From: Streptomyces sp. NBC_01775
GTDB lineage: Bacteria > Actinomycetota > Actinomycetes > Streptomycetales > Streptomycetaceae
Length of the DNA stretch: 64,000 nt
Reading direction: 5' to 3'
Assembly (NCBI RefSeq): GCF_035917675.1
Contig: NZ_CP109104.1
Span: 4,216,001 to 4,280,000 of the forward strand
In this document: positions 1 to 64,000 of the stretch, piece after piece
Numbering within the stretch: position 1 is the first letter of the stretch
Layout of the letters: the number at the start of each line of letters is the position of its first letter
Position numbers and translations under genes: made by a program
The notes under the pieces: generated by a model
Database searches by the model: none
What the model saw: only the letters and a program-made list of their open reading frames with translations
What the model was told of the DNA's origin: nothing

Positions 1-316
1 GCCCGTACGGCAGATCCGTGATCAGTGAGGTTGTGCCACCGCCGCCGGGGCGGTGTCCAGAGGCGGAGCCCGTGCGTACTCGCGAGGTGTTCGAGTAGTG
101 GCTCAAGGCGCCCACCTCTCTCCGTTCTTGCCGCCGTCGTGGAAGGCGGTGTGTCCGGCGGAGATCCAAGAACACCGGAGGAGACCGATCACCCGGCACC
201 CGATCCATGGGTCAACTCGGTCAACTTGCTCGCGAGGGCGCTGCGCCGTCCGTCCGAGAGCGCCACTATTGAGGAGCACGTGAAGTACGGGACGAACCAC
301 TGGGGGTGAGGGGTGG
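1..316. other. No supported gene (left edge)
   Basis: Only short overlapping frames occur here and none has a convincing start, ribosome site or recognisable protein. The last bases (302-313) are purine-rich and act as the ribosome-binding region of the gene starting near 317/323. A gene cut by the window edge cannot be excluded. Confidence 0.5.
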
Positions 317-1768
317 TTGCACGTGGCACCGCAGACAGGGAAACCCAATGCCACGCTGGCCGGGTGTCTGGACGAACTCGGGTGGAGCCCAAAGGCACTC
401 GCCCGCAAGCTCAACAGGGTGTTCGGCACGGGGACGGTGGCCGAGTCGGCGCCGTACCACTGGCGGGACTCAGGCGCGCTGCCACGCTCACCGTTACCGA
501 CGATGGCGGCGTACGTACTCTCCCAGGAACTGGGAAGGCCCATCCCAGTGGCCGAACTGTGGCAGGGGCGTGTAGGCGACTCCTCGGCACTCGTCTCCGC
601 GGACACGGATCTCGCACGGCCCTGGACCGTGAAGGGCATGGAGGCGATCGTGCAGGACTGGGTGAGGGGCGGGCTCGTCGACCGCCGCCGGTACCTGGCG
701 ATCTCGGGATCGGGGCTCCTCGCGATAGTCGCCCAGTACCTTGACGGCACAGCGGGACGCGGTCAGCTCACGCCCCGTATGGCGTCGTCGCTGGGCAACG
801 ACCCCCTCGTGGACCAGGTGGAACAGCACCTGCCCATGCTGCAGGCGCTCGACGACGAGCACGGAGGCGCCCGCCATCTCGCCTACGTGGGTGCCCAGTT
901 CCGCGCCGTCGGGTTGCTGATCCGAGAGGACGGCCACTCCTCCGCCGTCGAGGGCCGACTGGTCCGAGCCCTTGCGGAGATCGGTCAGCTGGCCGGCTGG
1001 ATGGCTTTCGACGCAGCCGATCACGGCTTGGCCCAGCGCTACTTCGCCACCGCGTTGCGGGCCGCACACCAGGTCAACGACCTCCCGTTGTGCGCCCACA
1101 TCCTGGGCGACCTCTCCTTCCAGGCAGCGAGCCGAGGACACCCGGCGGACGCAGTCGCTCTCGGCGAGGCCGCCCGTCGAGCCAGTGACGCCGCTCCGCC
1201 CGTCGTCCGGGCCTCTGTACTGTCCCGGCTCGCCTACGCGTACACCGCCGCCGGTCGCGACAACGACTTCGCCCACGCGCGCGGCTCCGCCCGCGAACTG
1301 ATCGCAAGCCGCGACGGCAAACGGGAGGAACCCCGCTGGATGTACTTCCTCACCGACAACCACCTGGACTGCCAGGCCGCCTACGGCCTCATCCAGATGG
1401 GTCGTGCTCGACAGAGAACAGACAGCGACACGAAGAGCCGTCGTTTCCTCGCCCAGGGGAACGAGATGCTCCGCTCCGGGGCGTACGACGTCCCCCGCGG
1501 CGACCCCAGCCAGCGCAGGGCCCTGTTCGAGGGGGCCTGGCTGGCCCTCGGGCACAGCGCCCACGGGGACGTGGAGGCAGCCTGCGGGATCGGGCGAATC
1601 GCCGCTGACCGACTGGGCGCCGTGCGCTCACCGCGGAGTGCGGCCCTGCTCCACCAGCTCGCGGCGGACCTACGGCGCCGACAGCGCAACCCGCACGTCC
1701 GCAGCTTCCTACCCGCTCTGGAGGACGCCCTCGCCCAGCACGCCCCAGCGGCATCATCTGGCCGCTAG
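317..1768 (+). CDS. Streptomyces regulator-like protein with cryptic HTH and TPR-like repeats
   Basis: A 483-residue soluble protein. The first ~70 residues read like a divergent helix-turn-helix (LDELGWSPKALARKLNR), and the rest is alpha-helical with TPR-like character (AAGRDNDFAHARGSARELI). This architecture recalls the ~480-residue NsdA-like regulators of Streptomyces, which are thought to act through protein contacts; that assignment is from memory. The longest frame begins at a TTG (317); a GTG two codons later (323) lies at better spacing from the purine-rich GGGGGTGAGGGG and may be the true start. The oxidase gene follows after 10 bp on the same strand, so the two are probably co-transcribed. 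No catalytic motif is visible. Confidence 0.7.
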   Translation: MHVAPQTGKPNATLAGCLDELGWSPKALARKLNRVFGTGTVAESAPYHWRDSGALPRSPLPTMAAYVLSQELGRPIPVAELWQGRVGDSSALVSADTDLARPWTVKGMEAIVQDWVRGGLVDRRRYLAISGSGLLAIVAQYLDGTAGRGQLTPRMASSLGNDPLVDQVEQHLPMLQALDDEHGGARHLAYVGAQFRAVGLLIREDGHSSAVEGRLVRALAEIGQLAGWMAFDAADHGLAQRYFATALRAAHQVNDLPLCAHILGDLSFQAASRGHPADAVALGEAARRASDAAPPVVRASVLSRLAYAYTAAGRDNDFAHARGSARELIASRDGKREEPRWMYFLTDNHLDCQAAYGLIQMGRARQRTDSDTKSRRFLAQGNEMLRSGAYDVPRGDPSQRRALFEGAWLALGHSAHGDVEAACGIGRIAADRLGAVRSPRSAALLHQLAADLRRRQRNPHVRSFLPALEDALAQHAPAASSGR

Positions 1769-1778
1769 GGTCGCAGGC

Positions 1779-2732
1779 ATGGCAGCAGGAGAGCGCGTTG
1801 TCGTTGTCGGAGCCGGGGTGGCCGGGCTGACCACCGCTGTCGTTCTGGCCGAGGCCGGAGCCTCGGTGCGCGTGATCGCCGAGCAGGTGCCTGGCGTCAC
1901 CTCTCTGGCGGCCGGGGCGATGTGGGGCCCGTATTTGGTCGAGCCGAAGGACAAGGTCGACCACTGGGGTCAACGCTCCCTGGAGATCTTCCGCGAGCTG
2001 GCCGAGGCCCCGGACACCGGCGTCCGGCTCACCAGCGGCATCGAGGCGTCCCGGACGGCCGAGGCCGCGCCGGACTGGGCCACCGCTCTGCCGGGCTTCC
2101 AGCCGTGCGCACCGGCCGAACTCCCGCCCGGCTTCACCGCCGGGTACCGGTTCACCGTGCCCCTGATCGACATGCCGGTCTACCTCGACCACCTCCTGCA
2201 CCGGCTCCGTGCCGCCGGGGGCACGGTCGAGCAGCGACGACTGGCCTTGCTCACGGACATCGGCCAAGCCCCGGTGATCGTCAACTGCACGGGCCTCGGC
2301 GCCCATGGGCTGGTCCCGGACACGGACCTCCACCCCATTCGTGGCCAGCACGTCGTCGTCACCAATCCCGGACTGACCGAGTTCTTCTCCGAAGACACAG
2401 GACTCTCACCGGACTTGCTGTGCATATACCCCCACGGCGACACCGCCGTGCTGGGCGGCACCGCCATCGACGGCGAAGGCAGCCTCGCGCCTGATGCCGC
2501 CGCAGCAGCCGGCATCCTCGCCCGCTGCGCTGAGGTCGAGCCCCGCCTCGCCCAAGCCCGCGTCCTGGAGCACCGCATCGGCACCCGACCGACCCGCGCC
2601 GCGGTCCGAGTGGAGGCGGAGCTGCGGGAGGACGGCACCAGGGTCATCCACAACTACGGCCATGGCGGCGCGGGCGTCACGCTGTCATGGGGATGCGCCG
2701 AGGAAGCTCGCGAGCTGGCAATTCTCAAGTGA
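1779..2732 (+). CDS. FAD-dependent D-amino-acid oxidase family protein
   Basis: A 317-residue flavoprotein expected to oxidise D-amino acids to 2-oxo acids, ammonia and hydrogen peroxide. The N terminus has the dinucleotide-binding fold signature GAGVAG (residues ~11-16) and a TSLAAGAMWGPY segment typical of the D-amino-acid oxidase family. The C terminus carries the family hallmark YGHGGAGVTLSWG, and RIGTRPTR supplies the conserved substrate-side arginine region. Length matches the family (about 310-350). ATG 1779 was chosen because it sits directly before the FAD motif and 10 bp after the preceding stop; the frame is open further upstream only inside the previous gene. Substrate preference cannot be read from sequence. 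Confidence 0.88.
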   Translation: MAAGERVVVVGAGVAGLTTAVVLAEAGASVRVIAEQVPGVTSLAAGAMWGPYLVEPKDKVDHWGQRSLEIFRELAEAPDTGVRLTSGIEASRTAEAAPDWATALPGFQPCAPAELPPGFTAGYRFTVPLIDMPVYLDHLLHRLRAAGGTVEQRRLALLTDIGQAPVIVNCTGLGAHGLVPDTDLHPIRGQHVVVTNPGLTEFFSEDTGLSPDLLCIYPHGDTAVLGGTAIDGEGSLAPDAAAAAGILARCAEVEPRLAQARVLEHRIGTRPTRAAVRVEAELREDGTRVIHNYGHGGAGVTLSWGCAEEARELAILK

Positions 2733-3201
2733 CCCGTGGTTCCTCGCTGTTAGACACTGGAGTCCTGGCTCAGACGCCAGGAGACAAGTAGTCCGTCGGC
2801 AACTCTCGGAACTCCGGCCTCGCCTGCGCCCGCGTTCGGCGGCAGGGCGTTCATGTAACGAGCGCGCAGTGGACACACGAGGTCCCCGGCCAAGCGCAGG
2901 CCCGCAGTGCCTGGAGGCTCGACCACCCGCCATGAACGGAGAGAAGATCCGGCACGCCCGCACACCGGACACGGCCAGCCCTCCGCCCCGGACTCGGAGA
3001 ATCACCTCGCAGCGCACACCGCCATGAACCTCCCGGCGCTGTACGGCGGCGGATTCGCGAGCGATCGACAACCTCGCGACCCACGGAAACAGGGGCTCCG
3101 GACGGGAATTCGCGAGAGTTGCGGGCCTTGGTCCCGCATCCCGCACTCTCTCCCACGGCTCCGGAGCCACCAACCTGATGGCACTACCCGTGGGAGAACC
3201 C
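2733..3201. other. No supported gene
   Basis: About 470 bp downstream of the oxidase. Short frames exist on both strands but none has a family-like sequence. The stretch probably holds the promoter of the small membrane-protein gene at 3202; I see no clear -10/-35 pair or strong repeat. Confidence 0.5.
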
Positions 3202-3369
3202 ATGCACAGATTTGACGCCCTTCCCCTCGTCGCCCTCATTGTGGCGACGCTGACCGCCGCGGCGTTCGGGGCGTACGTCATCCGTCAGCATCCGGCCGTC
3301 GCGCCGGCGCTGACCTTCGCTCTCGCCGTCGTTGCCACCGTCGTGACCGTGGTGGCGCTCAGCGTCTGA
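3202..3369 (+). CDS. Small two-helix membrane protein, function unknown
   Basis: A 55-residue protein with two hydrophobic stretches: residues ~7-24 (LPLVALIVATLTAAAFGA) and ~34-55 (ALTFALAVVATVVTVVALSV). An in-frame ATG eight codons upstream (3178) would add a hydrophilic leader, but ATG 3202 follows a GGGAG ribosome site at good spacing. The gene ends 26 bp before a strong hairpin. Family not recognised; small spread-type membrane proteins are common beside actinomycete mobile elements, so it may belong to the integrase remnant that follows, but that is inference. Confidence 0.55.
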   Translation: MHRFDALPLVALIVATLTAAAFGAYVIRQHPAVAPALTFALAVVATVVTVVALSV

Positions 3370-3395
3370 CCTGACCTTGCCGGAGCCTGCCGAGA

Positions 3396-3429
3396 GTGGG
3401 CCGTGGGCGGCACGTCGCCCACGGCCCAC
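3396..3429 (+). terminator. Strong hairpin terminator
   Basis: A perfect 14-bp stem (3396-3409 with 3416-3429) and a 6-nt loop, 26 bp after the small membrane-protein stop. No U-run follows, as is usual for GC-rich actinobacterial terminators. It separates this gene from the truncated integrase. Confidence 0.7.
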
Positions 3430-3503
3430 CCGGTCCGCCGGACCTCGACGGGTACGCGGATTCGCGCAACCGGACCGACTGTCAGTGCCGGGCGCCATGA
3501 TGG

Positions 3504-4823
3504 GTGGTTGCCCGAGCAGTGCGCAGCAATGGCCCCAGGTCGGGCCAGGACCTGGTCGGCCGTCTTACGGTCGGTGACTGGCTCAACCAGTGGCTCGCCG
3601 GCAAGCGCATCCGCAAGTCCGGGGTCAGCCGCTACGAGACCGACATCCGCGTGCACTTGAAGCCACGGATCGGTCATCACCGGCTCGACCGCCTGCGCGT
3701 GAGCCACCTCAGCGAGATGTTCACAGCTATCTCGGACGCCAATGCCGAGATCCTGGAGCAGAACGCCCAGCGCAGGACCGCCGTCGATGAGCTGGCCCAG
3801 GTGCCGTGGAAGGGCCTGGAGAACCGCGCCCGGCGCAAGTCGATGAAGGCGGCGATCGACGCCATGCCGCCCTTCCGCCGTGTCACGGGGCCTGCCACCC
3901 GGCTACGAGTCAAGGCCACACTGCGGGCAGCGTTGAACGACGCGATCGCACAGCAGATCATCACCTTCAACCCAGCGGCTCACGTCGAGATCGACCCCGT
4001 CCGCAAACCCAAAGCCCTGGTGTGGACGCACGAACGCGTCGCGAAATGGCGACAGACCGGCGAGAAGCCGTCTTCCGTCATGGTGTGGACGCCGGAGCAG
4101 ACCGGCGCCTTCCTCGACTTCGTCGCGGAGGACCGGCTGTACGCCATGTGGCACCTGATCGCCTTCCGTGGCCTGCGGCGGGGTGAGGCGTGCGGGCAGC
4201 CGTGGTCGGAGACCAATCTCGACACCCGTTTCCTCACCGTCTCCTCCCAGCTCGTCCAGGAGGGCTGGGACGTCGAGTCCTCTGACCCGAAAACGGACAG
4301 CGGCTACCGCGTCATCGCCCTCGACGACGACACGGTCGAGGTTCTGAAGCGCCACCGCGAACGCCAGGGCGCGGACCGCGAGCAGTGGGCCTCGGCCTGG
4401 GTCGACACCGGTCTCGTCTTCACCCAGGAGGACGGCTCGTGGCTGCACCCCGGCAAGGTCAGCGACCTCTTCGAACGGCTCGTCGTCGCATCGGGCCTTC
4501 CGCCCATCCGACTGCACGACCTCCGGCACGGCGCGGCCACCTTCGTGCTCGCGGCCGGCGTAGACGTGAAGGTCGTCTCGGACACGCTCGGGCACAGCGA
4601 CACCCGGATCACGCGGGACATCTACCAAAGCGTCCTGCCCCAGGTCGGCAAGAACGCCGCCGAGGCGACGGCGAAGTTGGTCCCGCTGCAGCGTAAGGCG
4701 GAGGAGAAAGCACGTAAGGCCGAGGAGGAAACGGCCCGCAAGGCGGCCAAGAAGGCTAAACGGACGAAGAAGGCACAGTCCGACGGCAAGAAGAGGGATA
4801 AGAGGAAGAAGCCCACAAAGTAG
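3504..4823 (+). CDS. Tyrosine site-specific integrase, N-terminally truncated remnant
   Basis: A 439-residue reading frame keeping the core-binding and catalytic domains of an actinomycete tyrosine recombinase. Catalytic boxes are present: the first arginine in GLRRGEA, H-x-x-R in LHDLRHGAA, and the histidine and tyrosine in LGHSDTRITRDIYQ. The family normally has about 120-150 further N-terminal residues including an arm-type DNA-binding domain; here the frame opens abruptly just before GRLTVGDWLNQWLAGKR at a GTG, so the 5' part appears lost. The C terminus is a long Lys/Arg/Glu-rich tail. A decayed copy of the tRNA-Thr att region lies ~110 bp downstream, so this was the integrase of an older element at the same tRNA. 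Without the N-terminal arm it is probably inactive. Confidence 0.85.
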   Translation: MVARAVRSNGPRSGQDLVGRLTVGDWLNQWLAGKRIRKSGVSRYETDIRVHLKPRIGHHRLDRLRVSHLSEMFTAISDANAEILEQNAQRRTAVDELAQVPWKGLENRARRKSMKAAIDAMPPFRRVTGPATRLRVKATLRAALNDAIAQQIITFNPAAHVEIDPVRKPKALVWTHERVAKWRQTGEKPSSVMVWTPEQTGAFLDFVAEDRLYAMWHLIAFRGLRRGEACGQPWSETNLDTRFLTVSSQLVQEGWDVESSDPKTDSGYRVIALDDDTVEVLKRHRERQGADREQWASAWVDTGLVFTQEDGSWLHPGKVSDLFERLVVASGLPPIRLHDLRHGAATFVLAAGVDVKVVSDTLGHSDTRITRDIYQSVLPQVGKNAAEATAKLVPLQRKAEEKARKAEEETARKAAKKAKRTKKAQSDGKKRDKRKKPTK

Positions 4824-4840
4824 GGCCTGCGCCCCCTTCG

Positions 4841-4980
4841 CTCACGCAAGCAACCTGACGGCATTCCAGCCGTGCGACGCGTCATACCCCGAGCAGCAGA
4901 AACTCCAGCTCACGGGTTATGTGACCTGACCCTTACCGGAGCCGCCTTCGGGACTCCAACCCGAGACCTATGCATCAGCG
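4841..4980. repeat. Decayed third copy of the integrase-distal/att region
   Basis: About 140 bp matching 7457-7599 in order and orientation: CTCACGCAAG, a GACGCGTCAT block, CCCCGAGCA, a CACGGG(C/T)TATGTGACCTG block and finally CGGAGCCGCC (4937). The tRNA-derived part (4937-4980) has accumulated substitutions relative to the perfect 46-bp att pair. It marks the outer edge of an older insertion and lies directly after the truncated integrase. Confidence 0.75.
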
Positions 4981-5409
4981 CGGCACCCCGCAGGTCGTCC
5001 CGAGTGATGCTGCCCCGTGCCACGGTCAGAGACAGCGCGCTCTGGGCCTACGATCCACCCAAGTCCGCGCTGCGCCACCCCGTCTCTTCACGGATGGCCG
5101 ACGCCCTCCCGATCGCCAGGTGAGGGATCCGGCCGCTCCGCTCGACGTGCTGCGGCTGGTAGCGGCCAGCGTCGCAGGTTTCGCGGCTCCTGGAGGGGCC
5201 TCAGGTCCCGACGAAGCCAAGGTTGAACAGAACCGCGCCCGCGGCTCGGCCGTCAGGCGGTGACGCCTCGACACCACGGACCATGGCCCGGACGCGCTGC
5301 GGAAGCTCACCCATCGGAAGCTCCGCCATTTCCCTAAGTTGCCCGCGCAAAGAACCTTCGGTTGGACTGAGCGGCGCTTCACCACGCGTAGTCTCGTGAT
5401 CGACCCAGC
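4981..5409. other. No supported gene
   Basis: Between the decayed att copy and the end of the minus-strand gene at 5410. Short frames only; no protein family recognised and no strong hairpin seen. Confidence 0.45.
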
Positions 5410-6360
5410 TCAGGCCGTCCTCACCAATACGTTGATAGCGCTCCGCTCCGCTCGGCTCCGCTCGGCTCCGCTCGGCTCCGCCGACAGGTCAGACCGGGTC
5501 GGAAGCCTGGCCACTGTTGGAGAGGCGTCCGCGGACCCCGCACCCCGCTCAAGCTCCACAAGAGCCATCCGATGCAGGTGCAGCACTCTCTGGTAAGCGG
5601 TGTCCAGGCTTGGCGCGCCTGATGCGCTCCCGTCGCACAGGACGCGGTTCCAAGGGCGACTGCGATCCTTCACGTATCGCGAGCTTGTACGCGCTCCCAC
5701 CAGGGTCCGCTTGACAACCAGCGCCGACACTATGGTGCAACCCAGCTGCCCCTCAGCGAAGGGGCCATGTTCGCAACCCATCCACGGCTTACCAGATCGG
5801 CTCTGCGGCCAGTTGAGGTGGTTGTAGAAGACATAGACTGAAATACAGCCTGCCTTCACAGCATCTTCGATCAGAAGGTCGCTCTGGTACCTGTCGCCAT
5901 CAGGCCGGTATCGCAGGTCGTATCCACCATTTCGGTTGGCACGCTTCGCTTGGACGCGCATACCAAACCCCATGTCTCCAGAGTGAAACCACCACTCCCA
6001 GTCCGCGCCGTTCGCGCGTTCCTCGTCACTCGTGAACGGTCGGATCGCTACCCGATCTGCATGGGCTCGGTCGATGGCCCGGAGATTCTCCTCAGTATGT
6101 GTCACTTCACTCGACGGCCAGCCTCTACGGTGCTCGGCAGCCAACGCCTCAAAGGTCAACTCGGCGCGTCGACTGAGGGTTCCGCAGAGTGAGCCGACCA
6201 TAGATGTGCGCGTGCCACAGAGGCGACAAAAGGTGTCATTCCTGTTGATCCGCTGGCCACAAGTGCAGCGCGCCAACTCGCCTTCACCTCTCAACATTCC
6301 ATGTGCCCAGTTTCGCACTCGAACGCCGCTCCACGGCCACGTAACGACCGTATCGGACAA
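5410..6360 (-). CDS. Unknown protein with zinc ribbon and possible PD-(D/E)XK-like core
   Basis: A 316-residue protein, not confidently assigned; it resembles what I recall of the DUF6615 family. Residues ~30-48 form a Cys4 zinc ribbon (CTCGQRINRNDTFCRLCG). The centre has ADWEWWF followed ~10 residues later by MRVQAKR, which fits the D...(E/Q)xK pattern of a PD-(D/E)XK nuclease fold. The C-terminal tail is encoded by a 10-bp tandem repeat (5441-5480). The longest frame starts with TTG; a downstream ATG at 6297 would still include the zinc ribbon. The gene lies alone on the minus strand between two att copies and diverges from the next gene, as expected for element cargo. A defence role is only a guess. 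Confidence 0.6.
   Translation of the reverse strand: MSDTVVTWPWSGVRVRNWAHGMLRGEGELARCTCGQRINRNDTFCRLCGTRTSMVGSLCGTLSRRAELTFEALAAEHRRGWPSSEVTHTEENLRAIDRAHADRVAIRPFTSDEERANGADWEWWFHSGDMGFGMRVQAKRANRNGGYDLRYRPDGDRYQSDLLIEDAVKAGCISVYVFYNHLNWPQSRSGKPWMGCEHGPFAEGQLGCTIVSALVVKRTLVGARTSSRYVKDRSRPWNRVLCDGSASGAPSLDTAYQRVLHLHRMALVELERGAGSADASPTVARLPTRSDLSAEPSGAERSRAERSAINVLVRTA
5441..5480. repeat. 10-bp tandem repeat (CTCGGCTCCG) in coding sequence
   Basis: Three perfect copies at 5451, 5461 and 5471 plus an imperfect copy at 5441, inside the 3' end of the minus-strand gene. Because 10 is not a multiple of three, gain or loss of one unit would shift the C-terminal frame. Confidence 0.8.
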
Positions 6361-6481
6361 GTGAGCGCCGATGACGACGGCGGTGCTATGTGCTCACAAT
6401 CCCAACGGCGCCCCGATGTAGACGACTTCTCGCGCGACGCATGGTTTCCAAGCACACGCTGCACCAGCATGATGGTCTGCC

Positions 6482-7285
6482 GTGAAGGACTTCGTGATTT
6501 CACTCGTGGCCGCAGTGATCGGATTGGCTGCAACCGGGCTGGGCGCCGTTGTTGGAGCACGAGCAGCCAGGTTCGGTGCCGAGAGGAACGCCGAGACCGT
6601 TCGACGGCAGGTACAGGATCAGGGTGTTGTGGAGCATGGCCATTGGCTGAGGCAGCAGCGGCTCAATACATACGAGACCTTCCTCGAAGCCTGGGACGAA
6701 TGCCTGCGTATCACCCAAACCTCGCCAGAAGTACACGACCCCGACTCGACGGGCCTCGAAGATCTCAAAGAGGCCGCAGGCCGTATGGCGGAGCGTGCAC
6801 GGCGCATCGCGCTCTTGGGGCCGGAGGAAGTCACACGCGCGGCCGAGGAGCTGACCGAGACGATGCAGGAAGACGTCGCGGTCTCCACCCGGTTCATCGA
6901 GGTAGCCCAAGCCGCGATAGCGGCGGTCGACAGCCGCCTGGTCCCCTCTGAGGCAGTGGCCGAAGCAACCGAGGAGTACAGGCGGCGCACGGAAAAGCTT
7001 ACTGCACTCATGCACGGTTACCGTGATCAGGGGCGGAGCCTACGCGACCTTGATGGCCACCCCGTACTGGGCGAGATGATGAGGAGCATCGAGCAGTATC
7101 GCCAGGCTTCCAGAGAGGCTCGGGGAGCACTCAAGGAGAACGTCGAGCAGCTGTCCGGAGCCTTCGACGAGGCATCGACGATGGTGGATGTCCTCACGCG
7201 CAACAAGGAAGCACGGGAACTCAGTCGGGAACGTTTCACGAGCGCCGTACGGAAGATACTCGGCACACCACCCACGTCCGAGTAG
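6482..7285 (+). CDS. Unknown membrane-anchored coiled-coil protein
   Basis: A 267-residue protein with one N-terminal membrane segment (VISLVAAVIGLAATGLGAVV, residues ~4-23) followed by a long charged alpha-helical region with heptad-like spacing, predicting an anchored cytoplasmic coiled coil. No catalytic motif or known domain recognised. The GTG start at 6482 lies ~120 bp from the divergently transcribed 316-residue gene, so the two may share a control region. It is the second gene of the 2.6-kb segment between two att copies. Small N-TM coiled-coil proteins occur as partners in several phage-defence systems, but nothing here proves such a role. Confidence 0.6.
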   Translation: MKDFVISLVAAVIGLAATGLGAVVGARAARFGAERNAETVRRQVQDQGVVEHGHWLRQQRLNTYETFLEAWDECLRITQTSPEVHDPDSTGLEDLKEAAGRMAERARRIALLGPEEVTRAAEELTETMQEDVAVSTRFIEVAQAAIAAVDSRLVPSEAVAEATEEYRRRTEKLTALMHGYRDQGRSLRDLDGHPVLGEMMRSIEQYRQASREARGALKENVEQLSGAFDEASTMVDVLTRNKEARELSRERFTSAVRKILGTPPTSE

Positions 7286-7307
7286 CGGTCCGATCGGGGG
7301 ATGAGGG

Positions 7308-7493
7308 ATGGCGGCAATGCCCGCAACCATCGGAAAGCGTCATCCCCTAGGCGGCAAGCAGACCGCCGAAGCAAGTGCGGCCCCCTCCAGTGCAGGGCCA
7401 AAGACACGTGCCAAAGTCAAAGAGAAAGGACGCGCCAGGGCTCCGCTCACGCATCGCTCACGCAAGCCACCCACTGGCATCCAGGCCGTGTGA
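7308..7493 (+). pseudogene. Possible C-terminal remnant of a lost integrase
   Basis: A 61-codon frame rich in Lys/Arg (KTRAKVKEKGRAR) ends just before the segment matching the region downstream of the truncated integrase at 4841. Its position and Lys-rich tail are what would remain if the integrase of this element were deleted from its 5' side. No integrase catalytic box survives, so this rests on position and composition only. Confidence 0.3.
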
Positions 7494-7517
7494 CGCGTCA
7501 TGCCCCGAGCAAGGCAA

Positions 7518-7550
7518 AAGGCCAGGTCACGGGCTATGTGACCTGGCCTT
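7518..7550 (-). terminator. Bidirectional hairpin next to att
   Basis: A perfect 13-bp stem (7518-7530 with 7538-7550) and a 7-nt loop, four bases before the att repeat. In the uninterrupted tRNA-Thr locus this hairpin would sit just downstream of the tRNA 3' end and act as its terminator. A decayed version is visible around 4893-4925. Confidence 0.75.
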
Positions 7551-7553
7551 TCC

Positions 7554-7599
7554 CGGAGCCGCCTAGGGGAGTCGAACCCCTGACCTACGCATTACGAGT
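7554..7599. repeat. att site of the AICE, tRNA-distal end
   Basis: 46 bp identical to 25662-25707 in the tRNA-Thr gene, in the same orientation; flanking bases differ on both sides. It comprises the 3' half of the tRNA (T arm, acceptor strand and anticodon-loop edge) plus three bases beyond. It is the crossover remnant from integration of the 18.1-kb element. Confidence 0.95.
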
Positions 7600-7773
7600 T
7601 GTCCGATCATGGTCCGAGCACGTCCACCTGAGTCCACGTAGCGCATCACCTTGCAGGTCAGGGGTGCTCACGGACCGCAAAGGATGACGGCAGACGAGGG
7701 CGGACTGACAGCTCATGGAGACCACATCTGAGACCGGGAGGCCCCAGTGACAGGGACATCGGTAGGGAGGCAT

Positions 7774-8808
7774 TCATGCCGGAGGACTGCCGGCGTGGGA
7801 TCCATCAGGAAGTGGGTAGCGGTATGCGGTAGCGACGAGCTCTTCGCGCTTCGGTAGCCAGTCGGCCCACGTTCGCCAGCGCCCGCCGCCGCAACGGAGG
7901 TCGTCATCGACTTCGATCTGATCTATGACTATGAGGCAGGTCGGCACGCCTTCAGCGTGACGCACTTCTCCTTCGGTCAGGTCGATGGCTTCGCGGCTGG
8001 TAGTGCTGCCCTTTACCTCTATGTGTGACTCAGTCCCGTCTCTGCGCACGGTGATGTCCCATGGAGAATGGTCGCCCACGTCCTCAATCTGATAGCCCCG
8101 TGAGCTGTAGTGATTGAGTACAAGGTCCATCGCATAGCGCTCGACTGCCTTTCGCTGCTTGGCGTCGTGCTGTCGGCCGTATCCGCTAGGCCCGCGGGTC
8201 TTACGCGTTGGCGAGGAGTGTGGAATAAGCACTTCCGGCTCGCTGGGCTCAGAGATCGCGGTCTGGCGCAGCTCTAGCAACTCAGGAAGCGTCTCCACCA
8301 GTGAGCGGGGGAGCTTGGTCAGATACCCCTGCGCAGCACGGAGCGGTCTCGTGCTTGAGAAGACGAAGGGGAAGTAGAGCGGCCCTGCGACCGAGTCGGT
8401 GAGGCGATCCCGCAGGGCATGGATGCGTGGCTCGATCTCACGCAGGCGCGCCTGCGTGACCGGACGCTTCAACCGCCGGTACCCGCCAAGAGGCGCTTGC
8501 CAGGCTGGCTCTGGGCCTGATGTACCTCGCTGTCGGCCGTAGGTCCCCCGGCTCTGCCAGGTGATGGTCGATGCGAACGCCTCGCCCCGAACATGGGAGT
8601 AGCCGACGACTCCGGGCCCGTGGTTCTTATCCCAATGCAGCACGAGATCACCGGGGCGTACTTCACGAACAAGCGCGTAAGACCAGTACTCTTCGCCCCG
8701 GTCGTTGAGCTGCGGTGCGAGCAGATTCACACCGATGTCTTCGCGGTTCGTGATCTCAAGCCAGTAGCGCTCGTTCGGGTCGTGGCTCCACCACTTGTTT
8801 ACGGACAC
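7774..8808 (-). CDS. EVE-like base-reader fused to DUF3883/PD-(D/E)XK nuclease
   Basis: A 344-residue two-domain protein. Residues ~1-150 resemble EVE/PUA-fold readers of modified bases (NKWWSHDPNERYWLEIT, VREVRPGDLVLHW, GVVGYSHV). The C-terminal half has the DUF3883-type nuclease signature: ERYAMDLVLNHYSSRGYQIED, then the catalytic aspartate in WDITV and E-x-K in SHIEVKGS. Such fusions are predicted modification-dependent (type IV-like) restriction enzymes. It starts at GTG 8808, about 50 bp downstream of a small basic-protein gene on the same strand, and is the first complete gene inside the distal att site, the usual place for cargo. The modified base recognised cannot be told from sequence. 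Confidence 0.75.
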   Translation of the reverse strand: MSVNKWWSHDPNERYWLEITNREDIGVNLLAPQLNDRGEEYWSYALVREVRPGDLVLHWDKNHGPGVVGYSHVRGEAFASTITWQSRGTYGRQRGTSGPEPAWQAPLGGYRRLKRPVTQARLREIEPRIHALRDRLTDSVAGPLYFPFVFSSTRPLRAAQGYLTKLPRSLVETLPELLELRQTAISEPSEPEVLIPHSSPTRKTRGPSGYGRQHDAKQRKAVERYAMDLVLNHYSSRGYQIEDVGDHSPWDITVRRDGTESHIEVKGSTTSREAIDLTEGEVRHAEGVPTCLIVIDQIEVDDDLRCGGGRWRTWADWLPKREELVATAYRYPLPDGSHAGSPPA

Positions 8809-8857
8809 GGTCCTCCCTGGCTGGCCTCTTCCGGATCTCTGCCGATCTTGCCAGGTG

Positions 8858-9079
8858 TCAGAGGCCTTTCTGCCGCTCGGCGTCCCTTTGCCTCACCGCG
8901 TCCAGGCGCGCGAACAGCGTCTTCCAGTCGCGTGCAGCAGAGGCTTTCTGCTGCGCTCGGTCCGGTTTCGCCGACCGCGTCCTGCGCCCCTTCCCGTCCT
9001 TCGGCGCGGCGTGATCGCCGCTGGTGAGCCGAACTCGTTTCGCCGTGCCGTTATAGCGCTGCCGGTCCCCCTTGGCCAT
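8858..9079 (-). CDS. Small basic protein, function unknown
   Basis: A 73-residue, strongly basic protein (many Lys/Arg; MAKGDRQRYNGTAKRVRL) with no hydrophobic segment. It ends 50 bp before the GTG of the EVE-like/nuclease gene on the same strand, so the two could be one transcript. No family recognised. The short length and compositional bias leave some doubt that it is translated; a nucleic-acid-binding accessory of the nuclease is conceivable but unproven. Confidence 0.45.
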   Translation of the reverse strand: MAKGDRQRYNGTAKRVRLTSGDHAAPKDGKGRRTRSAKPDRAQQKASAARDWKTLFARLDAVRQRDAERQKGL

Positions 9080-9235
9080 GTGTGAACGGTACGTGCCGGA
9101 GACGGAGTTGAGGAGAGTCGATTTACGAGTAGAGACAACCTTTCCATCCGGTCGCCGCCTGCCCCTCCTTCGGAGAGTCGCAGCAGAGACACGCGGAAGC
9201 AGCCAGCACGGAGATCATTTGTCGGGCTGGCAGAT

Positions 9236-9493
9236 CTACAGCCTGCTATCGCAACCGCTGCCGACCAGCGGTCCTACCGAAGCATCGCCGCCGGTACCCA
9301 CGTCTGCCCCGCAGTAATGGCAGATCCCCGGACACCCGGTCCGTCGACCAGTCGCACGCTCCCCGGACTCCCCGCTGTTCGGAGCACGAATCACGAACGC
9401 CTGGCAGGCGTACACAGTTGCGCCGAACGTCGCCGATGATGCGCCAGCGTTGACATTAATGCGCGCCGCATGGAACAGTTGCTGCGCCGACAC
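9236..9493 (-). CDS. Possible small zinc-ribbon protein
   Basis: An 85-codon frame from a GTG at 9493 containing GCPGICHYCGADVG, a C-x3-C-x2-C cluster that could bind zinc with the later cysteine. Third positions are GC-biased but less so than in neighbouring genes, and I see no strong ribosome site. It fills the otherwise empty ~440 bp between the divergent small basic gene and the HNH gene. Listed as tentative only. Confidence 0.28.
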   Translation of the reverse strand: MSAQQLFHAARINVNAGASSATFGATVYACQAFVIRAPNSGESGERATGRRTGCPGICHYCGADVGTGGDASVGPLVGSGCDSRL

Positions 9494-9522
9494 TTCGTCG
9501 GCAGCCTAGGGAGGGAGCTCTA

Positions 9523-10227
9523 GTGAGCGATGGCGTGCGCAGAACGTCTTTGGTGAAGGTGGCCGAGTTCGTGGCCAGCAGGGGGATAGGCAACAAGTTC
9601 AGCAAGCTGGACTTGTTCGAAGCCGTGCCCGACGTATCCCAGGCTGATCGCCGCATGCGAGAGCTGCGGCCGATGGGCTGGATCATCGACAACTACAAGG
9701 TCAACCCCAACCTGAAGCCGGACGAGTACCTCGTCCGCGAGCTGGGGACCAGGGTCGATCTCGGCGAAGCAGCCCCCAAGACCATCCGTAAAAACATCAC
9801 GGGCCCCAAGCGCCGTCGCGTCCTGGAACGCGACGGCCACATGTGCCAGGTATGCGGAATCCGTGCCGGTCAGGTCTTCCCCGATGCCCCCGAGCGCGGG
9901 GCCATCATGACGATCGGCCACATCATCCCCGTGAAACGCGGAGGGCAGAACGACGATGGCAACTTGCGGGCCGAGTGTCAGCGCTGTGGCGACGAAGCCC
10001 GCGACTTGACTGTCGACCCGCCCACGGCTGAGCAGGTGCTCGCGCACGCATCACAGGGCAGCCTGAAGGACAAGCGGCAGCTCTACGGCTGGATGCAACT
10101 CGGACGCCGCACTCCTTCCGACATCGAGAAGGTGTTCCAGGAGTGGTCCAGGCTGGGACCCGCTGACCGCATGAGCGTCATGACAGCTCTTGCCGGCCAG
10201 GTCATCAAGGAGCTCGACAACGAGTGA
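9523..10227 (+). CDS. HNH endonuclease with N-terminal winged helix
   Basis: A 234-residue protein. Residues ~5-80 form a winged-helix-like domain (KVAEFVASRGIG, RRMRELRPMGWII) and residues ~95-165 an HNH nuclease with structural zinc cysteines: RDGHMCQVCG, then TIGHIIPVKRGGQNDDGNL with the first histidine and catalytic asparagine, then RAECQRCGDEARD. This layout occurs in stand-alone type II or modification-dependent HNH restriction enzymes. The GTG start follows GGGAGGGAG at good spacing. No methyltransferase is adjacent; the only one in the element is the small C5 methyltransferase at 20605, 10 kb away. A role in restriction is inferred from domain type and cargo position. Confidence 0.78.
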   Translation: MSDGVRRTSLVKVAEFVASRGIGNKFSKLDLFEAVPDVSQADRRMRELRPMGWIIDNYKVNPNLKPDEYLVRELGTRVDLGEAAPKTIRKNITGPKRRRVLERDGHMCQVCGIRAGQVFPDAPERGAIMTIGHIIPVKRGGQNDDGNLRAECQRCGDEARDLTVDPPTAEQVLAHASQGSLKDKRQLYGWMQLGRRTPSDIEKVFQEWSRLGPADRMSVMTALAGQVIKELDNE

Positions 10228-10446
10228 CCGGCCCCGGAAGCCCCTGGTGATAAGGCCACGCCTTCCGTGTCCTGACTACCAGGGGCGCCTGCTCCTGTCG
10301 GCCAGTGCTGTCAAACAGCCGAGCAGAGATAATGCCGTGAGCTGCCCATCCTGGCGACGTGGCACGTATTGCAAAAGCCGCGCCCCTCTCGTCGGCGCTC
10401 CTAACGCCTTGTCTACCCGGAAGTGCTGGGGCCGGGTAGCGGCTAA

Positions 10447-11166
10447 TCAGGAGGCGCGGGGGTGACCTTCGTCGGTCGCGGCTGTGCCCTGCTGTTGGCG
10501 TACGTTAGATGTCGACTGTGGTGTGACGAGACGGCTCGTGTACCCCTCGTCGCACAGCCGGTTGTGGGCCGCCATCACGTCTTCAGGCACCGATAGGGCC
10601 ACCATGAACCCCTGCTCGGGGTAGATCAGTAGGCGCTGAAGCGCACCGACGAGCATGTCAATCACGAGGCGTGCGTCCCCGATGGAGTCGGCGTAGTCCG
10701 TGAACGTCATCGGTGTGGACGCGCTCACGATGTCGATTTCCGGCCACAGTTTGCGGGCCGTAGCGTATGCGCGGCGTTCCTCGTAGGGCTTGCTGATCAG
10801 CAGGACCGACGAGACATCGACGCCCTTCTCTTCGAGCACGGCCCGGCTGAAGCGGATGTTCTCGCCCGTGTTGCGCGCGTACGGCTCGACGAGCACGGCG
10901 GAGCCAGGGACGCCGAGTTCGAGGGCCCGTTCCCGGTAGTGCACCGCCTCACCGCGCGGCATGCGCTCCCGGGTCGTTGGGCTGGTCGCTCCAGTGAAGA
11001 GGAGGAGCGGCGCCATGCCGCGACGGTAGAGGTCAACTGCCGTATCGGCTACGCCCAGGTCGTGACTGCCCAGGCCGACCGCGACCGAGCACGGGCGCGG
11101 TTCGTGATGCATCTGGTGATAGTCCCAGATGGTCTGAGCGTCTTCCCATGCCTGCGCCGAGATCAC
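10447..11166 (-). CDS. YdcF/DUF218 family protein
   Basis: A 239-residue soluble protein of the YdcF-like DUF218 family, recognised by SVAVGLGSHDLGVADTAV, LLLFTGATSPTTRERMPRGEA and the signature EPYARNTGENIRFSRAVLEE, followed by LISKPYEERRAYATARKLW. Members bind nucleotides or act in envelope metabolism; the precise reaction is generally unknown. No signal peptide or membrane helix is present, unlike the membrane-anchored members. GTG 11166 overlaps the stop of the upstream gene by four bases (GTGA), implying translational coupling. It is the last gene of the three-gene GntR operon, an unusual cargo choice for an AICE regulatory locus. Confidence 0.85.
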   Translation of the reverse strand: MISAQAWEDAQTIWDYHQMHHEPRPCSVAVGLGSHDLGVADTAVDLYRRGMAPLLLFTGATSPTTRERMPRGEAVHYRERALELGVPGSAVLVEPYARNTGENIRFSRAVLEEKGVDVSSVLLISKPYEERRAYATARKLWPEIDIVSASTPMTFTDYADSIGDARLVIDMLVGALQRLLIYPEQGFMVALSVPEDVMAAHNRLCDEGYTSRLVTPQSTSNVRQQQGTAATDEGHPRAS

Positions 11167-11552
11167 TTGCCCTTCCCTTCCCCCACGAGGCGCAGTGCCT
11201 CGGTGGCCTCGTCGTCCGGGAGCTGCTCGGCCCACGTCATGAACGTCGCCTGAACCTGTGTGAGGTCGGTTGCCCCGAGCGCTCCCGCGAGTTGTTCCCA
11301 CGTCGCTCCGCGCCGCAGCCCCTCGAAGACCAAGCGCTGCTCCTGGTCGTCAAGGACGCGGCGGATCACAGTGTCGAGGGCGAGTGTGGCGAGCACATCC
11401 GTGGCACTGGCACCGCTCGTCTCCTGTCCGGTGGCTCGTGCGGTGTGGCGCTCCCGTCGGTCCGCCAGTAGCCACAGGTTGGTGGTGGGGGCGTCGCTGG
11501 GCGTCGTGATGACTGCTGTGTCGATCGGCTGCGGCGTTCCTTCACTAGGCAC
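11163..11552 (-). CDS. Unknown protein in the GntR operon
   Basis: A 129-residue mainly helical protein. The C-terminal half (LATLALDTVIRRVLDDQEQR, RRGATWEQLAGALG) resembles the region-4-like helix-turn-helix of small sigma-like or 'AsnC-type' DNA-binding proteins in Streptomyces elements, but I cannot name a family. GTG 11552 follows a near-perfect AAGGAGG ribosome site, and its first bases overlap the GntR stop by eight bases. It also overlaps YdcF by four bases, so the three genes are translationally coupled. Confidence 0.65.
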   Translation of the reverse strand: MPSEGTPQPIDTAVITTPSDAPTTNLWLLADRRERHTARATGQETSGASATDVLATLALDTVIRRVLDDQEQRLVFEGLRRGATWEQLAGALGATDLTQVQATFMTWAEQLPDDEATEALRLVGEGKGK

Positions 11553-12354
11553 GGGGGCCTCCTTCCTCGGTCTTCTGGTTGTGGGCGCTGTCGGGCACCT
11601 TGAAGTCGTACGCCCACGTGAAGCGGGACGCGGCGTGCACGCCAATGGCGAACTCGACCACCGTGCCATCCGCTGTGTACGTCGTCCGATGGAGCTCCAC
11701 GACGGGTTCGCCACTGGGGAGCTGGAGGAGCTTTGTCTCCTCCAGCGTCGGCGTGCGGGCGAACAGCTCTTCCCGCATGTGATCGATCTCGTAACCCGCG
11801 TCGTAGAGCACGCGGTAGCCGCCCCCGCGACCAGCAGGGCCGGGGGTCGGGTCGACAATTCGCGTGCCCTCGACGTGCTCCGGCCGGTAGTAGCTGGTCA
11901 GCGTGTGCGTGGGCTGCTCGCCTTCCTTCACGAGCCGCGCCCGCGCGTAGACCTGGGCGCCGGTCGGCAAGCCGTGCGCTTCCGCGACTACGGCTGGCGC
12001 TTCGACGAAGCTGACCGTCTGCGTCTGCTCGCCACGGCGGTACGAGCGTCCTGACGCGACGCGGTCCGCGATGAACGCGACCTCGTCGCCGTCGCGCCAC
12101 TTCGCCTTGTCGTACCGCTCGATACTCAACCGCTTGAGCGGAGTCTGCGGCCGTACGACGGTGCCGTGCCCGCGTGACGAGGTCACCAGCCCTTCGGCTT
12201 CCAGGGCCTTGTAGGCAGCATGAACGGTCGCCTTGGAGCCTTCACCCGCCTCCACCTGATCCCTGATGTGCGGCAGCTGCTTACCGGGAGCGATCTCACC
12301 GTTCTTGATCTGTTCGGCCAGGCGGTCCGCCAGCTCTCGCCACTTGGGCGCCAT
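11545..12354 (-). CDS. GntR-family repressor (KorSA-like, UTRA domain)
   Basis: A 269-residue HutC-type GntR regulator: N-terminal winged helix (WRELADRLAEQIKNGEIAPG through SKATVHAAYKALEAEGLV, residues ~3-65) and a C-terminal UTRA ligand-binding domain (ARARLVKEGEQP ... TTYTADGTVVEFAIGVH). In pSAM2-type AICEs the equivalent KorSA represses the replication activator and transfer control genes. ATG 12354 follows GAGGAGAT; the frame is open upstream but those codons cover the operator region. Three identical palindromes sit 34-106 bp upstream, arguing for autoregulation. It heads a minus-strand operon with the unknown gene and YdcF. The ligand is unknown. Confidence 0.88.
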   Translation of the reverse strand: MAPKWRELADRLAEQIKNGEIAPGKQLPHIRDQVEAGEGSKATVHAAYKALEAEGLVTSSRGHGTVVRPQTPLKRLSIERYDKAKWRDGDEVAFIADRVASGRSYRRGEQTQTVSFVEAPAVVAEAHGLPTGAQVYARARLVKEGEQPTHTLTSYYRPEHVEGTRIVDPTPGPAGRGGGYRVLYDAGYEIDHMREELFARTPTLEETKLLQLPSGEPVVELHRTTYTADGTVVEFAIGVHAASRFTWAYDFKVPDSAHNQKTEEGGPRA

Positions 12355-12387
12355 GCAGATCTCCTCTCGACGGCTCCAGTGAAACAT

Positions 12388-12460
12388 AGTCCTAGGACTG
12401 TTGACAGTCCTAGGACTGCCAGTGCATGGTCGTATCAGTCGCCACACAGTCCTAGGACTG
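12388..12460. promoter_or_regulatory. Three palindromic operators upstream of the GntR gene
   Basis: The 12-bp palindrome AGTCCTAGGACT occurs at 12388-12399, 12406-12417 and 12448-12459; the second and third extend to 14 bp (CAGTCCTAGGACTG). Spacings are 18 and 42 bp. Perfect dyads in this position are the expected binding sites of a dimeric GntR protein, most likely the product of the adjacent gene. A TTGACA precedes the second copy on the plus strand, so rightward transcription may also be controlled. Confidence 0.85.
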
Positions 12461-13067
12461 CAAGGCGACCGCCCCGGTGGCTCTCTTTGGGCTGCCTGGC
12501 GACGCCCGGAGGGCCCCTGAAACGGGTTCGAAGGAAGCGTCCGTTGGTTGAGAACTGAACAGCGTGATCCACCACAGCTAGACGGCCGTGACTACCCCGG
12601 CCGAGGTGAGTGGAGATCCGTCGTGAGGCGCCATTACCGCTGGTGGTGGCAGTCGACACGTGTGACGACCCCGCAGGGCTCATTGCTGCGGGCGAACACG
12701 GAGGGTCGGCACCCTCGCGACGTTAAAGAACGACGCGGCACACCTTTCAGGCTGGGATTACGGCTCGGGATGAAAGTCTCCCCGGGCCCGAACAGCCGCC
12801 GCGTGAATGAGACCAGCCAGCAGTCCTGTGCTGCACGTCGTCCCCCTCCGTCACCCCTCGTGGGTCGGCTCGGAGGGGCGTCGGCGTGGGGATGCAGGAA
12901 GACCCCCATACGAAGCGCACCGTCCGGCCCCCGGGCGGTGCTTCTCAGGTGCCTTCGCCGCGCTCGACAGCGCCCGCGAGCACGGTCTGACCTGATACGG
13001 CGGCGGCCCCGGTGCTGGAACACCGAGGCCGCTTCAGGGCCGTTCTACCTGGAAGGAACCACGACCC
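12461..13067. other. Long non-coding stretch upstream of the transfer gene cluster
   Basis: About 600 bp between the operators and the DUF6284 gene. Short frames exist, including one ending AALDSAREHGLT near 12990 with good codon bias, but none has a convincing start. The 3' end holds an imperfect 12-bp hairpin (13003-13032) that could act as terminator or attenuator just before the next ribosome site. Confidence 0.5.
13003..13032 (+). terminator. Hairpin upstream of DUF6284 gene
   Basis: GCGGCCCCGGTG pairs with CACCGAGGCCGC across a 6-nt loop with one mismatch. It lies 35 bp before the DUF6284 start, so it may end upstream transcription or attenuate entry into the transfer gene cluster. Confidence 0.5.
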
Positions 13068-13325
13068 ATGACTGTCAACCGTACTGTCCGCCGCTTGCGC
13101 ACTGTCCCCGATGAGGAGATCGGCCCGTCGGCCGCTGAGCTGGACGCGATCGAGGTGGAGTGGCCGGTCATCGCGGCCGATGTGGAGCTGCTGGATGCGC
13201 GGATCGCTGTCCTGGACCGCGTCCCGACGGAGGTGGACCGGCAGCGCATCCGCCGCGCTCACCGACGGCTGCTTTCCGCCCGGCGGGAGCTGGCCAACCG
13301 GTTTGGTACGCCGGAGGTGGCCTGA
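13068..13325 (+). CDS. DUF6284-like small protein
   Basis: An 85-residue soluble protein recognised from the actinobacterial DUF6284 pattern: PSAAELDAIEVEWPVIAADV followed by ELLDARIAVLDRVPTEVDRQ and RIRRAHRRLLSARRELANR. These are found almost only in Streptomyces mobile elements and have no known function. ATG 13068 follows GGAAGGAACC. It opens a tightly packed run of plus-strand genes in which each stop overlaps the next start, so it is probably the first cistron of the accessory/transfer operon. Confidence 0.8.
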   Translation: MTVNRTVRRLRTVPDEEIGPSAAELDAIEVEWPVIAADVELLDARIAVLDRVPTEVDRQRIRRAHRRLLSARRELANRFGTPEVA

Positions 13326-13612
13326 TGCTCGGGGAGTTCACCGCGCAGCTCGCCACACGGGGCGGTCGCTGGCGGCTGTATGTGGCGCTGATGGACACCA
13401 CCGAGCCGTGGCCCGTCCACGACTTCGACCGCGCCGGGCCGCCGCCGACGTTCACAGAGCGTTCAGCCGTCCTCAACCGGCTCGGGTTCGAGCCCTTCCC
13501 GCACACGGTGTGGGTATGGAGTGAGACCACCGAGGACCCTGCCGACGCCAGCTCGCCGGTACGGCTGATCGCCACTATGGCGGTGCGTTCACGCCGGGCG
13601 GTGGTCGTGTGA
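13325..13612 (+). CDS. DUF6303-like protein
   Basis: A 95-residue protein matching the DUF6303 pattern as I remember it: TRGGRWRLYVALMDTTEPWP, FTERSAVLNRLGFEP and SSPVRLIATMAVR. Function unknown; it regularly accompanies DUF6284 and DUF2637 genes in AICEs. The ATG overlaps the preceding stop by one base (TGATG), and its own stop overlaps the next GTG by four. Confidence 0.8.
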   Translation: MLGEFTAQLATRGGRWRLYVALMDTTEPWPVHDFDRAGPPPTFTERSAVLNRLGFEPFPHTVWVWSETTEDPADASSPVRLIATMAVRSRRAVVV

Positions 13613-14631
13613 ACGGCGTTCAGATCCGTTCAGCAGAGCGCGCCCTCTCGGTTGGCACGTGGCTGATCGTGGCCGGTGCGATGCTCTATTCGATCCTGAC
13701 CGTCACCCCGCTCGCCGCGGCCCACACGCCGGATGAGTGGGACTGGACCGCGCCGATTCTGCCTCTGGTGGTTGATGCGGCGGTCGTCATCGTCGTGCGT
13801 CTGGATGCGGTGCTGGCCCGTCTTGGCGGCAACGGTGGGCGCTGGCCGGTGGTGCTGCGGTGGATGACCGGCGGCATGACTCTCGCCCTGAACGTCGCGG
13901 ATTCTGCCTTGAACAGGGACCTGGTGGGCGTCGCCGTGCACGCGGTGGCGCCACTGCTGCTGATCGTCACGGCGGAGACGGGTTTGGCCTACCGCCGCGC
14001 CATCACCGCCGCCGTCACCGCCCAGGAAGCCCGCCGCCGGGCCGAACAGCAGGAGCGGGAGCGGACGGCCGCAGAGCAGCGTGAGGCCGCGGTGCGGCTG
14101 GCCCGGGAGGAGCGCGAGCACGCCGCGATGCTGGCGCGTGAACAGCGCGAACACGAGGCCCTGCTTGCCCGCGAACAGGCCGAGCGCGAGGAGCGGGCGC
14201 GGCGCAAGGAGCGCGAACACCGGGAGGCCCGGGAACGGTCCGAACAGCAGCAGCGTGAACGCCTTGAGCGGGAGCGTGAACAGGCCCGGCTCAAGCGTGA
14301 ACAGCGCGAGCGGGAAGAGGCGCAGCGCCGCGAACGCGAACAGCGGGAGCGCGCGGAGCGTGAACGCCGTGAGGAGGCCGAGCGGCAGGAGCGGGCCGAG
14401 CGTGAACGCGCCGCGCTGCTGGCAGCCGGCCCGGCCACCGAGAAGCAGCCCGAAGGGCGCGCCCGCGAGACCGTGCAGGCCGCCTTCGTTGCGGAACTGC
14501 CGGTGCGCCAGGCCGCGGAGTTGTGCGGCTGGTCGGTCGGCTGGGTCTCGACCCGCTACCAGGAACTGCGCGATACACCCCAGCTCCCCGGCGGCCCCAC
14601 GCCGCGTGCGCTGGAAGGAGCCACCCCGTGA
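13609..14631 (+). CDS. DUF2637 membrane protein with coiled coil and C-terminal HTH (spread-type)
   Basis: A 340-residue protein. Residues ~12-120 contain about four membrane segments (LIVAGAMLYSILTVTPLAAA, LPLVVDAAVVIVVRLDAVLA, VGVAVHAVAPLLLIVTAETG), typical of DUF2637. Residues ~125-275 are an almost uninterrupted Arg/Glu/Gln-rich coiled coil, and the last ~60 resemble a helix-turn-helix (VRQAAELCGWSVGWVSTRYQ). Similar proteins are annotated as spread or plasmid-transfer proteins, thought to help intramycelial spread. GTG 13609 overlaps the upstream stop. The highly repetitive coding of the coil could support length variation. Confidence 0.82.
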   Translation: MNGVQIRSAERALSVGTWLIVAGAMLYSILTVTPLAAAHTPDEWDWTAPILPLVVDAAVVIVVRLDAVLARLGGNGGRWPVVLRWMTGGMTLALNVADSALNRDLVGVAVHAVAPLLLIVTAETGLAYRRAITAAVTAQEARRRAEQQERERTAAEQREAAVRLAREEREHAAMLAREQREHEALLAREQAEREERARRKEREHREARERSEQQQRERLEREREQARLKREQREREEAQRREREQRERAERERREEAERQERAERERAALLAAGPATEKQPEGRARETVQAAFVAELPVRQAAELCGWSVGWVSTRYQELRDTPQLPGGPTPRALEGATP

Positions 14632-15005
14632 AGCCGTCACGCAGCACGGCCCCGGCGCGTTCAATTTCCGCGAACCCGCTGGTTTCTGTCTACCGGTGGC
14701 GTCTGGCCCCGGACGGGATGGCCACCTACCGCCAGCTCCGGGCCATGGGCCTGCGCCCCGGCGGCCAAGACGTGGCCGCGCAGATCGAGCGTCCGCGCCG
14801 TCGGCGCGGGCCGCTGGTCGCCTACCTCTACCGCATTGAAGACGCGAAGCCGGTGCGGCCGATGACCCCGGCGCGCCGTCGGGCGCTCGACGCGGCGATG
14901 ACCGCCCGGCGCACCTGCCCGACCTGCCGCGCGATCCGGCCCTACTGCATCGCCCGCTCACTCGGTGAGTGCGTGCCCTGCGCCGATGCCCCCCGAACTG
15001 GATGA
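14628..15005 (+). CDS. RRQRL-motif zinc-binding protein
   Basis: A 125-residue protein of the RRQRL-motif family common in Streptomyces elements. Hallmarks are YRWRLAPDGMATYRQLRAMG, LRPGGQDVAAQIERPRRRRG, LVAYLYRIEDAKPVRPMT, and a C-terminal Cys cluster: CPTCRAIRPYC and LGECVPC. In this copy the naming motif reads TYRQLRA. GTG 14628 overlaps the DUF2637 stop by four bases. Function unknown; a nucleic-acid-binding role is plausible from zinc ligands and basic patches. Confidence 0.82.
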   Translation: MKPSRSTAPARSISANPLVSVYRWRLAPDGMATYRQLRAMGLRPGGQDVAAQIERPRRRRGPLVAYLYRIEDAKPVRPMTPARRRALDAAMTARRTCPTCRAIRPYCIARSLGECVPCADAPRTG

Positions 15006-15022
15006 CCAGACCAGGAGTTGAC

Positions 15023-15442
15023 ATGCCCGAGACCGAGACCATCCGCTACACCGCCGATGTCGTGGCCGTCACCAGCGATGGCCGTGTCCTGCTCATCGAA
15101 CGCAGGTGGGACCCCTTCGAGGGGCGCTGGGCCCTGCCCGGTGGGCACGTCGACGCCGGGGAGACGAGCCGTGCGGCGGCTGCCCGCGAGCTGGCTGAGG
15201 AGACCGGCGTGCACGTGGACCCCGTCGACCTGCGCCAGCTCGGCACCTTCGACCGGCCTGACCGGGACCCCCGAGGCCGCTACGTCACCGTCGCCTACCT
15301 CGCCCGGGTGCCCGCCGACACCCCGATCCTCGCCGGTGACGACGCCCGGACTGCCCATTGGTGGCCACTGACCGGGCTGCCGGGCCTGGCGTTCGACCAC
15401 GTCGACATCATCCTCCACGCGGTCGCGGCACACCTCCGCTGA
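15023..15442 (+). CDS. NUDIX hydrolase (Pif-like position)
   Basis: A 139-residue NUDIX hydrolase with the signature GGHVDAGETSRAAAARELAE followed by ETGV, matching GX5EX7REUXEEXGU. It would hydrolyse nucleoside diphosphates linked to another moiety. In pSAM2 a NUDIX protein, Pif, blocks redundant transfer between element-bearing cells, and this gene holds the comparable position between spread-type genes and TraB. ATG 15023 follows CCAGGAG. Entry exclusion is inferred from position and family; a housekeeping activity is possible. Confidence 0.85.
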   Translation: MPETETIRYTADVVAVTSDGRVLLIERRWDPFEGRWALPGGHVDAGETSRAAAARELAEETGVHVDPVDLRQLGTFDRPDRDPRGRYVTVAYLARVPADTPILAGDDARTAHWWPLTGLPGLAFDHVDIILHAVAAHLR

Positions 15443-15533
15443 CTCCGCCCCGCGACGGCCGCCCAAGCCTGGCAGCAGCGTCGGCCGTCGCGGGCCCCTG
15501 CACCGCCACAAGACGAGACAGGAGACATTCAGC

Positions 15534-15590
15534 ATGACGGACTCGTACCTGATGCCCTACCCCTCCCGAGGCGAGGTGAAGGCAGGATGA
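15534..15590 (+). CDS. 18-residue leader peptide coupled to the next gene
   Basis: The short frame MTDSYLMPYPSRGEVKAG has an AGGAGACA ribosome site and a stop that overlaps the next ATG (ATGA at 15587). This is the standard arrangement for translational coupling, so the peptide is probably made, and ribosome passage would open the start of the 541-codon gene. No similarity recognised. Confidence 0.6.
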   Translation: MTDSYLMPYPSRGEVKAG

Positions 15591-17212
15591 CCGAGACCAC
15601 GACCGAGGCCCCGGCGACCAGCAGCACCGCGCAGCCGGGCACGGCCGCGCCGTCCACAACCAGCGCGGCGGCCCAGGGCAAGCCCGAGTTGCGGCACACG
15701 CGGGGTGGGCTTCCGGCGGTGCCGCTGGCGGTCACGACGGGAAACACCGTCGTCGGTCTGCTGTCCGCCGCCACCTTGGCCGGCGGCCCCCTGGCGGGCG
15801 CCGCCGCTGTAGGCGGGGCCGCCTTGACCGGCGCCGTGGCCGCCGGGCGGCGCCGCAAGCAGGGCCGCACGTCCCGGAATTCCTCCCGAGGGGGAGGCCG
15901 TACGGGAGGTTCTGGGAGCCGTAGGACATCCGGCGGCGCTGGTGCGCTCTCGGGCCGTTCGCGTGGAGGAGGCAGTGGCTCCCGGAAGTCGTCCGGCGGC
16001 CGGAAGCCGTCCGGCTCCCGTACCGGGTCCGCCTCACAGCCCCGCAGCAACAGCAGTAGCGCCCGCCGTGCGGGCACCGGCGGCAAGTCCGGTTCCAGCG
16101 CTGGCCGCTCCCTTCTCTCCCGCGCTGGGGGGCTTTCGGGCTCCCGCGCTGCGGGCTCCCGGGGCGGGTCGTCGGGGCGCCGCGCTTCCGGTGGTGGGGC
16201 CGGGGGCCGGTCCGGCGGTGCGGCGGGGCGTGTGGGTGCGGTGCGGGATGCGCGCCGGGCGCGGCGGGAGGGGGCCCCGAGCAGGGCGTCTCAGCGTCGT
16301 GCGGACACGGGCGCGCGGCGCAGCGTCGCAGACGCCCGCCGCAACGCCCGCCAGACCGCCCGCGGTACCGGCGGGCCGGGCAGCAAGCACAACGGTGCGA
16401 ACCGGGCGCTGAACAACAGGCGGGGCGGTGCCCGCGGTTCCGTGCGGGAGCGGGCGCGGGGGCGGCTGGATGGGTGGCGGGAGGGGCGTGCCGATCGGGT
16501 GGCCCAGACCCGTCGGCGCAAGCTGGCGCAGCGTTCGATGCGCCGGGAGTTGCGCTCCTCGCGGCTGCGCTATTGGGGCCGTTGCCTGGCCGCCGCCGCC
16601 CTGGCCGCCCCTGTCGGGGTGCTGGGCATGCTCACCACTCCGCTGGGCCGCCGGTTCGGTGCGCCGGGCCTGATGCATCCGGGCCGGCGCCTCTTCCGCG
16701 CGCTCACGGGCAAGGCCCGCGCCGCGCGTGAGGAGCGTGACGAGGCGGCCCGTGAACTCCCCGACCGCGAAGCCGGGTCGGACGGGGCGGATTTGCTCAC
16801 GCGGGTGCCCCGCGCGCCGCGCAACCATCACCACCTGCTCAAGGGAGACGCCATGTCCGACACCCCCGGCTTCCTCTTCGACGCCTCCGCCTCGGAGATG
16901 GAAGAGGCCGCCAACACCTACGACCCCAGCGGTGCGATGCACGTGGTCAACACCCTGTTGGGGATGCCTGCCGCGCTCACCTCGATCTCCAACACGTTCA
17001 AGATCCTGGCCGAGAAGTCGGATGAGGACTTCCCCCTGGAGAAGGAGGTGGCCGAAGCGCTGGAGGACGTCTACAAGCACCTGAAGAAGGCCGTGGACTC
17101 CGCCGAAGACGTGGCCGAAGTGGTCGAGAAGGTCCACGAGCACGACATCCGCCGCCACAAGGAGCCCCGCAAGGGCGAGCCTATGTGGGACACCAGCAAC
17201 AACGACGAATAG
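15587..17212 (+). CDS. Gly/Ser/Arg-rich membrane-associated protein, AICE accessory
   Basis: A 541-residue protein with three parts: a hydrophobic segment at residues ~45-85 (TVVGLLSAATLAGGPLAGAA), a ~200-residue Gly/Ser/Arg-rich disordered region, and a C-terminal part with another hydrophobic stretch (CLAAAALAAPVGVLGMLTTP) and an acidic helical domain (~120 residues, EMEEAANTYD ... LEKEVAEALEDVYKHLKKAV). An internal in-frame ATG at 16853 has its own AAGGGAG ribosome site and would yield that last domain alone as a 119-residue protein. Related proteins occur upstream of traB in Streptomyces elements; the function is unknown. The basic low-complexity centre suggests nucleic-acid or cell-wall contact. 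Confidence 0.65.
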   Translation: MTETTTEAPATSSTAQPGTAAPSTTSAAAQGKPELRHTRGGLPAVPLAVTTGNTVVGLLSAATLAGGPLAGAAAVGGAALTGAVAAGRRRKQGRTSRNSSRGGGRTGGSGSRRTSGGAGALSGRSRGGGSGSRKSSGGRKPSGSRTGSASQPRSNSSSARRAGTGGKSGSSAGRSLLSRAGGLSGSRAAGSRGGSSGRRASGGGAGGRSGGAAGRVGAVRDARRARREGAPSRASQRRADTGARRSVADARRNARQTARGTGGPGSKHNGANRALNNRRGGARGSVRERARGRLDGWREGRADRVAQTRRRKLAQRSMRRELRSSRLRYWGRCLAAAALAAPVGVLGMLTTPLGRRFGAPGLMHPGRRLFRALTGKARAAREERDEAARELPDREAGSDGADLLTRVPRAPRNHHHLLKGDAMSDTPGFLFDASASEMEEAANTYDPSGAMHVVNTLLGMPAALTSISNTFKILAEKSDEDFPLEKEVAEALEDVYKHLKKAVDSAEDVAEVVEKVHEHDIRRHKEPRKGEPMWDTSNNDE

Positions 17213-17234
17213 AACCCCTCGAACTACCCGCAAC

Positions 17235-17268
17235 GGGCGGGCCCGCACCAGCTGGTGCGGGCCCGCCC
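17235..17268 (+). terminator. 34-bp perfect palindrome upstream of traB
   Basis: Two 17-base arms form a continuous dyad with no spacer, 23 bp after the preceding stop and 28 bp before the TraB start. As RNA it would be a very stable hairpin; as DNA it could be a protein-binding dyad. It probably ends or attenuates transcription before traB. Confidence 0.7.
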
Positions 17269-17295
17269 TCGTCATACGGCAAAGGAGAGACCTTC

Positions 17296-19539
17296 ATGGC
17301 GGAACACAGCCTGAACCTGACGAACAGCGCGGCCCCCGCCAAGCCGCCGAAGCCCTCGAAGACAACGACCAAGACGGGAGTCCCTTTGGACTGGGCCGCT
17401 CCCCACGGCCCGCTGACCGGCGCTGTCTCGGCAACGACCGGGGCAGGGGCCGCCGCGCTGCTCGGAGCCGCCGGAAGCATGCCTCCAGGCTGGCCCCTGG
17501 TCATCGGCGCCGCCGGCGCGCTGGGACACGGGATCGGCGCATCCATCCGGCGGAAGCTGACCGGGCACAGCATCGTGGCCCGCTCCGCATCCTGGCTGCT
17601 GGCCGGCGGGTGGACCACGTGGGCCATGACCACCGGCCCGCTGTCCTGGGCCGCCGCCGGGTCCCTGGCCGCCCTCGGAGTCGGCATCGGCGCCATGTCC
17701 TCCCACGCCGCCGTCCACGAAGAGGCCGCAGAACAAGAACGCCTCTCCGCCGAAGCCCGCGCCCTGGCCCGCGAGATGAACGCCGAGCGCACCGGTATCG
17801 CGCGGGAGTGGGAGGAGCGCATCACCCGCGTGTGCCGCGTGAAGGTGCAGATCTTCGCCGTGGAACTGTGGGAATCCGGCGCCGGGCACTCCCTCGCGGC
17901 CGAACTCCCGGGCGGGGGCGCGACCTGGGACCAGATCCGCAACCACGCCCGCGCCCTGGCCGCCGACGCCGGCCTCCCCCTCGGCTGCGCCATCCACGTC
18001 GAGGAAGGCGACCGACAAGGCCGGGTCGTCCTCGACATCCCGACACAGAACGTGGTGGCCAAGGACTACCCCTACCCGACCGACTACAGCCCCCTGTCCA
18101 TCCTGACGGGCATCCCCTGGGGACTGCTGCCCCACTCCGAGCACGTCAACGTCTTCCTGCGCGAGGCGTGCGCGCTGGTCCTGGGCCCGCCCGGATCAGG
18201 CAAGTCCACCTTCGTAGACGTGGTCCTCGCAGGCTTCAACCGCTGCACCGACGTGATCACGTTCGTCATCGACTTCAAGGCCGGTGCCTCCGCCCGACCC
18301 TGGGTGCGCCCCTACCTGGAAGCCGCGGGGCACCTGGCACCGCGCCGGGGACTTCCCGCGCCGCCGGCCGACACCCGGCCCGGGGTGGACTGGGTGGCCT
18401 CCACACCGAAGGAGGCGCGGCGGATGCTGCGCGCGGTACTGGCCATCAACGCCGCACGCCAGGCCGCCTACCAGGACCTCATGGACGAGCACGACACCAC
18501 GCTGCTGCCCGTCTCCGCGCGACTCCCGCAGATCCAGATCGTGGTGGACGAGGGCGCCGAACTCCTGTCCGCACCCTCCTTCCGGGACCCGGTCATGAAG
18601 GAGGTTCAGGGCGGGGTCAAGACGGTCATGCGCACCACCCGCGCCATGGGAATCCGCCTCGTCCTGACCGCAGTGGACGGCAACACCGCCGCGCTGGGCA
18701 ACACCGAGGTGCGCAAGTTCTCCCCCGTCGGCGTCGCCCTGACCTCGGGGGAGTCGGCGGGGGACAACGCGGCCAAGCTGTTCAAGCGGGTCAAGGTCGA
18801 TTCCTCCCAGCTCAACGCGAAGGGCGCCGGCATCATCGGCGCCGCCGGCGCGGAAGGCTTCGCGCCCACCCCCTTCAAGGGCTGGAAGACCACACCCAGC
18901 CTCGCCCGGGACGTCGTGCTCGCCACCAACCACCGCCGCCCCCTCCTCGACGAGGTCTCCGCACACGCGGCAGGAGAGGACTACAGCGAGCGCTGGAGCA
19001 CCGAGCGCGCCGGATGGCTGTGGGAAGACCACCCCAGCAGCAACAGCACACAGCCGGACACCGGAACCGCGCAGGAAACCCCAAGCGGCCCGCGCGAACC
19101 AGGCGACCTGAACCTCTCCTACCGGCGCCGCGAAAACAGCGGGCCGGACGAGGCGGACGCCATGGCCGCCCGCCTCATGCAGCAGATCGAAGACACCTAC
19201 GGCACCACCACCGAACCCGACCCCACCCACCGCCCGCCAGGGCGCGACGAGGGGCTGAACCTCTCCTACCGCCACCGGAACAACGACGACGAGGACGGTG
19301 ACGACTCGGAGGGTGAGCCGGGCGACGCCCGGAAAGCCGCGCTGCTGCTGATCCTGGCGGCCGGCCCCGAGGGGACCGGCGCCTCAGCCATGGAACGCGC
19401 CCTCAAGGACGACTTCGGCACCCGCCGCCCAGTCATCCAACGGTGGCTCAAGGAGTGGACCGAGGCCGGCGAAATCGTCCGCGTCGGCGAGGGCAGCAAA
19501 GCCCGCTACGTCCACCGCCAGCACGCCACCGGCCCGTAG
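17296..19539 (+). CDS. traB: TraB-type FtsK/SpoIIIE DNA translocase for conjugation
   Basis: A 747-residue protein. The N-terminal ~130 residues contain several membrane segments (VSATTGAGAAALLGAAG, WAMTTGPLSWAAAGSLAALG). The translocase core has Walker A GPPGSGKST (residues ~297-305) and Walker B QIVVDEGAELL (~414). The C-terminal ~65 residues are a winged helix (GASAMERALKDDF, RPVIQRWLKEW), the position that in TraB proteins reads 8-bp TRS repeats at clt. TraB forms hexameric pores and moves double-stranded DNA between mycelia without nicking. ATG 17296 follows AAAGGAGAG; the open frame upstream runs through the palindrome and is not used. TGACAGG repeats begin 14 bp after its stop, the usual clt location. 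Confidence 0.9.
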   Translation: MAEHSLNLTNSAAPAKPPKPSKTTTKTGVPLDWAAPHGPLTGAVSATTGAGAAALLGAAGSMPPGWPLVIGAAGALGHGIGASIRRKLTGHSIVARSASWLLAGGWTTWAMTTGPLSWAAAGSLAALGVGIGAMSSHAAVHEEAAEQERLSAEARALAREMNAERTGIAREWEERITRVCRVKVQIFAVELWESGAGHSLAAELPGGGATWDQIRNHARALAADAGLPLGCAIHVEEGDRQGRVVLDIPTQNVVAKDYPYPTDYSPLSILTGIPWGLLPHSEHVNVFLREACALVLGPPGSGKSTFVDVVLAGFNRCTDVITFVIDFKAGASARPWVRPYLEAAGHLAPRRGLPAPPADTRPGVDWVASTPKEARRMLRAVLAINAARQAAYQDLMDEHDTTLLPVSARLPQIQIVVDEGAELLSAPSFRDPVMKEVQGGVKTVMRTTRAMGIRLVLTAVDGNTAALGNTEVRKFSPVGVALTSGESAGDNAAKLFKRVKVDSSQLNAKGAGIIGAAGAEGFAPTPFKGWKTTPSLARDVVLATNHRRPLLDEVSAHAAGEDYSERWSTERAGWLWEDHPSSNSTQPDTGTAQETPSGPREPGDLNLSYRRRENSGPDEADAMAARLMQQIEDTYGTTTEPDPTHRPPGRDEGLNLSYRHRNNDDEDGDDSEGEPGDARKAALLLILAAGPEGTGASAMERALKDDFGTRRPVIQRWLKEWTEAGEIVRVGEGSKARYVHRQHATGP

Positions 19540-19552
19540 ACCCGACCACCTG

Positions 19553-19685
19553 TCTGTCACCTGTCACCAGGCCCCACACACCCCCTCAAAGAGCGCCTGT
19601 GGGGGCTGCAACCCCGCTTTGACCTGCATGTGACAGGTGACAGACAGGTGACAGGTGACAGGCGGATGACAGGCCGAGTGACAGG
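19553..19685. repeat. GTGACAGG repeats, candidate clt/TRS locus
   Basis: Plus-strand copies of GTGACAGG start at 19630, 19648, 19655 and 19678, with one-base variants at 19637 and 19666; inverted copies lie at 19553-19567. Spacings of 7 and 11 bases create an 18-bp periodicity. The cluster lies immediately downstream of traB, whose C-terminal winged helix is expected to recognise 8-bp repeats, making it the best clt candidate; an iteron role is the alternative. Confidence 0.75.
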
Positions 19686-19724
19686 CACCTCCCACACCGC
19701 ACCACACCGCGAAGGGAGCACACC

Positions 19725-20048
19725 ATGCACCGCCATCCACCACCCCACGGCGGCCCTCCCGGGCACCTCGCCCCGCACCTCCCAGCCGACGACTACCGCC
19801 GCGCCCAGGACAGCGGACAGCCCGTCATCGTCGTCCACACCACGACCCGCACCCACCGCCCGGCCCACGACTTCCTCTTCCCCATCGTCCTCGCGGGCGC
19901 CGGCGTCGCGGGCGTCTTCGGGCTCGTGGCCGCGTTCCTCGCGCTCCTCGACTTCGCAGCCCACACCGCGGTGGCCATCGGCGGTGCCGCGGGCCCGCTG
20001 GGCATCGGCGGAATCACCCTCAAGCTCGCCCGACCCCGCGCCAAGTAG
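19725..20048 (+). CDS. Small membrane protein, SpdD/DUF6251-like
   Basis: A 107-residue protein with a hydrophilic His/Pro-rich N terminus and two adjoining membrane segments (LFPIVLAGAGVAGVFGLVAA; FAAHTAVAIGGAAGPLGIGG). Small proteins of this layout directly after traB are annotated as spread (Spd) or mobile-element transfer proteins in Streptomyces. ATG 19725 follows GAAGGGAG. It lies between the candidate clt repeats and ssb. The Spd assignment rests on position and topology more than sequence. Confidence 0.62.
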   Translation: MHRHPPPHGGPPGHLAPHLPADDYRRAQDSGQPVIVVHTTTRTHRPAHDFLFPIVLAGAGVAGVFGLVAAFLALLDFAAHTAVAIGGAAGPLGIGGITLKLARPRAK

Positions 20049-20065
20049 CAGACAGGAGAAACCCC

Positions 20066-20515
20066 ATGGCCATGGGAGAAACCCCCATCACGATCGTCGG
20101 CAACCTGACCAGCGACCCGGAACTGAAGTTCACCCCCAGCGGTGCGGCTCTGGCCCGGTTCACGGTCGCGTCCACACCGCGCCAGTTCGACCGCACCTCG
20201 GGCCAGTACAAGGACGGCACCGCGATGTTCATGCGCTGCTCCGCATGGCGCGGCCTGGCCGAGAACGTCGCCGCCTCGCTCGCCAAGGGCCACCGCGTGG
20301 TGGTCACGGGGCGGCTGCGCCAGTTCGACTGGCAGACCCCGGAGGGCGAGAACCGCAGCATGCTCGCCATGGAGGTGGATGAGATCGGCCCCAGCCTCCG
20401 GTTCGCCACCGCCGAGCCGGTCAAGGCCACCGGGGACGCCAGGAAGCCGGCGCCCGCCGACGACGCCTGGAACACCGCACCGGCCGCGGCCGGTGGCGAC
20501 GAACCCCCGTTCTGA
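20066..20515 (+). CDS. ssb: Single-stranded DNA-binding protein
   Basis: A 149-residue SSB with the OB-fold signatures ITIVGNLTSDPELKFTPSG, FMRCSAWRGLAENVAASLAK and GHRVVVTGRLRQFDWQTPEG, and the acidic C-terminal tip GGDEPPF used to recruit replication partners. It is shorter than the chromosomal protein (~180-200) and belongs to the element. It probably serves element replication with the prim-pol and ATPase genes downstream. ATG 20066 follows AGGAGAAA. A strong hairpin follows the stop. Confidence 0.95.
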   Translation: MAMGETPITIVGNLTSDPELKFTPSGAALARFTVASTPRQFDRTSGQYKDGTAMFMRCSAWRGLAENVAASLAKGHRVVVTGRLRQFDWQTPEGENRSMLAMEVDEIGPSLRFATAEPVKATGDARKPAPADDAWNTAPAAAGGDEPPF

Positions 20516-20521
20516 CCACGC

Positions 20522-20565
20522 CAGGGGCGGCCCCACCTCGCCAAAGGAATCCGGGGCCGCCCCTG
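20522..20565 (+). terminator. Terminator after ssb
   Basis: A perfect 13-bp GC stem (20522-20534 with 20553-20565) and an 18-nt loop, beginning 7 bp after the ssb stop. It separates ssb from the methyltransferase gene. Confidence 0.7.
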
Positions 20566-20604
20566 CCCACAGCAACTCAATAGAGAGCACTGGAGGTCTC
20601 CAGC

Positions 20605-21288
20605 ATGACCCAACCCACCGACATCCGGCGAGTGCGCGGCCGACGGCCGCGGCTGCTGGATCTGTACTCCTGCCAGGGCGGCGCCGCCAAGGGCTACGCG
20701 GACGCCGGGTTCGATGTCGTCGGCGTCGACAAGGACCCGCAGCCCCGGTACCCGTACGCGTTCGTCCAGGCCGATGCGCTGGACTTCGTGCGCAAGCACG
20801 GCGCCGGGTTCGACTTCATCCACGCGTCCCCGCCCTGCCAGCTCGACTCGGACTGCCAGCGCATCCAGGCCCGGACCCACCCCGACCTGATCGCACCCAC
20901 CCGCGCCGCGCTGCAAGCGACCGGCCGCCCGTGGGTGATGGAGAACGTGCGCGGCGCCCTCCCGAAGCTCCGCGAGCCGGTCATGCTGTGCGGCGCCATG
21001 TTCGGCCTGCACACCTACCGGCACCGGTACTTCGAGACCGGCGGCGGCCTCACCCTCGTCCAGCCGCCGCACCCCGCCCACACAGCGCCGCAGGCCAAGA
21101 TGGGCCGCCCCGTGCCTGAAGGGCACTTCGGGCAGTACGTCGGCAACTTCTCCGGCGTCCCCCAGGCCCGCACCGTGCTCGGAGTGCCGTGGATGAACCG
21201 CGACGGCATCCGCGAATGCATCCCCCCGGCCTACACCGAGCACGTCGGCCGTGCGGCCCTGGCGGTCCGGCTGGAGGTGGCGGCATGA
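20605..21288 (+). CDS. Small C5-cytosine DNA methyltransferase-like protein
   Basis: A 227-residue protein with C5-methyltransferase motifs: motif I RLLDLYSCQGGAAKGY, motif IV SPPCQ with the catalytic cysteine, and motif VI WVMENVRGA. It is much shorter than typical enzymes (300-450), with little room for a target-recognition domain; such minimal versions recur in actinophage and AICE replication modules. It overlaps the prim-pol start (ATGA), so it is the first gene of the replication operon. It may protect element DNA from host restriction or from the element's own nucleases; the target sequence is unknown. Confidence 0.85.
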   Translation: MTQPTDIRRVRGRRPRLLDLYSCQGGAAKGYADAGFDVVGVDKDPQPRYPYAFVQADALDFVRKHGAGFDFIHASPPCQLDSDCQRIQARTHPDLIAPTRAALQATGRPWVMENVRGALPKLREPVMLCGAMFGLHTYRHRYFETGGGLTLVQPPHPAHTAPQAKMGRPVPEGHFGQYVGNFSGVPQARTVLGVPWMNRDGIRECIPPAYTEHVGRAALAVRLEVAA

Positions 21289-22205
21289 GCGCACCCACCA
21301 CCTGCAACCTGGCACTGCTCGCCTGGGCACTGGACGCCGTACGCCGCGGCTGGCACGTCATCCCCCTGCGGCCCGGTGACAAGCGGCCCGCCGGCCACGC
21401 CGACAAGTACTGCCCCGGCACCGGCCGCTGCGCCGGCGGGCACCACACACCCGAGCAGCGCGCCACCACCGACGTGGATCTGCTGGCGGCTGCGTGGTCC
21501 CACCAGCCCTACAACGTAGGCGTCGCCGCGGGCCCGTCCGGACTGCTGGTGGTGGACCTGGACACGCTCAAGGCGACAGACGAAGAAGGAGCGCCTGACG
21601 GCGCAACCGCTCTTCTGGCGCTCTGCGAGCGCGCCGGACAGCCCTACCCGACCACGTTCCAGGTGCGGACCCCGAGCGGAGGGGAGCACCTGTACTTCAC
21701 CCAGCCGCCCGGCGTCGCACTGCATTCCACTGCGGGGCGCCTGGCGAAGCGGATCGACACCCGCGGGTGGGGCGGCTACGTCGTCGCCCCCGGCAGCACC
21801 ACCCCCGACGGCACCTACACCGTCCTGGAGGACCGTCCGCCCACACCGCTGCCCGGCTGGCTGCACGGCGCACTCACACCACCCCGTCGGCCCGCACCGA
21901 CCCCGGCCGGGCCCCCCGCCAGTGGTGGCGGTGGCGGATATGCAGCGGCAGCGCTGCGGGGTGAGGCCGCCAACGTGGCCGGCGCCGCAGACGGCAGCCG
22001 CAACGCCACCCTGCTACGGGCCGCGCGGGCACTGGGACGGCTGGTCGCATCCGGCGACCTGAGCAGGGTCGAGGTTGAGGAGGCTCTTAGTGGGGCGGCG
22101 GCGGGCAACGCAACACAGCCGCAGCGCTACTACGACGACGTGATCCGACGCGGCCTGGACTGGTCCATCACCCACAACCCGGCATCCGGGAGGCGGGCCG
22201 CATGA
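21285..22205 (+). CDS. Bifunctional DNA primase/polymerase (prim-pol)
   Basis: A 306-residue AEP-type primase-polymerase: N-terminal ALDAVRRGWHVIPLRPGDKR, then YNVGVAAGPSGLLVVDLDTL with the acidic metal-binding residues, HLYFTQP and DTRGWGGYVVAPGS, all diagnostic for the prim-pol N domain. It is the replication initiator of the RepPP type used by many AICEs, probably working with the ATPase gene two cistrons downstream. ATG 21285 overlaps the methyltransferase stop by four bases. A Gly/Pro-rich linker (~residues 205-225) precedes a short helical C-terminal domain (RYYDDVIRRGLDWS). Confidence 0.9.
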   Translation: MSAPTTCNLALLAWALDAVRRGWHVIPLRPGDKRPAGHADKYCPGTGRCAGGHHTPEQRATTDVDLLAAAWSHQPYNVGVAAGPSGLLVVDLDTLKATDEEGAPDGATALLALCERAGQPYPTTFQVRTPSGGEHLYFTQPPGVALHSTAGRLAKRIDTRGWGGYVVAPGSTTPDGTYTVLEDRPPTPLPGWLHGALTPPRRPAPTPAGPPASGGGGGYAAAALRGEAANVAGAADGSRNATLLRAARALGRLVASGDLSRVEVEEALSGAAAGNATQPQRYYDDVIRRGLDWSITHNPASGRRAA

Positions 22206-22564
22206 CCAACCCCCCGCCCACTAAGAGCCACAACAACCCCGACCCCACCCCACCCGCCGCACAGACGCCGGGACACGACAACAGCGGCGGCGTGAGCCCT
22301 GGCGCCCGTCAGGGCGTCCTTTCAGTCCTTCCCTTCACCGTCCTCACCGAGGCCGAAGCCCGCGCTGATAGGCACCGCCCTGTGGCCTGGCTCCACATCA
22401 CCGCGCCCAAGGACGAAGCCCCGACCGCCACGTCGGTGTGCGCGTGCGGACGAAACCGCCGCGCTACCGGCCAGGCGGACGTACTCGCACTTCAAGAGAG
22501 CCACACCGCACATCGCGACTCCTGCCCACTCCGCACCCCCACCGAAGGGAGGGCCGCCGCATGA
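22202..22564 (+). CDS. Unknown small protein of the replication operon
   Basis: A 120-residue protein with a Pro-rich disordered N terminus and a C-terminal segment with CACGRNRRATG, a later cysteine and two histidines (HTAHRDSC), suggesting a small zinc site. It overlaps both neighbours by four bases, so it is translated with the prim-pol and the ATPase. Proteins with this pattern recur in Streptomyces elements but I know of no assigned function. Confidence 0.7.
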   Translation: MTNPPPTKSHNNPDPTPPAAQTPGHDNSGGVSPGARQGVLSVLPFTVLTEAEARADRHRPVAWLHITAPKDEAPTATSVCACGRNRRATGQADVLALQESHTAHRDSCPLRTPTEGRAAA

Positions 22565-23793
22565 GCGAGCACATCGACGGCGCCGCACTGCTCGATGAAG
22601 TCGAGCGCTTCCACCGCCGCTTCAACGTCTTCCCAACCGAGGCCGCCTACGTCGCCACGACCTTGTGGGACGGCCACGCGCACCTCATGGACGCGTTCGA
22701 CGGCACCGCCCGCCTGGCCTTCCTCTCCCCCGAACCCGGGTCCGGGAAGTCCCGCGCACTGGAGATCGTGGAAACCCTCACCCCCCGGGCCGCGACCACA
22801 GTCAACGCCTCCGCCAACGCCCTCTTCCGGCTGGTCGAGTCCGATGGCGGCACCCCCACGCTCCTCTTCGATGAGATCGACACCGTGTTCGGCCCCAAGG
22901 CGGGCGACAACGAGCCCGTACGCGGCTTCCTCAACTCCGGCTACCGACGCGGCGGCAAGTCCCTGCGCTGCGTCGGAGACGGCTCCAACCAGAGCGCCGA
23001 ATGGTTCAGCAGCTTCTGCGCCGTCGCCATGGCCGGACTCGGCTCCCTCCCCGACACAATCCTGACCCGCTCGATCATCATCCGCATGCGCAAGCGCGCC
23101 CCCAACGAGAAGATCGAGCCTTACCGCCGGCGCACCCACGAACCCCAGGGTCACGCGCTGCGCAACCGGCTTGCCGAGTGGGCCGACACCATCCGCGACG
23201 ACATCGCCGACGCCTGGCCAGAGATGCCCGAAGGGGTCTCCGACCGGCCCGCCGACGTGTGGGAACCGCTCCTCGCCGTGGCCGACGCGGCTGGCGGGCA
23301 CTGGCCCGAGCGTGGCCGCGCCGCCTGCGTGGAGCTGATCGCCGCCGCCTCGGAGAACGACAAGGCCAGCATCGGCGTCCGCCTGCTGACCGACCTGCGC
23401 GACACGGTGTTCTGCGGCGCGGACCGCATGCCCACCGCCGTCATCCTCGAATGCCTTCTGAGCATGGACGACGCGCCCTGGGCCGACCTGGACGACAAGC
23501 CCCTCAACTCCCGCACCCTGGCCAAGCTGCTCGGCCAGTACGTCACCCCCGCCAACAAGCCGATCCGGCCCCGGGGCATCCGGACCGCCTCCGGCACCCC
23601 GAAGGGCTACCACGCGGAAGACCTTCAGGATGCCTGGACCCGCTACTGCCCCCCTTCCCCCGGAGAGACCGCAACAGCCGCAACGTCCGCCACACCGCAG
23701 GTCAGCGAGGGTGAAAGCGTGGCGGATCCCCTCCCCGGCGTCCGCAACACGTCCGAGGAAGCCGACACACGCACGCTCCGCATCGTCGGCTGA
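22561..23793 (+). CDS. AAA-type ATPase with DUF3631 (replication helicase-like)
   Basis: A 410-residue protein with Walker A EPGSGKS (residues ~57-63) and Walker B LLFDEID (~101-107), followed by the DUF3631 region (TRSIIIRMRKR, MPTAVILECL, NSRTLAKLLGQY, KGYHAEDLQDAW). In AICEs this protein partners the prim-pol and is thought to act as the helicase/loader during excised replication. It overlaps the upstream stop by four bases. The 3' end contains several CCGCAAC repeats that continue downstream and could be the origin. The last ~50 residues are disordered. Confidence 0.85.
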   Translation: MSEHIDGAALLDEVERFHRRFNVFPTEAAYVATTLWDGHAHLMDAFDGTARLAFLSPEPGSGKSRALEIVETLTPRAATTVNASANALFRLVESDGGTPTLLFDEIDTVFGPKAGDNEPVRGFLNSGYRRGGKSLRCVGDGSNQSAEWFSSFCAVAMAGLGSLPDTILTRSIIIRMRKRAPNEKIEPYRRRTHEPQGHALRNRLAEWADTIRDDIADAWPEMPEGVSDRPADVWEPLLAVADAAGGHWPERGRAACVELIAAASENDKASIGVRLLTDLRDTVFCGADRMPTAVILECLLSMDDAPWADLDDKPLNSRTLAKLLGQYVTPANKPIRPRGIRTASGTPKGYHAEDLQDAWTRYCPPSPGETATAATSATPQVSEGESVADPLPGVRNTSEEADTRTLRIVG

Positions 23794-23915
23794 CCAACCC
23801 AGTGCCACCGGTGCCGCCGCGCCCCAGCGTGGCGGCACCTATCCGCAACATGACAGCCGTCCGCCACAGATTCGAGCCGCTGACCAGCAATGTTGCGGCG
23901 TTGCGGCTGTTGCGG
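23669..23915. repeat. CCGCAAC direct and inverted repeats, candidate origin
   Basis: CCGCAAC occurs at 23669, 23678, 23742 and 23843 and its complement GTTGCGG at 23892, 23900 and 23909. Seven copies in ~250 bp span the end of the ATPase gene and the gap before the excisionase. Such clusters act as iterons for plasmid-like replication or as excisionase/regulator sites; position between rep and xis fits both. Confidence 0.6.
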
Positions 23916-23960
23916 ATTCCCCAGACGGAGAAAGGCCGACGGCCGAGGAGGCACACCCTG

Positions 23961-24167
23961 ATGAGCGCCACCATGACCGCACCCGCTGACCGCCTGCTCT
24001 ACAAGCCGGAGGACGCCGCCGAAGTCCTGAGCATCGGCCGCTCCTTCGTCTACGAGCTGATGGCGGCGGGAGAGCTGGAATACGTCGAACTGAGCCGCCG
24101 CTGCCGGCGCATCAAGCGCGCCGCACTGGAGCAGTACGTCGCCAAGCTGCCCCCACAGACCCACTGA
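23961..24167 (+). CDS. xis: Excisionase (MerR-like helix-turn-helix)
   Basis: A 68-residue protein with a MerR/excisionase-type winged helix: YKPEDAAEVLSIGRSFVYEL, then MAAGELEYVELSRRCRRIK with the recognition wing, and AALEQYVAKL. This family directs excisive recombination by binding near att. ATG 23961 (a second ATG at 23973) was preferred over the longer upstream frame, which has no family match. It precedes the integrase by 65 bp, the standard xis-int order. Confidence 0.88.
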   Translation: MSATMTAPADRLLYKPEDAAEVLSIGRSFVYELMAAGELEYVELSRRCRRIKRAALEQYVAKLPPQTH

Positions 24168-24182
24168 CCCACCCACATCCTG

Positions 24183-24214
24183 AGGCGCCCCCGGACACCA
24201 ATCCGGGGGCGCCT
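24183..24214 (+). terminator. Hairpin between xis and int
   Basis: A perfect 13-bp stem (24183-24195 with 24202-24214) and 6-nt loop between the excisionase stop and the integrase ribosome site. It could reduce int expression relative to xis. Confidence 0.75.
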
Positions 24215-24232
24215 CCTTGCATGGAGGAGCAC

Positions 24233-25618
24233 GTGAGCCCTCGTAAGCCGAACATGGAGTCGTCCATCTACCTGGGCAGTGACGGGTGGTGGCACGGCCG
24301 CGTCACGATGGGCGTGAAGAACGACGGGAGTCCGGACCGCCGGCATCGTCGGGCGAAGACCGAACCGGAAGTCAAGCGCAAGGTCAAGGAGCTGGAACGG
24401 CTCCGGGACGAGGGTCGGGCGCCGAAGGCCGGGCGGAAGCCCACCGTTGAGCAGTGGCTGACGACGTACCTCACCACCATCGCGAGCCTGAAACTCAAGC
24501 CGCGCTCCCTGGATGACTACTGGTCGAAGGCCCGAAACGACATCGTCCCCGGGGTTGGTCAGCACCGTATCGACAAGCTCCGGCCGGAGCACTTGGAGCG
24601 GATGTACGCCGACATGCTCGAAGAGGGTCACGCGCCCTCCCACGTGGTGAAGGTCCATCGCATCCTGTCGCGGGCACTGAAGATCGCTCACCGTCGTCGG
24701 ATCATCTCGGAGAACGTGGCCACCCTGGTCGATCCGCCATCCGTCGATGAGACCGAGGCGAACCCCTTCACCATGGCGGAAGCCAAGGCGTTCCTACTGG
24801 CTGCCGCGAAGCGCCCGACCTCCCTCCGCTGGATCGTCGGCGTGGGCATGGGGTTCCGCCAAGGGGAATGCCTGGGGCTGCGCTGGAAGTACGTTGACCT
24901 CGAAGCCGAGTTGTTCCACCCGCGATGGCAGCTCCAGCGCCTCACCTGGCGCCACGGCTGTCCCGACCCGCACGCCTGCGGGACCCGCCTGCACCGCTTC
25001 GAACCGTGCCCTGAGAAGTGCACAGTCCACAAGCACTACACGCGCGGCTGTCCCCCGCCGTGCTCGGAGGACTGCACCCGGCACGCGAGCGTCTGCCCGG
25101 AGCGCAAAGGTGGCGGGCTCGTCTTCACGCGGCCCAAGACGAAGAAGAGCCGTGAGCCCGTGCCGATCCCTCCCCCGTTCATCCCCCACCTGGCCGCCCA
25201 ACGTGAGGCCCAGCAGGAAGCGCGCGAGGCAGCCGGTGAGCTGTGGGAGGAGCACGACGCGGTGTTCGCCCGGCCGGACGGTCGCCCCTTCGACCCCCGA
25301 GCGGACTGGGAGGAGTTCAAGGAGCTGTTGGAGGAGTCGGGCATCAGCGACCGTCGGCTCTACGACGGGAGCCGCCACACGGCCGGCACGATCCTGAACG
25401 AACTGGGGGTGGACATGCCCACGATCATGGAGATCCTGCGGCACACCCAGATCAGCCAGACGCGGCGGTACGTCAAGGGTCGGTCGGAACTGTCGAAGGA
25501 GGCCATGCGGCGTATGGGGGACGCTTTCCTGCCCCCGCCCCGGGCCACGTCTGAGACCAAAACTGAGACTGGGCAGACCCGCGCGGAGCGAGCGAAGCGC
25601 CGCCGTCGCATCCGCTGA
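24233..25618 (+). CDS. int: Tyrosine site-specific integrase of the AICE
   Basis: A 461-residue tyrosine recombinase that integrates the element into tRNA-Thr. The N-terminal arm domain (SSIYLGSDGWWHGRVTMGVK) and core-binding domain are complete. Catalytic residues: Arg in GFRQGECLG (~residue 206), RHT in DGSRHTAGTIL, His in LRHTQISQ and the nucleophile Tyr in TRRYVKG (~411). The usual H-x-x-R box reads Y-D-G-S-R, so the first histidine is replaced. A Cys-rich zinc-like insert (HACGTRLHRFEPCPEKC and CPPPCSEDC, ~residues 245-290) is typical for this subfamily. GTG 24233 is preferred over ATG 24221 because the latter overlaps the GGAGGAG ribosome site. The stop is 44 bp before the att site. Confidence 0.95.
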   Translation: MSPRKPNMESSIYLGSDGWWHGRVTMGVKNDGSPDRRHRRAKTEPEVKRKVKELERLRDEGRAPKAGRKPTVEQWLTTYLTTIASLKLKPRSLDDYWSKARNDIVPGVGQHRIDKLRPEHLERMYADMLEEGHAPSHVVKVHRILSRALKIAHRRRIISENVATLVDPPSVDETEANPFTMAEAKAFLLAAAKRPTSLRWIVGVGMGFRQGECLGLRWKYVDLEAELFHPRWQLQRLTWRHGCPDPHACGTRLHRFEPCPEKCTVHKHYTRGCPPPCSEDCTRHASVCPERKGGGLVFTRPKTKKSREPVPIPPPFIPHLAAQREAQQEAREAAGELWEEHDAVFARPDGRPFDPRADWEEFKELLEESGISDRRLYDGSRHTAGTILNELGVDMPTIMEILRHTQISQTRRYVKGRSELSKEAMRRMGDAFLPPPRATSETKTETGQTRAERAKRRRRIR

Positions 25619-25626
25619 AGCACAAA

Positions 25627-25656
25627 ACCCCAGGTCAGAATCCTCTGACCTGGGGT
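25627..25656. terminator. Bidirectional terminator between int and tRNA-Thr
   Basis: A perfect 13-bp stem (25627-25639 with 25644-25656) and a 4-nt loop. It lies 8 bp after the integrase stop and 9 bp beyond the tRNA 3' end on the opposite strand, so it can end both transcripts. It is element-borne and replaces the host hairpin now displaced to 7518-7550. Confidence 0.8.
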
Positions 25657-25661
25657 CCCAG

Positions 25662-25707
25662 CGGAGCCGCCTAGGGGAGTCGAACCCCTGACCTACGCAT
25701 TACGAGT
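25662..25707. repeat. att site of the AICE, tRNA side
   Basis: Identical to 7554-7599 over 46 bp and continuous with the intact tRNA-Thr 5' half. The element carries the tRNA 3' end, so integration restores the gene. Confidence 0.95.
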
Positions 25708-25738
25708 GCGTCGCTCTGGCCGACTGAGCTAAGGCGGC
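25665..25738 (-). tRNA. tRNA-Thr (CGU)
   Basis: The minus strand folds as a cloverleaf: acceptor GCCGCCT/AGGCGGC, D arm with AGCTCAGTCGGCCAGAG, anticodon stem ACGCA/TGCGT around CTCGTAA giving anticodon CGT, and T arm with GGTTCGACTCC. CCA is not encoded. The 3' half is the attachment core of the element. Confidence 0.96.
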
Positions 25739-25858
25739 AATGTGCGTGCGACCAGCGTGGCAGCCGCTGCGGCGACAAGTCTACAGGGTTTACGGGGGTG
25801 CTCCGGACTGGGTCCCGGCGGGGGCCGAGGAGACGTGGCGCGGGGGCAGGGGCGCAGG

Positions 25859-27472
25859 TCAGCGGCAGGTTGTGCCGTCCTTGGGGGGCTTGCCGCCGAC
25901 GAGGTAGGCGTCCACGGCGCCGTTCACGCAGTCGCTGCCGCGCTGGTACGCCGTGTGGCCGTCGCCGTCGTAGGAGAGCAGGCGGGCCGAGGAGAGCTGG
26001 CCGGCCAGGCCCCGGGCCCAGCGGTAGGGGGTCGCCGGATCCCGGGTGGTGCCGACCACCACGATCGGGTCGGCGCCGTCCGCGGCGATGCGGTGCGGTT
26101 CACCGGTGGCCTTGTGCGGCCAGGAGCCGCAGTTCAGCGCCGCCCAGGCGAAGCCGCGGCCGAAGACGGGGCTGACTTTCTCGAAGGACGGCAGGGCCTC
26201 GCGCACCTCGTCGGCATCGGAGAAGGCCGACGGGATGTCGAGGCAGTTCACAGCGGGGTTGGCGAACATGATGTTGCTGTAGACGCCGTCGGGGCCGCGC
26301 TCGTAGTAGTCGTCCGACAGGGCCAGCAGCTGGGCGCCGTCGCCCTTCTTGCCCGCCGCGAGGGCCTCGCGCAGCATGGGCCAGGAGCCCTCGTCGTACA
26401 TCGCGCGGATCACGCCGGTGGTCGCCTGCGACTCGGTGAGCGTGCGCTTGGAGCCGGTCTTCAGCGGCTTGCGGTCCACCCGCTCGAAGAAGGCGCTCAT
26501 CTTCTTCCCCGCCTCCTTGACGCCGCCCTTGCCCAGCGGGCAGCCGGACTTCTTGACGCAGTCGCGGGCGAAAGCCCGGAAGGCGCCCTCGAAACCGGCC
26601 GTCTGTTCGCGGTTGACGCGGCGCGAGGAGAGCGAGGGGTCCAGCGCGCCGTCCAGCACGAGGCGGCCGGAGTTCTGCGGGAACAGGCCCGCGTACGTCG
26701 CGCCGAGGTAGGTGCCGTAGGAGGCGCCGACGTAGTGCAGCTTCTTGTCGCCGAGCGCCGCGCGCAGGACATCCATGTCGCGGGCCGCCTCGACGGTCGA
26801 GACGTGCCCGAGCAGCTTGCCCGTGCGCTTCTCGCAGCCCTTGGCGAACTTCTCGTACGAGGCGGTGAGTTTCTCCGTCTCGCCGTCGTCGTCGGGCGTC
26901 TGGTCGACGCGGGTGTACTGGTCCATCTGCTTGTCGCTCAGGCACTCGACGGGCCGGCTGCGGCCGACCCCGCGCGGGTCCATCCCGACGAGCGAATAGC
27001 GCTCGCGCACCTTCGCCGGATAGGCGAGCCCCGCCGACTGCTGGACGTAGTCGACCGCGGAGCCCCCGGGGCCGCCCGGGTTGACCTGCAAAGAGCCGCC
27101 CTTGCCCTTACCCTTGCCAGGCTTCGTACGGGTCACGGCCAGCCGGATCTCGTCCTTGGGCCCGTCCTTCGGATGCTCGTAGTCGACGGGCACCCGCAGC
27201 TTCGCGCACTGGAAGCCGCCGGGGCCGCAGTTGTGCCAGGCGAGCTTCTGGTCGTAGTACGGCCGCAGCTCATCCGGGACGCGCTCGGACAGCGGCTTGA
27301 GCGGCGGAGCGGCGGGCTCCCCCGCTCTGCTGCTGCTCGCCGACGCCATCGAGCGCGGCTGGTCGGGCGAATCCCCGCTCGTACAGCCGGAGATCAACAG
27401 CACGCCCGCGGTGAGCGCACCGAGCAAGGAGAGCGCGGCACGCGGGCCACTCAGCAGGCGTGTGTGGTCCAT
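25859..27472 (-). CDS. Secreted tripeptidyl aminopeptidase, lipoprotein (SlpD/Tap family)
   Basis: A 537-residue alpha/beta-hydrolase fold peptidase (family S33) exported as a lipoprotein: signal sequence with lipobox LISGC (Cys30). The oxyanion region is NPGGPGGSA, the nucleophile serine lies in GASYGTYLG (~residue 250), the aspartate in TRDPATPYRWA and the histidine in DGDGHTAY. The C-terminal TAP-like domain has NCLDIP and NCGSWP. These enzymes remove tripeptides from N termini of secreted proteins or peptides. ATG 27472 was chosen because it gives a clean signal peptide after GGAGGGA. The gene is monocistronic and is the first core gene right of the tRNA. Confidence 0.9.
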   Translation of the reverse strand: MDHTRLLSGPRAALSLLGALTAGVLLISGCTSGDSPDQPRSMASASSSRAGEPAAPPLKPLSERVPDELRPYYDQKLAWHNCGPGGFQCAKLRVPVDYEHPKDGPKDEIRLAVTRTKPGKGKGKGGSLQVNPGGPGGSAVDYVQQSAGLAYPAKVRERYSLVGMDPRGVGRSRPVECLSDKQMDQYTRVDQTPDDDGETEKLTASYEKFAKGCEKRTGKLLGHVSTVEAARDMDVLRAALGDKKLHYVGASYGTYLGATYAGLFPQNSGRLVLDGALDPSLSSRRVNREQTAGFEGAFRAFARDCVKKSGCPLGKGGVKEAGKKMSAFFERVDRKPLKTGSKRTLTESQATTGVIRAMYDEGSWPMLREALAAGKKGDGAQLLALSDDYYERGPDGVYSNIMFANPAVNCLDIPSAFSDADEVREALPSFEKVSPVFGRGFAWAALNCGSWPHKATGEPHRIAADGADPIVVVGTTRDPATPYRWARGLAGQLSSARLLSYDGDGHTAYQRGSDCVNGAVDAYLVGGKPPKDGTTCR

Positions 27473-27720
27473 GACGAGTCCCTCCGCTCGCGGTACGTGC
27501 TCTCGCCGCACGTGTTGTGGAGCGTATCCGGGCCCACCCCGTCCATGCCCACTCCCCCCGGTTCCTTGCTCGTACGAGTGATCCACCGCCAGCCTGTCAT
27601 ACGGGCCTCCGGCGGCCCGGCGGAGCGCGTCAGCCCGCCGGGCGGGGGCACGTCGGCCCGTCCCGCGGGGGCACGTCAGCCGCCTCTCAGAAGCACACGA
27701 GGCCGCGCCCGGCGGGCCGC

Positions 27721-27837
27721 TCAGCCCGCTCAGCCCGCTCAGCCCGCTCAGCCCGCTCAGCCCGCTCAGCCCGCTCAGCCCGCTCAGCCCGCTCAGCCCG
27801 CTCAGCCCGCTCAGCCCGCTCAGCCCGCTCAGCCCGC
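27721..27837. repeat. 13 tandem copies of a 9-bp unit (TCAGCCCGC)
   Basis: A perfect array of 13 units between two minus-strand genes. Its right end contains the stop codon of holB (27829-27831). In the plus-strand frame it would read as a Ser-Ala-Arg or Gln-Pro-Ala repeat, but no gene uses it. Such arrays vary in copy number between strains. Confidence 0.95.
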
Positions 27838-29040
27838 TCTCAGTGTCATCGTCATCGACTCCACCGCCAGCAGCGGCGCGACATTGCGGTCCAGCGCGCG
27901 CCGGCAGTCCAGCACCGCCTCGATACGGCGCAGCGTCTGCTCGGGGCGGGAGGCGGCGGCGATCCGGTCGATGGACTCGACCGCCTCGTCGTGGGAAAGA
28001 GCCACCGAGGAGCCCAACTGCCGTGCCAGCACGTCGCGGTAGAAGCTCGTCAGGTCGGTCAGCGCCAGGTCGAGGGAGTCGCGCTGGGTACGCGTCGCAC
28101 GGCGCTTCTGCTTGTCCTCCAGCTCCTTCATCGCCCCGGCCGTGCCGCGCGGCATCCGCTTGCCCTCGGACCCTCCGAGGGCCGCCCGCAGCTCCTCGGT
28201 CTCCTTGACGTCGAAATCCTCGGCGACCTGCTTGGCGTCCTCGGTGGCGGCGTCCAGCAGCTCCTGGGCCGCGCGCAGCGCCTGTCCCACGTCGTCCACC
28301 CGGGCGGGCAGCTTCAGCACGGCCGCGCGTCTGGCACGGGCCCGCTCGTCGGTGGCCAGCTTGCGGGCCCGGTCGATGTGGCCCTGGGTGGCGCGGGCGG
28401 CGAACGCGGCCATGCCCGGCTCGATCCCGTCCCGCCGCATCAGCAGATCAGCGACCGCGTCCACGGGGGGCGTACGCAGCGCCAGGTGGCGGCAGCGCGA
28501 CCGGATGGTGGGCAGCACGTCTTCCGTGGAGGGGGCGCACAGCAGCCATACGGTGCGCGGCGCCGGTTCTTCGACCGCCTTCAGCAGGACGTTGCCCGCG
28601 CCCTCGGTGAGGCGGTGGGCGTCCTCCAGCACGATCACCTGCCAGCGCCCGCCGGCAGGCGACATCTGTGCCCTGCGCACGAGGTCGCGGGTCTCCTTGA
28701 CGCCGATGGTGAGCAGGTCGGTGCGGACGACCTCGACATCGGCGTGGGTGCCCAGCAGCGCCGTGTGACAGCCCTCGCAGAATCCGCAGCCGGGCTCGCC
28801 GCCCAGCGCGCGGTCGGGGCTCACGCACTGGAGCGCGGCGGCGAACGCGCGTGCGGCCTGGGCCCGCCCGGCGCCCGGTGGGCCGGTGAACAGCCACGCG
28901 TGGGTCATGGCCGACCCGGACAGCCGGGCGGAGCCGCGCTCCGTGGCTTCCGCCGTCACGAACGCGTCAGCGTCGCGGGAGGCAGCACCCAGCTGCCTCG
29001 CCGCCCGCTCCTGCCCCACCAGCTCGTCCCAGACCGCCAT
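27829..29040 (-). CDS. holB: DNA polymerase III subunit delta-prime
   Basis: A 403-residue clamp-loader subunit. N-terminal MAVWDELVGQERAARQL, degenerate P-loop FTGPPGAGRAQAAR (the Walker lysine is replaced, as usual for delta-prime), zinc module CGFCEGCHTALLGTH, sensor region MSPAGGRWQVIVLEDAHRL and TIRSRCRHL. It opens the sliding clamp with the tau/gamma and delta subunits. ATG 29040 was chosen for its match to the family start; the open frame upstream is low complexity. The thymidylate kinase gene lies upstream on the same strand (tmk-holB, as in many actinobacteria), with ~290 bp between. Stop lies inside the 9-bp repeat array. Confidence 0.92.
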   Translation of the reverse strand: MAVWDELVGQERAARQLGAASRDADAFVTAEATERGSARLSGSAMTHAWLFTGPPGAGRAQAARAFAAALQCVSPDRALGGEPGCGFCEGCHTALLGTHADVEVVRTDLLTIGVKETRDLVRRAQMSPAGGRWQVIVLEDAHRLTEGAGNVLLKAVEEPAPRTVWLLCAPSTEDVLPTIRSRCRHLALRTPPVDAVADLLMRRDGIEPGMAAFAARATQGHIDRARKLATDERARARRAAVLKLPARVDDVGQALRAAQELLDAATEDAKQVAEDFDVKETEELRAALGGSEGKRMPRGTAGAMKELEDKQKRRATRTQRDSLDLALTDLTSFYRDVLARQLGSSVALSHDEAVESIDRIAAASRPEQTLRRIEAVLDCRRALDRNVAPLLAVESMTMTLRAG

Positions 29041-29330
29041 GCCCCCATTGTCCCGGACGCCTGTGACAGCCGGACCCACCGCTGACAACCCGACCCACTG
29101 CTGGCGGCCGGATCCACCATTGACGGCCGGGCCCAGCGCCGTCTTCCGCCCGCCGCTGAATCGACCCGAGCCCTCCACCCGACGGGCCCTGCCCACTCGG
29201 CGGGCTCCCCCACCCGGCAAGCCATCCACCCCGCGAGCCATCCACCCGGCCGATCCGCCGTCCTGTGGCTCAGTCCGGCGGCTCAGCCCGGCGGCTCAGC
29301 CCCTGGGTTCGGCCCCTCGGCGAGCGGCTG
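29041..29330. other. Low-complexity gap between holB and tmk
   Basis: About 290 bp with short direct repeats (GGCTCAGCCC-type units near 29270-29300) and no convincing gene. Confidence 0.5.
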
Positions 29331-32300
29331 CTATCGGTCCCGCTTGCGGCCTTTCTCGGGATCGTCGTCCTCGTGCCGGCCGAGCAACTCGTCGGCGAGC
29401 GTGGGCACATCGTCCAGCGGGGTCTCCTCCGCCCAGGAGGGGCGGGGGCGTCCGCCCTCGTCCACCTGCGGCAGCTCCCGCGTGCGGTCGCTGCTGCCCT
29501 CGCCGGCCTCGTCGACCTGTGGCAGGACCGTGGTCTCCTCGTGGTCGGAGACCTGCGGCAAGACGGTGGTCTCGTCGTTGTGGCCAAACGCGGAGGACGC
29601 AGAGGACGCGGGGGGCGACGCCTGCGGGATCTGCGCGGTGTCCGCCTCCGTGCCGTCGGGCAAAGCGGCCGACGGCGCATCCTCCGGTGCACTTTCCGGG
29701 GCATCGGGGGTGACCTGCGGAATCTGCGCGGTGTCCGCCTCGGTCCCGTCGGGAGATGGCGCAGCATCCGGTGCGACAGCACCCGCCGAACCCGACCCCG
29801 AGCCCGAACCCGAAACGGCACCCGACTCCGAAGCCGAAGCCGAAGCAGCAGCCGGACCCGCAGCCGCCGTCTCGTCCTTCCGCATGGAGTGCGCCGCCCG
29901 AGTCGCAGCGCGGGCCTCCTCGGCCCGCAGCAGCGCCTCCTCGGCCTTGCGCTGGCGCTCCAGCCGCCGCTCCTCCGCCTCGGCGCGCAGCCGCGCCTCC
30001 TCGGCGGCACGCTGGCGCAGCCGCTCCTGCTCCTCCTCGTGGGCGCGCTGCTCCGCCTCGCGCCGCGCGCGGTCCTCCTCGGCCTTGCGGCGGGCCTCCT
30101 CGGCCTGCTTCCTGGCCTCCTCGGCGCGCCGCGCCTCCTCGCGCTGACGCTCCAACTCGGCCTCGCGGCGCTTGCGCTCCTCCTCCTCGCGGCGCAGCTT
30201 CTCCAGCTGTTCCTTGCGCTCGCGCTCCTGGCGCTCTTCCTCGGCCTTGCGCGCCGCCTCTTCCTCAGCCTTGCGACGGGCTTCTTCCTCGGCCTTCTTG
30301 CGGGCCTCTTCCTGGGCCTTCTTCTCGGCCTCGGAAAGCGGCAGCACCTGGTCGAGGCGGTGGCGTACGACGGTGGTGACGGCCTCGGGCTCCTGGTCGC
30401 CGTCGACGACGAGGTAGCGGGCCGGGTCTGCGGCGGCGAGGGTCAAGAATCCGGAGCGCACCCGCTCGTGGAACTCGACGGGCTCGGACTCCAGCCGGTC
30501 CGGCGCCTCGGTGAACCGTTCCCGCGCGGTCTCCGGCGCCACGTCCAGCAGCACGGTCAGGTGCGGGACGAGGCCGGCGGTGGCCCAGCGGGAGATACGG
30601 GCGACCTCGGTCGGCGACAGGTCGCGCCCCGCGCCCTGGTAGGCGACGGAGGAGTCGACGTAGCGGTCGGAGATGACCACGGCGCCGCGCTCCAGCGCGG
30701 GCTTGACCACCGTGTCGACGTGCTCGGCCCGGTCGGCCGCGTACAGCAGCGCCTCGGCACGGTGCGAGAGCCCGGTCGAGGACACATCGAGCAGGATGGA
30801 GCGCAACCGCTTGCCTACGGGCGTGGAGCCGGGCTCCTTGGTGACGACGACCTCGTGGCCCTTGCCCCTGATCCACTCGGCGAGAGCCTCGACCTGGGTG
30901 GACTTGCCCGCGCCGTCGCCCCCTTCGAGGACGAGGAAGAAGCCGGACCCGGCCGGGGACCGGGTGGCCTGGCCGCCGCCGAACGCCTCCAGCAGGTCGC
31001 GGCGCAGCGGCACGCCCTGCCGGTCGTCCGTACGCCCCAGCAGCAGCGCGCCGACCGGCAGCAGCAGCGCGCCGACGAGCATGAGCGTGAAGGACGCGCC
31101 GCCGTGGTCGAAGACGAAGGCGCCGTTCTCCACGCGGTGCGGCCCGACGAGGGCGGCCACCACGGGTGCGACCACCGCGGTAACCGCCAGCGACAGCCGT
31201 ACGGCCGCCTGGAGGTGCTCGGTGGTGCGGGGCCGGCGGGGGTCCTCGGTCTCCTGGTCGAGCAGGGTGTGCAGGGTGTTGGCCGAGATGCCGGCGCCGA
31301 GCCCGGACAGCAGCGTCAGCGCGATCACGGTGGCGGTGTCCGAAACGAGCCCGGCGGCCAGCAGCGCGATGCCGGTGAGCCCGATGACGAGCGCGAGCAG
31401 CCTGCGCCGGGAGAGCGCGGGCAGCGTGAGGGGTGCCAGCCGGATACCCGCGCCGGTGCCGCCGGTCAGCATGAGCGTCAGCAGCCCGAAGGCGACGGGG
31501 CCCCCGCCCAGGTCGGCGGCGTGCAGCGGGGCGAGCGCCACGGCGGCGGCGATGGCACCGGCGACCGCGGCGCCCGCGAGCACCAGCAGCGGAACGGCGC
31601 CGGTGCGGCCCTTGTCGGTGCCGCTGTCGGTCTTGGGCCTGCGCAGCCCCTCCAGCGGGGAGCGGGGGCGCGGGCCGGCCGCGTCCGGCAGCTCGAGGAA
31701 ATAGACGACCGAGGCCGCGGCGGCGAAGAGCCCGGCGGCGACGTACGAAGCGAGAGCGCTTTGGTGGGCGCCGAACCAGTCGATGCCCGTGCCCAGCAGG
31801 TTGCTGATCAGCGTGACGACGACCAGCAGCGCTGCGGCGACCGGCAGCGCGACGAAGCCGGAGCGCAGCCACAGCCTGCGCAGCGCGTCGTGGTGGTCGG
31901 GCAGCCCGCGCACAGCGGCGCTCTCCGGCGGGGCCGCCGGGAGCAGCGCGGGCGCCGTGCTGTCCCGCGTGACGGTCGAGAGCCGCTCGGCGGCGCCCGT
32001 CACGAAGACGGTGACCAGCAAGACGGGGAAGGCGCTGCCTGGTGTCCAGTCGATCCACAGCGGCGCGACGACCAGCGCCAGCGCGCGCAGCACATCGGCG
32101 CCGAACATCGTCCAGCGCCGGTCCAGGATTTTCTTCTTGTCCTGGCCGGAGTTGACGAGCGCGGCCACGGGGCCCAGGAGCACCGCTCCGAACAGGAGCG
32201 TGGACAACAGCCTGAGCCCGAAGACCGACGCGACGACAAGGGCCATCCCCCGGTACTCGCCGCCGAAGACCGGGTCCCCCGCCACACCGCGTACGGCCGC

Positions 32301-32477
32301 CGCCTGCATGGCCAACAGCAACAGCACCAGCAGGGCCAGCATGTCGCCGATCCCGCTGGTGAACTGGGCGCTCCACAGCCGCCGCAGCGGCGGGAAACGC
32401 AACAGCGCGCTGACGGCGCCCTCGCGGGATTCCGCGGCCAGGGAGTCATCGGGGGCGGTAGGGGACTGAGACTTCAT
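29331..32477 (-). CDS. tmk: Thymidylate kinase fused to MFS-like N-terminal domain
   Basis: A 1048-residue fusion. Residues ~1-500 have about ten to twelve membrane helices of a permease-like (MFS) domain (LLVLLLLAMQAAAVRG, LLSTLLFGAVLLGPVAALV). Residues ~510-715 are a complete dTMP kinase: P-loop EGGDGAGKST, ISDRYVDSSVAYQGAGRDLS with the DR motif, and LDVAPETARERF. Then come a ~160-residue Glu/Arg/Lys coiled coil and an acidic tail with repeated TEADTAQIPQ-type motifs. The kinase phosphorylates dTMP for DNA synthesis. The fusion is typical for Streptomyces; the tail repeats are unusual. ATG 32477 follows a purine-rich site. The transport role of the membrane part is unknown. Confidence 0.92.
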   Translation of the reverse strand: MKSQSPTAPDDSLAAESREGAVSALLRFPPLRRLWSAQFTSGIGDMLALLVLLLLAMQAAAVRGVAGDPVFGGEYRGMALVVASVFGLRLLSTLLFGAVLLGPVAALVNSGQDKKKILDRRWTMFGADVLRALALVVAPLWIDWTPGSAFPVLLVTVFVTGAAERLSTVTRDSTAPALLPAAPPESAAVRGLPDHHDALRRLWLRSGFVALPVAAALLVVVTLISNLLGTGIDWFGAHQSALASYVAAGLFAAAASVVYFLELPDAAGPRPRSPLEGLRRPKTDSGTDKGRTGAVPLLVLAGAAVAGAIAAAVALAPLHAADLGGGPVAFGLLTLMLTGGTGAGIRLAPLTLPALSRRRLLALVIGLTGIALLAAGLVSDTATVIALTLLSGLGAGISANTLHTLLDQETEDPRRPRTTEHLQAAVRLSLAVTAVVAPVVAALVGPHRVENGAFVFDHGGASFTLMLVGALLLPVGALLLGRTDDRQGVPLRRDLLEAFGGGQATRSPAGSGFFLVLEGGDGAGKSTQVEALAEWIRGKGHEVVVTKEPGSTPVGKRLRSILLDVSSTGLSHRAEALLYAADRAEHVDTVVKPALERGAVVISDRYVDSSVAYQGAGRDLSPTEVARISRWATAGLVPHLTVLLDVAPETARERFTEAPDRLESEPVEFHERVRSGFLTLAAADPARYLVVDGDQEPEAVTTVVRHRLDQVLPLSEAEKKAQEEARKKAEEEARRKAEEEAARKAEEERQERERKEQLEKLRREEEERKRREAELERQREEARRAEEARKQAEEARRKAEEDRARREAEQRAHEEEQERLRQRAAEEARLRAEAEERRLERQRKAEEALLRAEEARAATRAAHSMRKDETAAAGPAAASASASESGAVSGSGSGSGSAGAVAPDAAPSPDGTEADTAQIPQVTPDAPESAPEDAPSAALPDGTEADTAQIPQASPPASSASSAFGHNDETTVLPQVSDHEETTVLPQVDEAGEGSSDRTRELPQVDEGGRPRPSWAEETPLDDVPTLADELLGRHEDDDPEKGRKRDR

Positions 32478-32570
32478 CCCGCCAGCGTATAGGGAGCCTC
32501 CGACTACCGGAGGGCTACCCGAACATCAGTGCCTCCACCGGCTCCTGCGCCCACCCGTCCAGGCATGGCG

Positions 32571-32596
32571 CTGCCCCGCTCGGACGAGCGGGGCAG
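32571..32596 (-). terminator. Terminator downstream of topA
   Basis: A perfect 12-bp stem (32571-32582 with 32585-32596) beginning 13 bp beyond the topA stop on the minus strand; it isolates topA from tmk. Confidence 0.8.
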
Positions 32597-32608
32597 GGGC
32601 CGGTCCGG

Positions 32609-35458
32609 CTACTCCCCGGCGGTCTTCTTCGAAGCGGCCGTCTTCTTGGAGACCCCGGTCTTCTTAGCAGCTGTCTTCTTGGAGGCAGCGGCCTTCTTGG
32701 CAGGAGCCTTCTTCGCAGCGGCCTTCTTGGCCGGTGCCTTCTTGGCAGGAGCCTTCTTCGCAGGAGTCTTCTTCGCCGGTGACTTCGCCCGCTTCTCCGC
32801 GAGCAGTTCGAACCCGCGCTCGGGCGTGATCGTCTCGACGTCGTCGTCGCGCCGGAGGGTCGCGTTCGTCTCTCCGTCGGTCACATACGGTCCGAAGCGG
32901 CCATCCTTGACCACCACCGGCTTCTCGGTCTGCGGGTCGGTGCCCAGCTCCTTGAGCGGCGGCTTGGCGGCGGCCCTCCCCCGCTGCTTCGGCTTGGAGT
33001 AGATCTCCAGCGCCTGTTCCAGCGTGATGGAAAAGAGCTGCTCCTCGCTCTCCAGCGAGCGCGAGTCCGTCCCCTTCTTCATATAGGGGCCGTACCGTCC
33101 GTTCTGGGCGGTGATCTCGGTGCCGGACTCGGGGTCGACGCCGACGACGCGCGGCAGGGAGAGCAGCTTCAGCGCCTGCTCCAGCGTGACCGTATCGAGC
33201 GACATGGAGCGGAACAGCGAGGCGGTGCGCGGCTTGACCGCGTTCTTGCCGGTCTTCGGCGTGCCCTCGGGCAGCACCTCGGTGACGTAGGGGCCGTAGC
33301 GCCCGTCACGAGCGACGATCGGACGGCCCGACTCCGGATCCGTACCCAGCTCGAAATCGCCGCTGGGCTTGGCCAGCAGTTCCTTGGCGTAGTCGACGGT
33401 CAGCTCATCCGGCGGCAGGTCGTCCTGCACATCGGCGCGCTGGCCCGGCTCGCCCTCGGTCTCGCTGGGGCCCTCGACGTAGGGGCCGTAGCGCCCGACG
33501 CGCAGGGTGATGCCCTCGCCGACGGGGAAGGAGGAGACGCCGCGGGCGTCGATGGCGCCGAGGTCGGACACCAGTTCCTTCAGTCCGCCCAGGTGGTCGC
33601 CATCTCCGTTGCCCGAGTCGGCCGCCGAGCCGACGGCCGTCTCCGCCTCGCCCTCGCCGAAGTAGAAGCGCCGCAGCCACGGCACCGCCTCGGCGCTGCC
33701 GGCCGCGATGCGGTCGAGGTCGTCCTCCATCTTGGCGGTGAAGTCGTAGTCGACGAGCCGCCCGAAGTGCTTCTCCAGCAGCCCGACCACGGCGAAGCTC
33801 AGGAAGGACGGCACCAGGGCCGTGCCCTTCTTGAAGACGTAGCGCCGGTCCAGGATCGTGCTGATGATCGAGGCGTAGGTCGAGGGCCGCCCGATCTCGC
33901 GCTCTTCCAACTCCTTGACCAGCGTGGCCTCGGTGTAGCGGGCCGGAGGCTTGGTGGCGTGGCCGTCGACCGACAGCTCCTCGGCGCGCAGCGGGTCACC
34001 CTCGGTGACCTGCGGCAGCCGCCGCTCACGGTCGTCCAGCTCGGCGTTGGGGTCATCGGCGCCCTCGACGTACGCCTTGAGGAAGCCGTGGAAGGTGATG
34101 ATCTTGCCGGTCGCGCTGAACTCGGCGTCCCGCCCGTCGGAGGAGCGCCCGCCGACCTTGACGGTCACCGACTGCCCGACCGCGTCCTTCATCTGGGAGG
34201 CGACGGTCCGCTTCCAGATCAGCTCGTAGAGCTTGAACTGGTCGCCCGTCAGCCCGGTCTCGGCCGGGGTGCGGAAGCGGTCGCCCGAGGGACGGATCGC
34301 CTCGTGCGCCTCCTGCGCGTTCTTGACCTTGCCGGTGTAGGTGCGCGGCTTGTCCGGGAGGTAGTCGGCGCCGTACAGCTGTGTGACCTGCGTGCGGGCC
34401 GCGGAGATCGCCGTGTCGGAGAGCGTCGTGGAGTCCGTACGCATGTACGTGATGAAGCCGTTTTCGTACAGCTTCTGCGCCACCTGCATGGTGGACTTGG
34501 CGCCGAACCCGAGCTTCCGGCTGGCCTCCTGCTGGAGGGTGGTCGTACGGAAGGGTGCGTACGGCGAGCGGCGGTAGGGCTTGGACTCGACGGAGCGGAC
34601 GGTGAAGTCCGTGTTCTCCAGCGCTGCCGCCAGCGTCCGTGCGCCTTCCTCATCCAGGTGCAGGACCGAGGAGCGGTCCTTGAGCTGCCCGTCGGAGCCG
34701 AAGTCGCGGCCCTGCGCGACCCGCCGCCCGTCGACGGCGCTCAGCCTGGCGCCGAAGGTTCCCGGGTCTCCCGTCGAGGCATCCCCCGCCTGCCCCGTCG
34801 CGAACGTCCCGGTCAGGTCCCAGTACTCGGCGGAGCGGAACGCGATCCGCTCGCGCTCCCGCTCGACGACGAGCCGGGTGGCGACCGACTGCACACGGCC
34901 CGCCGACAGCCGCGGCATGACCTTCTTCCACAGCACCGGCGAGACCTCGTAGCCGTACAGACGGTCGAGGATGCGGCGGGTCTCCTGCGCGTCGACCAGC
35001 CGCTGGTTCAAGGTGCGGGGGTTGCGGACGGCGTCCTGGATGGCGTCCTTGGTGATCTCGTGGAAGACCATCCGGCGGACGGGCACCTTGGGCTTGAGCA
35101 CCTCTTGCAGGTGCCAGGCGATGGCCTCGCCCTCGCGGTCCTCATCGGTGGCGAGGAGGAGTTCGTCCGACTCGGCCAGCAGCTCCTTGAGCTTCTTGAC
35201 CTGGTCCTTCTTGTCGCTGTTGATCACATACAGCGGCTCGAAATCGTGGTCGACGTTCACACCGAGACGGGCCCAGGACTCGCCTTTGTACTTCGCGGGG
35301 ACCTCGGCCGCACCGTTGGGAAGGTCGCGGATGTGCCCGACGCTGGCCTCGACAACGTAGCCCGGGCCGAGATAGCCCTTGATCGTCTTGGCCTTGGCAG
35401 GGGACTCGACGATCACGAGTCGGCGCCCGCCGTTTGCTGTCTCGTGGGTCGGGGACAA
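32609..35458 (-). CDS. topA: DNA topoisomerase I
   Basis: A 949-residue type IA topoisomerase that relaxes negative supercoils. Toprim domain LVIVESPAKAKTIKGYLG at the N terminus with DEDREGEAIAWH; catalytic tyrosine in ENGFITYMRTDSTTLS (~residue 335); ERERERIAFR and EREIGRPSTYASII further motifs. The C terminus has four topoisomerase C-repeats (GRYGPYV, seen four times) instead of zinc fingers, and a Lys/Ala tail (PAKKAPAKKA type) that in Streptomyces enhances processivity. The start is a TTG at 35458 after AGAAGAG, giving the conserved N terminus; the longer frame upstream is not coding. It is transcribed alone. Confidence 0.95.
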   Translation of the reverse strand: MSPTHETANGGRRLVIVESPAKAKTIKGYLGPGYVVEASVGHIRDLPNGAAEVPAKYKGESWARLGVNVDHDFEPLYVINSDKKDQVKKLKELLAESDELLLATDEDREGEAIAWHLQEVLKPKVPVRRMVFHEITKDAIQDAVRNPRTLNQRLVDAQETRRILDRLYGYEVSPVLWKKVMPRLSAGRVQSVATRLVVERERERIAFRSAEYWDLTGTFATGQAGDASTGDPGTFGARLSAVDGRRVAQGRDFGSDGQLKDRSSVLHLDEEGARTLAAALENTDFTVRSVESKPYRRSPYAPFRTTTLQQEASRKLGFGAKSTMQVAQKLYENGFITYMRTDSTTLSDTAISAARTQVTQLYGADYLPDKPRTYTGKVKNAQEAHEAIRPSGDRFRTPAETGLTGDQFKLYELIWKRTVASQMKDAVGQSVTVKVGGRSSDGRDAEFSATGKIITFHGFLKAYVEGADDPNAELDDRERRLPQVTEGDPLRAEELSVDGHATKPPARYTEATLVKELEEREIGRPSTYASIISTILDRRYVFKKGTALVPSFLSFAVVGLLEKHFGRLVDYDFTAKMEDDLDRIAAGSAEAVPWLRRFYFGEGEAETAVGSAADSGNGDGDHLGGLKELVSDLGAIDARGVSSFPVGEGITLRVGRYGPYVEGPSETEGEPGQRADVQDDLPPDELTVDYAKELLAKPSGDFELGTDPESGRPIVARDGRYGPYVTEVLPEGTPKTGKNAVKPRTASLFRSMSLDTVTLEQALKLLSLPRVVGVDPESGTEITAQNGRYGPYMKKGTDSRSLESEEQLFSITLEQALEIYSKPKQRGRAAAKPPLKELGTDPQTEKPVVVKDGRFGPYVTDGETNATLRRDDDVETITPERGFELLAEKRAKSPAKKTPAKKAPAKKAPAKKAAAKKAPAKKAAASKKTAAKKTGVSKKTAASKKTAGE

Positions 35459-35698
35459 CTTCTGCTCTTCTCTCCGGTCGGTTGTGCCGATATGTCTCGG
35501 CTGTGTCTCGACTGCGTCGCAGCCCGACAGCGTTTCCGTATCGCTGCGGAGTGTGACGGTACCTCCCGCCTCCATGTCAAACGGGAAAAGTCCGCAACGC
35601 CACTCGAACGGTAACCCGACAACCAGGAATCCCGCCGCCCGATGCCTCTGGCAGCATGTCTGCTCACAACCAGGTACCGCTCGACCTCGGAGGGACCC

Positions 35699-36103
35699 AT
35701 GTCCGATCCCAACCAGCCCGGCTACGGATACCCGCAGCAGCCCGGCCAGAACCCGTACGGCGCCCCGGCCGGCGGCCCGCAGGGACAGCCCGCCTACGGC
35801 TATCCCCAGCAGCCGCCGATGCCCGGAGCCCCAGGTCCGTACGGCGCCACCGACCCGAACGCCCCCTACGGCTACGACCGCTACGGGCGCCCCTTCTCGC
35901 ACAAGTCGAAGATCGTCGCCGGCGTGCTGCAGCTCTTCCTCGGCCAGCTCGGAATCGGCCGTTTCTACACCGGCCACATCGGCATGGGGATAGCCCAGCT
36001 TCTTACCTGCGGAGGTTTCTGGATCTGGGCGCTCGTCGACGGAATCATCTTCCTCGTCAGCGACGAGCGCACCGACAGCGACGGTCGCATACTCCGCAGC
36101 TGA
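35699..36103 (+). CDS. TM2-domain membrane protein
   Basis: A 134-residue protein: Pro/Gly/Tyr/Gln-rich N terminus (~75 residues) followed by a TM2 domain with two helices (IVAGVLQLFLGQLGIGRFYT and IAQLLTCGGFWIWALVDGII) and the DRF-like turn GRFYTGH. TM2 proteins are small inner-membrane proteins with no fixed function. The ATG follows CGGAGGGACC. Divergent from topA with ~240 bp between. Confidence 0.88.
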   Translation: MSDPNQPGYGYPQQPGQNPYGAPAGGPQGQPAYGYPQQPPMPGAPGPYGATDPNAPYGYDRYGRPFSHKSKIVAGVLQLFLGQLGIGRFYTGHIGMGIAQLLTCGGFWIWALVDGIIFLVSDERTDSDGRILRS

Positions 36104-36233
36104 CCCGGCAGTGTCCAGGCAGCATGGTTTAGGCAACCGCAAGAAGGGTTCGGATAACCGGAGGAAGCGCATCCAGCACAGCGGATGCGGGACGGCCGGA
36201 GACCGGACCGTCGGAACGGAAGAAGACACTCGC

Positions 36234-36707
36234 ATGGAGAGGGCCGCGGCGCGAGACGGCACGGGGGACACCAGCCAGACGGTGAAGGGGCACGTCCCTC
36301 CCCCTCTCGTCCGGCTACGCGCCGCGCTCTCCCATCCGGCCGCCGCGCCGCTCGCCACAGCGGCGGCGGGGGCGGCCGGTGCCGTCCATCTGTGGGGCAC
36401 CGACCCCCACCAGTCCGGTCAGCTGCTGCCCCGTTGCCCTTTCAACTGGGCGACGGGGCTGCTGTGCCCGGCGTGCGGCGGCACACGGATGCTCTACGAC
36501 CTGATGCACGGCGACTTCGCCGCCGCGCTGCACGACAACACCGCGCTGCTGTTCCTCGGCCTGCCCGCCGCCGTGTACCTGTCCGGCCGCTGGCTCTACG
36601 AGGGGCTGCGGGGGCGCCGCTACCGCCCCCGGCTGAGCACCCGGGGCACGGTCGCCGTCCTCTCCCTCGCGGTGGCCTGGGCGGTGGCCCGCAACCTGGT
36701 GGGCTGA
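36234..36707 (+). CDS. DUF2752 membrane protein
   Basis: A 157-residue protein with the DUF2752 signature CPFNWATGLLCPACGGTRML followed by DLMHGDFAAALHDN, and three membrane segments (AAPLATAAAGAAGAVHLWG, ALLFLGLPAAVYLSGRWLY, VAVLSLAVAWAVARNLVG). Family function unknown. It commonly follows a TM2 gene in Streptomyces. ATG 36234 was chosen because upstream codons lack a family match. Confidence 0.87.
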   Translation: MERAAARDGTGDTSQTVKGHVPPPLVRLRAALSHPAAAPLATAAAGAAGAVHLWGTDPHQSGQLLPRCPFNWATGLLCPACGGTRMLYDLMHGDFAAALHDNTALLFLGLPAAVYLSGRWLYEGLRGRRYRPRLSTRGTVAVLSLAVAWAVARNLVG

Positions 36708-36735
36708 GCCCCCTCGAAGCCCGTCCGAGCCTCGC

Positions 36736-36829
36736 ACCGGATACCGGGTGCGGTTCCTCACACCGGATGCCGGGTTCCGGATACCTCGCACCGGATACCG
36801 GACGCCAAGTGCCCCGTACCGGATGCCGG
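36736..36829. repeat. Four copies of ACCGGATRCCGG
   Basis: The 12-bp imperfect dyad occurs at 36736, 36762, 36790 and 36818, at intervals of 26-28 bp, with further partial CCGGAT copies up to 36850. It lies between convergent genes, so it may be a terminator-like or DNA-structural array rather than an operator. Confidence 0.8.
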
Positions 36830-36862
36830 ATGTGTGCCCCCGGCCCCGGATGCCCGTGGGTG

Positions 36863-38593
36863 TCAGGCGCCCGCCACACCGTTGCCGAGATTGCCGTCGC
36901 CCGGAACGGCGTTCTTGACGGCCGCACCGGGCCCGAACTGTCCGGCATCCACCGGCGTCAGGAACCCCTGTTCGACCAGCAGCCGGATCGACTCCGGCGT
37001 ACGGGCCCGTAGCTCGGCCGGGTCCTCCCCGAGCAGCTGGCCGATGGCGTCGAGGATGCGCCCCGCGCTCAGCGTCCCGTCGCACACACCCGCGAATCCC
37101 GCGCCGACCGTGTCCACCGTCGTCGCGCGCCGCATGCCCCGGTTCTGGCGCAGCACCACATATTCCGGATCCTCGGCGCCCGGCAGCCCGACCTGCTCCT
37201 GCACCACCTCGTCGGCGAGGACGAACCGGTGTTCCAGCAACGCCGCGTCGGACGTCTCCCGCAGGAAGTCCTGCCGTTCGAAGTGTGAGCGGACCACTTC
37301 GCCGAGCGGCTGCTCCACCGGATGCGGCCACTCCTCCGCGAGGACGGACGGACGTTCCGCTTCCGTGCGCCGCAGGGTGATCCAGCCGAAGCCGACGGCC
37401 TTGGTCCCGCGCGCCTCGAACTCCTCCAGCCAGGCGTCGTAGTGCGCGGCGTACGTGGCCGGATCGCGCAGGTGGTCGCCCGCGTCGCGCAGCCACAGCT
37501 CCGCGTACTGCGTCACGTCCTGCACCTCGCGCTGCACGATCCACGCGTCGCACCCGGCGGGCACCCAGGAGGAGACCCGCTCGCGCCAGTCCTCGTCGGC
37601 TCGGTGCTCCCAGTTGGCCAGCAGCTGGCAGTAGCCGCCGGGCGCCAGGTGCGCGGCGGAGCGCTCCACGAGGGTGCGGCACAGCGCGTCGCCCGCCATG
37701 CCGCCGTCGCGGTAGGTGAGGCGGGCGCCGGGGGAGATCACGAAGGGCGGGTTGGAGACGATCAGGTCGTAGGGCTCCTCCCCCTCGGCCGGCTCGAACA
37801 GCGAGCCCTCGCGCAGCTCGGCCGCGGGGGCTCCGGAGAGCGCGAGGGTGAGACGTGTCATATGCAGCGCACGCGGGTTGAGGTCGGTCGCGGTGACCTG
37901 AGTCGCCGAACGGCCGGCGTGCAGCGCCTGGATGCCCGAGCCCGTACCGAGGTCGAGCGCACGGGCGACGGGTCCGCGGACGGTGATGCCGGCCAGCGTG
38001 GTGGAGGCCCCGCCGACGCCCAGGACGAGGCTTGCCGCGTCGCCGCCCCGGTCCGAGGTGGCCGACGTGTCCGAGCCGGAGGTACCCGAGGTGGCCGAGC
38101 CCGAGGTGGCCGAAGTGCCCGGATCGCGCGCCGAGCCGATGCCGCCCGCGCCGCCGACGGCGCAGCCCAGGTCGCTGACGATCCACCAGTCCTGGTCCTC
38201 AGGGCCGCTGTAGGGCCGCACATCGACGGTCGCGCGGACGGAGGCCCCCGGACCGGGGCCGAGCCCCCCGCCGTCCTCTGAGCCCCTCTCAGGCGCTTCT
38301 CCCACCCGCTCCAGCCACCCGTCGGCGAGTGCCTCCTCGACGGGGAGCACCGAATGCGCACTGTCGTACGGCACGGGCTGCTGGAGCAGGAAGAGCCGTA
38401 CCAGGGTCTCCAGCGGGCCCTCGCCGCGCGTGGCGCGCAGCGCGGGCACGGTCTCGCCGCGGGCGAGGGCCGCGTAGGCGGGAGCGCCCAGCAGTTCGAG
38501 GAGCCCGTCGGCGGTGAAACGGGCGGTCCGCAGGGCCTCTCTCAGCCGTCGGGTGCTCTCATCAGCGGGCTCGGGAAGCGCGTCAGTACTCAC
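36863..38593 (-). CDS. Class I SAM-dependent methyltransferase (HemK/RlmG-like fold), unknown substrate
   Basis: A 576-residue protein. N-terminal helical domain (~residues 1-110), Rossmann methyltransferase with motif I ALDLGTGSGIQALHA, TATDLNPRALHMTRL and catalytic NPPF in DLIVSNPPFVISPG, the pattern of enzymes that methylate N atoms of Gln, Asn or bases; and a C-terminal winged-helix-like region (LEEFEARGTKAVGFGWITL). A Ser/Thr/Gly-rich insert (residues ~155-185) lies between the helical and catalytic domains. GTG 38593 was chosen from the family start (VSTDALPEP). The long upstream extension of the frame is not supported. Confidence 0.85.
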   Translation of the reverse strand: MSTDALPEPADESTRRLREALRTARFTADGLLELLGAPAYAALARGETVPALRATRGEGPLETLVRLFLLQQPVPYDSAHSVLPVEEALADGWLERVGEAPERGSEDGGGLGPGPGASVRATVDVRPYSGPEDQDWWIVSDLGCAVGGAGGIGSARDPGTSATSGSATSGTSGSDTSATSDRGGDAASLVLGVGGASTTLAGITVRGPVARALDLGTGSGIQALHAGRSATQVTATDLNPRALHMTRLTLALSGAPAAELREGSLFEPAEGEEPYDLIVSNPPFVISPGARLTYRDGGMAGDALCRTLVERSAAHLAPGGYCQLLANWEHRADEDWRERVSSWVPAGCDAWIVQREVQDVTQYAELWLRDAGDHLRDPATYAAHYDAWLEEFEARGTKAVGFGWITLRRTEAERPSVLAEEWPHPVEQPLGEVVRSHFERQDFLRETSDAALLEHRFVLADEVVQEQVGLPGAEDPEYVVLRQNRGMRRATTVDTVGAGFAGVCDGTLSAGRILDAIGQLLGEDPAELRARTPESIRLLVEQGFLTPVDAGQFGPGAAVKNAVPGDGNLGNGVAGA

Positions 38594-38716
38594 CCGCCCC
38601 ATTCTCCTTCGTATCCGGGCCGAAGCGTCCTTCGCGGCGCCGACCCGGCTCCAGCTCCTGTCGCCACATTCGCTTCGTCGCCCGGAGGGCGGCCCCGCGG
38701 CGTCAGGTGCGTGCTC

Positions 38717-38745
38717 CGGGGTCCCCCCGGCCGGAGGCTGGGGGA
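38717..38745 (+). repeat. Streptomyces-type palindromic intergenic repeat (copy 1)
   Basis: A short imperfect palindrome of the GGGGTCCCCC...GGCTGGGGGA form. Similar copies lie at 39009-39050, 39095-39133 and, inverted, 44185-44229. Confidence 0.7.
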
Positions 38746-39008
38746 ATGCCGGGCGCAGGCCCTCGTACTGGACGTACTCGGGTCTGCGCCCGGTGCGACG
38801 AGCGGGGCGCCTCCCACGCCCTTGAGGCAGCGGGGGAGCGCGCATGGCGTCGCGGGCGGACGGGAACGCGACGACAGGGCCTAGTGCCGTGACCGGCAAT
38901 GTTTGCCCGGAAGGAGCGTCGTCGTGGGGGCACCGCCCGCGCGAGCGGAGCCGAACGTGGGGGTGCGTGCGATCGCAAGGCGGCCGGAAGCCCTTGATCG
39001 GGGTCTCC

Positions 39009-39050
39009 CCTGCTCTGGGGGCACCTCCCGGCCGAAGGCCCGGGGGAGAA
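39009..39050 (+). repeat. Palindromic intergenic repeat (copy 2)
   Basis: CTCTGGGGGCACCTCCCGG followed by CCGAAGG and CCCGGGGGAG. Same family as copy 1, inside the MITE-like element. Confidence 0.7.
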
Positions 39051-39094
39051 GTCGAGAGCTTGGGGAAGGAGCTACCAGGGCTTTTGGCCAACGC

Positions 39095-39133
39095 CGCTGG
39101 GGGCACCCCCTGCTCGGAGCGCTCGGGGGAGGG
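39095..39133 (+). repeat. Palindromic intergenic repeat (copy 3)
   Basis: CGCTGGGGGCACCCCCTGC followed by TCGGAGC and GCTCGGGGGAG. Same family; variable centre, conserved GGGGGNACC and GGGGGAG ends. Confidence 0.7.
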
Positions 39134-39176
39134 CGTGCCGGACGACGCGACGGGGCAAAACTTGCCGGGAGGGGCA

Positions 39177-39737
39177 CTAGGAACCGGTGGAGCCGCTGGG
39201 CTTCTTGCAGCCCTCCTGGTTGGCCATCGACTTGCCCAGCTCACCGGACTGGAGCTTGCTGAGGGCCTTGTCGCCGCTCTTGCCGAGGGTGTCCAGCTTG
39301 GTGGCGACGCCCTTGAGGCCCTCGGCGAACTTCGACTGGTCCTTGGTGTCGAGCTTGTCGACGGTGGTCTTGAGGGTGCCGTACTGGGTGGAGAGGCTCT
39401 TGAGCTCCTTTACCGCGTCCTTCTGGAGTTTCTCCCCGCCGTCCACGGGCGGCGCCCCGGCGCCGTCGACCGCGCCGGCCAGCGACTTGTAGGCGCCGGA
39501 GATCTTCTGGAAGGCGGCCGAGTCGGTCTTCTTGACCTCTGCCGAGGACTCCTTCTGCTGGGATGCCTGGTCGATCGAGGAGTTGGCCTGCTGGATCTTC
39601 GTGACCTGCGGCCTGACCTCGTCGCAGACCTTCTTGGCCCAGTCGTCCGTCTTCTTGCCGCTGTCGTCGCTGCAACCGGTCAGCGCGAGTACGAGTGCCG
39701 CACCGCCGGACAGTGCAGCCGCAAGCTTCTTGTTCAC
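39177..39737 (-). CDS. Secreted lipoprotein, function unknown
   Basis: A 186-residue lipoprotein: signal NKKLAAALSGGAALVLALTG with lipobox LTGC, then a helical Lys/Asp/Ser-rich domain (KKTDDWAKKVCDEVRPQ, GEKLQKDAVKELKSLSTQY). A conserved cysteine pair (CDE near the start, EGC near the end) may form a disulfide. Function unknown; the family is widespread in Streptomyces. GTG 39737 follows GGAAGGGA at 8 nt and gives a normal signal peptide; an ATG six codons upstream is possible. The stop lies within the MITE-like inverted repeat. Confidence 0.8.
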   Translation of the reverse strand: MNKKLAAALSGGAALVLALTGCSDDSGKKTDDWAKKVCDEVRPQVTKIQQANSSIDQASQQKESSAEVKKTDSAAFQKISGAYKSLAGAVDGAGAPPVDGGEKLQKDAVKELKSLSTQYGTLKTTVDKLDTKDQSKFAEGLKGVATKLDTLGKSGDKALSKLQSGELGKSMANQEGCKKPSGSTGS

Positions 39738-39911
39738 CGGATCGGTCCCTTCCATGGCTGTTCGGCCCGGAACATACACGCCAGGGAGGGAGTGGCGACG
39801 AGTCGTCAGTTTTTTCTGTCCTTGATTACAGCCATTTGCACCAAAAGCACGTACCGGCATCGCGGGCATCCTCCGGCCGGAGCGCGGCGGCCCGTACTCC
39901 GGCACGAAGGA

Positions 39912-39945
39912 GGGCGGGCAGGGCGCCAACGCACCCTGCCCGCCC
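39912..39945 (-). terminator. Terminator downstream of hppA
   Basis: A perfect 12-bp stem (39912-39923 with 39934-39945), 10-nt loop, 55 bp beyond the hppA stop on the minus strand. Confidence 0.7.
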
Positions 39946-40000
39946 CCCTGTTGAGCTGCGGCGACGCGCCCGTTCCCGGCCGCGGTACGCCACGTTCCGG

Positions 40001-42400
40001 TTAGGAGGCGGCCACCGGATCGGTGGGCTTCGCCACCGGTTCGGTGTTGCCTTCCTCACCAACGGCGATCCCGCGCCGCTTGGAGACGTAGACGGCGCCG
40101 ACGATGACCGCGATGGAGACCGCCGCGACCACGACCCGCGCGCCCACGCTCTGGTCCGCGCCGTAGCTGAACTTCACCACGGCGGGCGCGATCAGGAGTG
40201 CCACCAGGTTCATGACCTTCAGCAGCGGGTTGATCGCGGGGCCGGCGGTGTCCTTGAACGGGTCACCGACGGTGTCGCCGATCACGGTGGCCGCGTGCGC
40301 CTCGCTGCCCTTGCCGCCGTGGTGACCGTCCTCGACCAGCTTCTTCGCGTTGTCCCAGGCACCGCCCGAGTTCGCGAGGAAGACGGCCATCAGCGTGCCG
40401 GCGCCGATCGCACCGGCCAGGAACGCCGCCAGGGCGCCCACCCCGAAGGTGAAGCCCACGAAGATGGGCGCCATCACGGCGAGCAGACCGGGTGTGGTCA
40501 GCTCGCGCAGGGCGTCCTTGGTGCAGATGTCCACGACGCGCCCGTACTCGGGCTGCTCGCTGTAGTCCATGATCCCGGGGTGCTCGCGGAACTGCCGCCG
40601 CACCTCGTAGACCACCGAACCGGCCGACCGGGAGACGGCGTTGATGGCCAGGCCCGAGAAGAGGAAGACCACCGCGGCGCCGAACATCAGCCCGACCAGC
40701 GTGCTGGGCTGCGCGATGTCCATCAGCTCCAGCATCTTGCCGGCGCTCTGGTCCGCCTTGTCCAGCGCCTTGCTCAGCTCGGTGCGGTACGACCCGAAGA
40801 GCGCGGCGGCGGCGAGCACGGCCGTGGCGATGGCGATGCCCTTGGTGATGGCCTTGGTGGTGTTGCCCACCGCGTCCAGGTCGGTGAGCACCTGCGCGCC
40901 CGCGCCCTCGACGTCGCCGGACATCTCCGCGATGCCCTGCGCGTTGTCGGAGACCGGCCCGAAGGTGTCCATGGCCACGATCACGCCGACGGTCGTCAGC
41001 AGACCGGTGCCCGCGAGCGCGACCGCGAACAGCGCCAGCATCACCGTGCCGCCACCGAGCAGGAACGCGCCGTAGACGCTGAGACCGATCAGCAGCGCCG
41101 TGTAGACGGCCGACTCCAGGCCGAGTGAGATTCCCGACAGGACGACGGTCGCGGGCCCCGTGAGCGAGGTCCTGCCGATGTCGCGTACGGGCTTGCGGCT
41201 GGTTTCCGTGAAGTATCCGGTCAGCTGCTGGATCAGCGCCGCCAGGACGATGCCGATGGCGACGGCGACGATCGCCATCACCCGGGGGTCCCCGTCGTGG
41301 CCGAGGATGTCCTGGGCATTCTCGCCGGAGACACCCTTGAGGTCCGCGTAGCTGGACGGCAGGTACGCGAACGAGGCGATGGCCACCAGTACCAGGGAGA
41401 TCACGGCCGAGATGAAGAAGCCCCGGTTGATCGCGGTCATCCCGCTGCGGTCCGCTCGGCGCGGCGCGACGGCGAACACTCCGATCATCGCCGTGAGCAC
41501 CCCGATCGCGGGCACGAGCAGTGGGAAGACGAGTCCGGAGTCTCCGAAGACGGCGGTGCCGAGGATGAGCGCGGCCACCAGCGTGACCGCATAGGACTCG
41601 AACAGGTCGGCCGCCATGCCGGCGCAGTCACCGACGTTGTCGCCCACGTTGTCCGCGATGGTGGCGGCGTTGCGCGGGTCGTCCTCGGGGATGCCCTGTT
41701 CGACCTTGCCGACGAGGTCGGCGCCGACATCGGCCGCCTTGGTGAAGATGCCGCCGCCGACCCTCATGAACATCGCGATCAGCGCGGCCCCGAGGCCGAA
41801 GCCCTCCAGGACCTTGGGCGCGTCGGCCGCGTAGACGAGCACGACGCACGCGGCGCCGAACAGTCCGAGGCCGACGGTGAACATGCCGACGACGCCGCCC
41901 GTCCGGAAAGCGATCTTCATCGCCTTGTGCGAGACGGTGGTCAGATCGGCGGCAGGTTCCCCTTCCGCCGGAGTCGCCTCACGCGCCGCAGCCGCCACTC
42001 GCACATTGCTGCGCACCGCGAGCCACATGCCGATATAGCCGGTCGCCGCCGAGAAAGCCGCACCGACCAGGAAGAACAGCGAACGGCCGAGCCGCTGTTT
42101 CATATCGTCGGCAGGCAGCAGCATGAGCAGGAAGAAGACGACGACCGCGAATACGCCGAGGGTGCGCAGCTGCCGCGCGAGGTAGGCGTTGGCGCCCTCC
42201 TGCACGGCCGCCGCGATCTTCTTCATGCTGTCGGTGCCTTCGCCGGCGGCGAGCACTTGTCGTACCAGCACCACGGCGACGCCTAGCGCTGCCAGCGCGA
42301 CAACCGCGATCACGATCGCGAGTCCCCGGTTGCCACTGGTCAGCTCTGCGGCGTCAGCGAGGTGCTGGGGGTTCTGAAGTGGGCTGAGATGCCCCGCCAT
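40001..42400 (-). CDS. hppA: Proton-translocating membrane pyrophosphatase (K+-independent type)
   Basis: A 799-residue membrane protein with about 16 helices that couples hydrolysis of pyrophosphate to proton export. Signatures are the catalytic acidic motif GGGIFTKAADVGADLVGKVE, DDPRNAATIADNVGDNVGDC, and GNTTKAITKG, where the Lys after the second Thr marks the K+-independent class (K+-dependent enzymes have Ala). The N terminus has an extra helix (IVIAVVALAALGVAVVLV). ATG 42400 follows AAGGAGGA. Monocistronic. The enzyme recycles the PPi made by biosynthesis and helps pH homeostasis. Confidence 0.96.
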   Translation of the reverse strand: MAGHLSPLQNPQHLADAAELTSGNRGLAIVIAVVALAALGVAVVLVRQVLAAGEGTDSMKKIAAAVQEGANAYLARQLRTLGVFAVVVFFLLMLLPADDMKQRLGRSLFFLVGAAFSAATGYIGMWLAVRSNVRVAAAAREATPAEGEPAADLTTVSHKAMKIAFRTGGVVGMFTVGLGLFGAACVVLVYAADAPKVLEGFGLGAALIAMFMRVGGGIFTKAADVGADLVGKVEQGIPEDDPRNAATIADNVGDNVGDCAGMAADLFESYAVTLVAALILGTAVFGDSGLVFPLLVPAIGVLTAMIGVFAVAPRRADRSGMTAINRGFFISAVISLVLVAIASFAYLPSSYADLKGVSGENAQDILGHDGDPRVMAIVAVAIGIVLAALIQQLTGYFTETSRKPVRDIGRTSLTGPATVVLSGISLGLESAVYTALLIGLSVYGAFLLGGGTVMLALFAVALAGTGLLTTVGVIVAMDTFGPVSDNAQGIAEMSGDVEGAGAQVLTDLDAVGNTTKAITKGIAIATAVLAAAALFGSYRTELSKALDKADQSAGKMLELMDIAQPSTLVGLMFGAAVVFLFSGLAINAVSRSAGSVVYEVRRQFREHPGIMDYSEQPEYGRVVDICTKDALRELTTPGLLAVMAPIFVGFTFGVGALAAFLAGAIGAGTLMAVFLANSGGAWDNAKKLVEDGHHGGKGSEAHAATVIGDTVGDPFKDTAGPAINPLLKVMNLVALLIAPAVVKFSYGADQSVGARVVVAAVSIAVIVGAVYVSKRRGIAVGEEGNTEPVAKPTDPVAAS

Positions 42401-43110
42401 TCGTCCTCCTTGACGTTTGGCACATGGGCGCGCGCAAGCACGCTCAGGCGTCCTGCTGCAAAGATGTGGACGGATTGTAGGGAGCGCCACTAGATCAAAA
42501 CAGAGCGCAGCAGCGGGAATTCGCCCCGAACGGCGAAGATCAGCCGCGCATGACGCCGTTAATTCGCTCGCACGAGGGAAGGCGCAAATTCAACTGACGC
42601 CGTGAAAATGATCTCTCGAACGATCAAGAGGACCGGAAAACCCCCTGGTCAGAAATACGCGAAGAAGATCGAAAGAAGGTACGAGAAGGCCCGGGGAATC
42701 CGCACGGAAGATCGAAAAAGCCCACCGCAAGTGCGGCGGGCATATGGCGCGGACCCTCAGTACAGGGCCCGGAATCGATCACTCAACCCCCCGGTCGAGG
42801 CGGCCTGTCAGGTGCTTTGGATGCCAACGGGCCGACGAGCACCCGGGCGGGAGGCAGCCACAGAACGCCTGAGGGGGCCGTCAGCGGGCCGGGGGTCTGG
42901 CAAAGGCCGCCGGAGCCCGTCTGCGGACTCGCGAGGCTCACAGGCGGGCGTCAGAGCTCCGGAAGGACAGGGCCACACTCCGGACCTGAACGGACCCAGA
43001 GGGATCCCGACGACTCCATAGGGCGTTTTGACGGGCCAGGACACTTCCCCGGACGGGGCCCCACCTTCCCGGACGGGGCCACGCCAAGCAGGTCGGCGGT
43101 CGGGACGCCG
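42401..43110. other. Long intergenic region upstream of hppA
   Basis: About 710 bp without a supported gene. It is less GC-rich than its surroundings between ~42480 and 42740, as expected for a promoter and leader. Near 43045-43085 a 16-bp sequence (TTCCCCGGACGGGGCC type) is directly repeated. No known riboswitch recognised. Confidence 0.5.
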
Positions 43111-43656
43111 TCAGGGGAGGACGGGCTCGGGAGTGGTGGGCCAGCTCATCCGGATCACGCCGCCGTTCTCGTCGGCGGAGACCTCGACGTCGTCGACGAG
43201 CCCGCTGATCACCGCGAGCCCCATCTCACCGTCGCCCTCGTCCTCTTCGGCGACGGGCTCGGGAATCTCGTCCCGCGCACCGGGCATCAACGCGCCCTCG
43301 GCCTCCACGATCCCGTCACCGGAGCCGGAACCGGCGGCCGGTCCGGAGCCGTTCCCCGACCCCGGAGGAGCGCCCAGCGTGTCTCCGGGCATCGTGAAGC
43401 GCGGGTGCGGCGCCTCGTCACCGACCTCGATGGAGAACTTCTTCTCGTCCTCGATCAGCGACACCCGCACCGGGCTGTCCACGCCGTTGCTCATATGGAG
43501 CCCGACGGCGCGTGTGCACGCCTCGCCGACGGCCAGCCGCACCTCATCGAGCACGGCTTCGTCCACTCCGGCGCGCCGCGCCACGGCGGCGGCCACCAGC
43601 CTTGCCGTCCGGACATGCTCCGGCAGCGCGCTGAAGAGCAGCTCTACGGTGGCCAT
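43111..43656 (-). CDS. ATP-binding anti-sigma-factor-like protein (BldG partner, ApgA-type)
   Basis: A 181-residue HATPase_c protein of the RsbW/SpoIIAB class: ARLVAAAVARRAGVDEAVLD, N-box VRLAVGEACTRAVGLH, and G1-like VGDEAPHP. An unusual Gly/Ser/Pro/Glu-rich insert (residues ~100-145) separates the nucleotide-binding core from the last strand (MGLAVISGLVDDVEV). In S. coelicolor the gene directly after bldG encodes its anti-sigma partner ApgA. Expected role: a kinase/anti-sigma factor that phosphorylates BldG. ATG 43656 fits the family start. It follows bldG after ~140 bp containing a strong hairpin. Confidence 0.85.
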   Translation of the reverse strand: MATVELLFSALPEHVRTARLVAAAVARRAGVDEAVLDEVRLAVGEACTRAVGLHMSNGVDSPVRVSLIEDEKKFSIEVGDEAPHPRFTMPGDTLGAPPGSGNGSGPAAGSGSGDGIVEAEGALMPGARDEIPEPVAEEDEGDGEMGLAVISGLVDDVEVSADENGGVIRMSWPTTPEPVLP

Positions 43657-43753
43657 CCATCCCCCTCGGTCTTCCCAGTGTGTCTGCGGGGCCCGCGCCC
43701 GGGGACTCGGAGAGCCGGACCCCAGCGACCGCGTTCCAGTCGTCAGCCGGTCC

Positions 43754-43787
43754 GCCGCCGCCCGCCCCAGGAGGGGCGGGCGGCGGC
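43754..43787 (-). terminator. Hairpin in the bldG-apgA intergenic region (attenuator)
   Basis: A perfect 15-bp GC stem (43754-43768 with 43773-43787) with AGGA loop, ~10 bp past the bldG stop. It would end most bldG transcripts and let a fraction read into the anti-sigma gene, consistent with reported mono- and polycistronic bldG transcripts in S. coelicolor. Confidence 0.8.
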
Positions 43788-43796
43788 TCCGGTACT

Positions 43797-44138
43797 TCAG
43801 TCGGTGGCCGCTACGGCCTCGTCGACGGACGAGTGAATCGGGAACACCTTGGTCAGACCAGTGATACGGAAGATCTTGAGAATGCGCTCCTGATTGCACA
43901 CCAAGCGCAGGGAGCCCTCATGGGCACGCACCCGCTTGAGTCCGCCGACGAGCACACCAAGGCCGGTGGAGTCGAGGAAATCGACTCCCTCCATGTCCAC
44001 GACGAGGTGGTAGCTGCCATCGTTCACGAGCTCGACAAGCTGCTCCCGCAGCTTGGGCGCGGTGTATACATCAATCTCGCCACCGACCTCGACGATCGTG
44101 CGATCGCCTACGGTACGGGTCGACAGGGACAGGTCCAC
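43797..44138 (-). CDS. bldG: Anti-sigma-factor antagonist BldG
   Basis: A 113-residue STAS-domain protein essential for morphological differentiation and antibiotic production in Streptomyces. The phosphorylatable serine is Ser57 in [13 protein letters not shown]; flanking sequences ([48 protein letters not shown]) are nearly invariant between species. Unphosphorylated BldG releases sigma factors from anti-sigma proteins. GTG start at 44138. It is divergently arranged with the helicase gene, with only ~70 bp between the starts if the helicase begins at 44210. Confidence 0.97.
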
Positions 44139-44184
44139 GGATCCTCCAGCACCTTGCTATCGAGCGGTCAGCCCCCTCGGTTCT

Positions 44185-44229
44185 CCCTCCCCCTGCCTGA
44201 CGGAGGGAGGTGCCCCCAAAGGCAGGGGA
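44185..44229 (-). repeat. Palindromic intergenic repeat (copy 4, inverted)
   Basis: Same family as the 38.7-39.1 kb copies in opposite orientation: CTCCCCCTGCC and GGAGGGAGGTGCCCCC. It overlaps the upstream GTG proposed for the helicase start, which casts some doubt on that start. Confidence 0.65.
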
Positions 44230-46756
44230 CGGATCGGCAGCCGCAGAGGCATTCAATCACTTACCAGCAGGGGAGTACGACGCCTTGCGGCCATTGTCCG
44301 TCTCGCCAGTGACACACTCGGTACCGATGGCCAACGAACAGCACACCCGGTCCGCGAGCGTACGCCCGCGAGCCGAGCCCGACCGCTCGGCTTCCCGCGG
44401 CGACCCTCGCGACGTGCTCGATCGTCTCACCAGGGGGGCGGACCGCGCCGGGCGCATCACCCATACGGAGCACTTGCCCCCGCGGGACGGTCGCCATGCA
44501 GAATGGCCCGACCGGATCCGGCCAGAAGTGATCGAAGCCGTGCGCGACGCGGGCATCGAGCGGCCTTGGGAGCATCAGGCGCACGCTGCTGCCCACGCCG
44601 TGGACGGCGAATCCGTGATCATCGCCACGGGCACGGCTTCCGGGAAATCCCTCTCCTACCTCGTTCCGGTGCTCAGCCATCTCCTCGACGGCTCCGAGGC
44701 GCCCAACGGCCGCGGCGCCACCGCGCTGTATCTGGCCCCCACCAAGGCGCTCGCCGCCGACCAGCGCCGCGCCGTCACGGAGCTGGCCCGCCCTCTCGGC
44801 ACGGCGGTGCGTCCCGCCGTCTTCGACGGCGACACCCCGGTCGAGGAGCGCGAATGGGTGCGGCTGTACGCCAACTACGTCCTCACCAACCCGGACATGC
44901 TCCATCGCGGCATCCTGCCCGGGCACGCCCGCTGGTCCTCCTTCCTGCGCGCCCTGCGCTACGTCGTCATCGACGAGTGCCACACCTATCGCGGGGTCTT
45001 CGGCTCCCACGTCGCCCAGGTCGTCCGCAGGCTGCGCCGACTGTGCGCCCGCTACGGCTCCTCCCCCGTCTTCCTCCTCGCCTCCGCCACCGCCGCCTCC
45101 CCCGCCGAGGGCGCCGCCCGGCTCACCGGTGTGCGGCCCGTCGAGATCACCGAGGACACCTCGCCCCGTGGGGAGACGGTCCTCGCGCTGTGGGAGCCGC
45201 CCTTGACCGAACTGGAGGGCGAACGCGGCGCGCCCGTCCGCCGCACCGCCACCGCCGAGACCGCCGAACTGCTCACCGACCTCGCGATCCAGAATGTGCG
45301 CACCGTCGCCTTCGTACGCTCCCGCCGTGGTGCCGAACTGGTCTCCCTCATCGCCCAGGAGCGCCTCGCCAACGTCCCGGCTCCCCGCGCCTCCGCTGCG
45401 GTTCCGGGGGCCGGGCGGGGCGGGGGGCTGTCGTCGCGGATCGCCGCCTACCGTGGCGGCTACCTCCCCGAGGAGCGGCGCGCCCTGGAACGCGCCCTCC
45501 ACACCGGCGAGCTGCTGGGGCTGGCCGCCACCAACGCCCTCGAACTCGGCATCGACATCTCAGGTCTGGACGCCGTCCTCATCACCGGATATCCCGGCAC
45601 CCGCGCCTCGTTCTGGCAGCAGGCGGGGCGCGCCGGACGGGCGGGCCAGGGCGCGCTGGCCATCATGGTGGCCCGCGACGAGCCGCTGGACACCTACCTC
45701 GTACACCACCCCGAATCGCTCTTCCAGACCCCCGTCGAGTCCACGGTCCTCGACCCGCACAACCCCTACGTGCTCGCGCCCCACCTCTGCGCAGCCGCAG
45801 CCGAGATCCCGCTCACCGAGGCCGACTTCGCCCTGTTCGGACCGGAGACGGGCCAGCTCGTCCGCAAGCTCGAAGAGCGCAAGCTGCTCCGTCGCCGCGG
45901 CTCCGCCTGGCACTGGACCCGCAAGGAACGCGCCGCCGATCTCACCGACATCCGCGGCGGCGGGGGCAAGCCGGTCCAGGTCGTGGAGGAGGGCACGGGC
46001 AGGCTGCTGGGCACCGTTGACGCCTCCGCCGCTCATACGGCCGTCCACGACGGCGCCGTGCACCTCCACCAGGGCCGCACCTATGTGGTGCGCAGGCTCG
46101 ACCTGGAGGATTCGGCCGCACTCGTCGAGGAGGCCAGCCCTCCGTGGACGACGATGGCCCGGGACACCACCTCGCTCACCATCCTGGAGACCGATCAGGA
46201 GGTCCCCTGGGGAGAGGCCAGACTGTGCTTCGGCTCCGTCGAGGTCACCAACCAGGTCGTCTCCTATCTGCGGCGGCGGCTGATGACCGGTGAAGTCCTC
46301 GGCGAGACGAAACTGGACCTGCCTCCCCGCACCCTGCGCACCCGCGCCGTGTGGTGGACGGTCACCGAGGACCAGCTCGATGCCGCCCGGATCAACCCGG
46401 AGATCCTCGCCGGTGCCCTGCACGCGGCGGAGCACGCCTCCATCGGCATCCTGCCGCTGTTCGCCACCTGCGACCGCTGGGACATCGGCGGCGTCTCCAT
46501 CGCCCTGCATCCGGACACCCTCCTTCCCACGGTCTTCGTCTATGACGGCCAGCCGGGCGGCGCGGGCTTCGCCGAGCGGGCCTTCCACACCGCCAGGGAC
46601 TGGCTGACGGCGACCCGCGACGCCATCGCCGCCTGCGAGTGCGAGGCGGGCTGCCCCTCCTGCATCCAGTCCCCCAAGTGCGGCAACGCCAACGACCCGC
46701 TCCACAAGCGCGGCGCCGTCCGCGTGCTCACCGAACTCCTCAAGTCCGCGCCCTGA
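44210..46756 (+). CDS. DEAD/DEAH-box helicase with DUF1998/MrfA-type C terminus
   Basis: An 848-residue superfamily 2 helicase. Motif I GTASGKS, motif Ia APTKALAADQRRAV, motif II DECHTYRG, motif III ASATAASP, motif VI QQAGRAGRAGQ; the C terminus has a four-cysteine zinc-binding site (CECEAGCPSCIQSPKC), as in MrfA-type DNA-repair helicases. Predicted 3'-5' DNA helicase in repair. GTG 44210 gives the longest frame and keeps an N-terminal segment (FNHLPAGEYDALRPLSV) that I recall as conserved in Streptomyces; ATG 44327 is the alternative. Divergent from bldG; convergent with the tad operon. Confidence 0.88.
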   Translation: MPPKAGDGSAAAEAFNHLPAGEYDALRPLSVSPVTHSVPMANEQHTRSASVRPRAEPDRSASRGDPRDVLDRLTRGADRAGRITHTEHLPPRDGRHAEWPDRIRPEVIEAVRDAGIERPWEHQAHAAAHAVDGESVIIATGTASGKSLSYLVPVLSHLLDGSEAPNGRGATALYLAPTKALAADQRRAVTELARPLGTAVRPAVFDGDTPVEEREWVRLYANYVLTNPDMLHRGILPGHARWSSFLRALRYVVIDECHTYRGVFGSHVAQVVRRLRRLCARYGSSPVFLLASATAASPAEGAARLTGVRPVEITEDTSPRGETVLALWEPPLTELEGERGAPVRRTATAETAELLTDLAIQNVRTVAFVRSRRGAELVSLIAQERLANVPAPRASAAVPGAGRGGGLSSRIAAYRGGYLPEERRALERALHTGELLGLAATNALELGIDISGLDAVLITGYPGTRASFWQQAGRAGRAGQGALAIMVARDEPLDTYLVHHPESLFQTPVESTVLDPHNPYVLAPHLCAAAAEIPLTEADFALFGPETGQLVRKLEERKLLRRRGSAWHWTRKERAADLTDIRGGGGKPVQVVEEGTGRLLGTVDASAAHTAVHDGAVHLHQGRTYVVRRLDLEDSAALVEEASPPWTTMARDTTSLTILETDQEVPWGEARLCFGSVEVTNQVVSYLRRRLMTGEVLGETKLDLPPRTLRTRAVWWTVTEDQLDAARINPEILAGALHAAEHASIGILPLFATCDRWDIGGVSIALHPDTLLPTVFVYDGQPGGAGFAERAFHTARDWLTATRDAIAACECEAGCPSCIQSPKCGNANDPLHKRGAVRVLTELLKSAP

Positions 46757-47317
46757 CGCCTCCGCTGCCGTGCGGCTGGACATCTCCGGCGCCGTCCGGC
46801 TGCCGCTGAGATCCCGTTCTCGCGGCCCGTACCGCTCGCTCCTCTCGCTTGAGCCCTCCCCTCCGGCTGTGCCGCCTCCTTCGCGTGTGCCGCCTTCTTC
46901 GTCCAGGCCGCTTCCGGTGCCCGAGCCAGTCCCGTCGGCGAGCCAAGGCCCCGCGCGGGACCGAGCCCGGGAGGCCAACGGCCCCCAGCGCGTCCGCACG
47001 TCCAGGTCCGCGACCTGACCGCGGACCGCACACCGGGCCACTCGCGCGCCCTGGGCCCGCGCCACCTGCCGGGCCGTCGCGCAGGCCCTCGCCTCGCCGT
47101 ACAGGGCACGGTCAGCTGCCGCGAGCGCTGCCAGGTCGGCCGCCGCGCCGGCCTGGTGGCGCACGGCCACGGCCTGGCCCAGTGCGAGCACCCCGCCGAA
47201 CACCGAGCACAGCGCCACCGCGGCCAGCGCGCCCCACACCGAGGCCGAACCCCGGTCACGGTCCCTCCCGCGCCACGGCCTCGCTCTCGTCCTCAACCTC
47301 CACCTCGCCCCCATCAC
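46757..47317 (-). CDS. TadE/TadG-like pilus-assembly protein (Rv3654c-like), no local stop
   Basis: The last gene of the tad operon: a signal/TM segment (GSASVWGALAAVALCSVFGG) followed by VRHQAGAAADLAALAAADRA and CATARQVARAQGARVARCAV, the pattern of the Rv3654c-like pseudopilin family. Homologues are ~120-150 residues. Here the frame has no stop at the expected place: it continues through a low-complexity Gly/Ser/Glu region and antisense to the helicase until 45560 (585 codons). The coordinates given stop at the helicase end and mark the credible part only. A frameshift or sequence error may explain it. ATG 47317 overlaps the TadE gene by ~60 bp. Confidence 0.55.
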
Positions 47318-47774
47318 CCGCTCCTCTCTCGTCCAGCGCCACCGCCGCGGACTCCAGCTCCAGCGTCAGGGGCCCCGGCCCAGCCGTCCGTGCCCGCACC
47401 ACGACCCGCACCAGCTCGCCCTCTCTGGCCACCTGTGTGCGAGCGCCCGGCGCCGCCGATCGCACGGCGCTCTCCACTTTCGAGACGGGCTCGCCGCGTG
47501 CCGCCGCCCGCGCTCCGGCCCGCGCCGCGTCCACGCACTGGATCCTCAAGACCGCCGCCATGAGGCCCCACAGCAACACCACCACCAGCAGCGCCAGCGC
47601 CGGGATCACCACGGCGGCCTCAGCGGTCACATAGCCCGCGCTCCGGTCCGCTCCCCACCGGGCGTGCCATGCCGTCCTCAAGCGCCCACGCCCGGCCCCG
47701 CGCCCCGGCCCACGCCACCCCGCCCGCCTCCGGGCCCCCGGCCGCCCCCACCGTCTCCACAAACCCCCGTGCAC
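47256..47774 (-). CDS. TadE-like pseudopilin
   Basis: A 172-residue protein with a long basic N terminus, then a class III-type signal and membrane helix (GYVTAEAAVVIPALALL continuing VVVLLWGLMAAV), with conserved Gly before the processing site and Glu at +5, and a C-terminal periplasmic domain (QCVDAARAGARAAARGEP). TadE pseudopilins are needed for Flp pilus assembly. GTG 47774 follows GAGGGGGCG, 10 bp after the pilin stop. The basic leader is unusually long; a shorter start is possible. Confidence 0.75.
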   Translation of the reverse strand: MHGGLWRRWGRPGARRRAGWRGPGRGAGRGRLRTAWHARWGADRSAGYVTAEAAVVIPALALLVVVLLWGLMAAVLRIQCVDAARAGARAAARGEPVSKVESAVRSAAPGARTQVAREGELVRVVVRARTAGPGPLTLELESAAVALDERGAGDGGEVEVEDESEAVAREGP

Positions 47775-47784
47775 GGCCGCCCCC

Positions 47785-47991
47785 TCAGAAGGGCCCGCTG
47801 AGGGCCCGCATGATGAGCCCTTCCATCTCGTCACTGACCGTGCCGCTGGAGACGACCTTGTAGAGCGCGGTCGCCAGCATGACGGCTGCCAGCGTCCCCA
47901 CCGCGTACTCCGCCGTGCTCATCCCCCTGTCCCCCGCGATCCTCCGCGCCTCGCGCGCCCTCTCCCACAGCTCTCGAACCCTCATGAACAT
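47785..47991 (-). CDS. Flp-type pilin, DUF4244
   Basis: A 68-residue prepilin: basic N terminus (MRVRELWERAREARR), cleavage-type site RGMSTAEYAVG with the conserved Glu5, and a membrane helix (GTLAAVMLATALYKVVSSG). The DUF4244 family is the major Flp pilin of actinobacterial tad loci. It follows tadC and precedes tadE on the same strand. Start at ATG 47991 after GAGGAAAC; a second ATG two codons on is possible. Confidence 0.87.
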   Translation of the reverse strand: MFMRVRELWERAREARRIAGDRGMSTAEYAVGTLAAVMLATALYKVVSSGTVSDEMEGLIMRALSGPF

Positions 47992-48037
47992 CGTTTCCTC
48001 TCCCTCGCTCGATCCCGCACCTCAGCGATCGACTTCC

Positions 48038-48955
48038 TCACCACAGCGACTTCGCGAGCCCCAGCACCACGGGGACCACCCCGATCGCCAGGAACGCCGG
48101 CAGGAAGCACAGCCCCAGCGGGCCCGTGACCAGGACCGCCGCTCTCCTCGCCTTGCCGGTCGCCACCCGCGCCCGTTCGCCGCGCAGCTCGGACGCCAGC
48201 CGGGTCACGGACTCCACCGCCGGAACCCCCGCCGTCCCCGCCCGCTCCATGCACCGGGCGAATTCCGCACCCCAGGGCCGCTCCGCGAACCGCCCCCACA
48301 CCACTCCCGGTTCGGCCCCGAGCCGCAGCTCGGTCGCCGCACGCACCAGAGGCTCTCCCAAGGGCCCGCCCAGAGAGCCGCCCACTGCCTCCGCCGCCCG
48401 TTCCGGACCCGCGCCGGCGGCCAGGCAGGCGGCCATCAGCTCTGCCGCGAGCGGGAGATGCTCCCGTGCGGCCTTCTCCTCGGCGTCCTCGCCCTCTCCT
48501 GCGAGAGAGCGCCCTCTCAGCCACCACCACATGCTCCCGGCGGCCACCGCGCCCACCAGCCACCCGAACCCCCCTCCGACCAGCAGCGCTCCCAGCATCC
48601 CGGCGCTCAGCACACCGGCCCGCTCCAGCACCCTTCTCTTCCGCAGCCACTCCTCCCAGCCACGCGGCGCCCCGGGGCCCGACGCCAGCCCCCGTCTCCG
48701 CGAGGGCCTCCACCACTCCCGCGCCCCTGCCGAGAGCCCTGTCGCCGCGGGCGCGCCGCCGAACAGCGCCAGCGCCCGCCTGCGTACACCTGACTCGCGG
48801 CGTATCGCCGCCACCACCCCGGCCACACACCCGGCCGCCGACAGCACCGACACCCACATCCACACCCTGGGGACAAGTCCGCCCTCCCCCAGCCCGGCTA
48901 CCGCCTCAGTGGCCGCGAGCCGAGCCGGCCCGACGGCCCCGTCCAGCCCCCTCAC
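48038..48955 (-). CDS. tadC: Type II secretion F-family platform protein, TadC-like
   Basis: A 305-residue inner-membrane protein with an N-terminal helix (VWMWVSVLSAAGCVAGVVAA), a pair of helices mid-protein (GVLSAGMLGALLVGGGFGWL), and the T2SSF domain (LPLAAELMAACLAAGAGPER ... ERAGTAGVPAVESVTRLASE) ending in two helices. It forms the pilus platform with TadB. GTG 48955 overlaps the TadB stop by four bases. Confidence 0.87.
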   Translation of the reverse strand: MRGLDGAVGPARLAATEAVAGLGEGGLVPRVWMWVSVLSAAGCVAGVVAAIRRESGVRRRALALFGGAPAATGLSAGAREWWRPSRRRGLASGPGAPRGWEEWLRKRRVLERAGVLSAGMLGALLVGGGFGWLVGAVAAGSMWWWLRGRSLAGEGEDAEEKAAREHLPLAAELMAACLAAGAGPERAAEAVGGSLGGPLGEPLVRAATELRLGAEPGVVWGRFAERPWGAEFARCMERAGTAGVPAVESVTRLASELRGERARVATGKARRAAVLVTGPLGLCFLPAFLAIGVVPVVLGLAKSLW

Positions 48956-49899
48956 GCCTTCACACTCCCCTGCGTGCCCTCCGCCGCGCGGACGATCCAG
49001 GCCACCCAGGCCAGCCCGGCGCCCTCCAGCACGACCCCCGCCACCAGGCAGGCGAACCCGGCGGGGCTGTGCAGCAGCACCTTCAGTGGGTCCGCTTCCA
49101 TGGCCGAGCCGAGCAGCAGCCCGAAGACGGGCAGCAGGGCCAGGACGAAGGCGGTGGAGCGCGGCCCCGCCAACTGGGCCCGCAGGTCCTCCCGCTGGTC
49201 CCGGCTCGCCCGCAGGGCACCGGCCACCCGGTCAAGGCCCTCGGCGAGCCCCGCGCCGCCCTCGACGGCCACCTGCCAACAGGCCGCGACCCCGGCCAGG
49301 CCCTCGGCGCCCGGCTGGCGTGCCGCCTCGCGCAGCGCTCCTGGCACATCGCCGCCGAACCGCGCCGCCGCCAGCACAGCCGAGCCCGCGTCGCCGAAGC
49401 GCCGGATCACGGCGGCGTCCCCCGCCAGCAGCGCTCCGTCCGGCTGCCGTCCCGCGCGCAGCTCGCCCGCGACGGCGGCGCACAGCTCGACCACCGCCGT
49501 CTCCCTGTCGAGCGCCGCCCGTCCCGCCTCGCTCCTCGCCAGCCATCCGCGTACCAGCGGCACCGCCACGAGTCCGGCGATCAGTGGAATCCAGGACCTG
49601 CCCAGCACCGCCAGCAGCACAGCGGCAGGCAGGCACCACCACGCGTGGCCCAGCCGCCCGCCGAGCCGGGCGCGCACGCCCCCCGCCAAGTCCCGCAGCC
49701 AGCCGGGCGGCTCGAACGCCCGGCGCGGTCCCGCCGTCTCACCGCCGCCGGCCAGCAGCAACCGTGCCCGGTTCGCCCCGTCGTCGCGTCCGGTCATCAG
49801 CCATGCCGCGGCACCGGCGCAGGCCATCGCCGCATAGGCCGACGAGACGGCCGTCGGTTCCGTGCCGGGCAGCAGGGTGCCCGCTGCCTCCGTGATCAC
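48952..49899 (-). CDS. tadB: Type II secretion F-family platform protein, TadB-like
   Basis: A 315-residue membrane protein: N-terminal helices (AVSSAYAAMACAGAAAWLM; AVLLAVLGRSWIPLIAGLVA), T2SSF core (ELCAAVAGELRAGRQPDGAL, CWQVAVEGGAGLAEGLDRVA) and C-terminal helices (FVLALLPVFGLLLGSAM; GFACLVAGVVLEGAGLAWVA). It is the second platform component. GTG 49899 overlaps the TadA stop by four bases. Confidence 0.87.
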   Translation of the reverse strand: MITEAAGTLLPGTEPTAVSSAYAAMACAGAAAWLMTGRDDGANRARLLLAGGGETAGPRRAFEPPGWLRDLAGGVRARLGGRLGHAWWCLPAAVLLAVLGRSWIPLIAGLVAVPLVRGWLARSEAGRAALDRETAVVELCAAVAGELRAGRQPDGALLAGDAAVIRRFGDAGSAVLAAARFGGDVPGALREAARQPGAEGLAGVAACWQVAVEGGAGLAEGLDRVAGALRASRDQREDLRAQLAGPRSTAFVLALLPVFGLLLGSAMEADPLKVLLHSPAGFACLVAGVVLEGAGLAWVAWIVRAAEGTQGSVKA

Positions 49900-51242
49900 G
49901 CCCTCCTCCTGTCCGTGCCGGTCCGAAGTCCACCGGCGGTATCGCCGGGCCGGCTCAGGAGCCCGTCCGGGCCGCTCAGCCCGCCCCGCTCGCAGAGCCG
50001 TTCGAGCCGGGCCCAACCCCGCTCCTTGACGAACCCTGCGCTCCCCGCACCCCGTACGCCGGCCGTCCCCTTCGCGCCGTCCCATACGGCCGCCGGGACT
50101 GTCGTCACCAGCCCGTTGCGGTCCCGCTCCAGCACGTGGATCTGGGCGATGCGCCGCTTCCCGGAGCGCCCCCGCACCAGGTGCACCACCACATCGAGTG
50201 CGGCGGCCAACTGGCTGTGCAGGGCTGCCCTGTCGAGTCCCGCAGTCGTCCCCAGGGCCTCCAGCCGGGCGGGGACATCGTCCGCCGCGTTCGCGTGCAC
50301 AGTCCCGCAGCCGCCCTCGTGGCCGGTGTTCAATGCGGCCAGCAGGTCGGTGACTTCGGCTCCCCGCACCTCGCCCACGACCAGCCGGTCGGGGCGCATC
50401 CGCAGTGCCTGCCGCACCAGATCGCGCAGTTCCACACGGCCCACGCCCTCCTGGTTGGCGGGCCGGGCCTCCAGCCGCACCACATGCGGATGGTCGGGAC
50501 GCAGTTCGGCCGAGTCCTCAGCGAGCACGATGCGCTCGGTGGGGCCGACCAGCCCCAGCAGCGTGGACAGCAGGGTCGTCTTCCCGGAGCCGGTGCCGCC
50601 GCTGATCATGAAGGAGAGCCTGGCGTCCAGCACGGCGCGCAGCAGCCGCTCTCCGCCCGGCGGCACCGTACCCGCCGCCACCAGCTCTCCGAGCCCGAAT
50701 GCGCGGGGCCGCACCACCCGCAGGGACAGACAGGTCGAACCGACGGCGACGGGCGGCAGCACGGCGTGCAGCCGCGTTCCGTCCGGCAGCCGGGCGTCGA
50801 CCCAGGGCCGTGCGTCGTCCAGCCGCCTGCCCGCCGAGGTCGCCAGCCGCTGAGCGAGCCTGCGGACGGCGGCGGCGTCGGGGAAGCGCACCTGGGTGTG
50901 CTCCAGACCGCACCCCCGGTCGACCCACACCTGGTCGGGTGCGGTCACCAGCACATCGGTGACCTCCGGGTCGGCGAGGAGCGCCTCCAGGGGCCCCGCG
51001 CCGACGAGTTCGGAGCGCAGGGCTTCGACCACCCCCAGCACCGCGCTGTCCCCCAGCAGCCGCCCCTGGGCGCGCAATGCCGCCGCGACCCTGGCCGGGG
51101 TCGGCTCGGCGCCCGACTCCGCGAGGCTGCGCCGTACGGCGTCCAGCAGGCCCATGCCCGCACCGCCCGCCCGGCCGGCTCGCTTTTCGGCGTCTCCGGT
51201 CGCAGGGCCGCCGCTCGTGGCGGAGAACTCCAGAAGGCTCAT
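49896..51242 (-). CDS. tadA: TadA/CpaF secretion ATPase
   Basis: A 448-residue PilT/VirB11-type ATPase that powers pilus assembly: N-terminal domain (ALRSELVGAGPLEALLADPE, VTDVLVTAPDQVWVDR), Walker A GGTGSGKTT, Asp box IVLAEDSAELRPDHPHVVRL, Walker B DRLVVGEVRGAEV, His box TGHEGGCGTVHAN. Length is typical (400-480). ATG 51242 overlaps the upstream CpaE-like stop (ATGA). Confidence 0.95.
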   Translation of the reverse strand: MSLLEFSATSGGPATGDAEKRAGRAGGAGMGLLDAVRRSLAESGAEPTPARVAAALRAQGRLLGDSAVLGVVEALRSELVGAGPLEALLADPEVTDVLVTAPDQVWVDRGCGLEHTQVRFPDAAAVRRLAQRLATSAGRRLDDARPWVDARLPDGTRLHAVLPPVAVGSTCLSLRVVRPRAFGLGELVAAGTVPPGGERLLRAVLDARLSFMISGGTGSGKTTLLSTLLGLVGPTERIVLAEDSAELRPDHPHVVRLEARPANQEGVGRVELRDLVRQALRMRPDRLVVGEVRGAEVTDLLAALNTGHEGGCGTVHANAADDVPARLEALGTTAGLDRAALHSQLAAALDVVVHLVRGRSGKRRIAQIHVLERDRNGLVTTVPAAVWDGAKGTAGVRGAGSAGFVKERGWARLERLCERGGLSGPDGLLSRPGDTAGGLRTGTDRRRA

Positions 51243-52381
51243 GCCGCCACCTCTCCCCCGCTGAGCACGCGCGCCCAGAACTCCCGGCAGAAGCGGGCCA
51301 AGGCTCCGTCCTTCGCGCAGCCGGGCGGCAGCCCCCGGTCGACGCTCTCCAGCAGGCCGCGCTCCCAGGGCAGCTCCCCGGCCAGTGGCAGGCCGAGCAG
51401 CCGTGCGACCTCCTCGTCGTCCAGCCCGGAGCCGTAGCCGCGCTCTCCGCCGGGGCCACCGGGGGTACGCACCACGGCCCGCAGGTCGCGCACCACCAGC
51501 TGCACCCGCGTGACCATCCGGTGAGCCGCCGCCACGGCGCGCAGCTCGGCGGGAACGACAGCGAGCCCGAGGTCGAGCTGGACCAGGGCCTCGGCCACCG
51601 TCTCGTCCATCTGGCGGGGCAGGTCGACGACGACCACGCCGCCGCGTCGACGGGCCGCGCACAGCACGGACTTCATCGCGTCGGCGGGGATCAGCGCGGA
51701 CTCGCCGCGATCCCAGCTGAGCACGCTCAGGTCGTGCAGCCGGGGCAGTGACTCGGCGAGCGCCGCGCCGCCCACCCGGCCCCGCGATTCCGCGAAGGCC
51801 GGCCAGCGCAGGCCCTCGGCGCGCTCTCCGCCCAGCAGGACGTCGAGACCGCCGCCGAGCGGGTCGCCGTCGATCAGCATCGTGCGCTCTCCGGCGCGCG
51901 CCGCTGTGACCGCCAGGGCGCACGCGAGTGTGGAGGCTCCGGCTCCGCCCCTGCCGCCGATCACGCCGACGGTCAGCGCCGGGCGGCCCATCTCCTCGGA
52001 GGCGTCGGCGATGCGACCGGTGAGCCAGCTCTCCGCGTCGGGCAGCATCACCACGCCCTCGGCCCCGATCCTCGCGCCGCGCTCCCACACTCCCGAGTCG
52101 TCCAGGTCCCTGCCGACGAGAAGGACTCCCGGCCGGCGCAGGGCCACGCCGCCGTCCGCCCCGGCGTGGCCGCCGAAGCCCGGGGCAGCGGCGCAGTCGT
52201 CCCCCACGAGCACCAGTGGGGCGCGCTCCCACGAGGCCGCGCCGCCCCAGGCCGCCCAGCCGACGCCGCTCGCGGGGGCGCCGTGGGCGACCTCCGCTTC
52301 GGCTCCGGCGGCTGCGCACAGTCGCAGTAGGTCATCGAGGAGTTCCTCGTCCTCGGTGACAATCAGAATGTTTTCAGCCAA
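51239..52381 (-). CDS. CpaE/Ssd-like ParA-family ATPase
   Basis: A 380-residue protein with an N-terminal receiver-like domain (ENILIVTEDEELLDDLLRL) and a C-terminal ParA/MinD ATPase with a deviant Walker A (GGRGGAGASTLACALAV), MLIDGDPLGGGLDVLLGGE, and VVVDLPRQMD. In actinobacteria this protein (Ssd/CpaE-like) precedes TadA and directs pilus localisation or septum-site regulation. TTG start at 52381. It begins the seven-gene tad operon; three DnaA-box-like sequences lie 90-137 bp upstream. Confidence 0.85.
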   Translation of the reverse strand: MAENILIVTEDEELLDDLLRLCAAAGAEAEVAHGAPASGVGWAAWGGAASWERAPLVLVGDDCAAAPGFGGHAGADGGVALRRPGVLLVGRDLDDSGVWERGARIGAEGVVMLPDAESWLTGRIADASEEMGRPALTVGVIGGRGGAGASTLACALAVTAARAGERTMLIDGDPLGGGLDVLLGGERAEGLRWPAFAESRGRVGGAALAESLPRLHDLSVLSWDRGESALIPADAMKSVLCAARRRGGVVVVDLPRQMDETVAEALVQLDLGLAVVPAELRAVAAAHRMVTRVQLVVRDLRAVVRTPGGPGGERGYGSGLDDEEVARLLGLPLAGELPWERGLLESVDRGLPPGCAKDGALARFCREFWARVLSGGEVAA

Positions 52382-52470
52382 GATCCCGGCCCCCTTCGCA
52401 CGGCGTGCACTCGCGTCCGCAAACGCCTGCGGACAACGCCGGGAATCACCGTGCGGCGAACCGGGAAAAC

Positions 52471-52518
52471 TTGTGGATCATGGTCCAAAACTGTGGACAA
52501 CCGGGGAGCTGTGAATAA
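52471..52518. promoter_or_regulatory. DnaA-box-like cluster
   Basis: TGTGGACAA (52492-52500) is the exact complement of TTGTCCACA and TGTGAATAA (52510-52518) the complement of TTATTCACA, both canonical DnaA boxes; TTGTGGATC (52471) is similar. They are 18-21 bp apart in the same orientation, upstream of the tad operon. Confidence 0.7.
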
Positions 52519-52611
52519 CTTGCTCACCCAAACCAGTGACTCCCGGAGAGCAGCGTAACGATTACACTCGGTTACAGCTCGGAGGAATCAGGGAGTCCGC
52601 CTCCGGGAGAT

Positions 52612-52765
52612 CAAAAACGCCCCGGCCACCTGGGGCCGGGGCGGAGATATGCCTTCGGACATGCGACGACCCCCGCCGGGGGGGAGAGCGGGGGTCGTCC
52701 CCACGGCCGACTCGGGGGGGGAGGAGTCGGGCCGGGTTAGCACGGTCGCGAACGATCCGTGACTT
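52612..52765 (-). ncRNA. 6C RNA
   Basis: On the minus strand two hairpins have C-rich loops: stem CGACTC/GAGTCG with eight consecutive C in the loop (52708-52731), and stem GACGACCCCCGC/GCGGGGGTCGTC with seven or eight C (52665-52699). They are followed by an intrinsic terminator, stem GCCCCGGCC/GGCCGGGGC then five U (down to 52612). This is the layout of the actinobacterial 6C RNA, which in Streptomyces lies between the tad/ssd genes and the HAD phosphatase gene, as here. The 5' end is estimated only. Function in Streptomyces is not settled; in mycobacteria it targets C-loop/G-rich mRNA pairing. Confidence 0.88.
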
Positions 52766-52834
52766 CCATGGTGTACCCGAGAGCCTTCTCAGGCAAACCC
52801 ACGCGCCCCAGCTTACGCCGAATGGTTGGCGCCT

Positions 52835-53668
52835 ATGCTCGATACCGTGGAAAATCTAGCGATGCCCCGCACAGCCGCCTTCTTCGATCTGGACAAGACG
52901 GTCATTGCGAAGTCGAGCACGCTCACCTTCGGCAAGTCCTTCTACCAAGGTGGCCTGATCAATCGGCGCGCGGTGCTACGGACCGCTTACGCGCAGTTCG
53001 TATATCTCCTCGGCGGCGCCGACCACGACCAGATGGAGCGGATGCGCGAGTACCTCTCGGCGCTCTCCCGGGGCTGGGATGTAGAGCAGGTCAAGGAGAT
53101 CGTCGCTGAGACCATCCACGACCTGATCGACCCCATCATCTACGACGAGGCGGCCTCGCTCATCGAGAAGCACCACCTGGCCGGCCGGGACGTGGTCATC
53201 GTCTCGACATCGGGGTCCGAGGTGGTCGAGCCCATCGGCAAGATGATCGGCGCCGACCGCGTCGTGGCGACCCGGATGGTGGTCGAGGACGGCCGCTTCA
53301 CCGGCGAGATCGAGTACTACGCCTACGGCCCGACCAAAGCCGAGGCCATCCGTGAGCTGGCCGGGTCCGAGGGCTACGACCTGGCGCGCTGCTACGCCTA
53401 CAGCGACTCCGCGACCGACTTGCCGATGCTGGAGGCCGTGGGTCACCCGCATGCGGTCAACCCGGACCGGACGCTGCGCAAGGAGGCCCTCGCGCGCGAA
53501 TGGCCCGTGCTGTCCTTCTCCCGGCCCGTACGGCTCAAGCAGCGCATCCCCTCGCTGTCCATGCCCTCGCGGCCCGCCCTGGCGCTCACAGCCGTCGCCG
53601 TGGGCGCCGCTGCGGCGACGGCGGGGCTCGTCTGGTTCAACAACCGCCGCTCGGTCCGCCCCGCCTAA
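52835..53668 (+). CDS. HAD-IB family phosphatase, membrane-anchored (SerB-like)
   Basis: A 277-residue HAD hydrolase of subfamily IB: motif I FFDLDKTVIA, motif II VVIVSTSGSE, Lys motif GPTKAEAI, motif III YAYSDSATDLPML. The C terminus ends in a membrane helix (ALALTAVAVGAAAATAGLVW) with a short basic tail. Related proteins are annotated as phosphoserine phosphatase-like or lysophosphatidic-acid-type phosphatases; the true substrate is unknown. ATG 52835 is preferred over a TTG three codons upstream. Confidence 0.88.
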   Translation: MLDTVENLAMPRTAAFFDLDKTVIAKSSTLTFGKSFYQGGLINRRAVLRTAYAQFVYLLGGADHDQMERMREYLSALSRGWDVEQVKEIVAETIHDLIDPIIYDEAASLIEKHHLAGRDVVIVSTSGSEVVEPIGKMIGADRVVATRMVVEDGRFTGEIEYYAYGPTKAEAIRELAGSEGYDLARCYAYSDSATDLPMLEAVGHPHAVNPDRTLRKEALAREWPVLSFSRPVRLKQRIPSLSMPSRPALALTAVAVGAAAATAGLVWFNNRRSVRPA

Positions 53669-54117
53669 CGATTTTCACCCTGTATAAGCAAGCAGGTGCA
53701 ATTTAGCTCTGTACGCCCGTATTTGAACGGGAAAGTAAAGAACTGCGGGCAGGGGTTCCACTTCGCCTCTGTCGGGAGTACAAAGGAATCAACGGCCCGC
53801 GAGACCGGCGGCATCCGAGAGGATCCCGTTTGTACGCACAGGCCCCACGGACCGGATTGCATGAACATCGGGCACCCACGCGACGCACAGCCCGCGATCG
53901 GGCAGGTCCCAGCAGGAAACGGGCAAAGTCCCGTCCTGATGGACGAAAAGTGGAGCACGCACTGGTAACCCGGTGGACATGCCAGCGGCGGCACACGCTC
54001 TGAGGCGGTGCCGCCGCATCTCTGTTTCCGCTGCCCCGGTCGAGCCGCGCCCCCGCACCCGCGTGGCGCCCGCACTCCCCCGGCAGACGGACACACCCTC
54101 GGCATCGCGGTGCCCGC
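53669..54117. other. No supported gene
   Basis: About 450 bp between convergent genes. It is less GC-rich near 53675-53770. A 90-codon plus-strand frame (53696-53968) has no recognised family or clear ribosome site. Confidence 0.45.
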
Positions 54118-54981
54118 TCAGGCCGCGCCGCGCTGGAGCGCCTCACAGACCGCCGTGCTCTCCCGCACCCCGAACCCGATCGCGCGTCCGCAGTGCGCGA
54201 TCCACTCGACCATCCCCTCCGGCGTCCCGGAGGCGTAACCGTGCAGCGCGTTCAGATACGCCTCGCCACCCTGTTCGGCCTGGCCCACCTCGGCCGGGCA
54301 GATGGCTTTGGGGTCCAGACCGCTGCCGACCAGGACGACCCGCTCGGCGGCGCGTGCCACCAGGCCGTTGCGGGAGCCGAACGGGCGCAGCACCTGAAGC
54401 TCCCCATGCACCACGGAGGCCGTGACCAGAGCGGGGACCGAACCGCCGGCCGCCACGAGCTGGGCCAGACCGTCCAGCCGGGCCGCCACCTCGTCGGCTC
54501 CGGGCAGCTCCAGGCCCAGGTCGGGGCCCTCCACGGGCTCTCCGGCACGCCGGGGACGGCCGACGCTGTCGTCGGGCGCGGCGCCGCCCGCGGCCACCAG
54601 ATGCAGCCTGGCCAGCACGCGCAGGGGTGACTGCTGCCAGATGTCGAGGAGCTGCCCGGCCTCGGCGGTCACGCGCAAGGCCGCGCCGACGGTACGAGGC
54701 TCGTCGTCGGCGCCGAAATCGCTGCGCCGCCGCACCTCCTCCAGTGCCCAGTCGGCACCCTCCAGCGCGGCGGAGGCGCGGGCTCCGCGCAACGCCGCCT
54801 CGGCGCTGACCTCACTGCTGCGCCGGCGCATGACCCGGTGCCCGTACGCCCTGTCGACGGCTGTCCGCACCGATTCGACGGCCTCGGGCACACCAGGGAG
54901 CACGGCGAGCGGAGCCAGCGGGTCGGCCGGGGTGGCGACTGGCGCCGGAGGGCGGCCTGCGGGCCGAGCGGTGCTACTCAT
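54118..54981 (-). CDS. Fic-fold protein with degenerate active-site motif
   Basis: A 287-residue helical protein annotated in other Streptomyces as a putative oxidoreductase or Fic-family protein. Inhibitory-helix-like region SAEAALRGARASAALEGA (the S-x-x-x-E type), and a Fic-like core ALVTASVVHGELQVLRPFGS then RNGLVARAAERVVL. Canonical Fic enzymes have HPFxxGNGRxxR; here the equivalent reads RPFGSRNGLVAR, so the catalytic histidine is replaced by Arg and GNGR by RNGL. AMP transfer is therefore unlikely. ATG 54981 fits a Pro/Ala-rich N terminus. Confidence 0.75.
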   Translation of the reverse strand: MSSTARPAGRPPAPVATPADPLAPLAVLPGVPEAVESVRTAVDRAYGHRVMRRRSSEVSAEAALRGARASAALEGADWALEEVRRRSDFGADDEPRTVGAALRVTAEAGQLLDIWQQSPLRVLARLHLVAAGGAAPDDSVGRPRRAGEPVEGPDLGLELPGADEVAARLDGLAQLVAAGGSVPALVTASVVHGELQVLRPFGSRNGLVARAAERVVLVGSGLDPKAICPAEVGQAEQGGEAYLNALHGYASGTPEGMVEWIAHCGRAIGFGVRESTAVCEALQRGAA

Positions 54982-55087
54982 GCGTACGACCCTACGCACC
55001 CTCCGGAGGGACCCCACCCCTCGATCGAGTGGTCTTCTTCACTCAGCGGTCCCGTTCGCGGCCTGTGCCCGGCTTACGCTGTTGAAC

Positions 55088-56071
55088 ATGAAGATCGCTT
55101 TCGTAGGGAAGGGCGGCAGCGGGAAGACCACGCTGTCCTCGCTGTTCATCCGCCATCTCGCCGCCCACGGCGCGCCCGTGGTCGCTGTCGACGCCGACAT
55201 CAATCAGCATCTGGGCGCCGCGCTGGGGCTCGACGAGGAGGAGACCGCCACGCTCCCCGCGATGGGCGCCCAGCTGCCGCTGATCAAGGAGTACCTGCGG
55301 GGCTCCAATCCGCGGATCGCCTCCTCCGACACGATGATCAAGACGACCCCGCCAGGAGAGGGCTCCCGGCTGCTGCGCCTGCAAGAGGACAACCCGGTTT
55401 ACGATGCCTGCGCCCGGAACGTCGCACTGGATGGCGGGCAGATCCGGCTGCTGGCGACCGGGCCCTTCACCGAGTCGGACCTGGGAGTGGCCTGCTACCA
55501 CTCGAAGACGGGCGCGGTGGAGCTGTGTCTGAACCACCTCGTGGACGGACGCGATGAGTTCATGGTCGTCGACATGACGGCGGGCAGCGATTCGTTCGCC
55601 TCCGGGATGTTCACCCGCTTCGACATGACCTTCCTGGTGGCCGAACCGACCCGTAAGGGCGTCTCGGTCTACCGGCAGTACAAGGAGTACGCGCGGGACT
55701 TCGGCGTACCCCTGAAGGTCGTGGGCAACAAGGTGCAGAGCGAGGACGACGTCGACTTCCTGCGCCAGGAGGCCGGGGAGGACCTGCTGGTGACGGTCGG
55801 CCACTCGGACTGGGTCCGCGCCATGGAGAAGGGCCGCACCCGTCCCTTCGCCGAGCTGGAGGAGCCCAACGCCCGGTCCCTGGCGGCGCTCCACGGGGCG
55901 GCCGACGCGGTCTACGGGCAGCGCGACTGGGACCGCTACACGCGCCAGATGGTCCATTTCCATCTGCGGAACGCGGAGAGCTGGGGCAACGCGAAGACGG
56001 GCGCCGACCTGGCCGCGCAGGTCGACCCCTCCTTCGTCCTGCGCGAGGAGCCCGCCCCCCAGCCCGCCTGA
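55088..56071 (+). CDS. CooC/ParA-like ATP-binding protein
   Basis: A 327-residue P-loop NTPase of the CooC/MinD class: deviant Walker A GKGGSGKTT (residues 8-16), VVAVDADINQHLGAALGLD (switch I), MVVDMTAGSDSF (Walker B), and nucleotide-specificity VVGNKVQ. CooC-type proteins insert metals into enzymes such as CO dehydrogenase; no such enzyme is nearby, so the client is unknown. ATG 55088 starts directly at the P-loop strand. Divergent from the Fic-like gene with ~105 bp between. Confidence 0.82.
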   Translation: MKIAFVGKGGSGKTTLSSLFIRHLAAHGAPVVAVDADINQHLGAALGLDEEETATLPAMGAQLPLIKEYLRGSNPRIASSDTMIKTTPPGEGSRLLRLQEDNPVYDACARNVALDGGQIRLLATGPFTESDLGVACYHSKTGAVELCLNHLVDGRDEFMVVDMTAGSDSFASGMFTRFDMTFLVAEPTRKGVSVYRQYKEYARDFGVPLKVVGNKVQSEDDVDFLRQEAGEDLLVTVGHSDWVRAMEKGRTRPFAELEEPNARSLAALHGAADAVYGQRDWDRYTRQMVHFHLRNAESWGNAKTGADLAAQVDPSFVLREEPAPQPA

Positions 56072-56169
56072 TACCCCGGCGGGCCTGCCGGACCCAGGAA
56101 CCGCCTGGGCCCGGCAGCCCGCCCGTCCGTGGCCAAGGCGCCGGAAAACGCCTTCATCCGGTCTCCCCC

Positions 56170-56196
56170 GTCCCGGACCAGGCCCTGGTCCGGGAC
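56170..56196. terminator. Bidirectional hairpin between convergent genes
   Basis: A perfect 12-bp stem (56170-56181 with 56185-56196) and a 3-nt loop, 13 bp from the stop of the minus-strand gene at 56209 and ~100 bp after the CooC-like stop. Confidence 0.7.
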
Positions 56197-56208
56197 CGGG
56201 GATCGGGG

Positions 56209-57450
56209 TCACCTCATCCGGCCCTCCGGCTTCGCCTGGGCCAGGAAAGAGCGCCAGCCTCCGGTGGGCTTCTCACCCACCTCCAGGGTGCGCAGCTTGG
56301 CGAGGACGCGCGGGTTCTGCGCGTCGAGCCAGTCGGCCAACTGCCGGAAGGAGACGCAGCGGACGCCCTTCTTGGGGCAGACCCCCTTCATGACGTCCTC
56401 GACGGCGTCCATGTAGACGCCGCCGTTCCAGTCCTCGAAGTGGTTGCCGATGATGAGCGGGGCGCGGTTGCCCTTGTAAGCGCGACGGAAGCCCTGGAGC
56501 AGCCCTTCGCGCATCTGCCGTTCATAGGCGGGCCGCTGGGACACGGGGCCGTTGACGGTCACGGACTGGTTGGCGAGGAAGTTGTAGTCCATCGAGAGCG
56601 TCTCGAACTTCCTGCCCGGCACCGGCACCTGCTGGAGCGGCATGTCCCACAGACCGTCGCGCTTGGCCGGCCACACCTGGGTGCCGTTGCCGCTTGAGTC
56701 GTAGCGGAAGCCCATCTGGCGCGCCGCCTTCAGAAGGTTCTCCTGGCCCTCCAGACAGGGGGTGCGGCCACCGACCATCTCCCTTTGGTAGTTGAACGGA
56801 AGCGCGGTGGCGCGCTTCCATCCGGTGGTCGTCTTCCAGTTCTGAACGAACCAGCGGGCCTGCTTGATCTCGCTCTTCCACTGGTCGACCGACCAGGACC
56901 CCACTCCGCCGGGGCCGCAGAAGTGGCCGTTGAAGTGGGTGCCGATCTCGCTGCCGTTCAGCCATGCCTCGCGGACCTGCTTGAGGGTGGCGCGGACGTT
57001 CTTGTTCTTCAGGTAGCCGATGTCGGAGGCTCCCTGGGGGTGTCCTGGCGGGAAGTAACGTTTCGCCTGGTTCTCCGGAAGCGTGTAGACGCCGCTGAGG
57101 AAGTAGGTCTGTGCCGCGCCGTACTTCCTGCCTGCCTTGCGGAAGCGGGAGAAGAGCCTCTTGCTGTCCTCTCCGGCCCCGTCCCAGGAGAAGACGACGA
57201 ACTGCGGGGGCTTCTTGCCGGGTGACAGCTTGCGGGGGTGGGGCTGGAGCGGCTGCCGGCCCGTGAAGGACGTCGAACCGTCCCCGATGAGCTGAGCCTT
57301 GAGCTGGGGCCTCGCCTTGGGCGCCGGCCTCGGCGCCCCCTCCGGACTCTCCGTCGTACTGCCGTCCGCGCATCCGCTCACAGCCAGGGACAGCGCCAGC
57401 GCCGCCATGACCGCCGCGGTGAGAGCGGGTCGTCTTCGCGTGGCTGCCAT
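56209..57450 (-). CDS. Secreted polysaccharide deacetylase-like lipoprotein
   Basis: A 413-residue lipoprotein: signal with lipobox AVSGC, Pro-rich linker, then a NodB-like fold (carbohydrate esterase 4). Metal site: Asp in VVFSWDGAGED and H-x3-H in GTHFNGHF; later motifs ALPFNYQREMVGGRTPCLEG and LIIGNHFEDW with the catalytic-base-like His. The spacing differs from classical chitin deacetylases, so this is a distinct actinobacterial subfamily. ATG 57450 gives a normal signal peptide. Confidence 0.83.
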   Translation of the reverse strand: MAATRRRPALTAAVMAALALSLAVSGCADGSTTESPEGAPRPAPKARPQLKAQLIGDGSTSFTGRQPLQPHPRKLSPGKKPPQFVVFSWDGAGEDSKRLFSRFRKAGRKYGAAQTYFLSGVYTLPENQAKRYFPPGHPQGASDIGYLKNKNVRATLKQVREAWLNGSEIGTHFNGHFCGPGGVGSWSVDQWKSEIKQARWFVQNWKTTTGWKRATALPFNYQREMVGGRTPCLEGQENLLKAARQMGFRYDSSGNGTQVWPAKRDGLWDMPLQQVPVPGRKFETLSMDYNFLANQSVTVNGPVSQRPAYERQMREGLLQGFRRAYKGNRAPLIIGNHFEDWNGGVYMDAVEDVMKGVCPKKGVRCVSFRQLADWLDAQNPRVLAKLRTLEVGEKPTGGWRSFLAQAKPEGRMR

Positions 57451-57710
57451 CGGCTCACCTCGTCCTCTCGCCTTGTCTCGTCGGTCACCGGTCGGGACCG
57501 GCGGTTGCCACAGGGATAAAAGTGACATGAGATGTTAAACAGACAAATAGGACAAGCGGCTTTTTTACGCTGTTCACTCGATGGATGGAATCGGCTGGCC
57601 AGACGCCACCCCGGGCTTCTCCAAGGATTTACTTGTCATTACGATCCATTTACTTCCGCTTGGGAGTAATCAGACGGTCACCCTCCGTGCCATCCATCGA
57701 AGGAGACACG

Positions 57711-60056
57711 ATGTCCGCCTGCACCTCCGCGCACCGGGGCGATCCCAGCCGTCCCAAGCGCTCCCCCGCGCGCAAGCGCTGGTCAGCCGACCTCTCCGCC
57801 TCCACGGCCGTCTTCCTGATCGCCCTGCCTCTCTCCCTCGGCATCGCCCTGGCCTGCGGCGCCCCGCTTCAGGCCGGGCTGGTGGCCGGGGCGGTCGGCG
57901 GGCTGGTCTGCGGCCGGCTGGGCGGAGCACCGCTCCAAGTCAGCGGCCCCGCGGCCGGCCTGACGGTGATCACCGCCGAGCTGATCCAGATGTACGGATG
58001 GCGCACCACCTGCGCGATCACCGTGGCGGCCGGGCTGGCGCAGATCGGGCTCGGGTGCCTGCGGGTGGCCCGCTCGGCGCTCGCCGTCAGCCCCGCGATC
58101 GTGCACGGCATGCTGACCGGGATCGGCATCACCATCGCCCTCGCCCAACTGCACGTCATGCTCGGCGGCGATCCCGACAGTTCGCCGGTCACCAACGCGC
58201 TGGAGCTGCCGGGCCGGCTGGTGGCCGTCCAGTCGGCGGCGCTGTCCATCAGCGGGCTGACGGTCGTCGTGCTGCTGGCCTGGCCGTGGCTCAAGGAGCG
58301 TGGCGGGCCCTTGGGAGCGGCGCTGGGGACGATGCCCGCGGCCCTCGCCGCCGTGGGGCTGGCCACCGCCGCCGCCTGGCTGGGGGACATGCGGCTGCCC
58401 CGTGTCGACCTCCCCTCCTGGCGCACCCACGCTCTGCCCGAGCTGCCGGAAGGGCCCGTTCTGGGGCTGGGCTCCGCGGTGCTCACGCTCGCCCTGGTGG
58501 CCAGCATTCAGGCGCTGTTGTCGGCTGTGGCCGCGGACAAGCTGGCGTCGGCGCGCAGTGGGAAGGACCGGGTGCCGCGCAGCGACCTGGACAAGGAACT
58601 GCGCGGGCACGGCGTCGGGAACGTGGTCTCCGGGATGCTCGGCGGCCTCCCCATCACCGGGGTCGCGGTGCGCAGCGCGGCCAACATCTCGGCGGGCGCC
58701 GTCAGCCGCAACTCCGCCGTGCTGCAAGGGCTGTGGGTGCTGCTGGCCGCCGGTCTGCTGGTGGGGGCGCTGGAGCTGATCCCGCTCGCGTCACTGGGCG
58801 CGCTGGTGATGGTCGTGGGCGTGCAGATGGTCAACCTCACCCACATCAGGGATGTGAGCCGGCACAGGGAGGCCCTGGCGTTCTGGATCACGACCGCCGC
58901 GGTCGTGCTGCTCGGCGTGCTGGAGGGGGTCGCCATCGGGATCGCGGTCGCCGTCGGGGTGGCGCTGCACCGTCTCGCGCACACCCGTATCTCCGTCGAG
59001 CGGGGCGAGGCGCAGGCGCCGACGCGGACGGGGGCCGAGGAGAAGGCGGGCGAGCACCGGGTGGTCGTACGGGGGCAGTTGACGTTCTTGGCAGTGCCGC
59101 GGCTGAGCCGCGCGCTGGCGCAGATTCCGGAAGGGGCAAAGGCAGTGGTGGAACTGGAGGGATCGTTCATGGATCACGCGGCGTACGAGGCGCTGGAGGG
59201 CTGGCGGATCACGCACACGGCGGCGGGCGGGGAGGCGGAGGTGTGGGGCCGTGCCGGTCAGCACATCGCGGAGCCCTCCGATTCGGACACCTGCACGCCT
59301 TGGACACCGTGGCGCAACCACCAGTGCTCCCGCGCGCACGCCGAGGGCGAGGGCCACGGCCGTCACACTCCGCGCAAGAGGCAACTGCTCGGCGGGGTGC
59401 GCAACTTCCAGCGGACCACGGCGCCGCTCGTACGCGAGGAGCTGGCGCGGCTGGCCAAGGAGGGGCAGCAGCCCTCGCAGCTCTTCCTCACCTGCGCCGA
59501 CTCACGGCTGGTCACCAGCATGATCACCTCCAGCGGCCCGGGAGACCTCTTCACGGTCCGCAACGTCGGCAACTTCGTACCGCTGCCCGGCGAGGAGGCC
59601 AGGGATGACTCGGTGGCGGCGGCCATCGAGTACGCCGTGGACATCCTCAAGGTCGAATCGGTGACCGTGTGCGGCCACTCGGGGTGCGGGGCGATGCAGG
59701 CGCTGCACTCCAGCACCGGCCAGGGGGACACGGGCAACTCCCCGCTCGCGCGCTGGCTGCGGCACGGACGGCCCAGCCTGGCGCGGCTGGCCGCCCACGG
59801 CGAGACGGCGCCCCGCATCGCCGACCGGGAGACGGCGGACGACACCGAGGCGCTGTGCCTGGCCAACATCGTCCAGCAGCTCGAACATCTGGCCGCCCAC
59901 GAGTGCGTGGCCCGCCGGGTCCGCGAAGGGGCCCTTGAGCTGCATGGCATGTACTTCCATGTGGGCGAGGCGCAGGCTTACGTACTGGACCTGGACAGCA
60001 CGAAGGTCAGCCCCGCGGTCTTCGCCGCCGTACGCCCGGACCCGGTGGCGGGATGA
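57711..60056 (+). CDS. SulP-family transporter fused to beta-carbonic anhydrase
   Basis: A 781-residue fusion. Residues ~1-420 form the SulP anion transporter (~12 helices; ASTAVFLIALPLSLGIALAC, GMLTGIGITIAL, GLPITGVAVRSAANISAGA), residues ~450-540 a STAS domain, and residues ~555-781 a beta-class carbonic anhydrase with zinc ligands in CADSRLV and CGHSGCGAM. It probably moves bicarbonate and interconverts CO2 and bicarbonate at the membrane. STAS and transport domains are complete. ATG 57711 follows AAGGAGACA. The first step of the following acetyl-CoA synthetase uses no bicarbonate, so linkage is through metabolism, if any. Confidence 0.92.
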   Translation: MSACTSAHRGDPSRPKRSPARKRWSADLSASTAVFLIALPLSLGIALACGAPLQAGLVAGAVGGLVCGRLGGAPLQVSGPAAGLTVITAELIQMYGWRTTCAITVAAGLAQIGLGCLRVARSALAVSPAIVHGMLTGIGITIALAQLHVMLGGDPDSSPVTNALELPGRLVAVQSAALSISGLTVVVLLAWPWLKERGGPLGAALGTMPAALAAVGLATAAAWLGDMRLPRVDLPSWRTHALPELPEGPVLGLGSAVLTLALVASIQALLSAVAADKLASARSGKDRVPRSDLDKELRGHGVGNVVSGMLGGLPITGVAVRSAANISAGAVSRNSAVLQGLWVLLAAGLLVGALELIPLASLGALVMVVGVQMVNLTHIRDVSRHREALAFWITTAAVVLLGVLEGVAIGIAVAVGVALHRLAHTRISVERGEAQAPTRTGAEEKAGEHRVVVRGQLTFLAVPRLSRALAQIPEGAKAVVELEGSFMDHAAYEALEGWRITHTAAGGEAEVWGRAGQHIAEPSDSDTCTPWTPWRNHQCSRAHAEGEGHGRHTPRKRQLLGGVRNFQRTTAPLVREELARLAKEGQQPSQLFLTCADSRLVTSMITSSGPGDLFTVRNVGNFVPLPGEEARDDSVAAAIEYAVDILKVESVTVCGHSGCGAMQALHSSTGQGDTGNSPLARWLRHGRPSLARLAAHGETAPRIADRETADDTEALCLANIVQQLEHLAAHECVARRVREGALELHGMYFHVGEAQAYVLDLDSTKVSPAVFAAVRPDPVAG

Positions 60057-60087
60057 GGGGGCAGGGCCGACGGCGTCGCTTCCCATG

Positions 60088-60103
60088 ACAGGTCTACACC
60101 AAT
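60088..60103. promoter_or_regulatory. DasR-like (dre) site upstream of acsA
   Basis: ACAGGTCTACACCAAT resembles the DasR consensus ACTGGTCTAGACCAGT (12 of 16 positions match), about 145 bp before acsA. GntR-family DasR controls GlcNAc and acetyl-CoA-linked genes in Streptomyces and relatives. Confidence 0.45.
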
Positions 60104-60110
60104 TTGAGTT

Positions 60111-60133
60111 GCGGCCCTTGTCACAAGGGCCGC
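60111..60133 (+). terminator. Hairpin between the SulP fusion gene and acsA
   Basis: A perfect 10-bp stem (60111-60120 with 60124-60133) and TCA loop, 54 bp after the SulP-carbonic anhydrase stop. It probably ends that transcript. Confidence 0.65.
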
Positions 60134-60188
60134 GTGGCTGATGAGCTATGGCCGGGAAACAGCGCACAACCCTGGGAAGGGAGATGAC

Positions 60189-60239
60189 GTGAGCAACAAA
60201 AGCCTGGCCAACCTCTTCAAGGAGGAGGGGGAAAAGTGA
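60189..60239 (+). CDS. 16-residue upstream ORF mimicking the AcsA N terminus
   Basis: MSNKSLANLFKEEGEK starts at a GTG after GGGAAGGGAGA and stops at TGA overlapping the acsA GTG (GTGA). It closely resembles the AcsA start MSEHSSLSNLLKEERRF and even more the S. coelicolor AcsA start as I recall it. It looks like a tandem duplication of the gene's 5' end, now acting as a coupled leader. Confidence 0.7.
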   Translation: MSNKSLANLFKEEGEK

Positions 60240-62203
60240 GCGAGCATTCTTCCCTCTCCAACCTGCTCAAGGAAGAGCGGAGGTTCGCCCCGCCCGCCGA
60301 TCTGGCCGCGAACGCCAATGCGAAAGCCGCGGCTTACGAGCAGGCGAAGGCTGACCGGCTGGGTTTCTGGGCCGAGCAGGCGCGCCGCCTGAGCTGGGGC
60401 ACCGAGCCGACCGAGACGCTCGACTGGTCGAACCCGCCGTTCGCCAAGTGGTTCAAGGACGGCAAGCTCAACGTCGCCTACAACTGCGTGGACCGGCACG
60501 TGGAGGCGGGCAACGGCGACCGTGTCGCCCTGCACTTCGAGGGCGAGCCGGGGGACACCCGCACCCTCACCTACGCCGACCTCCAGCGCGAGGTCTCACA
60601 AGCGGCCAACGCGCTCACCGAGCTGGGCGTCCAGGCGGGCGACCGGGTGGCCGTCTACATGCCGATGATTCCGGAGACGGTCGTCGCCATGCTGGCGTGC
60701 GCGCGCATCGGCGCCCCGCACTCCGTCGTCTTCGGCGGCTTCTCGGCCGACGCCCTGGCCACCCGCATCCAGGACGCGGACGCACGGGTCGTCATCACGG
60801 CGGACGGCGGCTACCGCAAGGGCGCGCCCAGCGCGCTCAAGCCCGCCGTGGACGAGGCGCTCACCCGCCCCGGCACCGAGAAGGTGCGCAGCGTACTGGT
60901 CGTCAGAAGGACGGGCCAGGACGACATCTCCTGGACCGAGGGCCGCGACGTGTGGTGGCACGACGTGGTCGCACGTCAGTCCGAGCAGCACACGCCGCAG
61001 GACTTCGACGCCGAGCACCCGCTCTTCATCCTGTACACCTCCGGCACCACCGGTAAGCCGAAGGGCATCCTGCACACCACGGGCGGCTACCTCACCCAGG
61101 TCGCCTACACCCACAACGCCGTCTTCGACCTCAAGCCGGAGAGCGACGTCTTCTGGTGCACCGCCGACGTCGGCTGGGTGACCGGGCACTCGTACATCGT
61201 CTACGGGCCGCTGGCCAACGGTGCGACCGAGGTGCTCTACGAGGGCACGCCCGACTCCCCGCACAAGGGCCGCTGGTGGGAGGTCGTACAGAAGTACGGC
61301 GTCACCATCCTGTACACCGCACCCACCGCGATCCGCGCCTGCATGAAGTGGGGCGACGACATCCCCGCGAAGTTCGACCTGTCCTCGCTGCGGATCCTCG
61401 GCTCGGTCGGTGAGCCCATCAACCCCGAGGCGTGGATCTGGTATCGCCATCACATCGGGGCCGACCGCACGCCGGTGGTCGACACCTGGTGGCAGACCGA
61501 GACGGGCGGCATCATGATCAGCCCCCTGCCCGGGGTCACCGAGACCAAGCCCGGCTCGGCGCAGGTGCCGCTGCCCGGCATCTCCGCGACGGTCGTGGAC
61601 GACGACGCCAACGAGGTGCCGGACGGCGCCGGCGGCTATCTCGTGCTGACCGAGCCGTGGCCGTCGATGCTGCGCACCATCTGGGGCGACGACCAGCGCT
61701 TCCTGGACACCTACTGGGCGCGCTTCCAGGACAAGTACTTCGCGGGCGACGGCGCCAAGAAGGACGACGACGGCGACATCTGGCTGCTCGGCCGGGTCGA
61801 CGATGTGATGCTCGTCTCCGGGCACAACATCTCCACCACGGAGGTCGAATCCTCGTTGGTCTCCCACCCGAAGGTGGCCGAGGCCGCCGTCGTGGGCGCC
61901 ACCGACCCCCAGACCACCCAGGCCATCTGCGCCTTCGTCATCCTGCGCGGCGGCGCGGCCGAGGACGAAGGTCTGGTCGAGGAGCTGCGCGCCCATGTGG
62001 CCAAGCAGCTCGGGCCGATCGCCAAGCCGAAGCGGATCCTTCCGGTCGCCGAGCTGCCCAAGACCCGCTCCGGCAAGATCATGCGGCGGCTGCTGAGGGA
62101 CGTCGCGGAGAACCGGACGCTGGGTGACACCCAGACCCTCACCGACTCCTCGGTGATGGACCTGATCCAGTCCAAGCTGCCGAGCGCCGCCAGCGAGGAC
62201 TGA
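60236..62203 (+). CDS. acsA: Acetyl-CoA synthetase
   Basis: A 655-residue AMP-forming acetyl-CoA synthetase: acetate + ATP + CoA to acetyl-CoA + AMP + PPi. Motifs: A3 YTSGTTGKPKGILHTTGGYL, A5 DTWWQTETGGIM, A8 YFAGDGAKKDDDGDIWLLGR, and A10 LPKTRSGKIMRRLLR with the acetylation-regulated lysine. GTG 60236 overlaps the leader ORF stop. The pyrophosphatase gene (40001) provides a route for PPi produced here. Upstream lie a DasR-like site and a hairpin. Confidence 0.97.
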   Translation: MSEHSSLSNLLKEERRFAPPADLAANANAKAAAYEQAKADRLGFWAEQARRLSWGTEPTETLDWSNPPFAKWFKDGKLNVAYNCVDRHVEAGNGDRVALHFEGEPGDTRTLTYADLQREVSQAANALTELGVQAGDRVAVYMPMIPETVVAMLACARIGAPHSVVFGGFSADALATRIQDADARVVITADGGYRKGAPSALKPAVDEALTRPGTEKVRSVLVVRRTGQDDISWTEGRDVWWHDVVARQSEQHTPQDFDAEHPLFILYTSGTTGKPKGILHTTGGYLTQVAYTHNAVFDLKPESDVFWCTADVGWVTGHSYIVYGPLANGATEVLYEGTPDSPHKGRWWEVVQKYGVTILYTAPTAIRACMKWGDDIPAKFDLSSLRILGSVGEPINPEAWIWYRHHIGADRTPVVDTWWQTETGGIMISPLPGVTETKPGSAQVPLPGISATVVDDDANEVPDGAGGYLVLTEPWPSMLRTIWGDDQRFLDTYWARFQDKYFAGDGAKKDDDGDIWLLGRVDDVMLVSGHNISTTEVESSLVSHPKVAEAAVVGATDPQTTQAICAFVILRGGAAEDEGLVEELRAHVAKQLGPIAKPKRILPVAELPKTRSGKIMRRLLRDVAENRTLGDTQTLTDSSVMDLIQSKLPSAASED

Positions 62204-62259
62204 GCGGACTGAGCGGCCCGGCGCGTGCGGCGCCGGGGCGGAGATTCGCGGATTCACAG

Positions 62260-62293
62260 GTGAGGGGCATCCGGGCGCCCGGATGCCCCTCAC
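62260..62293 (+). terminator. Perfect palindromic terminator after acsA
   Basis: Two 17-base complementary arms with no spacer, 57 bp after the acsA stop. Confidence 0.85.
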
Positions 62294-62412
62294 TCGCGTT
62301 GGTTACCCTGGCAGGGGTCGCGTAACGAACGCGGCAAGATCACGGGCGCGCCGGGAAGTCTGGTCGGCACACAGAGCACGTATGTCCGCCGACGCTCCTG
62401 GAGGCCCCCACC

Positions 62413-63825
62413 GTGTCCACGTCCCCCGACGGCAAAGAGCCCCGCCGCTCCGTCTTCCTCGGCAGGCTGCCCCTGGGGGAACGGATGTTCCTCACGGATG
62501 CGCTGCGCACCGAGACCGTCGGCGGCACGCTGCTGCTGGTGGCCGCCGTCCTGGCCCTCCTGCTGGCCAACACCCCGGCGAGCGGCTTCTACGACGACGT
62601 CAGGAACTTCCACCTCGGGCCCGAGTCCCTCCATCTGCGCCTGACGATCGCCGACTGGGCCAAGGACGGGCTGCTCACCGTCTTCTTCTTCGTTGCCGGG
62701 ATCGAGCTGAAGCGCGAGCTGATCGCGGGCGAGTTGCGCGACCCGAGAGCCGCCGCGCTGCCGATCGTTTCCGCGCTGTGCGGCATGGCCGTACCAGCGC
62801 TGGTCTACGTCGCCATCACCCTCAGCGGCGGGGGTGACACGCAGGGCTGGGCCATCCCGATGGCCACCGACATCGCCTTCGCACTCGGCGTGCTGGCCGT
62901 GCTGGGCACCGGACTGCCCTCCGCGCTGCGGGCCTTCCTGCTCACGCTCGCGGTCGTGGACGACCTCGGTGCGATCGTCATCATCGCCATCTTCTACTCG
63001 GCGGGCGTCAGCATCGGCGCCCTGGCCGGAGCCGTCGCCGGGCTGGCGCTGTTCTGGTTCCTGCACCACAAGGCGGGGGTGCGCGGCTGGTACGTGTACG
63101 TGCCGCTCGGCGTGGTCGTCTGGGCGCTGATGCACGCCAGCGGGGTGCACGCGACGGTCGCCGGGGTCGCGATGGGACTGATGCTGCGCTGCACCGTCGG
63201 GCCGGGCGAGGAGGTCTCCCCTGCCGAGCGCGTCGAACACAAGGTCAGACCGCTGTCCGCCGGGCTCGCCGTGCCGGTCTTCGCGCTCTTCGCGGCGGGT
63301 GTCGGAGTGTCAGGCGGGGCACTGGCGGATGTGTTCGGCAAGCCGGAGACACTCGGTGTGGTCCTGGGCCTGCTCGTCGGCAAGACCGTGGGCGTCTTCG
63401 GTGGCGCGTGGCTGGCGGCCCGCTTCACCCGCGCGGAACTCAACCGCGACCTCGGCTGGCCGGACGTCCTGGCCATCGCCATGCTCGCCGGAATCGGCTT
63501 CACCGTCTCGCTCCTCATCAGCGAACTCGCCTTCACCGGGCGGCCCGGCCTGGCCGACGAGGCGAAGGCGGCGGTGCTGTGCGGCTCGCTGCTCGCCGCG
63601 CTCTGCTCCGCCGTACTGCTCAAGTTCCGCTCCAAGAAGCACCGTTCTCTCATGGAGGCCGAGGAGCGCGACGAGGACCAGGACGGCATCCCGGACATCT
63701 ACCAGGAGGGCCGGCCCGAGTACCACCTGCGCATGGCGGCGCTCCTGGAGGCGAAGGCCGCCGAGCACCGCAGGCTCGCCGAAGTGGCCAGGGGCCAAGA
63801 CGTGACGGACGATGGTCCGGCATGA
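62413..63825 (+). CDS. nhaA: Na+/H+ antiporter NhaA
   Basis: A 470-residue NhaA-type antiporter with ~12 helices. Ion-binding aspartates in FLLTLAVVDDLGAIVIIAI; ELKRELIAGELRDPRAAALP and PMATDIAFALGVLAVLGTG; GIGFTVSLLISELAF is helix XI. An acidic hydrophilic C-terminal extension (MEAEERDEDQDGIPDIYQEG ...) adds ~60 residues beyond the classical protein. It exports Na+ for protons at high pH or salinity. GTG start at 62413. Confidence 0.95.
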   Translation: MSTSPDGKEPRRSVFLGRLPLGERMFLTDALRTETVGGTLLLVAAVLALLLANTPASGFYDDVRNFHLGPESLHLRLTIADWAKDGLLTVFFFVAGIELKRELIAGELRDPRAAALPIVSALCGMAVPALVYVAITLSGGGDTQGWAIPMATDIAFALGVLAVLGTGLPSALRAFLLTLAVVDDLGAIVIIAIFYSAGVSIGALAGAVAGLALFWFLHHKAGVRGWYVYVPLGVVVWALMHASGVHATVAGVAMGLMLRCTVGPGEEVSPAERVEHKVRPLSAGLAVPVFALFAAGVGVSGGALADVFGKPETLGVVLGLLVGKTVGVFGGAWLAARFTRAELNRDLGWPDVLAIAMLAGIGFTVSLLISELAFTGRPGLADEAKAAVLCGSLLAALCSAVLLKFRSKKHRSLMEAEERDEDQDGIPDIYQEGRPEYHLRMAALLEAKAAEHRRLAEVARGQDVTDDGPA

Positions 63826-63959
63826 TTCGACGTTGACCGACGGGTAATCCGGCAGAACAGCCGGAGGATGCCCCGGACAGCATCGCGGGGAGCCCCCGGC
63901 TCGTGCCACGGCACGTCCCGGGCACGCACTTCGCCGTACGACAAAGGGAGAGAGAAGCG

Positions 63960-64000
63960 ATGAGCGCAGCCGACGACGGCCGCAGCCTCGGACAACTGGT
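63960..64000 (+). CDS. Phage holin family (DUF1469) protein, partial
   Basis: ATG at 63960 after AAAGGGAGAGAG encodes MSAADDGRSLGQL before the window ends. This N terminus matches the small holin-like (DUF1469/YqjE) membrane protein that follows nhaA in Streptomyces. Only 13 codons are visible. Confidence 0.75.
   Translation, partial: MSAADDGRSLGQL

Follow-up and report, generated by a model that had tools for sequence, protein, structure and literature searches.

A single tRNA-Thr(CGT) gene in Streptomyces sp. NBC_01775 very probably carries a tandem accretion array of three elements, whichever history produced it. The window, the 64,000-nucleotide stretch of DNA that was analysed, and its left flank are best read in the order chromosome, c4, element C, c3, element B, c2, element A and c1/tRNA, c1 to c4 being copies of the tRNA-derived attachment site (att). 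The sequence itself shows four att copies, the type to which most of their arms belong, the truncation of C's integrase and the integrase tail in B (Table 1).

Table 1. Features of the array in the window
Feature	Position	Strand	Remarks
intC-family tyrosine integrase of C, without N-terminus	3504..4823	+	Pfam Phage_integrase; relatives' frames
Integrase-side arm of C	4839..4936		One CGCTCACGCA repeat at 4839-4848; hairpin-like stretch 4900-4934
c3, junction element C / element B	4937..4975		T-arm allele TTCGGG/CCCGAG; break after GCAT, anticodon-loop region
Degenerate intC-family left end of B	4976..5110	.	Extent to 5110 from alignment
DUF6615-family gene of B	5216..6360	-	Open frame 5410-6360; Pfam DUF6615 E=3.8e-6
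267-aa coiled-coil-like ORF of B	6482..7285	+	No Pfam family
Relic tail of B's intC-family integrase	7334..7439	+	
Integrase-side arm of B	7444..7553		CGCTCACGCA at 7444-7453 and 7455-7464; hairpin 7517-7551
c2, junction element B / element A	7554..7599		intC-family right arm on its left; intA-family left end TTGTCCGATC on its right
Element A, intact-looking AICE, 18 kb	7600..25661	.	intA-family ends and genes
Probable TraB-like P-loop transfer protein	17185..19539	+	AAA_29 E=2.7e-4, below cut-off
Prim-Pol replication protein	21189..22205	+	Pfam E=8.5e-45
DUF3631 protein	22438..23793	+	Pfam E=3.2e-63
HTH_17 excisionase-like gene	23961..24167	+	
intA-family tyrosine integrase	24221..25618	+	Pfam, survey, alignment
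c1, junction element A / tRNA	25662..25707		46 bp; 100% to 7554-7599
tRNA-Thr(CGT)	25663..25738	-	ARAGORN; 3' half = attachment site

Attachment-site copies at the tRNA-Thr gene

The tRNA-Thr(CGT) gene was the sole full-length match in a search of its own genome (E <= 0.001). c1 and c2 are identical copies of its 46-bp 3' half, which bears out the perfect repeat placed by a first-pass annotation at the borders of the AICE. The decayed third copy with upstream flank described there was also recovered: c3 with its flank (4838-4975) matches the c2 side (7454-7592) at 80.7% over 140 columns (E = 3e-31, 120-kb region searched). That annotation overlooked a fourth half-copy, c4, located 13.9 kb left of the window (contig 4202052-4202094, window -13948 to -13906) and identical to 25664-25706 at 43 of 43 positions. 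It also overlooked the presence of two integrase families and a possible joint arrival of C and B. All copies have the same orientation and form a tandem series instead of the nested one that had been proposed, and the arms flanking the four are specific to the element type, as in a tandem array. c3 fell under the threshold of the whole-genome att search, and copies as decayed as c3 were detectable only in the 120-kb search; equally decayed copies beyond 120 kb could therefore have escaped.

c3 is not just a degraded version of the resident 3' half, as it carries the T-stem of a different tRNA-Thr allele. This stem (TCGGG/CCCGA, versus AGGGG/CCCCT in the resident tRNA) was the one met most often in the tRNA survey, in 66 of 79. 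Four of the 12 differences in c3 belong to this stem and compensate one another in its pairing. Compared with its own allele, c3 is changed at 8 of 43 positions, versus none of 43 in c4. The gradient of decay away from the tRNA gene that had been claimed is rejected, because c4 lies farther out than c3 and is unchanged.

Element A

Element A looks like an intact AICE. Its tyrosine integrase gene lies beside the att copy in the tRNA 3' end, stops 43 bp from c1, and encodes a protein 79-83% identical to the integrases of six relatives at the same tRNA; genes for a Prim-Pol replication protein and an HTH_17 excisionase-like protein are located near it. The product of 17185-19539 is presumably a TraB-like (FtsK-like) transfer protein; we assign it by position, and its Pfam match is weak. 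The right flank of c2 holds the intA-family left end, (T/C)TGTCCGATC, which was present at the distal copy in all five surveyed loci that combine such a copy with a full, adjacent intA (G115, G027, G140, G132, and G134). The left end of G108, which has an intA fragment only, is unlike this signature. The 46-bp identity of the two att copies is compatible with excision of A as a circle.

Element C

Element C, bounded by c4 and c3, is assigned to the intC family of islands, whose integrases are 23% identical to those of the intA family. As first annotated, the integrase next to c3 is truncated. DNA homology to six relatives starts only at 3532-3543, and the first homologous residue corresponds to residue 114-120 in the stop-to-stop frames of G141, G052, and G041 (534, 540, and 543 aa, respectively); the integrase frames of G053 (482 aa), G047 (587 aa), and G058 (751 aa) have other start points. 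The island is otherwise represented by a left end, arm repeats and a right arm. The right flank of c4 scored 226 as an intC-family left end (shuffle mean 99, maximum 122; 100 shuffles) and also contains two arm repeats. The left flank of c3 is the right arm, and an arm of this kind also follows intC in relatives.

Element B

The first-pass annotation had proposed a 2.6-kb remnant between the second and third copies and at least two insertions besides the AICE. Both proposals agree with the intC-type left ends and right arms and with the relic integrase tail found in B. The right flank of c3 resembles an intC-family left end weakly: over the first 80-90 bp, its summed score against the left ends of six relatives and the right flank of c4 was 164 (shuffle mean 122, maximum 152), which 0 of 200 shuffles reached. 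The left flank of c2 is an intC-family right arm; the arm next to the tRNA-Thr of G058 matches it at 94% across 114 columns. The top match of the integrase tail was the 3' end of the window's own intC, with a marginal score (65 versus 64 for the best of 400 shuffles). When 21 tails, each starting at a fixed integrase motif, were compared, none of 400 shuffles and none of 115 control windows attained the mean score; a shorter test, comparing tails cut at 165 bp, was not significant (24 of 300 shuffles, 4 of 115 control windows).

Genes for integration and transfer are gone from B. Only the integrase tail was found, and the two longest ORFs of 4976-7553, which were scanned against Pfam, do not encode a transfer protein. 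c2 is intact and c3 is broken in the anticodon-loop block. Because of this broken left att, we class B as a decayed relic that occupies the place of a CIME without being a true one. With c3 so broken, B alone should not excise and could move only with a neighbour.

The DUF6615 gene shows 76% DNA identity to G052, where it adjoins intC, and its homology to G052 and G158 runs on to 5199-5216 in another frame. The 267-aa ORF shows 74-85% DNA identity to seven strong outside loci, five of which adjoin a tRNA-Thr or tRNA-Thr-type att. PADLOC assigned the DUF6615 protein to no family and gave only a marginal match for the 267-aa ORF (JetC, E=3e-4). Occurrence of the 4.8-7.5 kb content elsewhere had been named as an objection to repeated insertion. 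Such content does occur elsewhere; seven of the nine strong outside matches to the cargo of B, however, adjoin a tRNA-Thr or tRNA-Thr-type att, so the objection does not apply as it was intended. The cargo context was examined in 15 of 19 outside genomes, the four weakest (G196, G096, G104, and G248) being left out. A tRNA-Thr or att half-copy was present within about 1 kb of the cargo in 10 of the 15 (G019, G158, G083, G052, G387, G165, G064, G112, G259, and G101), and none was seen within the DNA examined in G319, G099, G180, G069, and G358. In the intA-type loci G165, G064, and G112, an integrase tail behind the cargo was read solely by eye; in the intC-type loci G019, G158, G387, and G052, the tail did not score above the best of 60 shuffles each. 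Att-flanked or integrase-adjacent segments, seen as frame lists, occur in G005, G015, G141, G047, G066, and G074.

Survey of relatives

A distal att copy was found 1-19 kb away in 20 of the 77 surveyed loci with a left flank >17 kb. Among the best 29 outside intC loci, 24 had an att half-copy and 23 an exact double arm repeat. The comparison of tRNA-Thr loci suggested by the first-pass annotation yielded two further tandem stacks, G141, with the same layout as the window, and G145, and no empty-site sister in the 57-58 kb searched left of the tRNA of G138 and G088, the two genomes nearest to this one by right flank. Apart from the right-flank gene, the left flanks of G138 and G088 gave three weak, scattered matches to the region's genes (27-41% identity), so a direct sister comparison was not available. 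The T-arm of both is TAGGGG. In G055, the tRNA has TTCGGG and the stranded copy TAAGGG. This locus, and c3 by inference, suggests that an incoming element can exchange the tRNA 3' half for one with a different, fully paired T-stem.

History of the array

We infer a crossover in the anticodon-loop part of the gene and arrival in the order C, B, A. Tyrosine integrases of both the intA and intC families would use tRNA-Thr(CGT) and recombine in this part. Each insertion would bring the element's own tRNA 3' half (T-arm, 3' acceptor strand, and hairpin) onto the gene and leave the previous half stranded as a distal att copy. C and B would have come into the lineage together, in a composite with c4 and c2 as its borders and with c3 already broken, and A would have arrived last. 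If the array is accepted, this joint entry of C and B is somewhat the likelier history. The internal copy is changed in both the window (8/43) and G141 (7/43), and the outer copy is unchanged in both. Under stacking in situ, the outer copy cannot be younger, so an unchanged outer and a changed inner copy favour the composite. Outside the last six bases, six internal versus no outer changes were counted, with a sign probability of about 0.016 (by hand) for this argument from two loci and six substitutions.

The same array could have formed strictly in situ, with C, B, and A inserted singly at this tRNA and older copies decaying, a history that we consider distinctly less likely. Accretion is documented, and in G145 decay runs the opposite way to that in the window and G141, with a perfect internal copy and an outer copy at 90%; in-situ accretion with outward decay thus seems to occur too. 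The T-stem would have had to switch from AGGGG/CCCCT to TCGGG/CCCGA and back, and G055 suggests that an element can replace the T-arm. However, two such switches are needed while G138 and G088 have TAGGGG, and c4, at least as old as c3 under this history, has 0/43 changes versus 8/43.

It is improbable that the integrase 3' ends of related elements recombined or were duplicated to give c3 and the 2.6-kb segment, with no site-specific insertion of B. G165, G064, and G112 show an order of integrase, cargo, tail, arm, and att with no obvious internal att, which unequal recombination could produce. Here, however, arm, hairpin, and T-arm are all present on the left side of c3, and duplication of a right end would not yield the intC-like left end on the right of c3. 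That the c3 match is merely a scattered hairpin or ordinary T-arm sequence unrelated to tRNA-Thr is hardly credible. Such sequences are common, and other tRNA-like sites of the genome match weakly, but the 140-column match takes in the arm. The first-pass annotation had named a dispersed repeat as the finding that would count against it; 4838-4975 instead matches the integrase-side arm that adjoins the tRNA-Thr att in relatives. A dispersed repeat as the source was ruled out on these two grounds.

Significance and relation to known systems

The stack is readable, in that each layer has ends attributable to an integrase family. Tentatively, the stranded att half-copies may be a fossil record of past tRNA alleles, and accreted elements may become locked into a larger composite, moving as one, once the internal crossover site is gone. 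c3, with its foreign T-arm, would then have been broken before C and B arrived, and small relics made up of cargo, integrase tail, arm and att, with the same two cargo genes, would have been added repeatedly at tRNA-Thr genes, each time behind an integrase of one family or another. If so, the space between integrase and att would be a growth point for cargo. We propose as a rule that inactivation of an internal att turns unstable tandem stacks into permanent composite islands. Our literature search gave nothing plainly on point for T-arm exchange by an element, which is not a claim of absence from print, and no fully matching paper for a gltX-type cluster.

Tandem accretion in Streptomyces is a known phenomenon. 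Rhizosphere strains are described as accreting AICEs at tRNA-Arg (PMC9513070). As here, a single tRNA hosts between one and three elements that differ in family and integrase, together with the trace of an ancient element, between direct repeats; tRNA-Thr is also listed there as a host of elements with different integrases (PMC9513070). That array is at another tRNA, and the portion of the paper available to us neither uses T-arm alleles nor dissects the internal att. Tandem AICEs at one tRNA gene are likewise described for Sav3708/Sav3728 of S. avermitilis, with integrases of two subfamilies, and for Fean5518/Fean5534 of Frankia, which excise both singly and together; tRNA-Thr is given as a target of pSE211-type integrases (PMC3218068). 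In contrast to these pairs as presented in the accessible text, the AICE here shares its site with a truncated island and a relic. CIME-ICE accretion of the ICESt1 type also places a decayed att-bearing element in tandem with a functional one, and the available section explicitly considers entry of a whole composite (PMC5704250); unlike the CIMEs described in it, B has its left att broken in the anticodon-loop block. The islands of S. scabiei (TR1/TR2) and S. turgidiscabies are tandem with an internal att as well; unlike here, the insertion site is aviX1 or bacA, and separate excision of the subregions is reported in the parts of the sources at hand (PMC8369830, PMC10711302).

Four att copies delimit three probable elements at tRNA-Thr

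In the 9.34-Mb host genome, in which the window occupies C1:4216001-4280000, four att half-copies of tRNA-Thr(CGT) are arranged in the order c4, element C, c3, element B, c2, element A and c1, the last lying at the tRNA gene itself. The first-pass annotation had reported a perfect tRNA-derived repeat at 7554 and 25662 and a third copy with its flank near 4841-4980, and both were recovered: c2 (7554-7599) equals c1 (25662-25707; the tRNA 3' half and adjoining base) without mismatch, and c3 with its flank (4838-4975) aligns to c2 with its flank (7454-7592) at 80.7% over 140 columns. c4, located 14 kb left of the window, came to light when the whole genome was searched with the tRNA region, and is identical to 25664-25706 at 43/43 positions; c3 is below the threshold of this search, and equally decayed copies elsewhere may escape it. 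Besides c1-c4, no copies were found in 120 kb around the site. The array is of a known kind, tandem accretion, as described for tandem AICEs that share a single tRNA gene (PMC3218068), for a tRNA-Arg of Streptomyces where accretion includes a remnant, with different integrases hosted at tRNA-Thr (PMC9513070), for CIMEs (PMC5704250), and for internal att within tandem islands of Streptomyces (PMC8369830, PMC10711302).

Features of the array and its surroundings (negative positions lie left of the window; L010 is a fetched stretch)
Feature	Position	Strand	Description
Left of c4	-20311 to -14512		Rieske/ferredoxin-reductase/flavin enzyme-like genes (named by sequence reading), lower GC3
Methyltransferase region	L010:2278-4844		Immediately next to c4: an N6-methyltransferase gene and a specificity-subunit-like gene, low GC (about 56-58%)
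Extra tRNA-Met(CAT)	L010:5086-5160		Between methyltransferase gene and second GltX
Conserved gene cluster in element C	L010:5438 (window -10562) to window 2732
Element B	4976-7553		DUF6615-family gene, 267-aa coiled-coil-like ORF, relic integrase tail, arm; then c2
Relic integrase tail	7334-7439
AICE left end	7774-10227		EVE/NO VEIN-like protein and HNH endonuclease (PADLOC REase_II)
Putative TraB, by position	17185-19539		Weak Pfam match
tRNA-Thr(CGT)	25663-25738	minus

Left side of tRNA-Thr in relatives

The right flank was matched in 150/150 genomes of the genus (own included), and the left side of tRNA-Thr was fetched in 79 of them, a non-random sample with 20 taken from the best right-flank matches and the rest mostly for long contigs. 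More than 17 kb of left side was available in 77 of these 79 loci, and 20 of the 77 carry a distal att copy 1-19 kb away (a weak copy in G136 was excluded, and copies closer than 1 kb were uncounted). Two tyrosine integrase families recur there, intA, as in element A, and intC, as in elements C and B. The att-flanked segments at the same tRNA in G005 and G066 (stretches L061 and L108) are small, at 3.1 and 5.4 kb, and contain no whole integrase of either family; the intC-type integrase of G066 has a large internal deletion.

Element ends

The left end (T/C)TGTCCGATC follows window c2, and it likewise follows the distal copy in G115, G027, G140, G132 and G134, the five surveyed loci that combine such a copy with a complete adjacent intA-family integrase; in G108, with an intA fragment, this continuation is missing. 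A second left end is common to G053, G066 and G145 (intC or intC fragments) and to G005, G015 and G100, which are assigned by ends only, no intA- or intC-family integrase having been found in them. The CTCACGCA arm repeat lies ~160 bp past this end in five of the six loci, G015 being the exception. The second left end is present at window c4 together with both arm repeats, scoring 226 against a mean of 99 and a maximum of 122 over 100 shuffles; c3 carries it in degenerate form, with a score of 164 against a mean of 122 and a maximum of 152 over 200 shuffles.

The usual order 3' of the intC integrase is two CGCTCACGCA repeats, then a hairpin, then att; among the 29 best outside intC loci, 24 have an att half-copy and 23 the exact double repeat. 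The sequence left of c2 is an intC-type arm (94% over 114 columns to G058), as is that left of c3, with a single CGCTCACGCA repeat. Left of c4, the sequence resembles by eye a hairpin that adjoins the tRNA of G036 and is probably native flank. The Rieske/ferredoxin-reductase/flavin enzyme-like genes just left of c4 were unmatched in the 20 loci retrieved first and are perhaps an older insertion.

Decay and history of the array

The T-arm is TTCGGG/CCCGAG in 66 of the 79 surveyed tRNAs, TAAGGG in 7, TAGGGG in 3 and single, differing variants in the other 3. The resident tRNA-Thr has TAGGGG, and c3 has TTCGGG/CCCGAG; of the 12 differences between c3 and the resident half, 4 are a compensated T-stem change. 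Against the common allele, 8/43 positions of c3 are changed, five falling within the final six bases. A gradient of decay away from the tRNA, as proposed earlier, is not supported, because c4 is outermost yet has 0 changes, although in-situ stacking would make it at least as old as c3. G141 agrees with the window: the outer copy and the tRNA copy are perfect, intC is in an open frame and the internal copy is changed at 7/43 positions; G145 has the opposite pattern, with an outer copy at 90% and a perfect internal copy. Since these patterns oppose, composite entry and in-situ accretion with outward decay both seem to occur in the genus; for the window, composite entry is moderately favoured. 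In G055, the tRNA has TTCGGG, whereas TAAGGG is found in the stranded copy, whose stem has one broken pair; this is the pattern expected if an incoming element replaces the T-arm.

Element B

The relic integrase tail reaches a mean score attained by 0/400 shuffles and 0/115 control windows, its best single score being 65 while the highest-scoring shuffle reached 64; an initial, shorter form of this test did not attain significance. A DNA search with element B in 392 genomes (own included) gave matches in 20 at E <= 1e-8. Seven of the nine strong outside matches (E <= 1e-100) adjoin a tRNA-Thr or tRNA-Thr-type att copy, the matched gene being DUF6615 for G052 and G158 and the coiled-coil ORF for G083, G019, G387, G165 and G064; in the other two (G319, G099), tRNA, att and integrase were unmatched within the 20 kb available. 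All seven have integrase sequence upstream of the cargo: it is intC-type in G052, G019, G083 (fragment) and G158 (about 5 kb interruption) and intA-type in G165 and G064, while G387 has no more than a weak tail (E=7e-4). Of six examined among the 10 weaker outside matches, three are near att/tRNA-Thr (G112, G259, G101) and three are not.

Elements C and A

Element C spans 18.8 kb from c4 to c3, and its integrase lacks roughly the first 110-120 residues compared with G141, G052 and G041. Inward from c4 come the N6-methyltransferase and specificity-subunit-like gene, tRNA-Met and a cluster headed by a second glutamyl-tRNA synthetase (53% against the copy elsewhere in the genome), followed by an HD protein, a carbamoyltransferase, two radical SAM proteins, glycosyltransferases, a D-2-hydroxyacid dehydrogenase and a DAO oxidoreductase. 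Twelve of 14 queried genes occur in the same order in 6/6 fetched relatives, the synthetase being partial in G006; a small ORF (3190-3369) and the integrase are outside the synteny. The second radical SAM gene occurs in 18 other genomes of 392 searched. As a guess, this extra synthetase may serve the cluster product or give protection from it. Three further copies of the tRNA-Met, 96-98% identical to it, occur elsewhere in the genome, and ARAGORN detected no tRNA-Met in the stretches fetched around the cluster from the six relatives.

Element A, flanked by two identical att copies, carries integrase, excisionase-like, Prim-Pol, DUF3631, SSB, GntR and NUDIX genes and appears to be an intact AICE. 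The EVE/NO VEIN-like and HNH genes at its left end are possible defence cargo.
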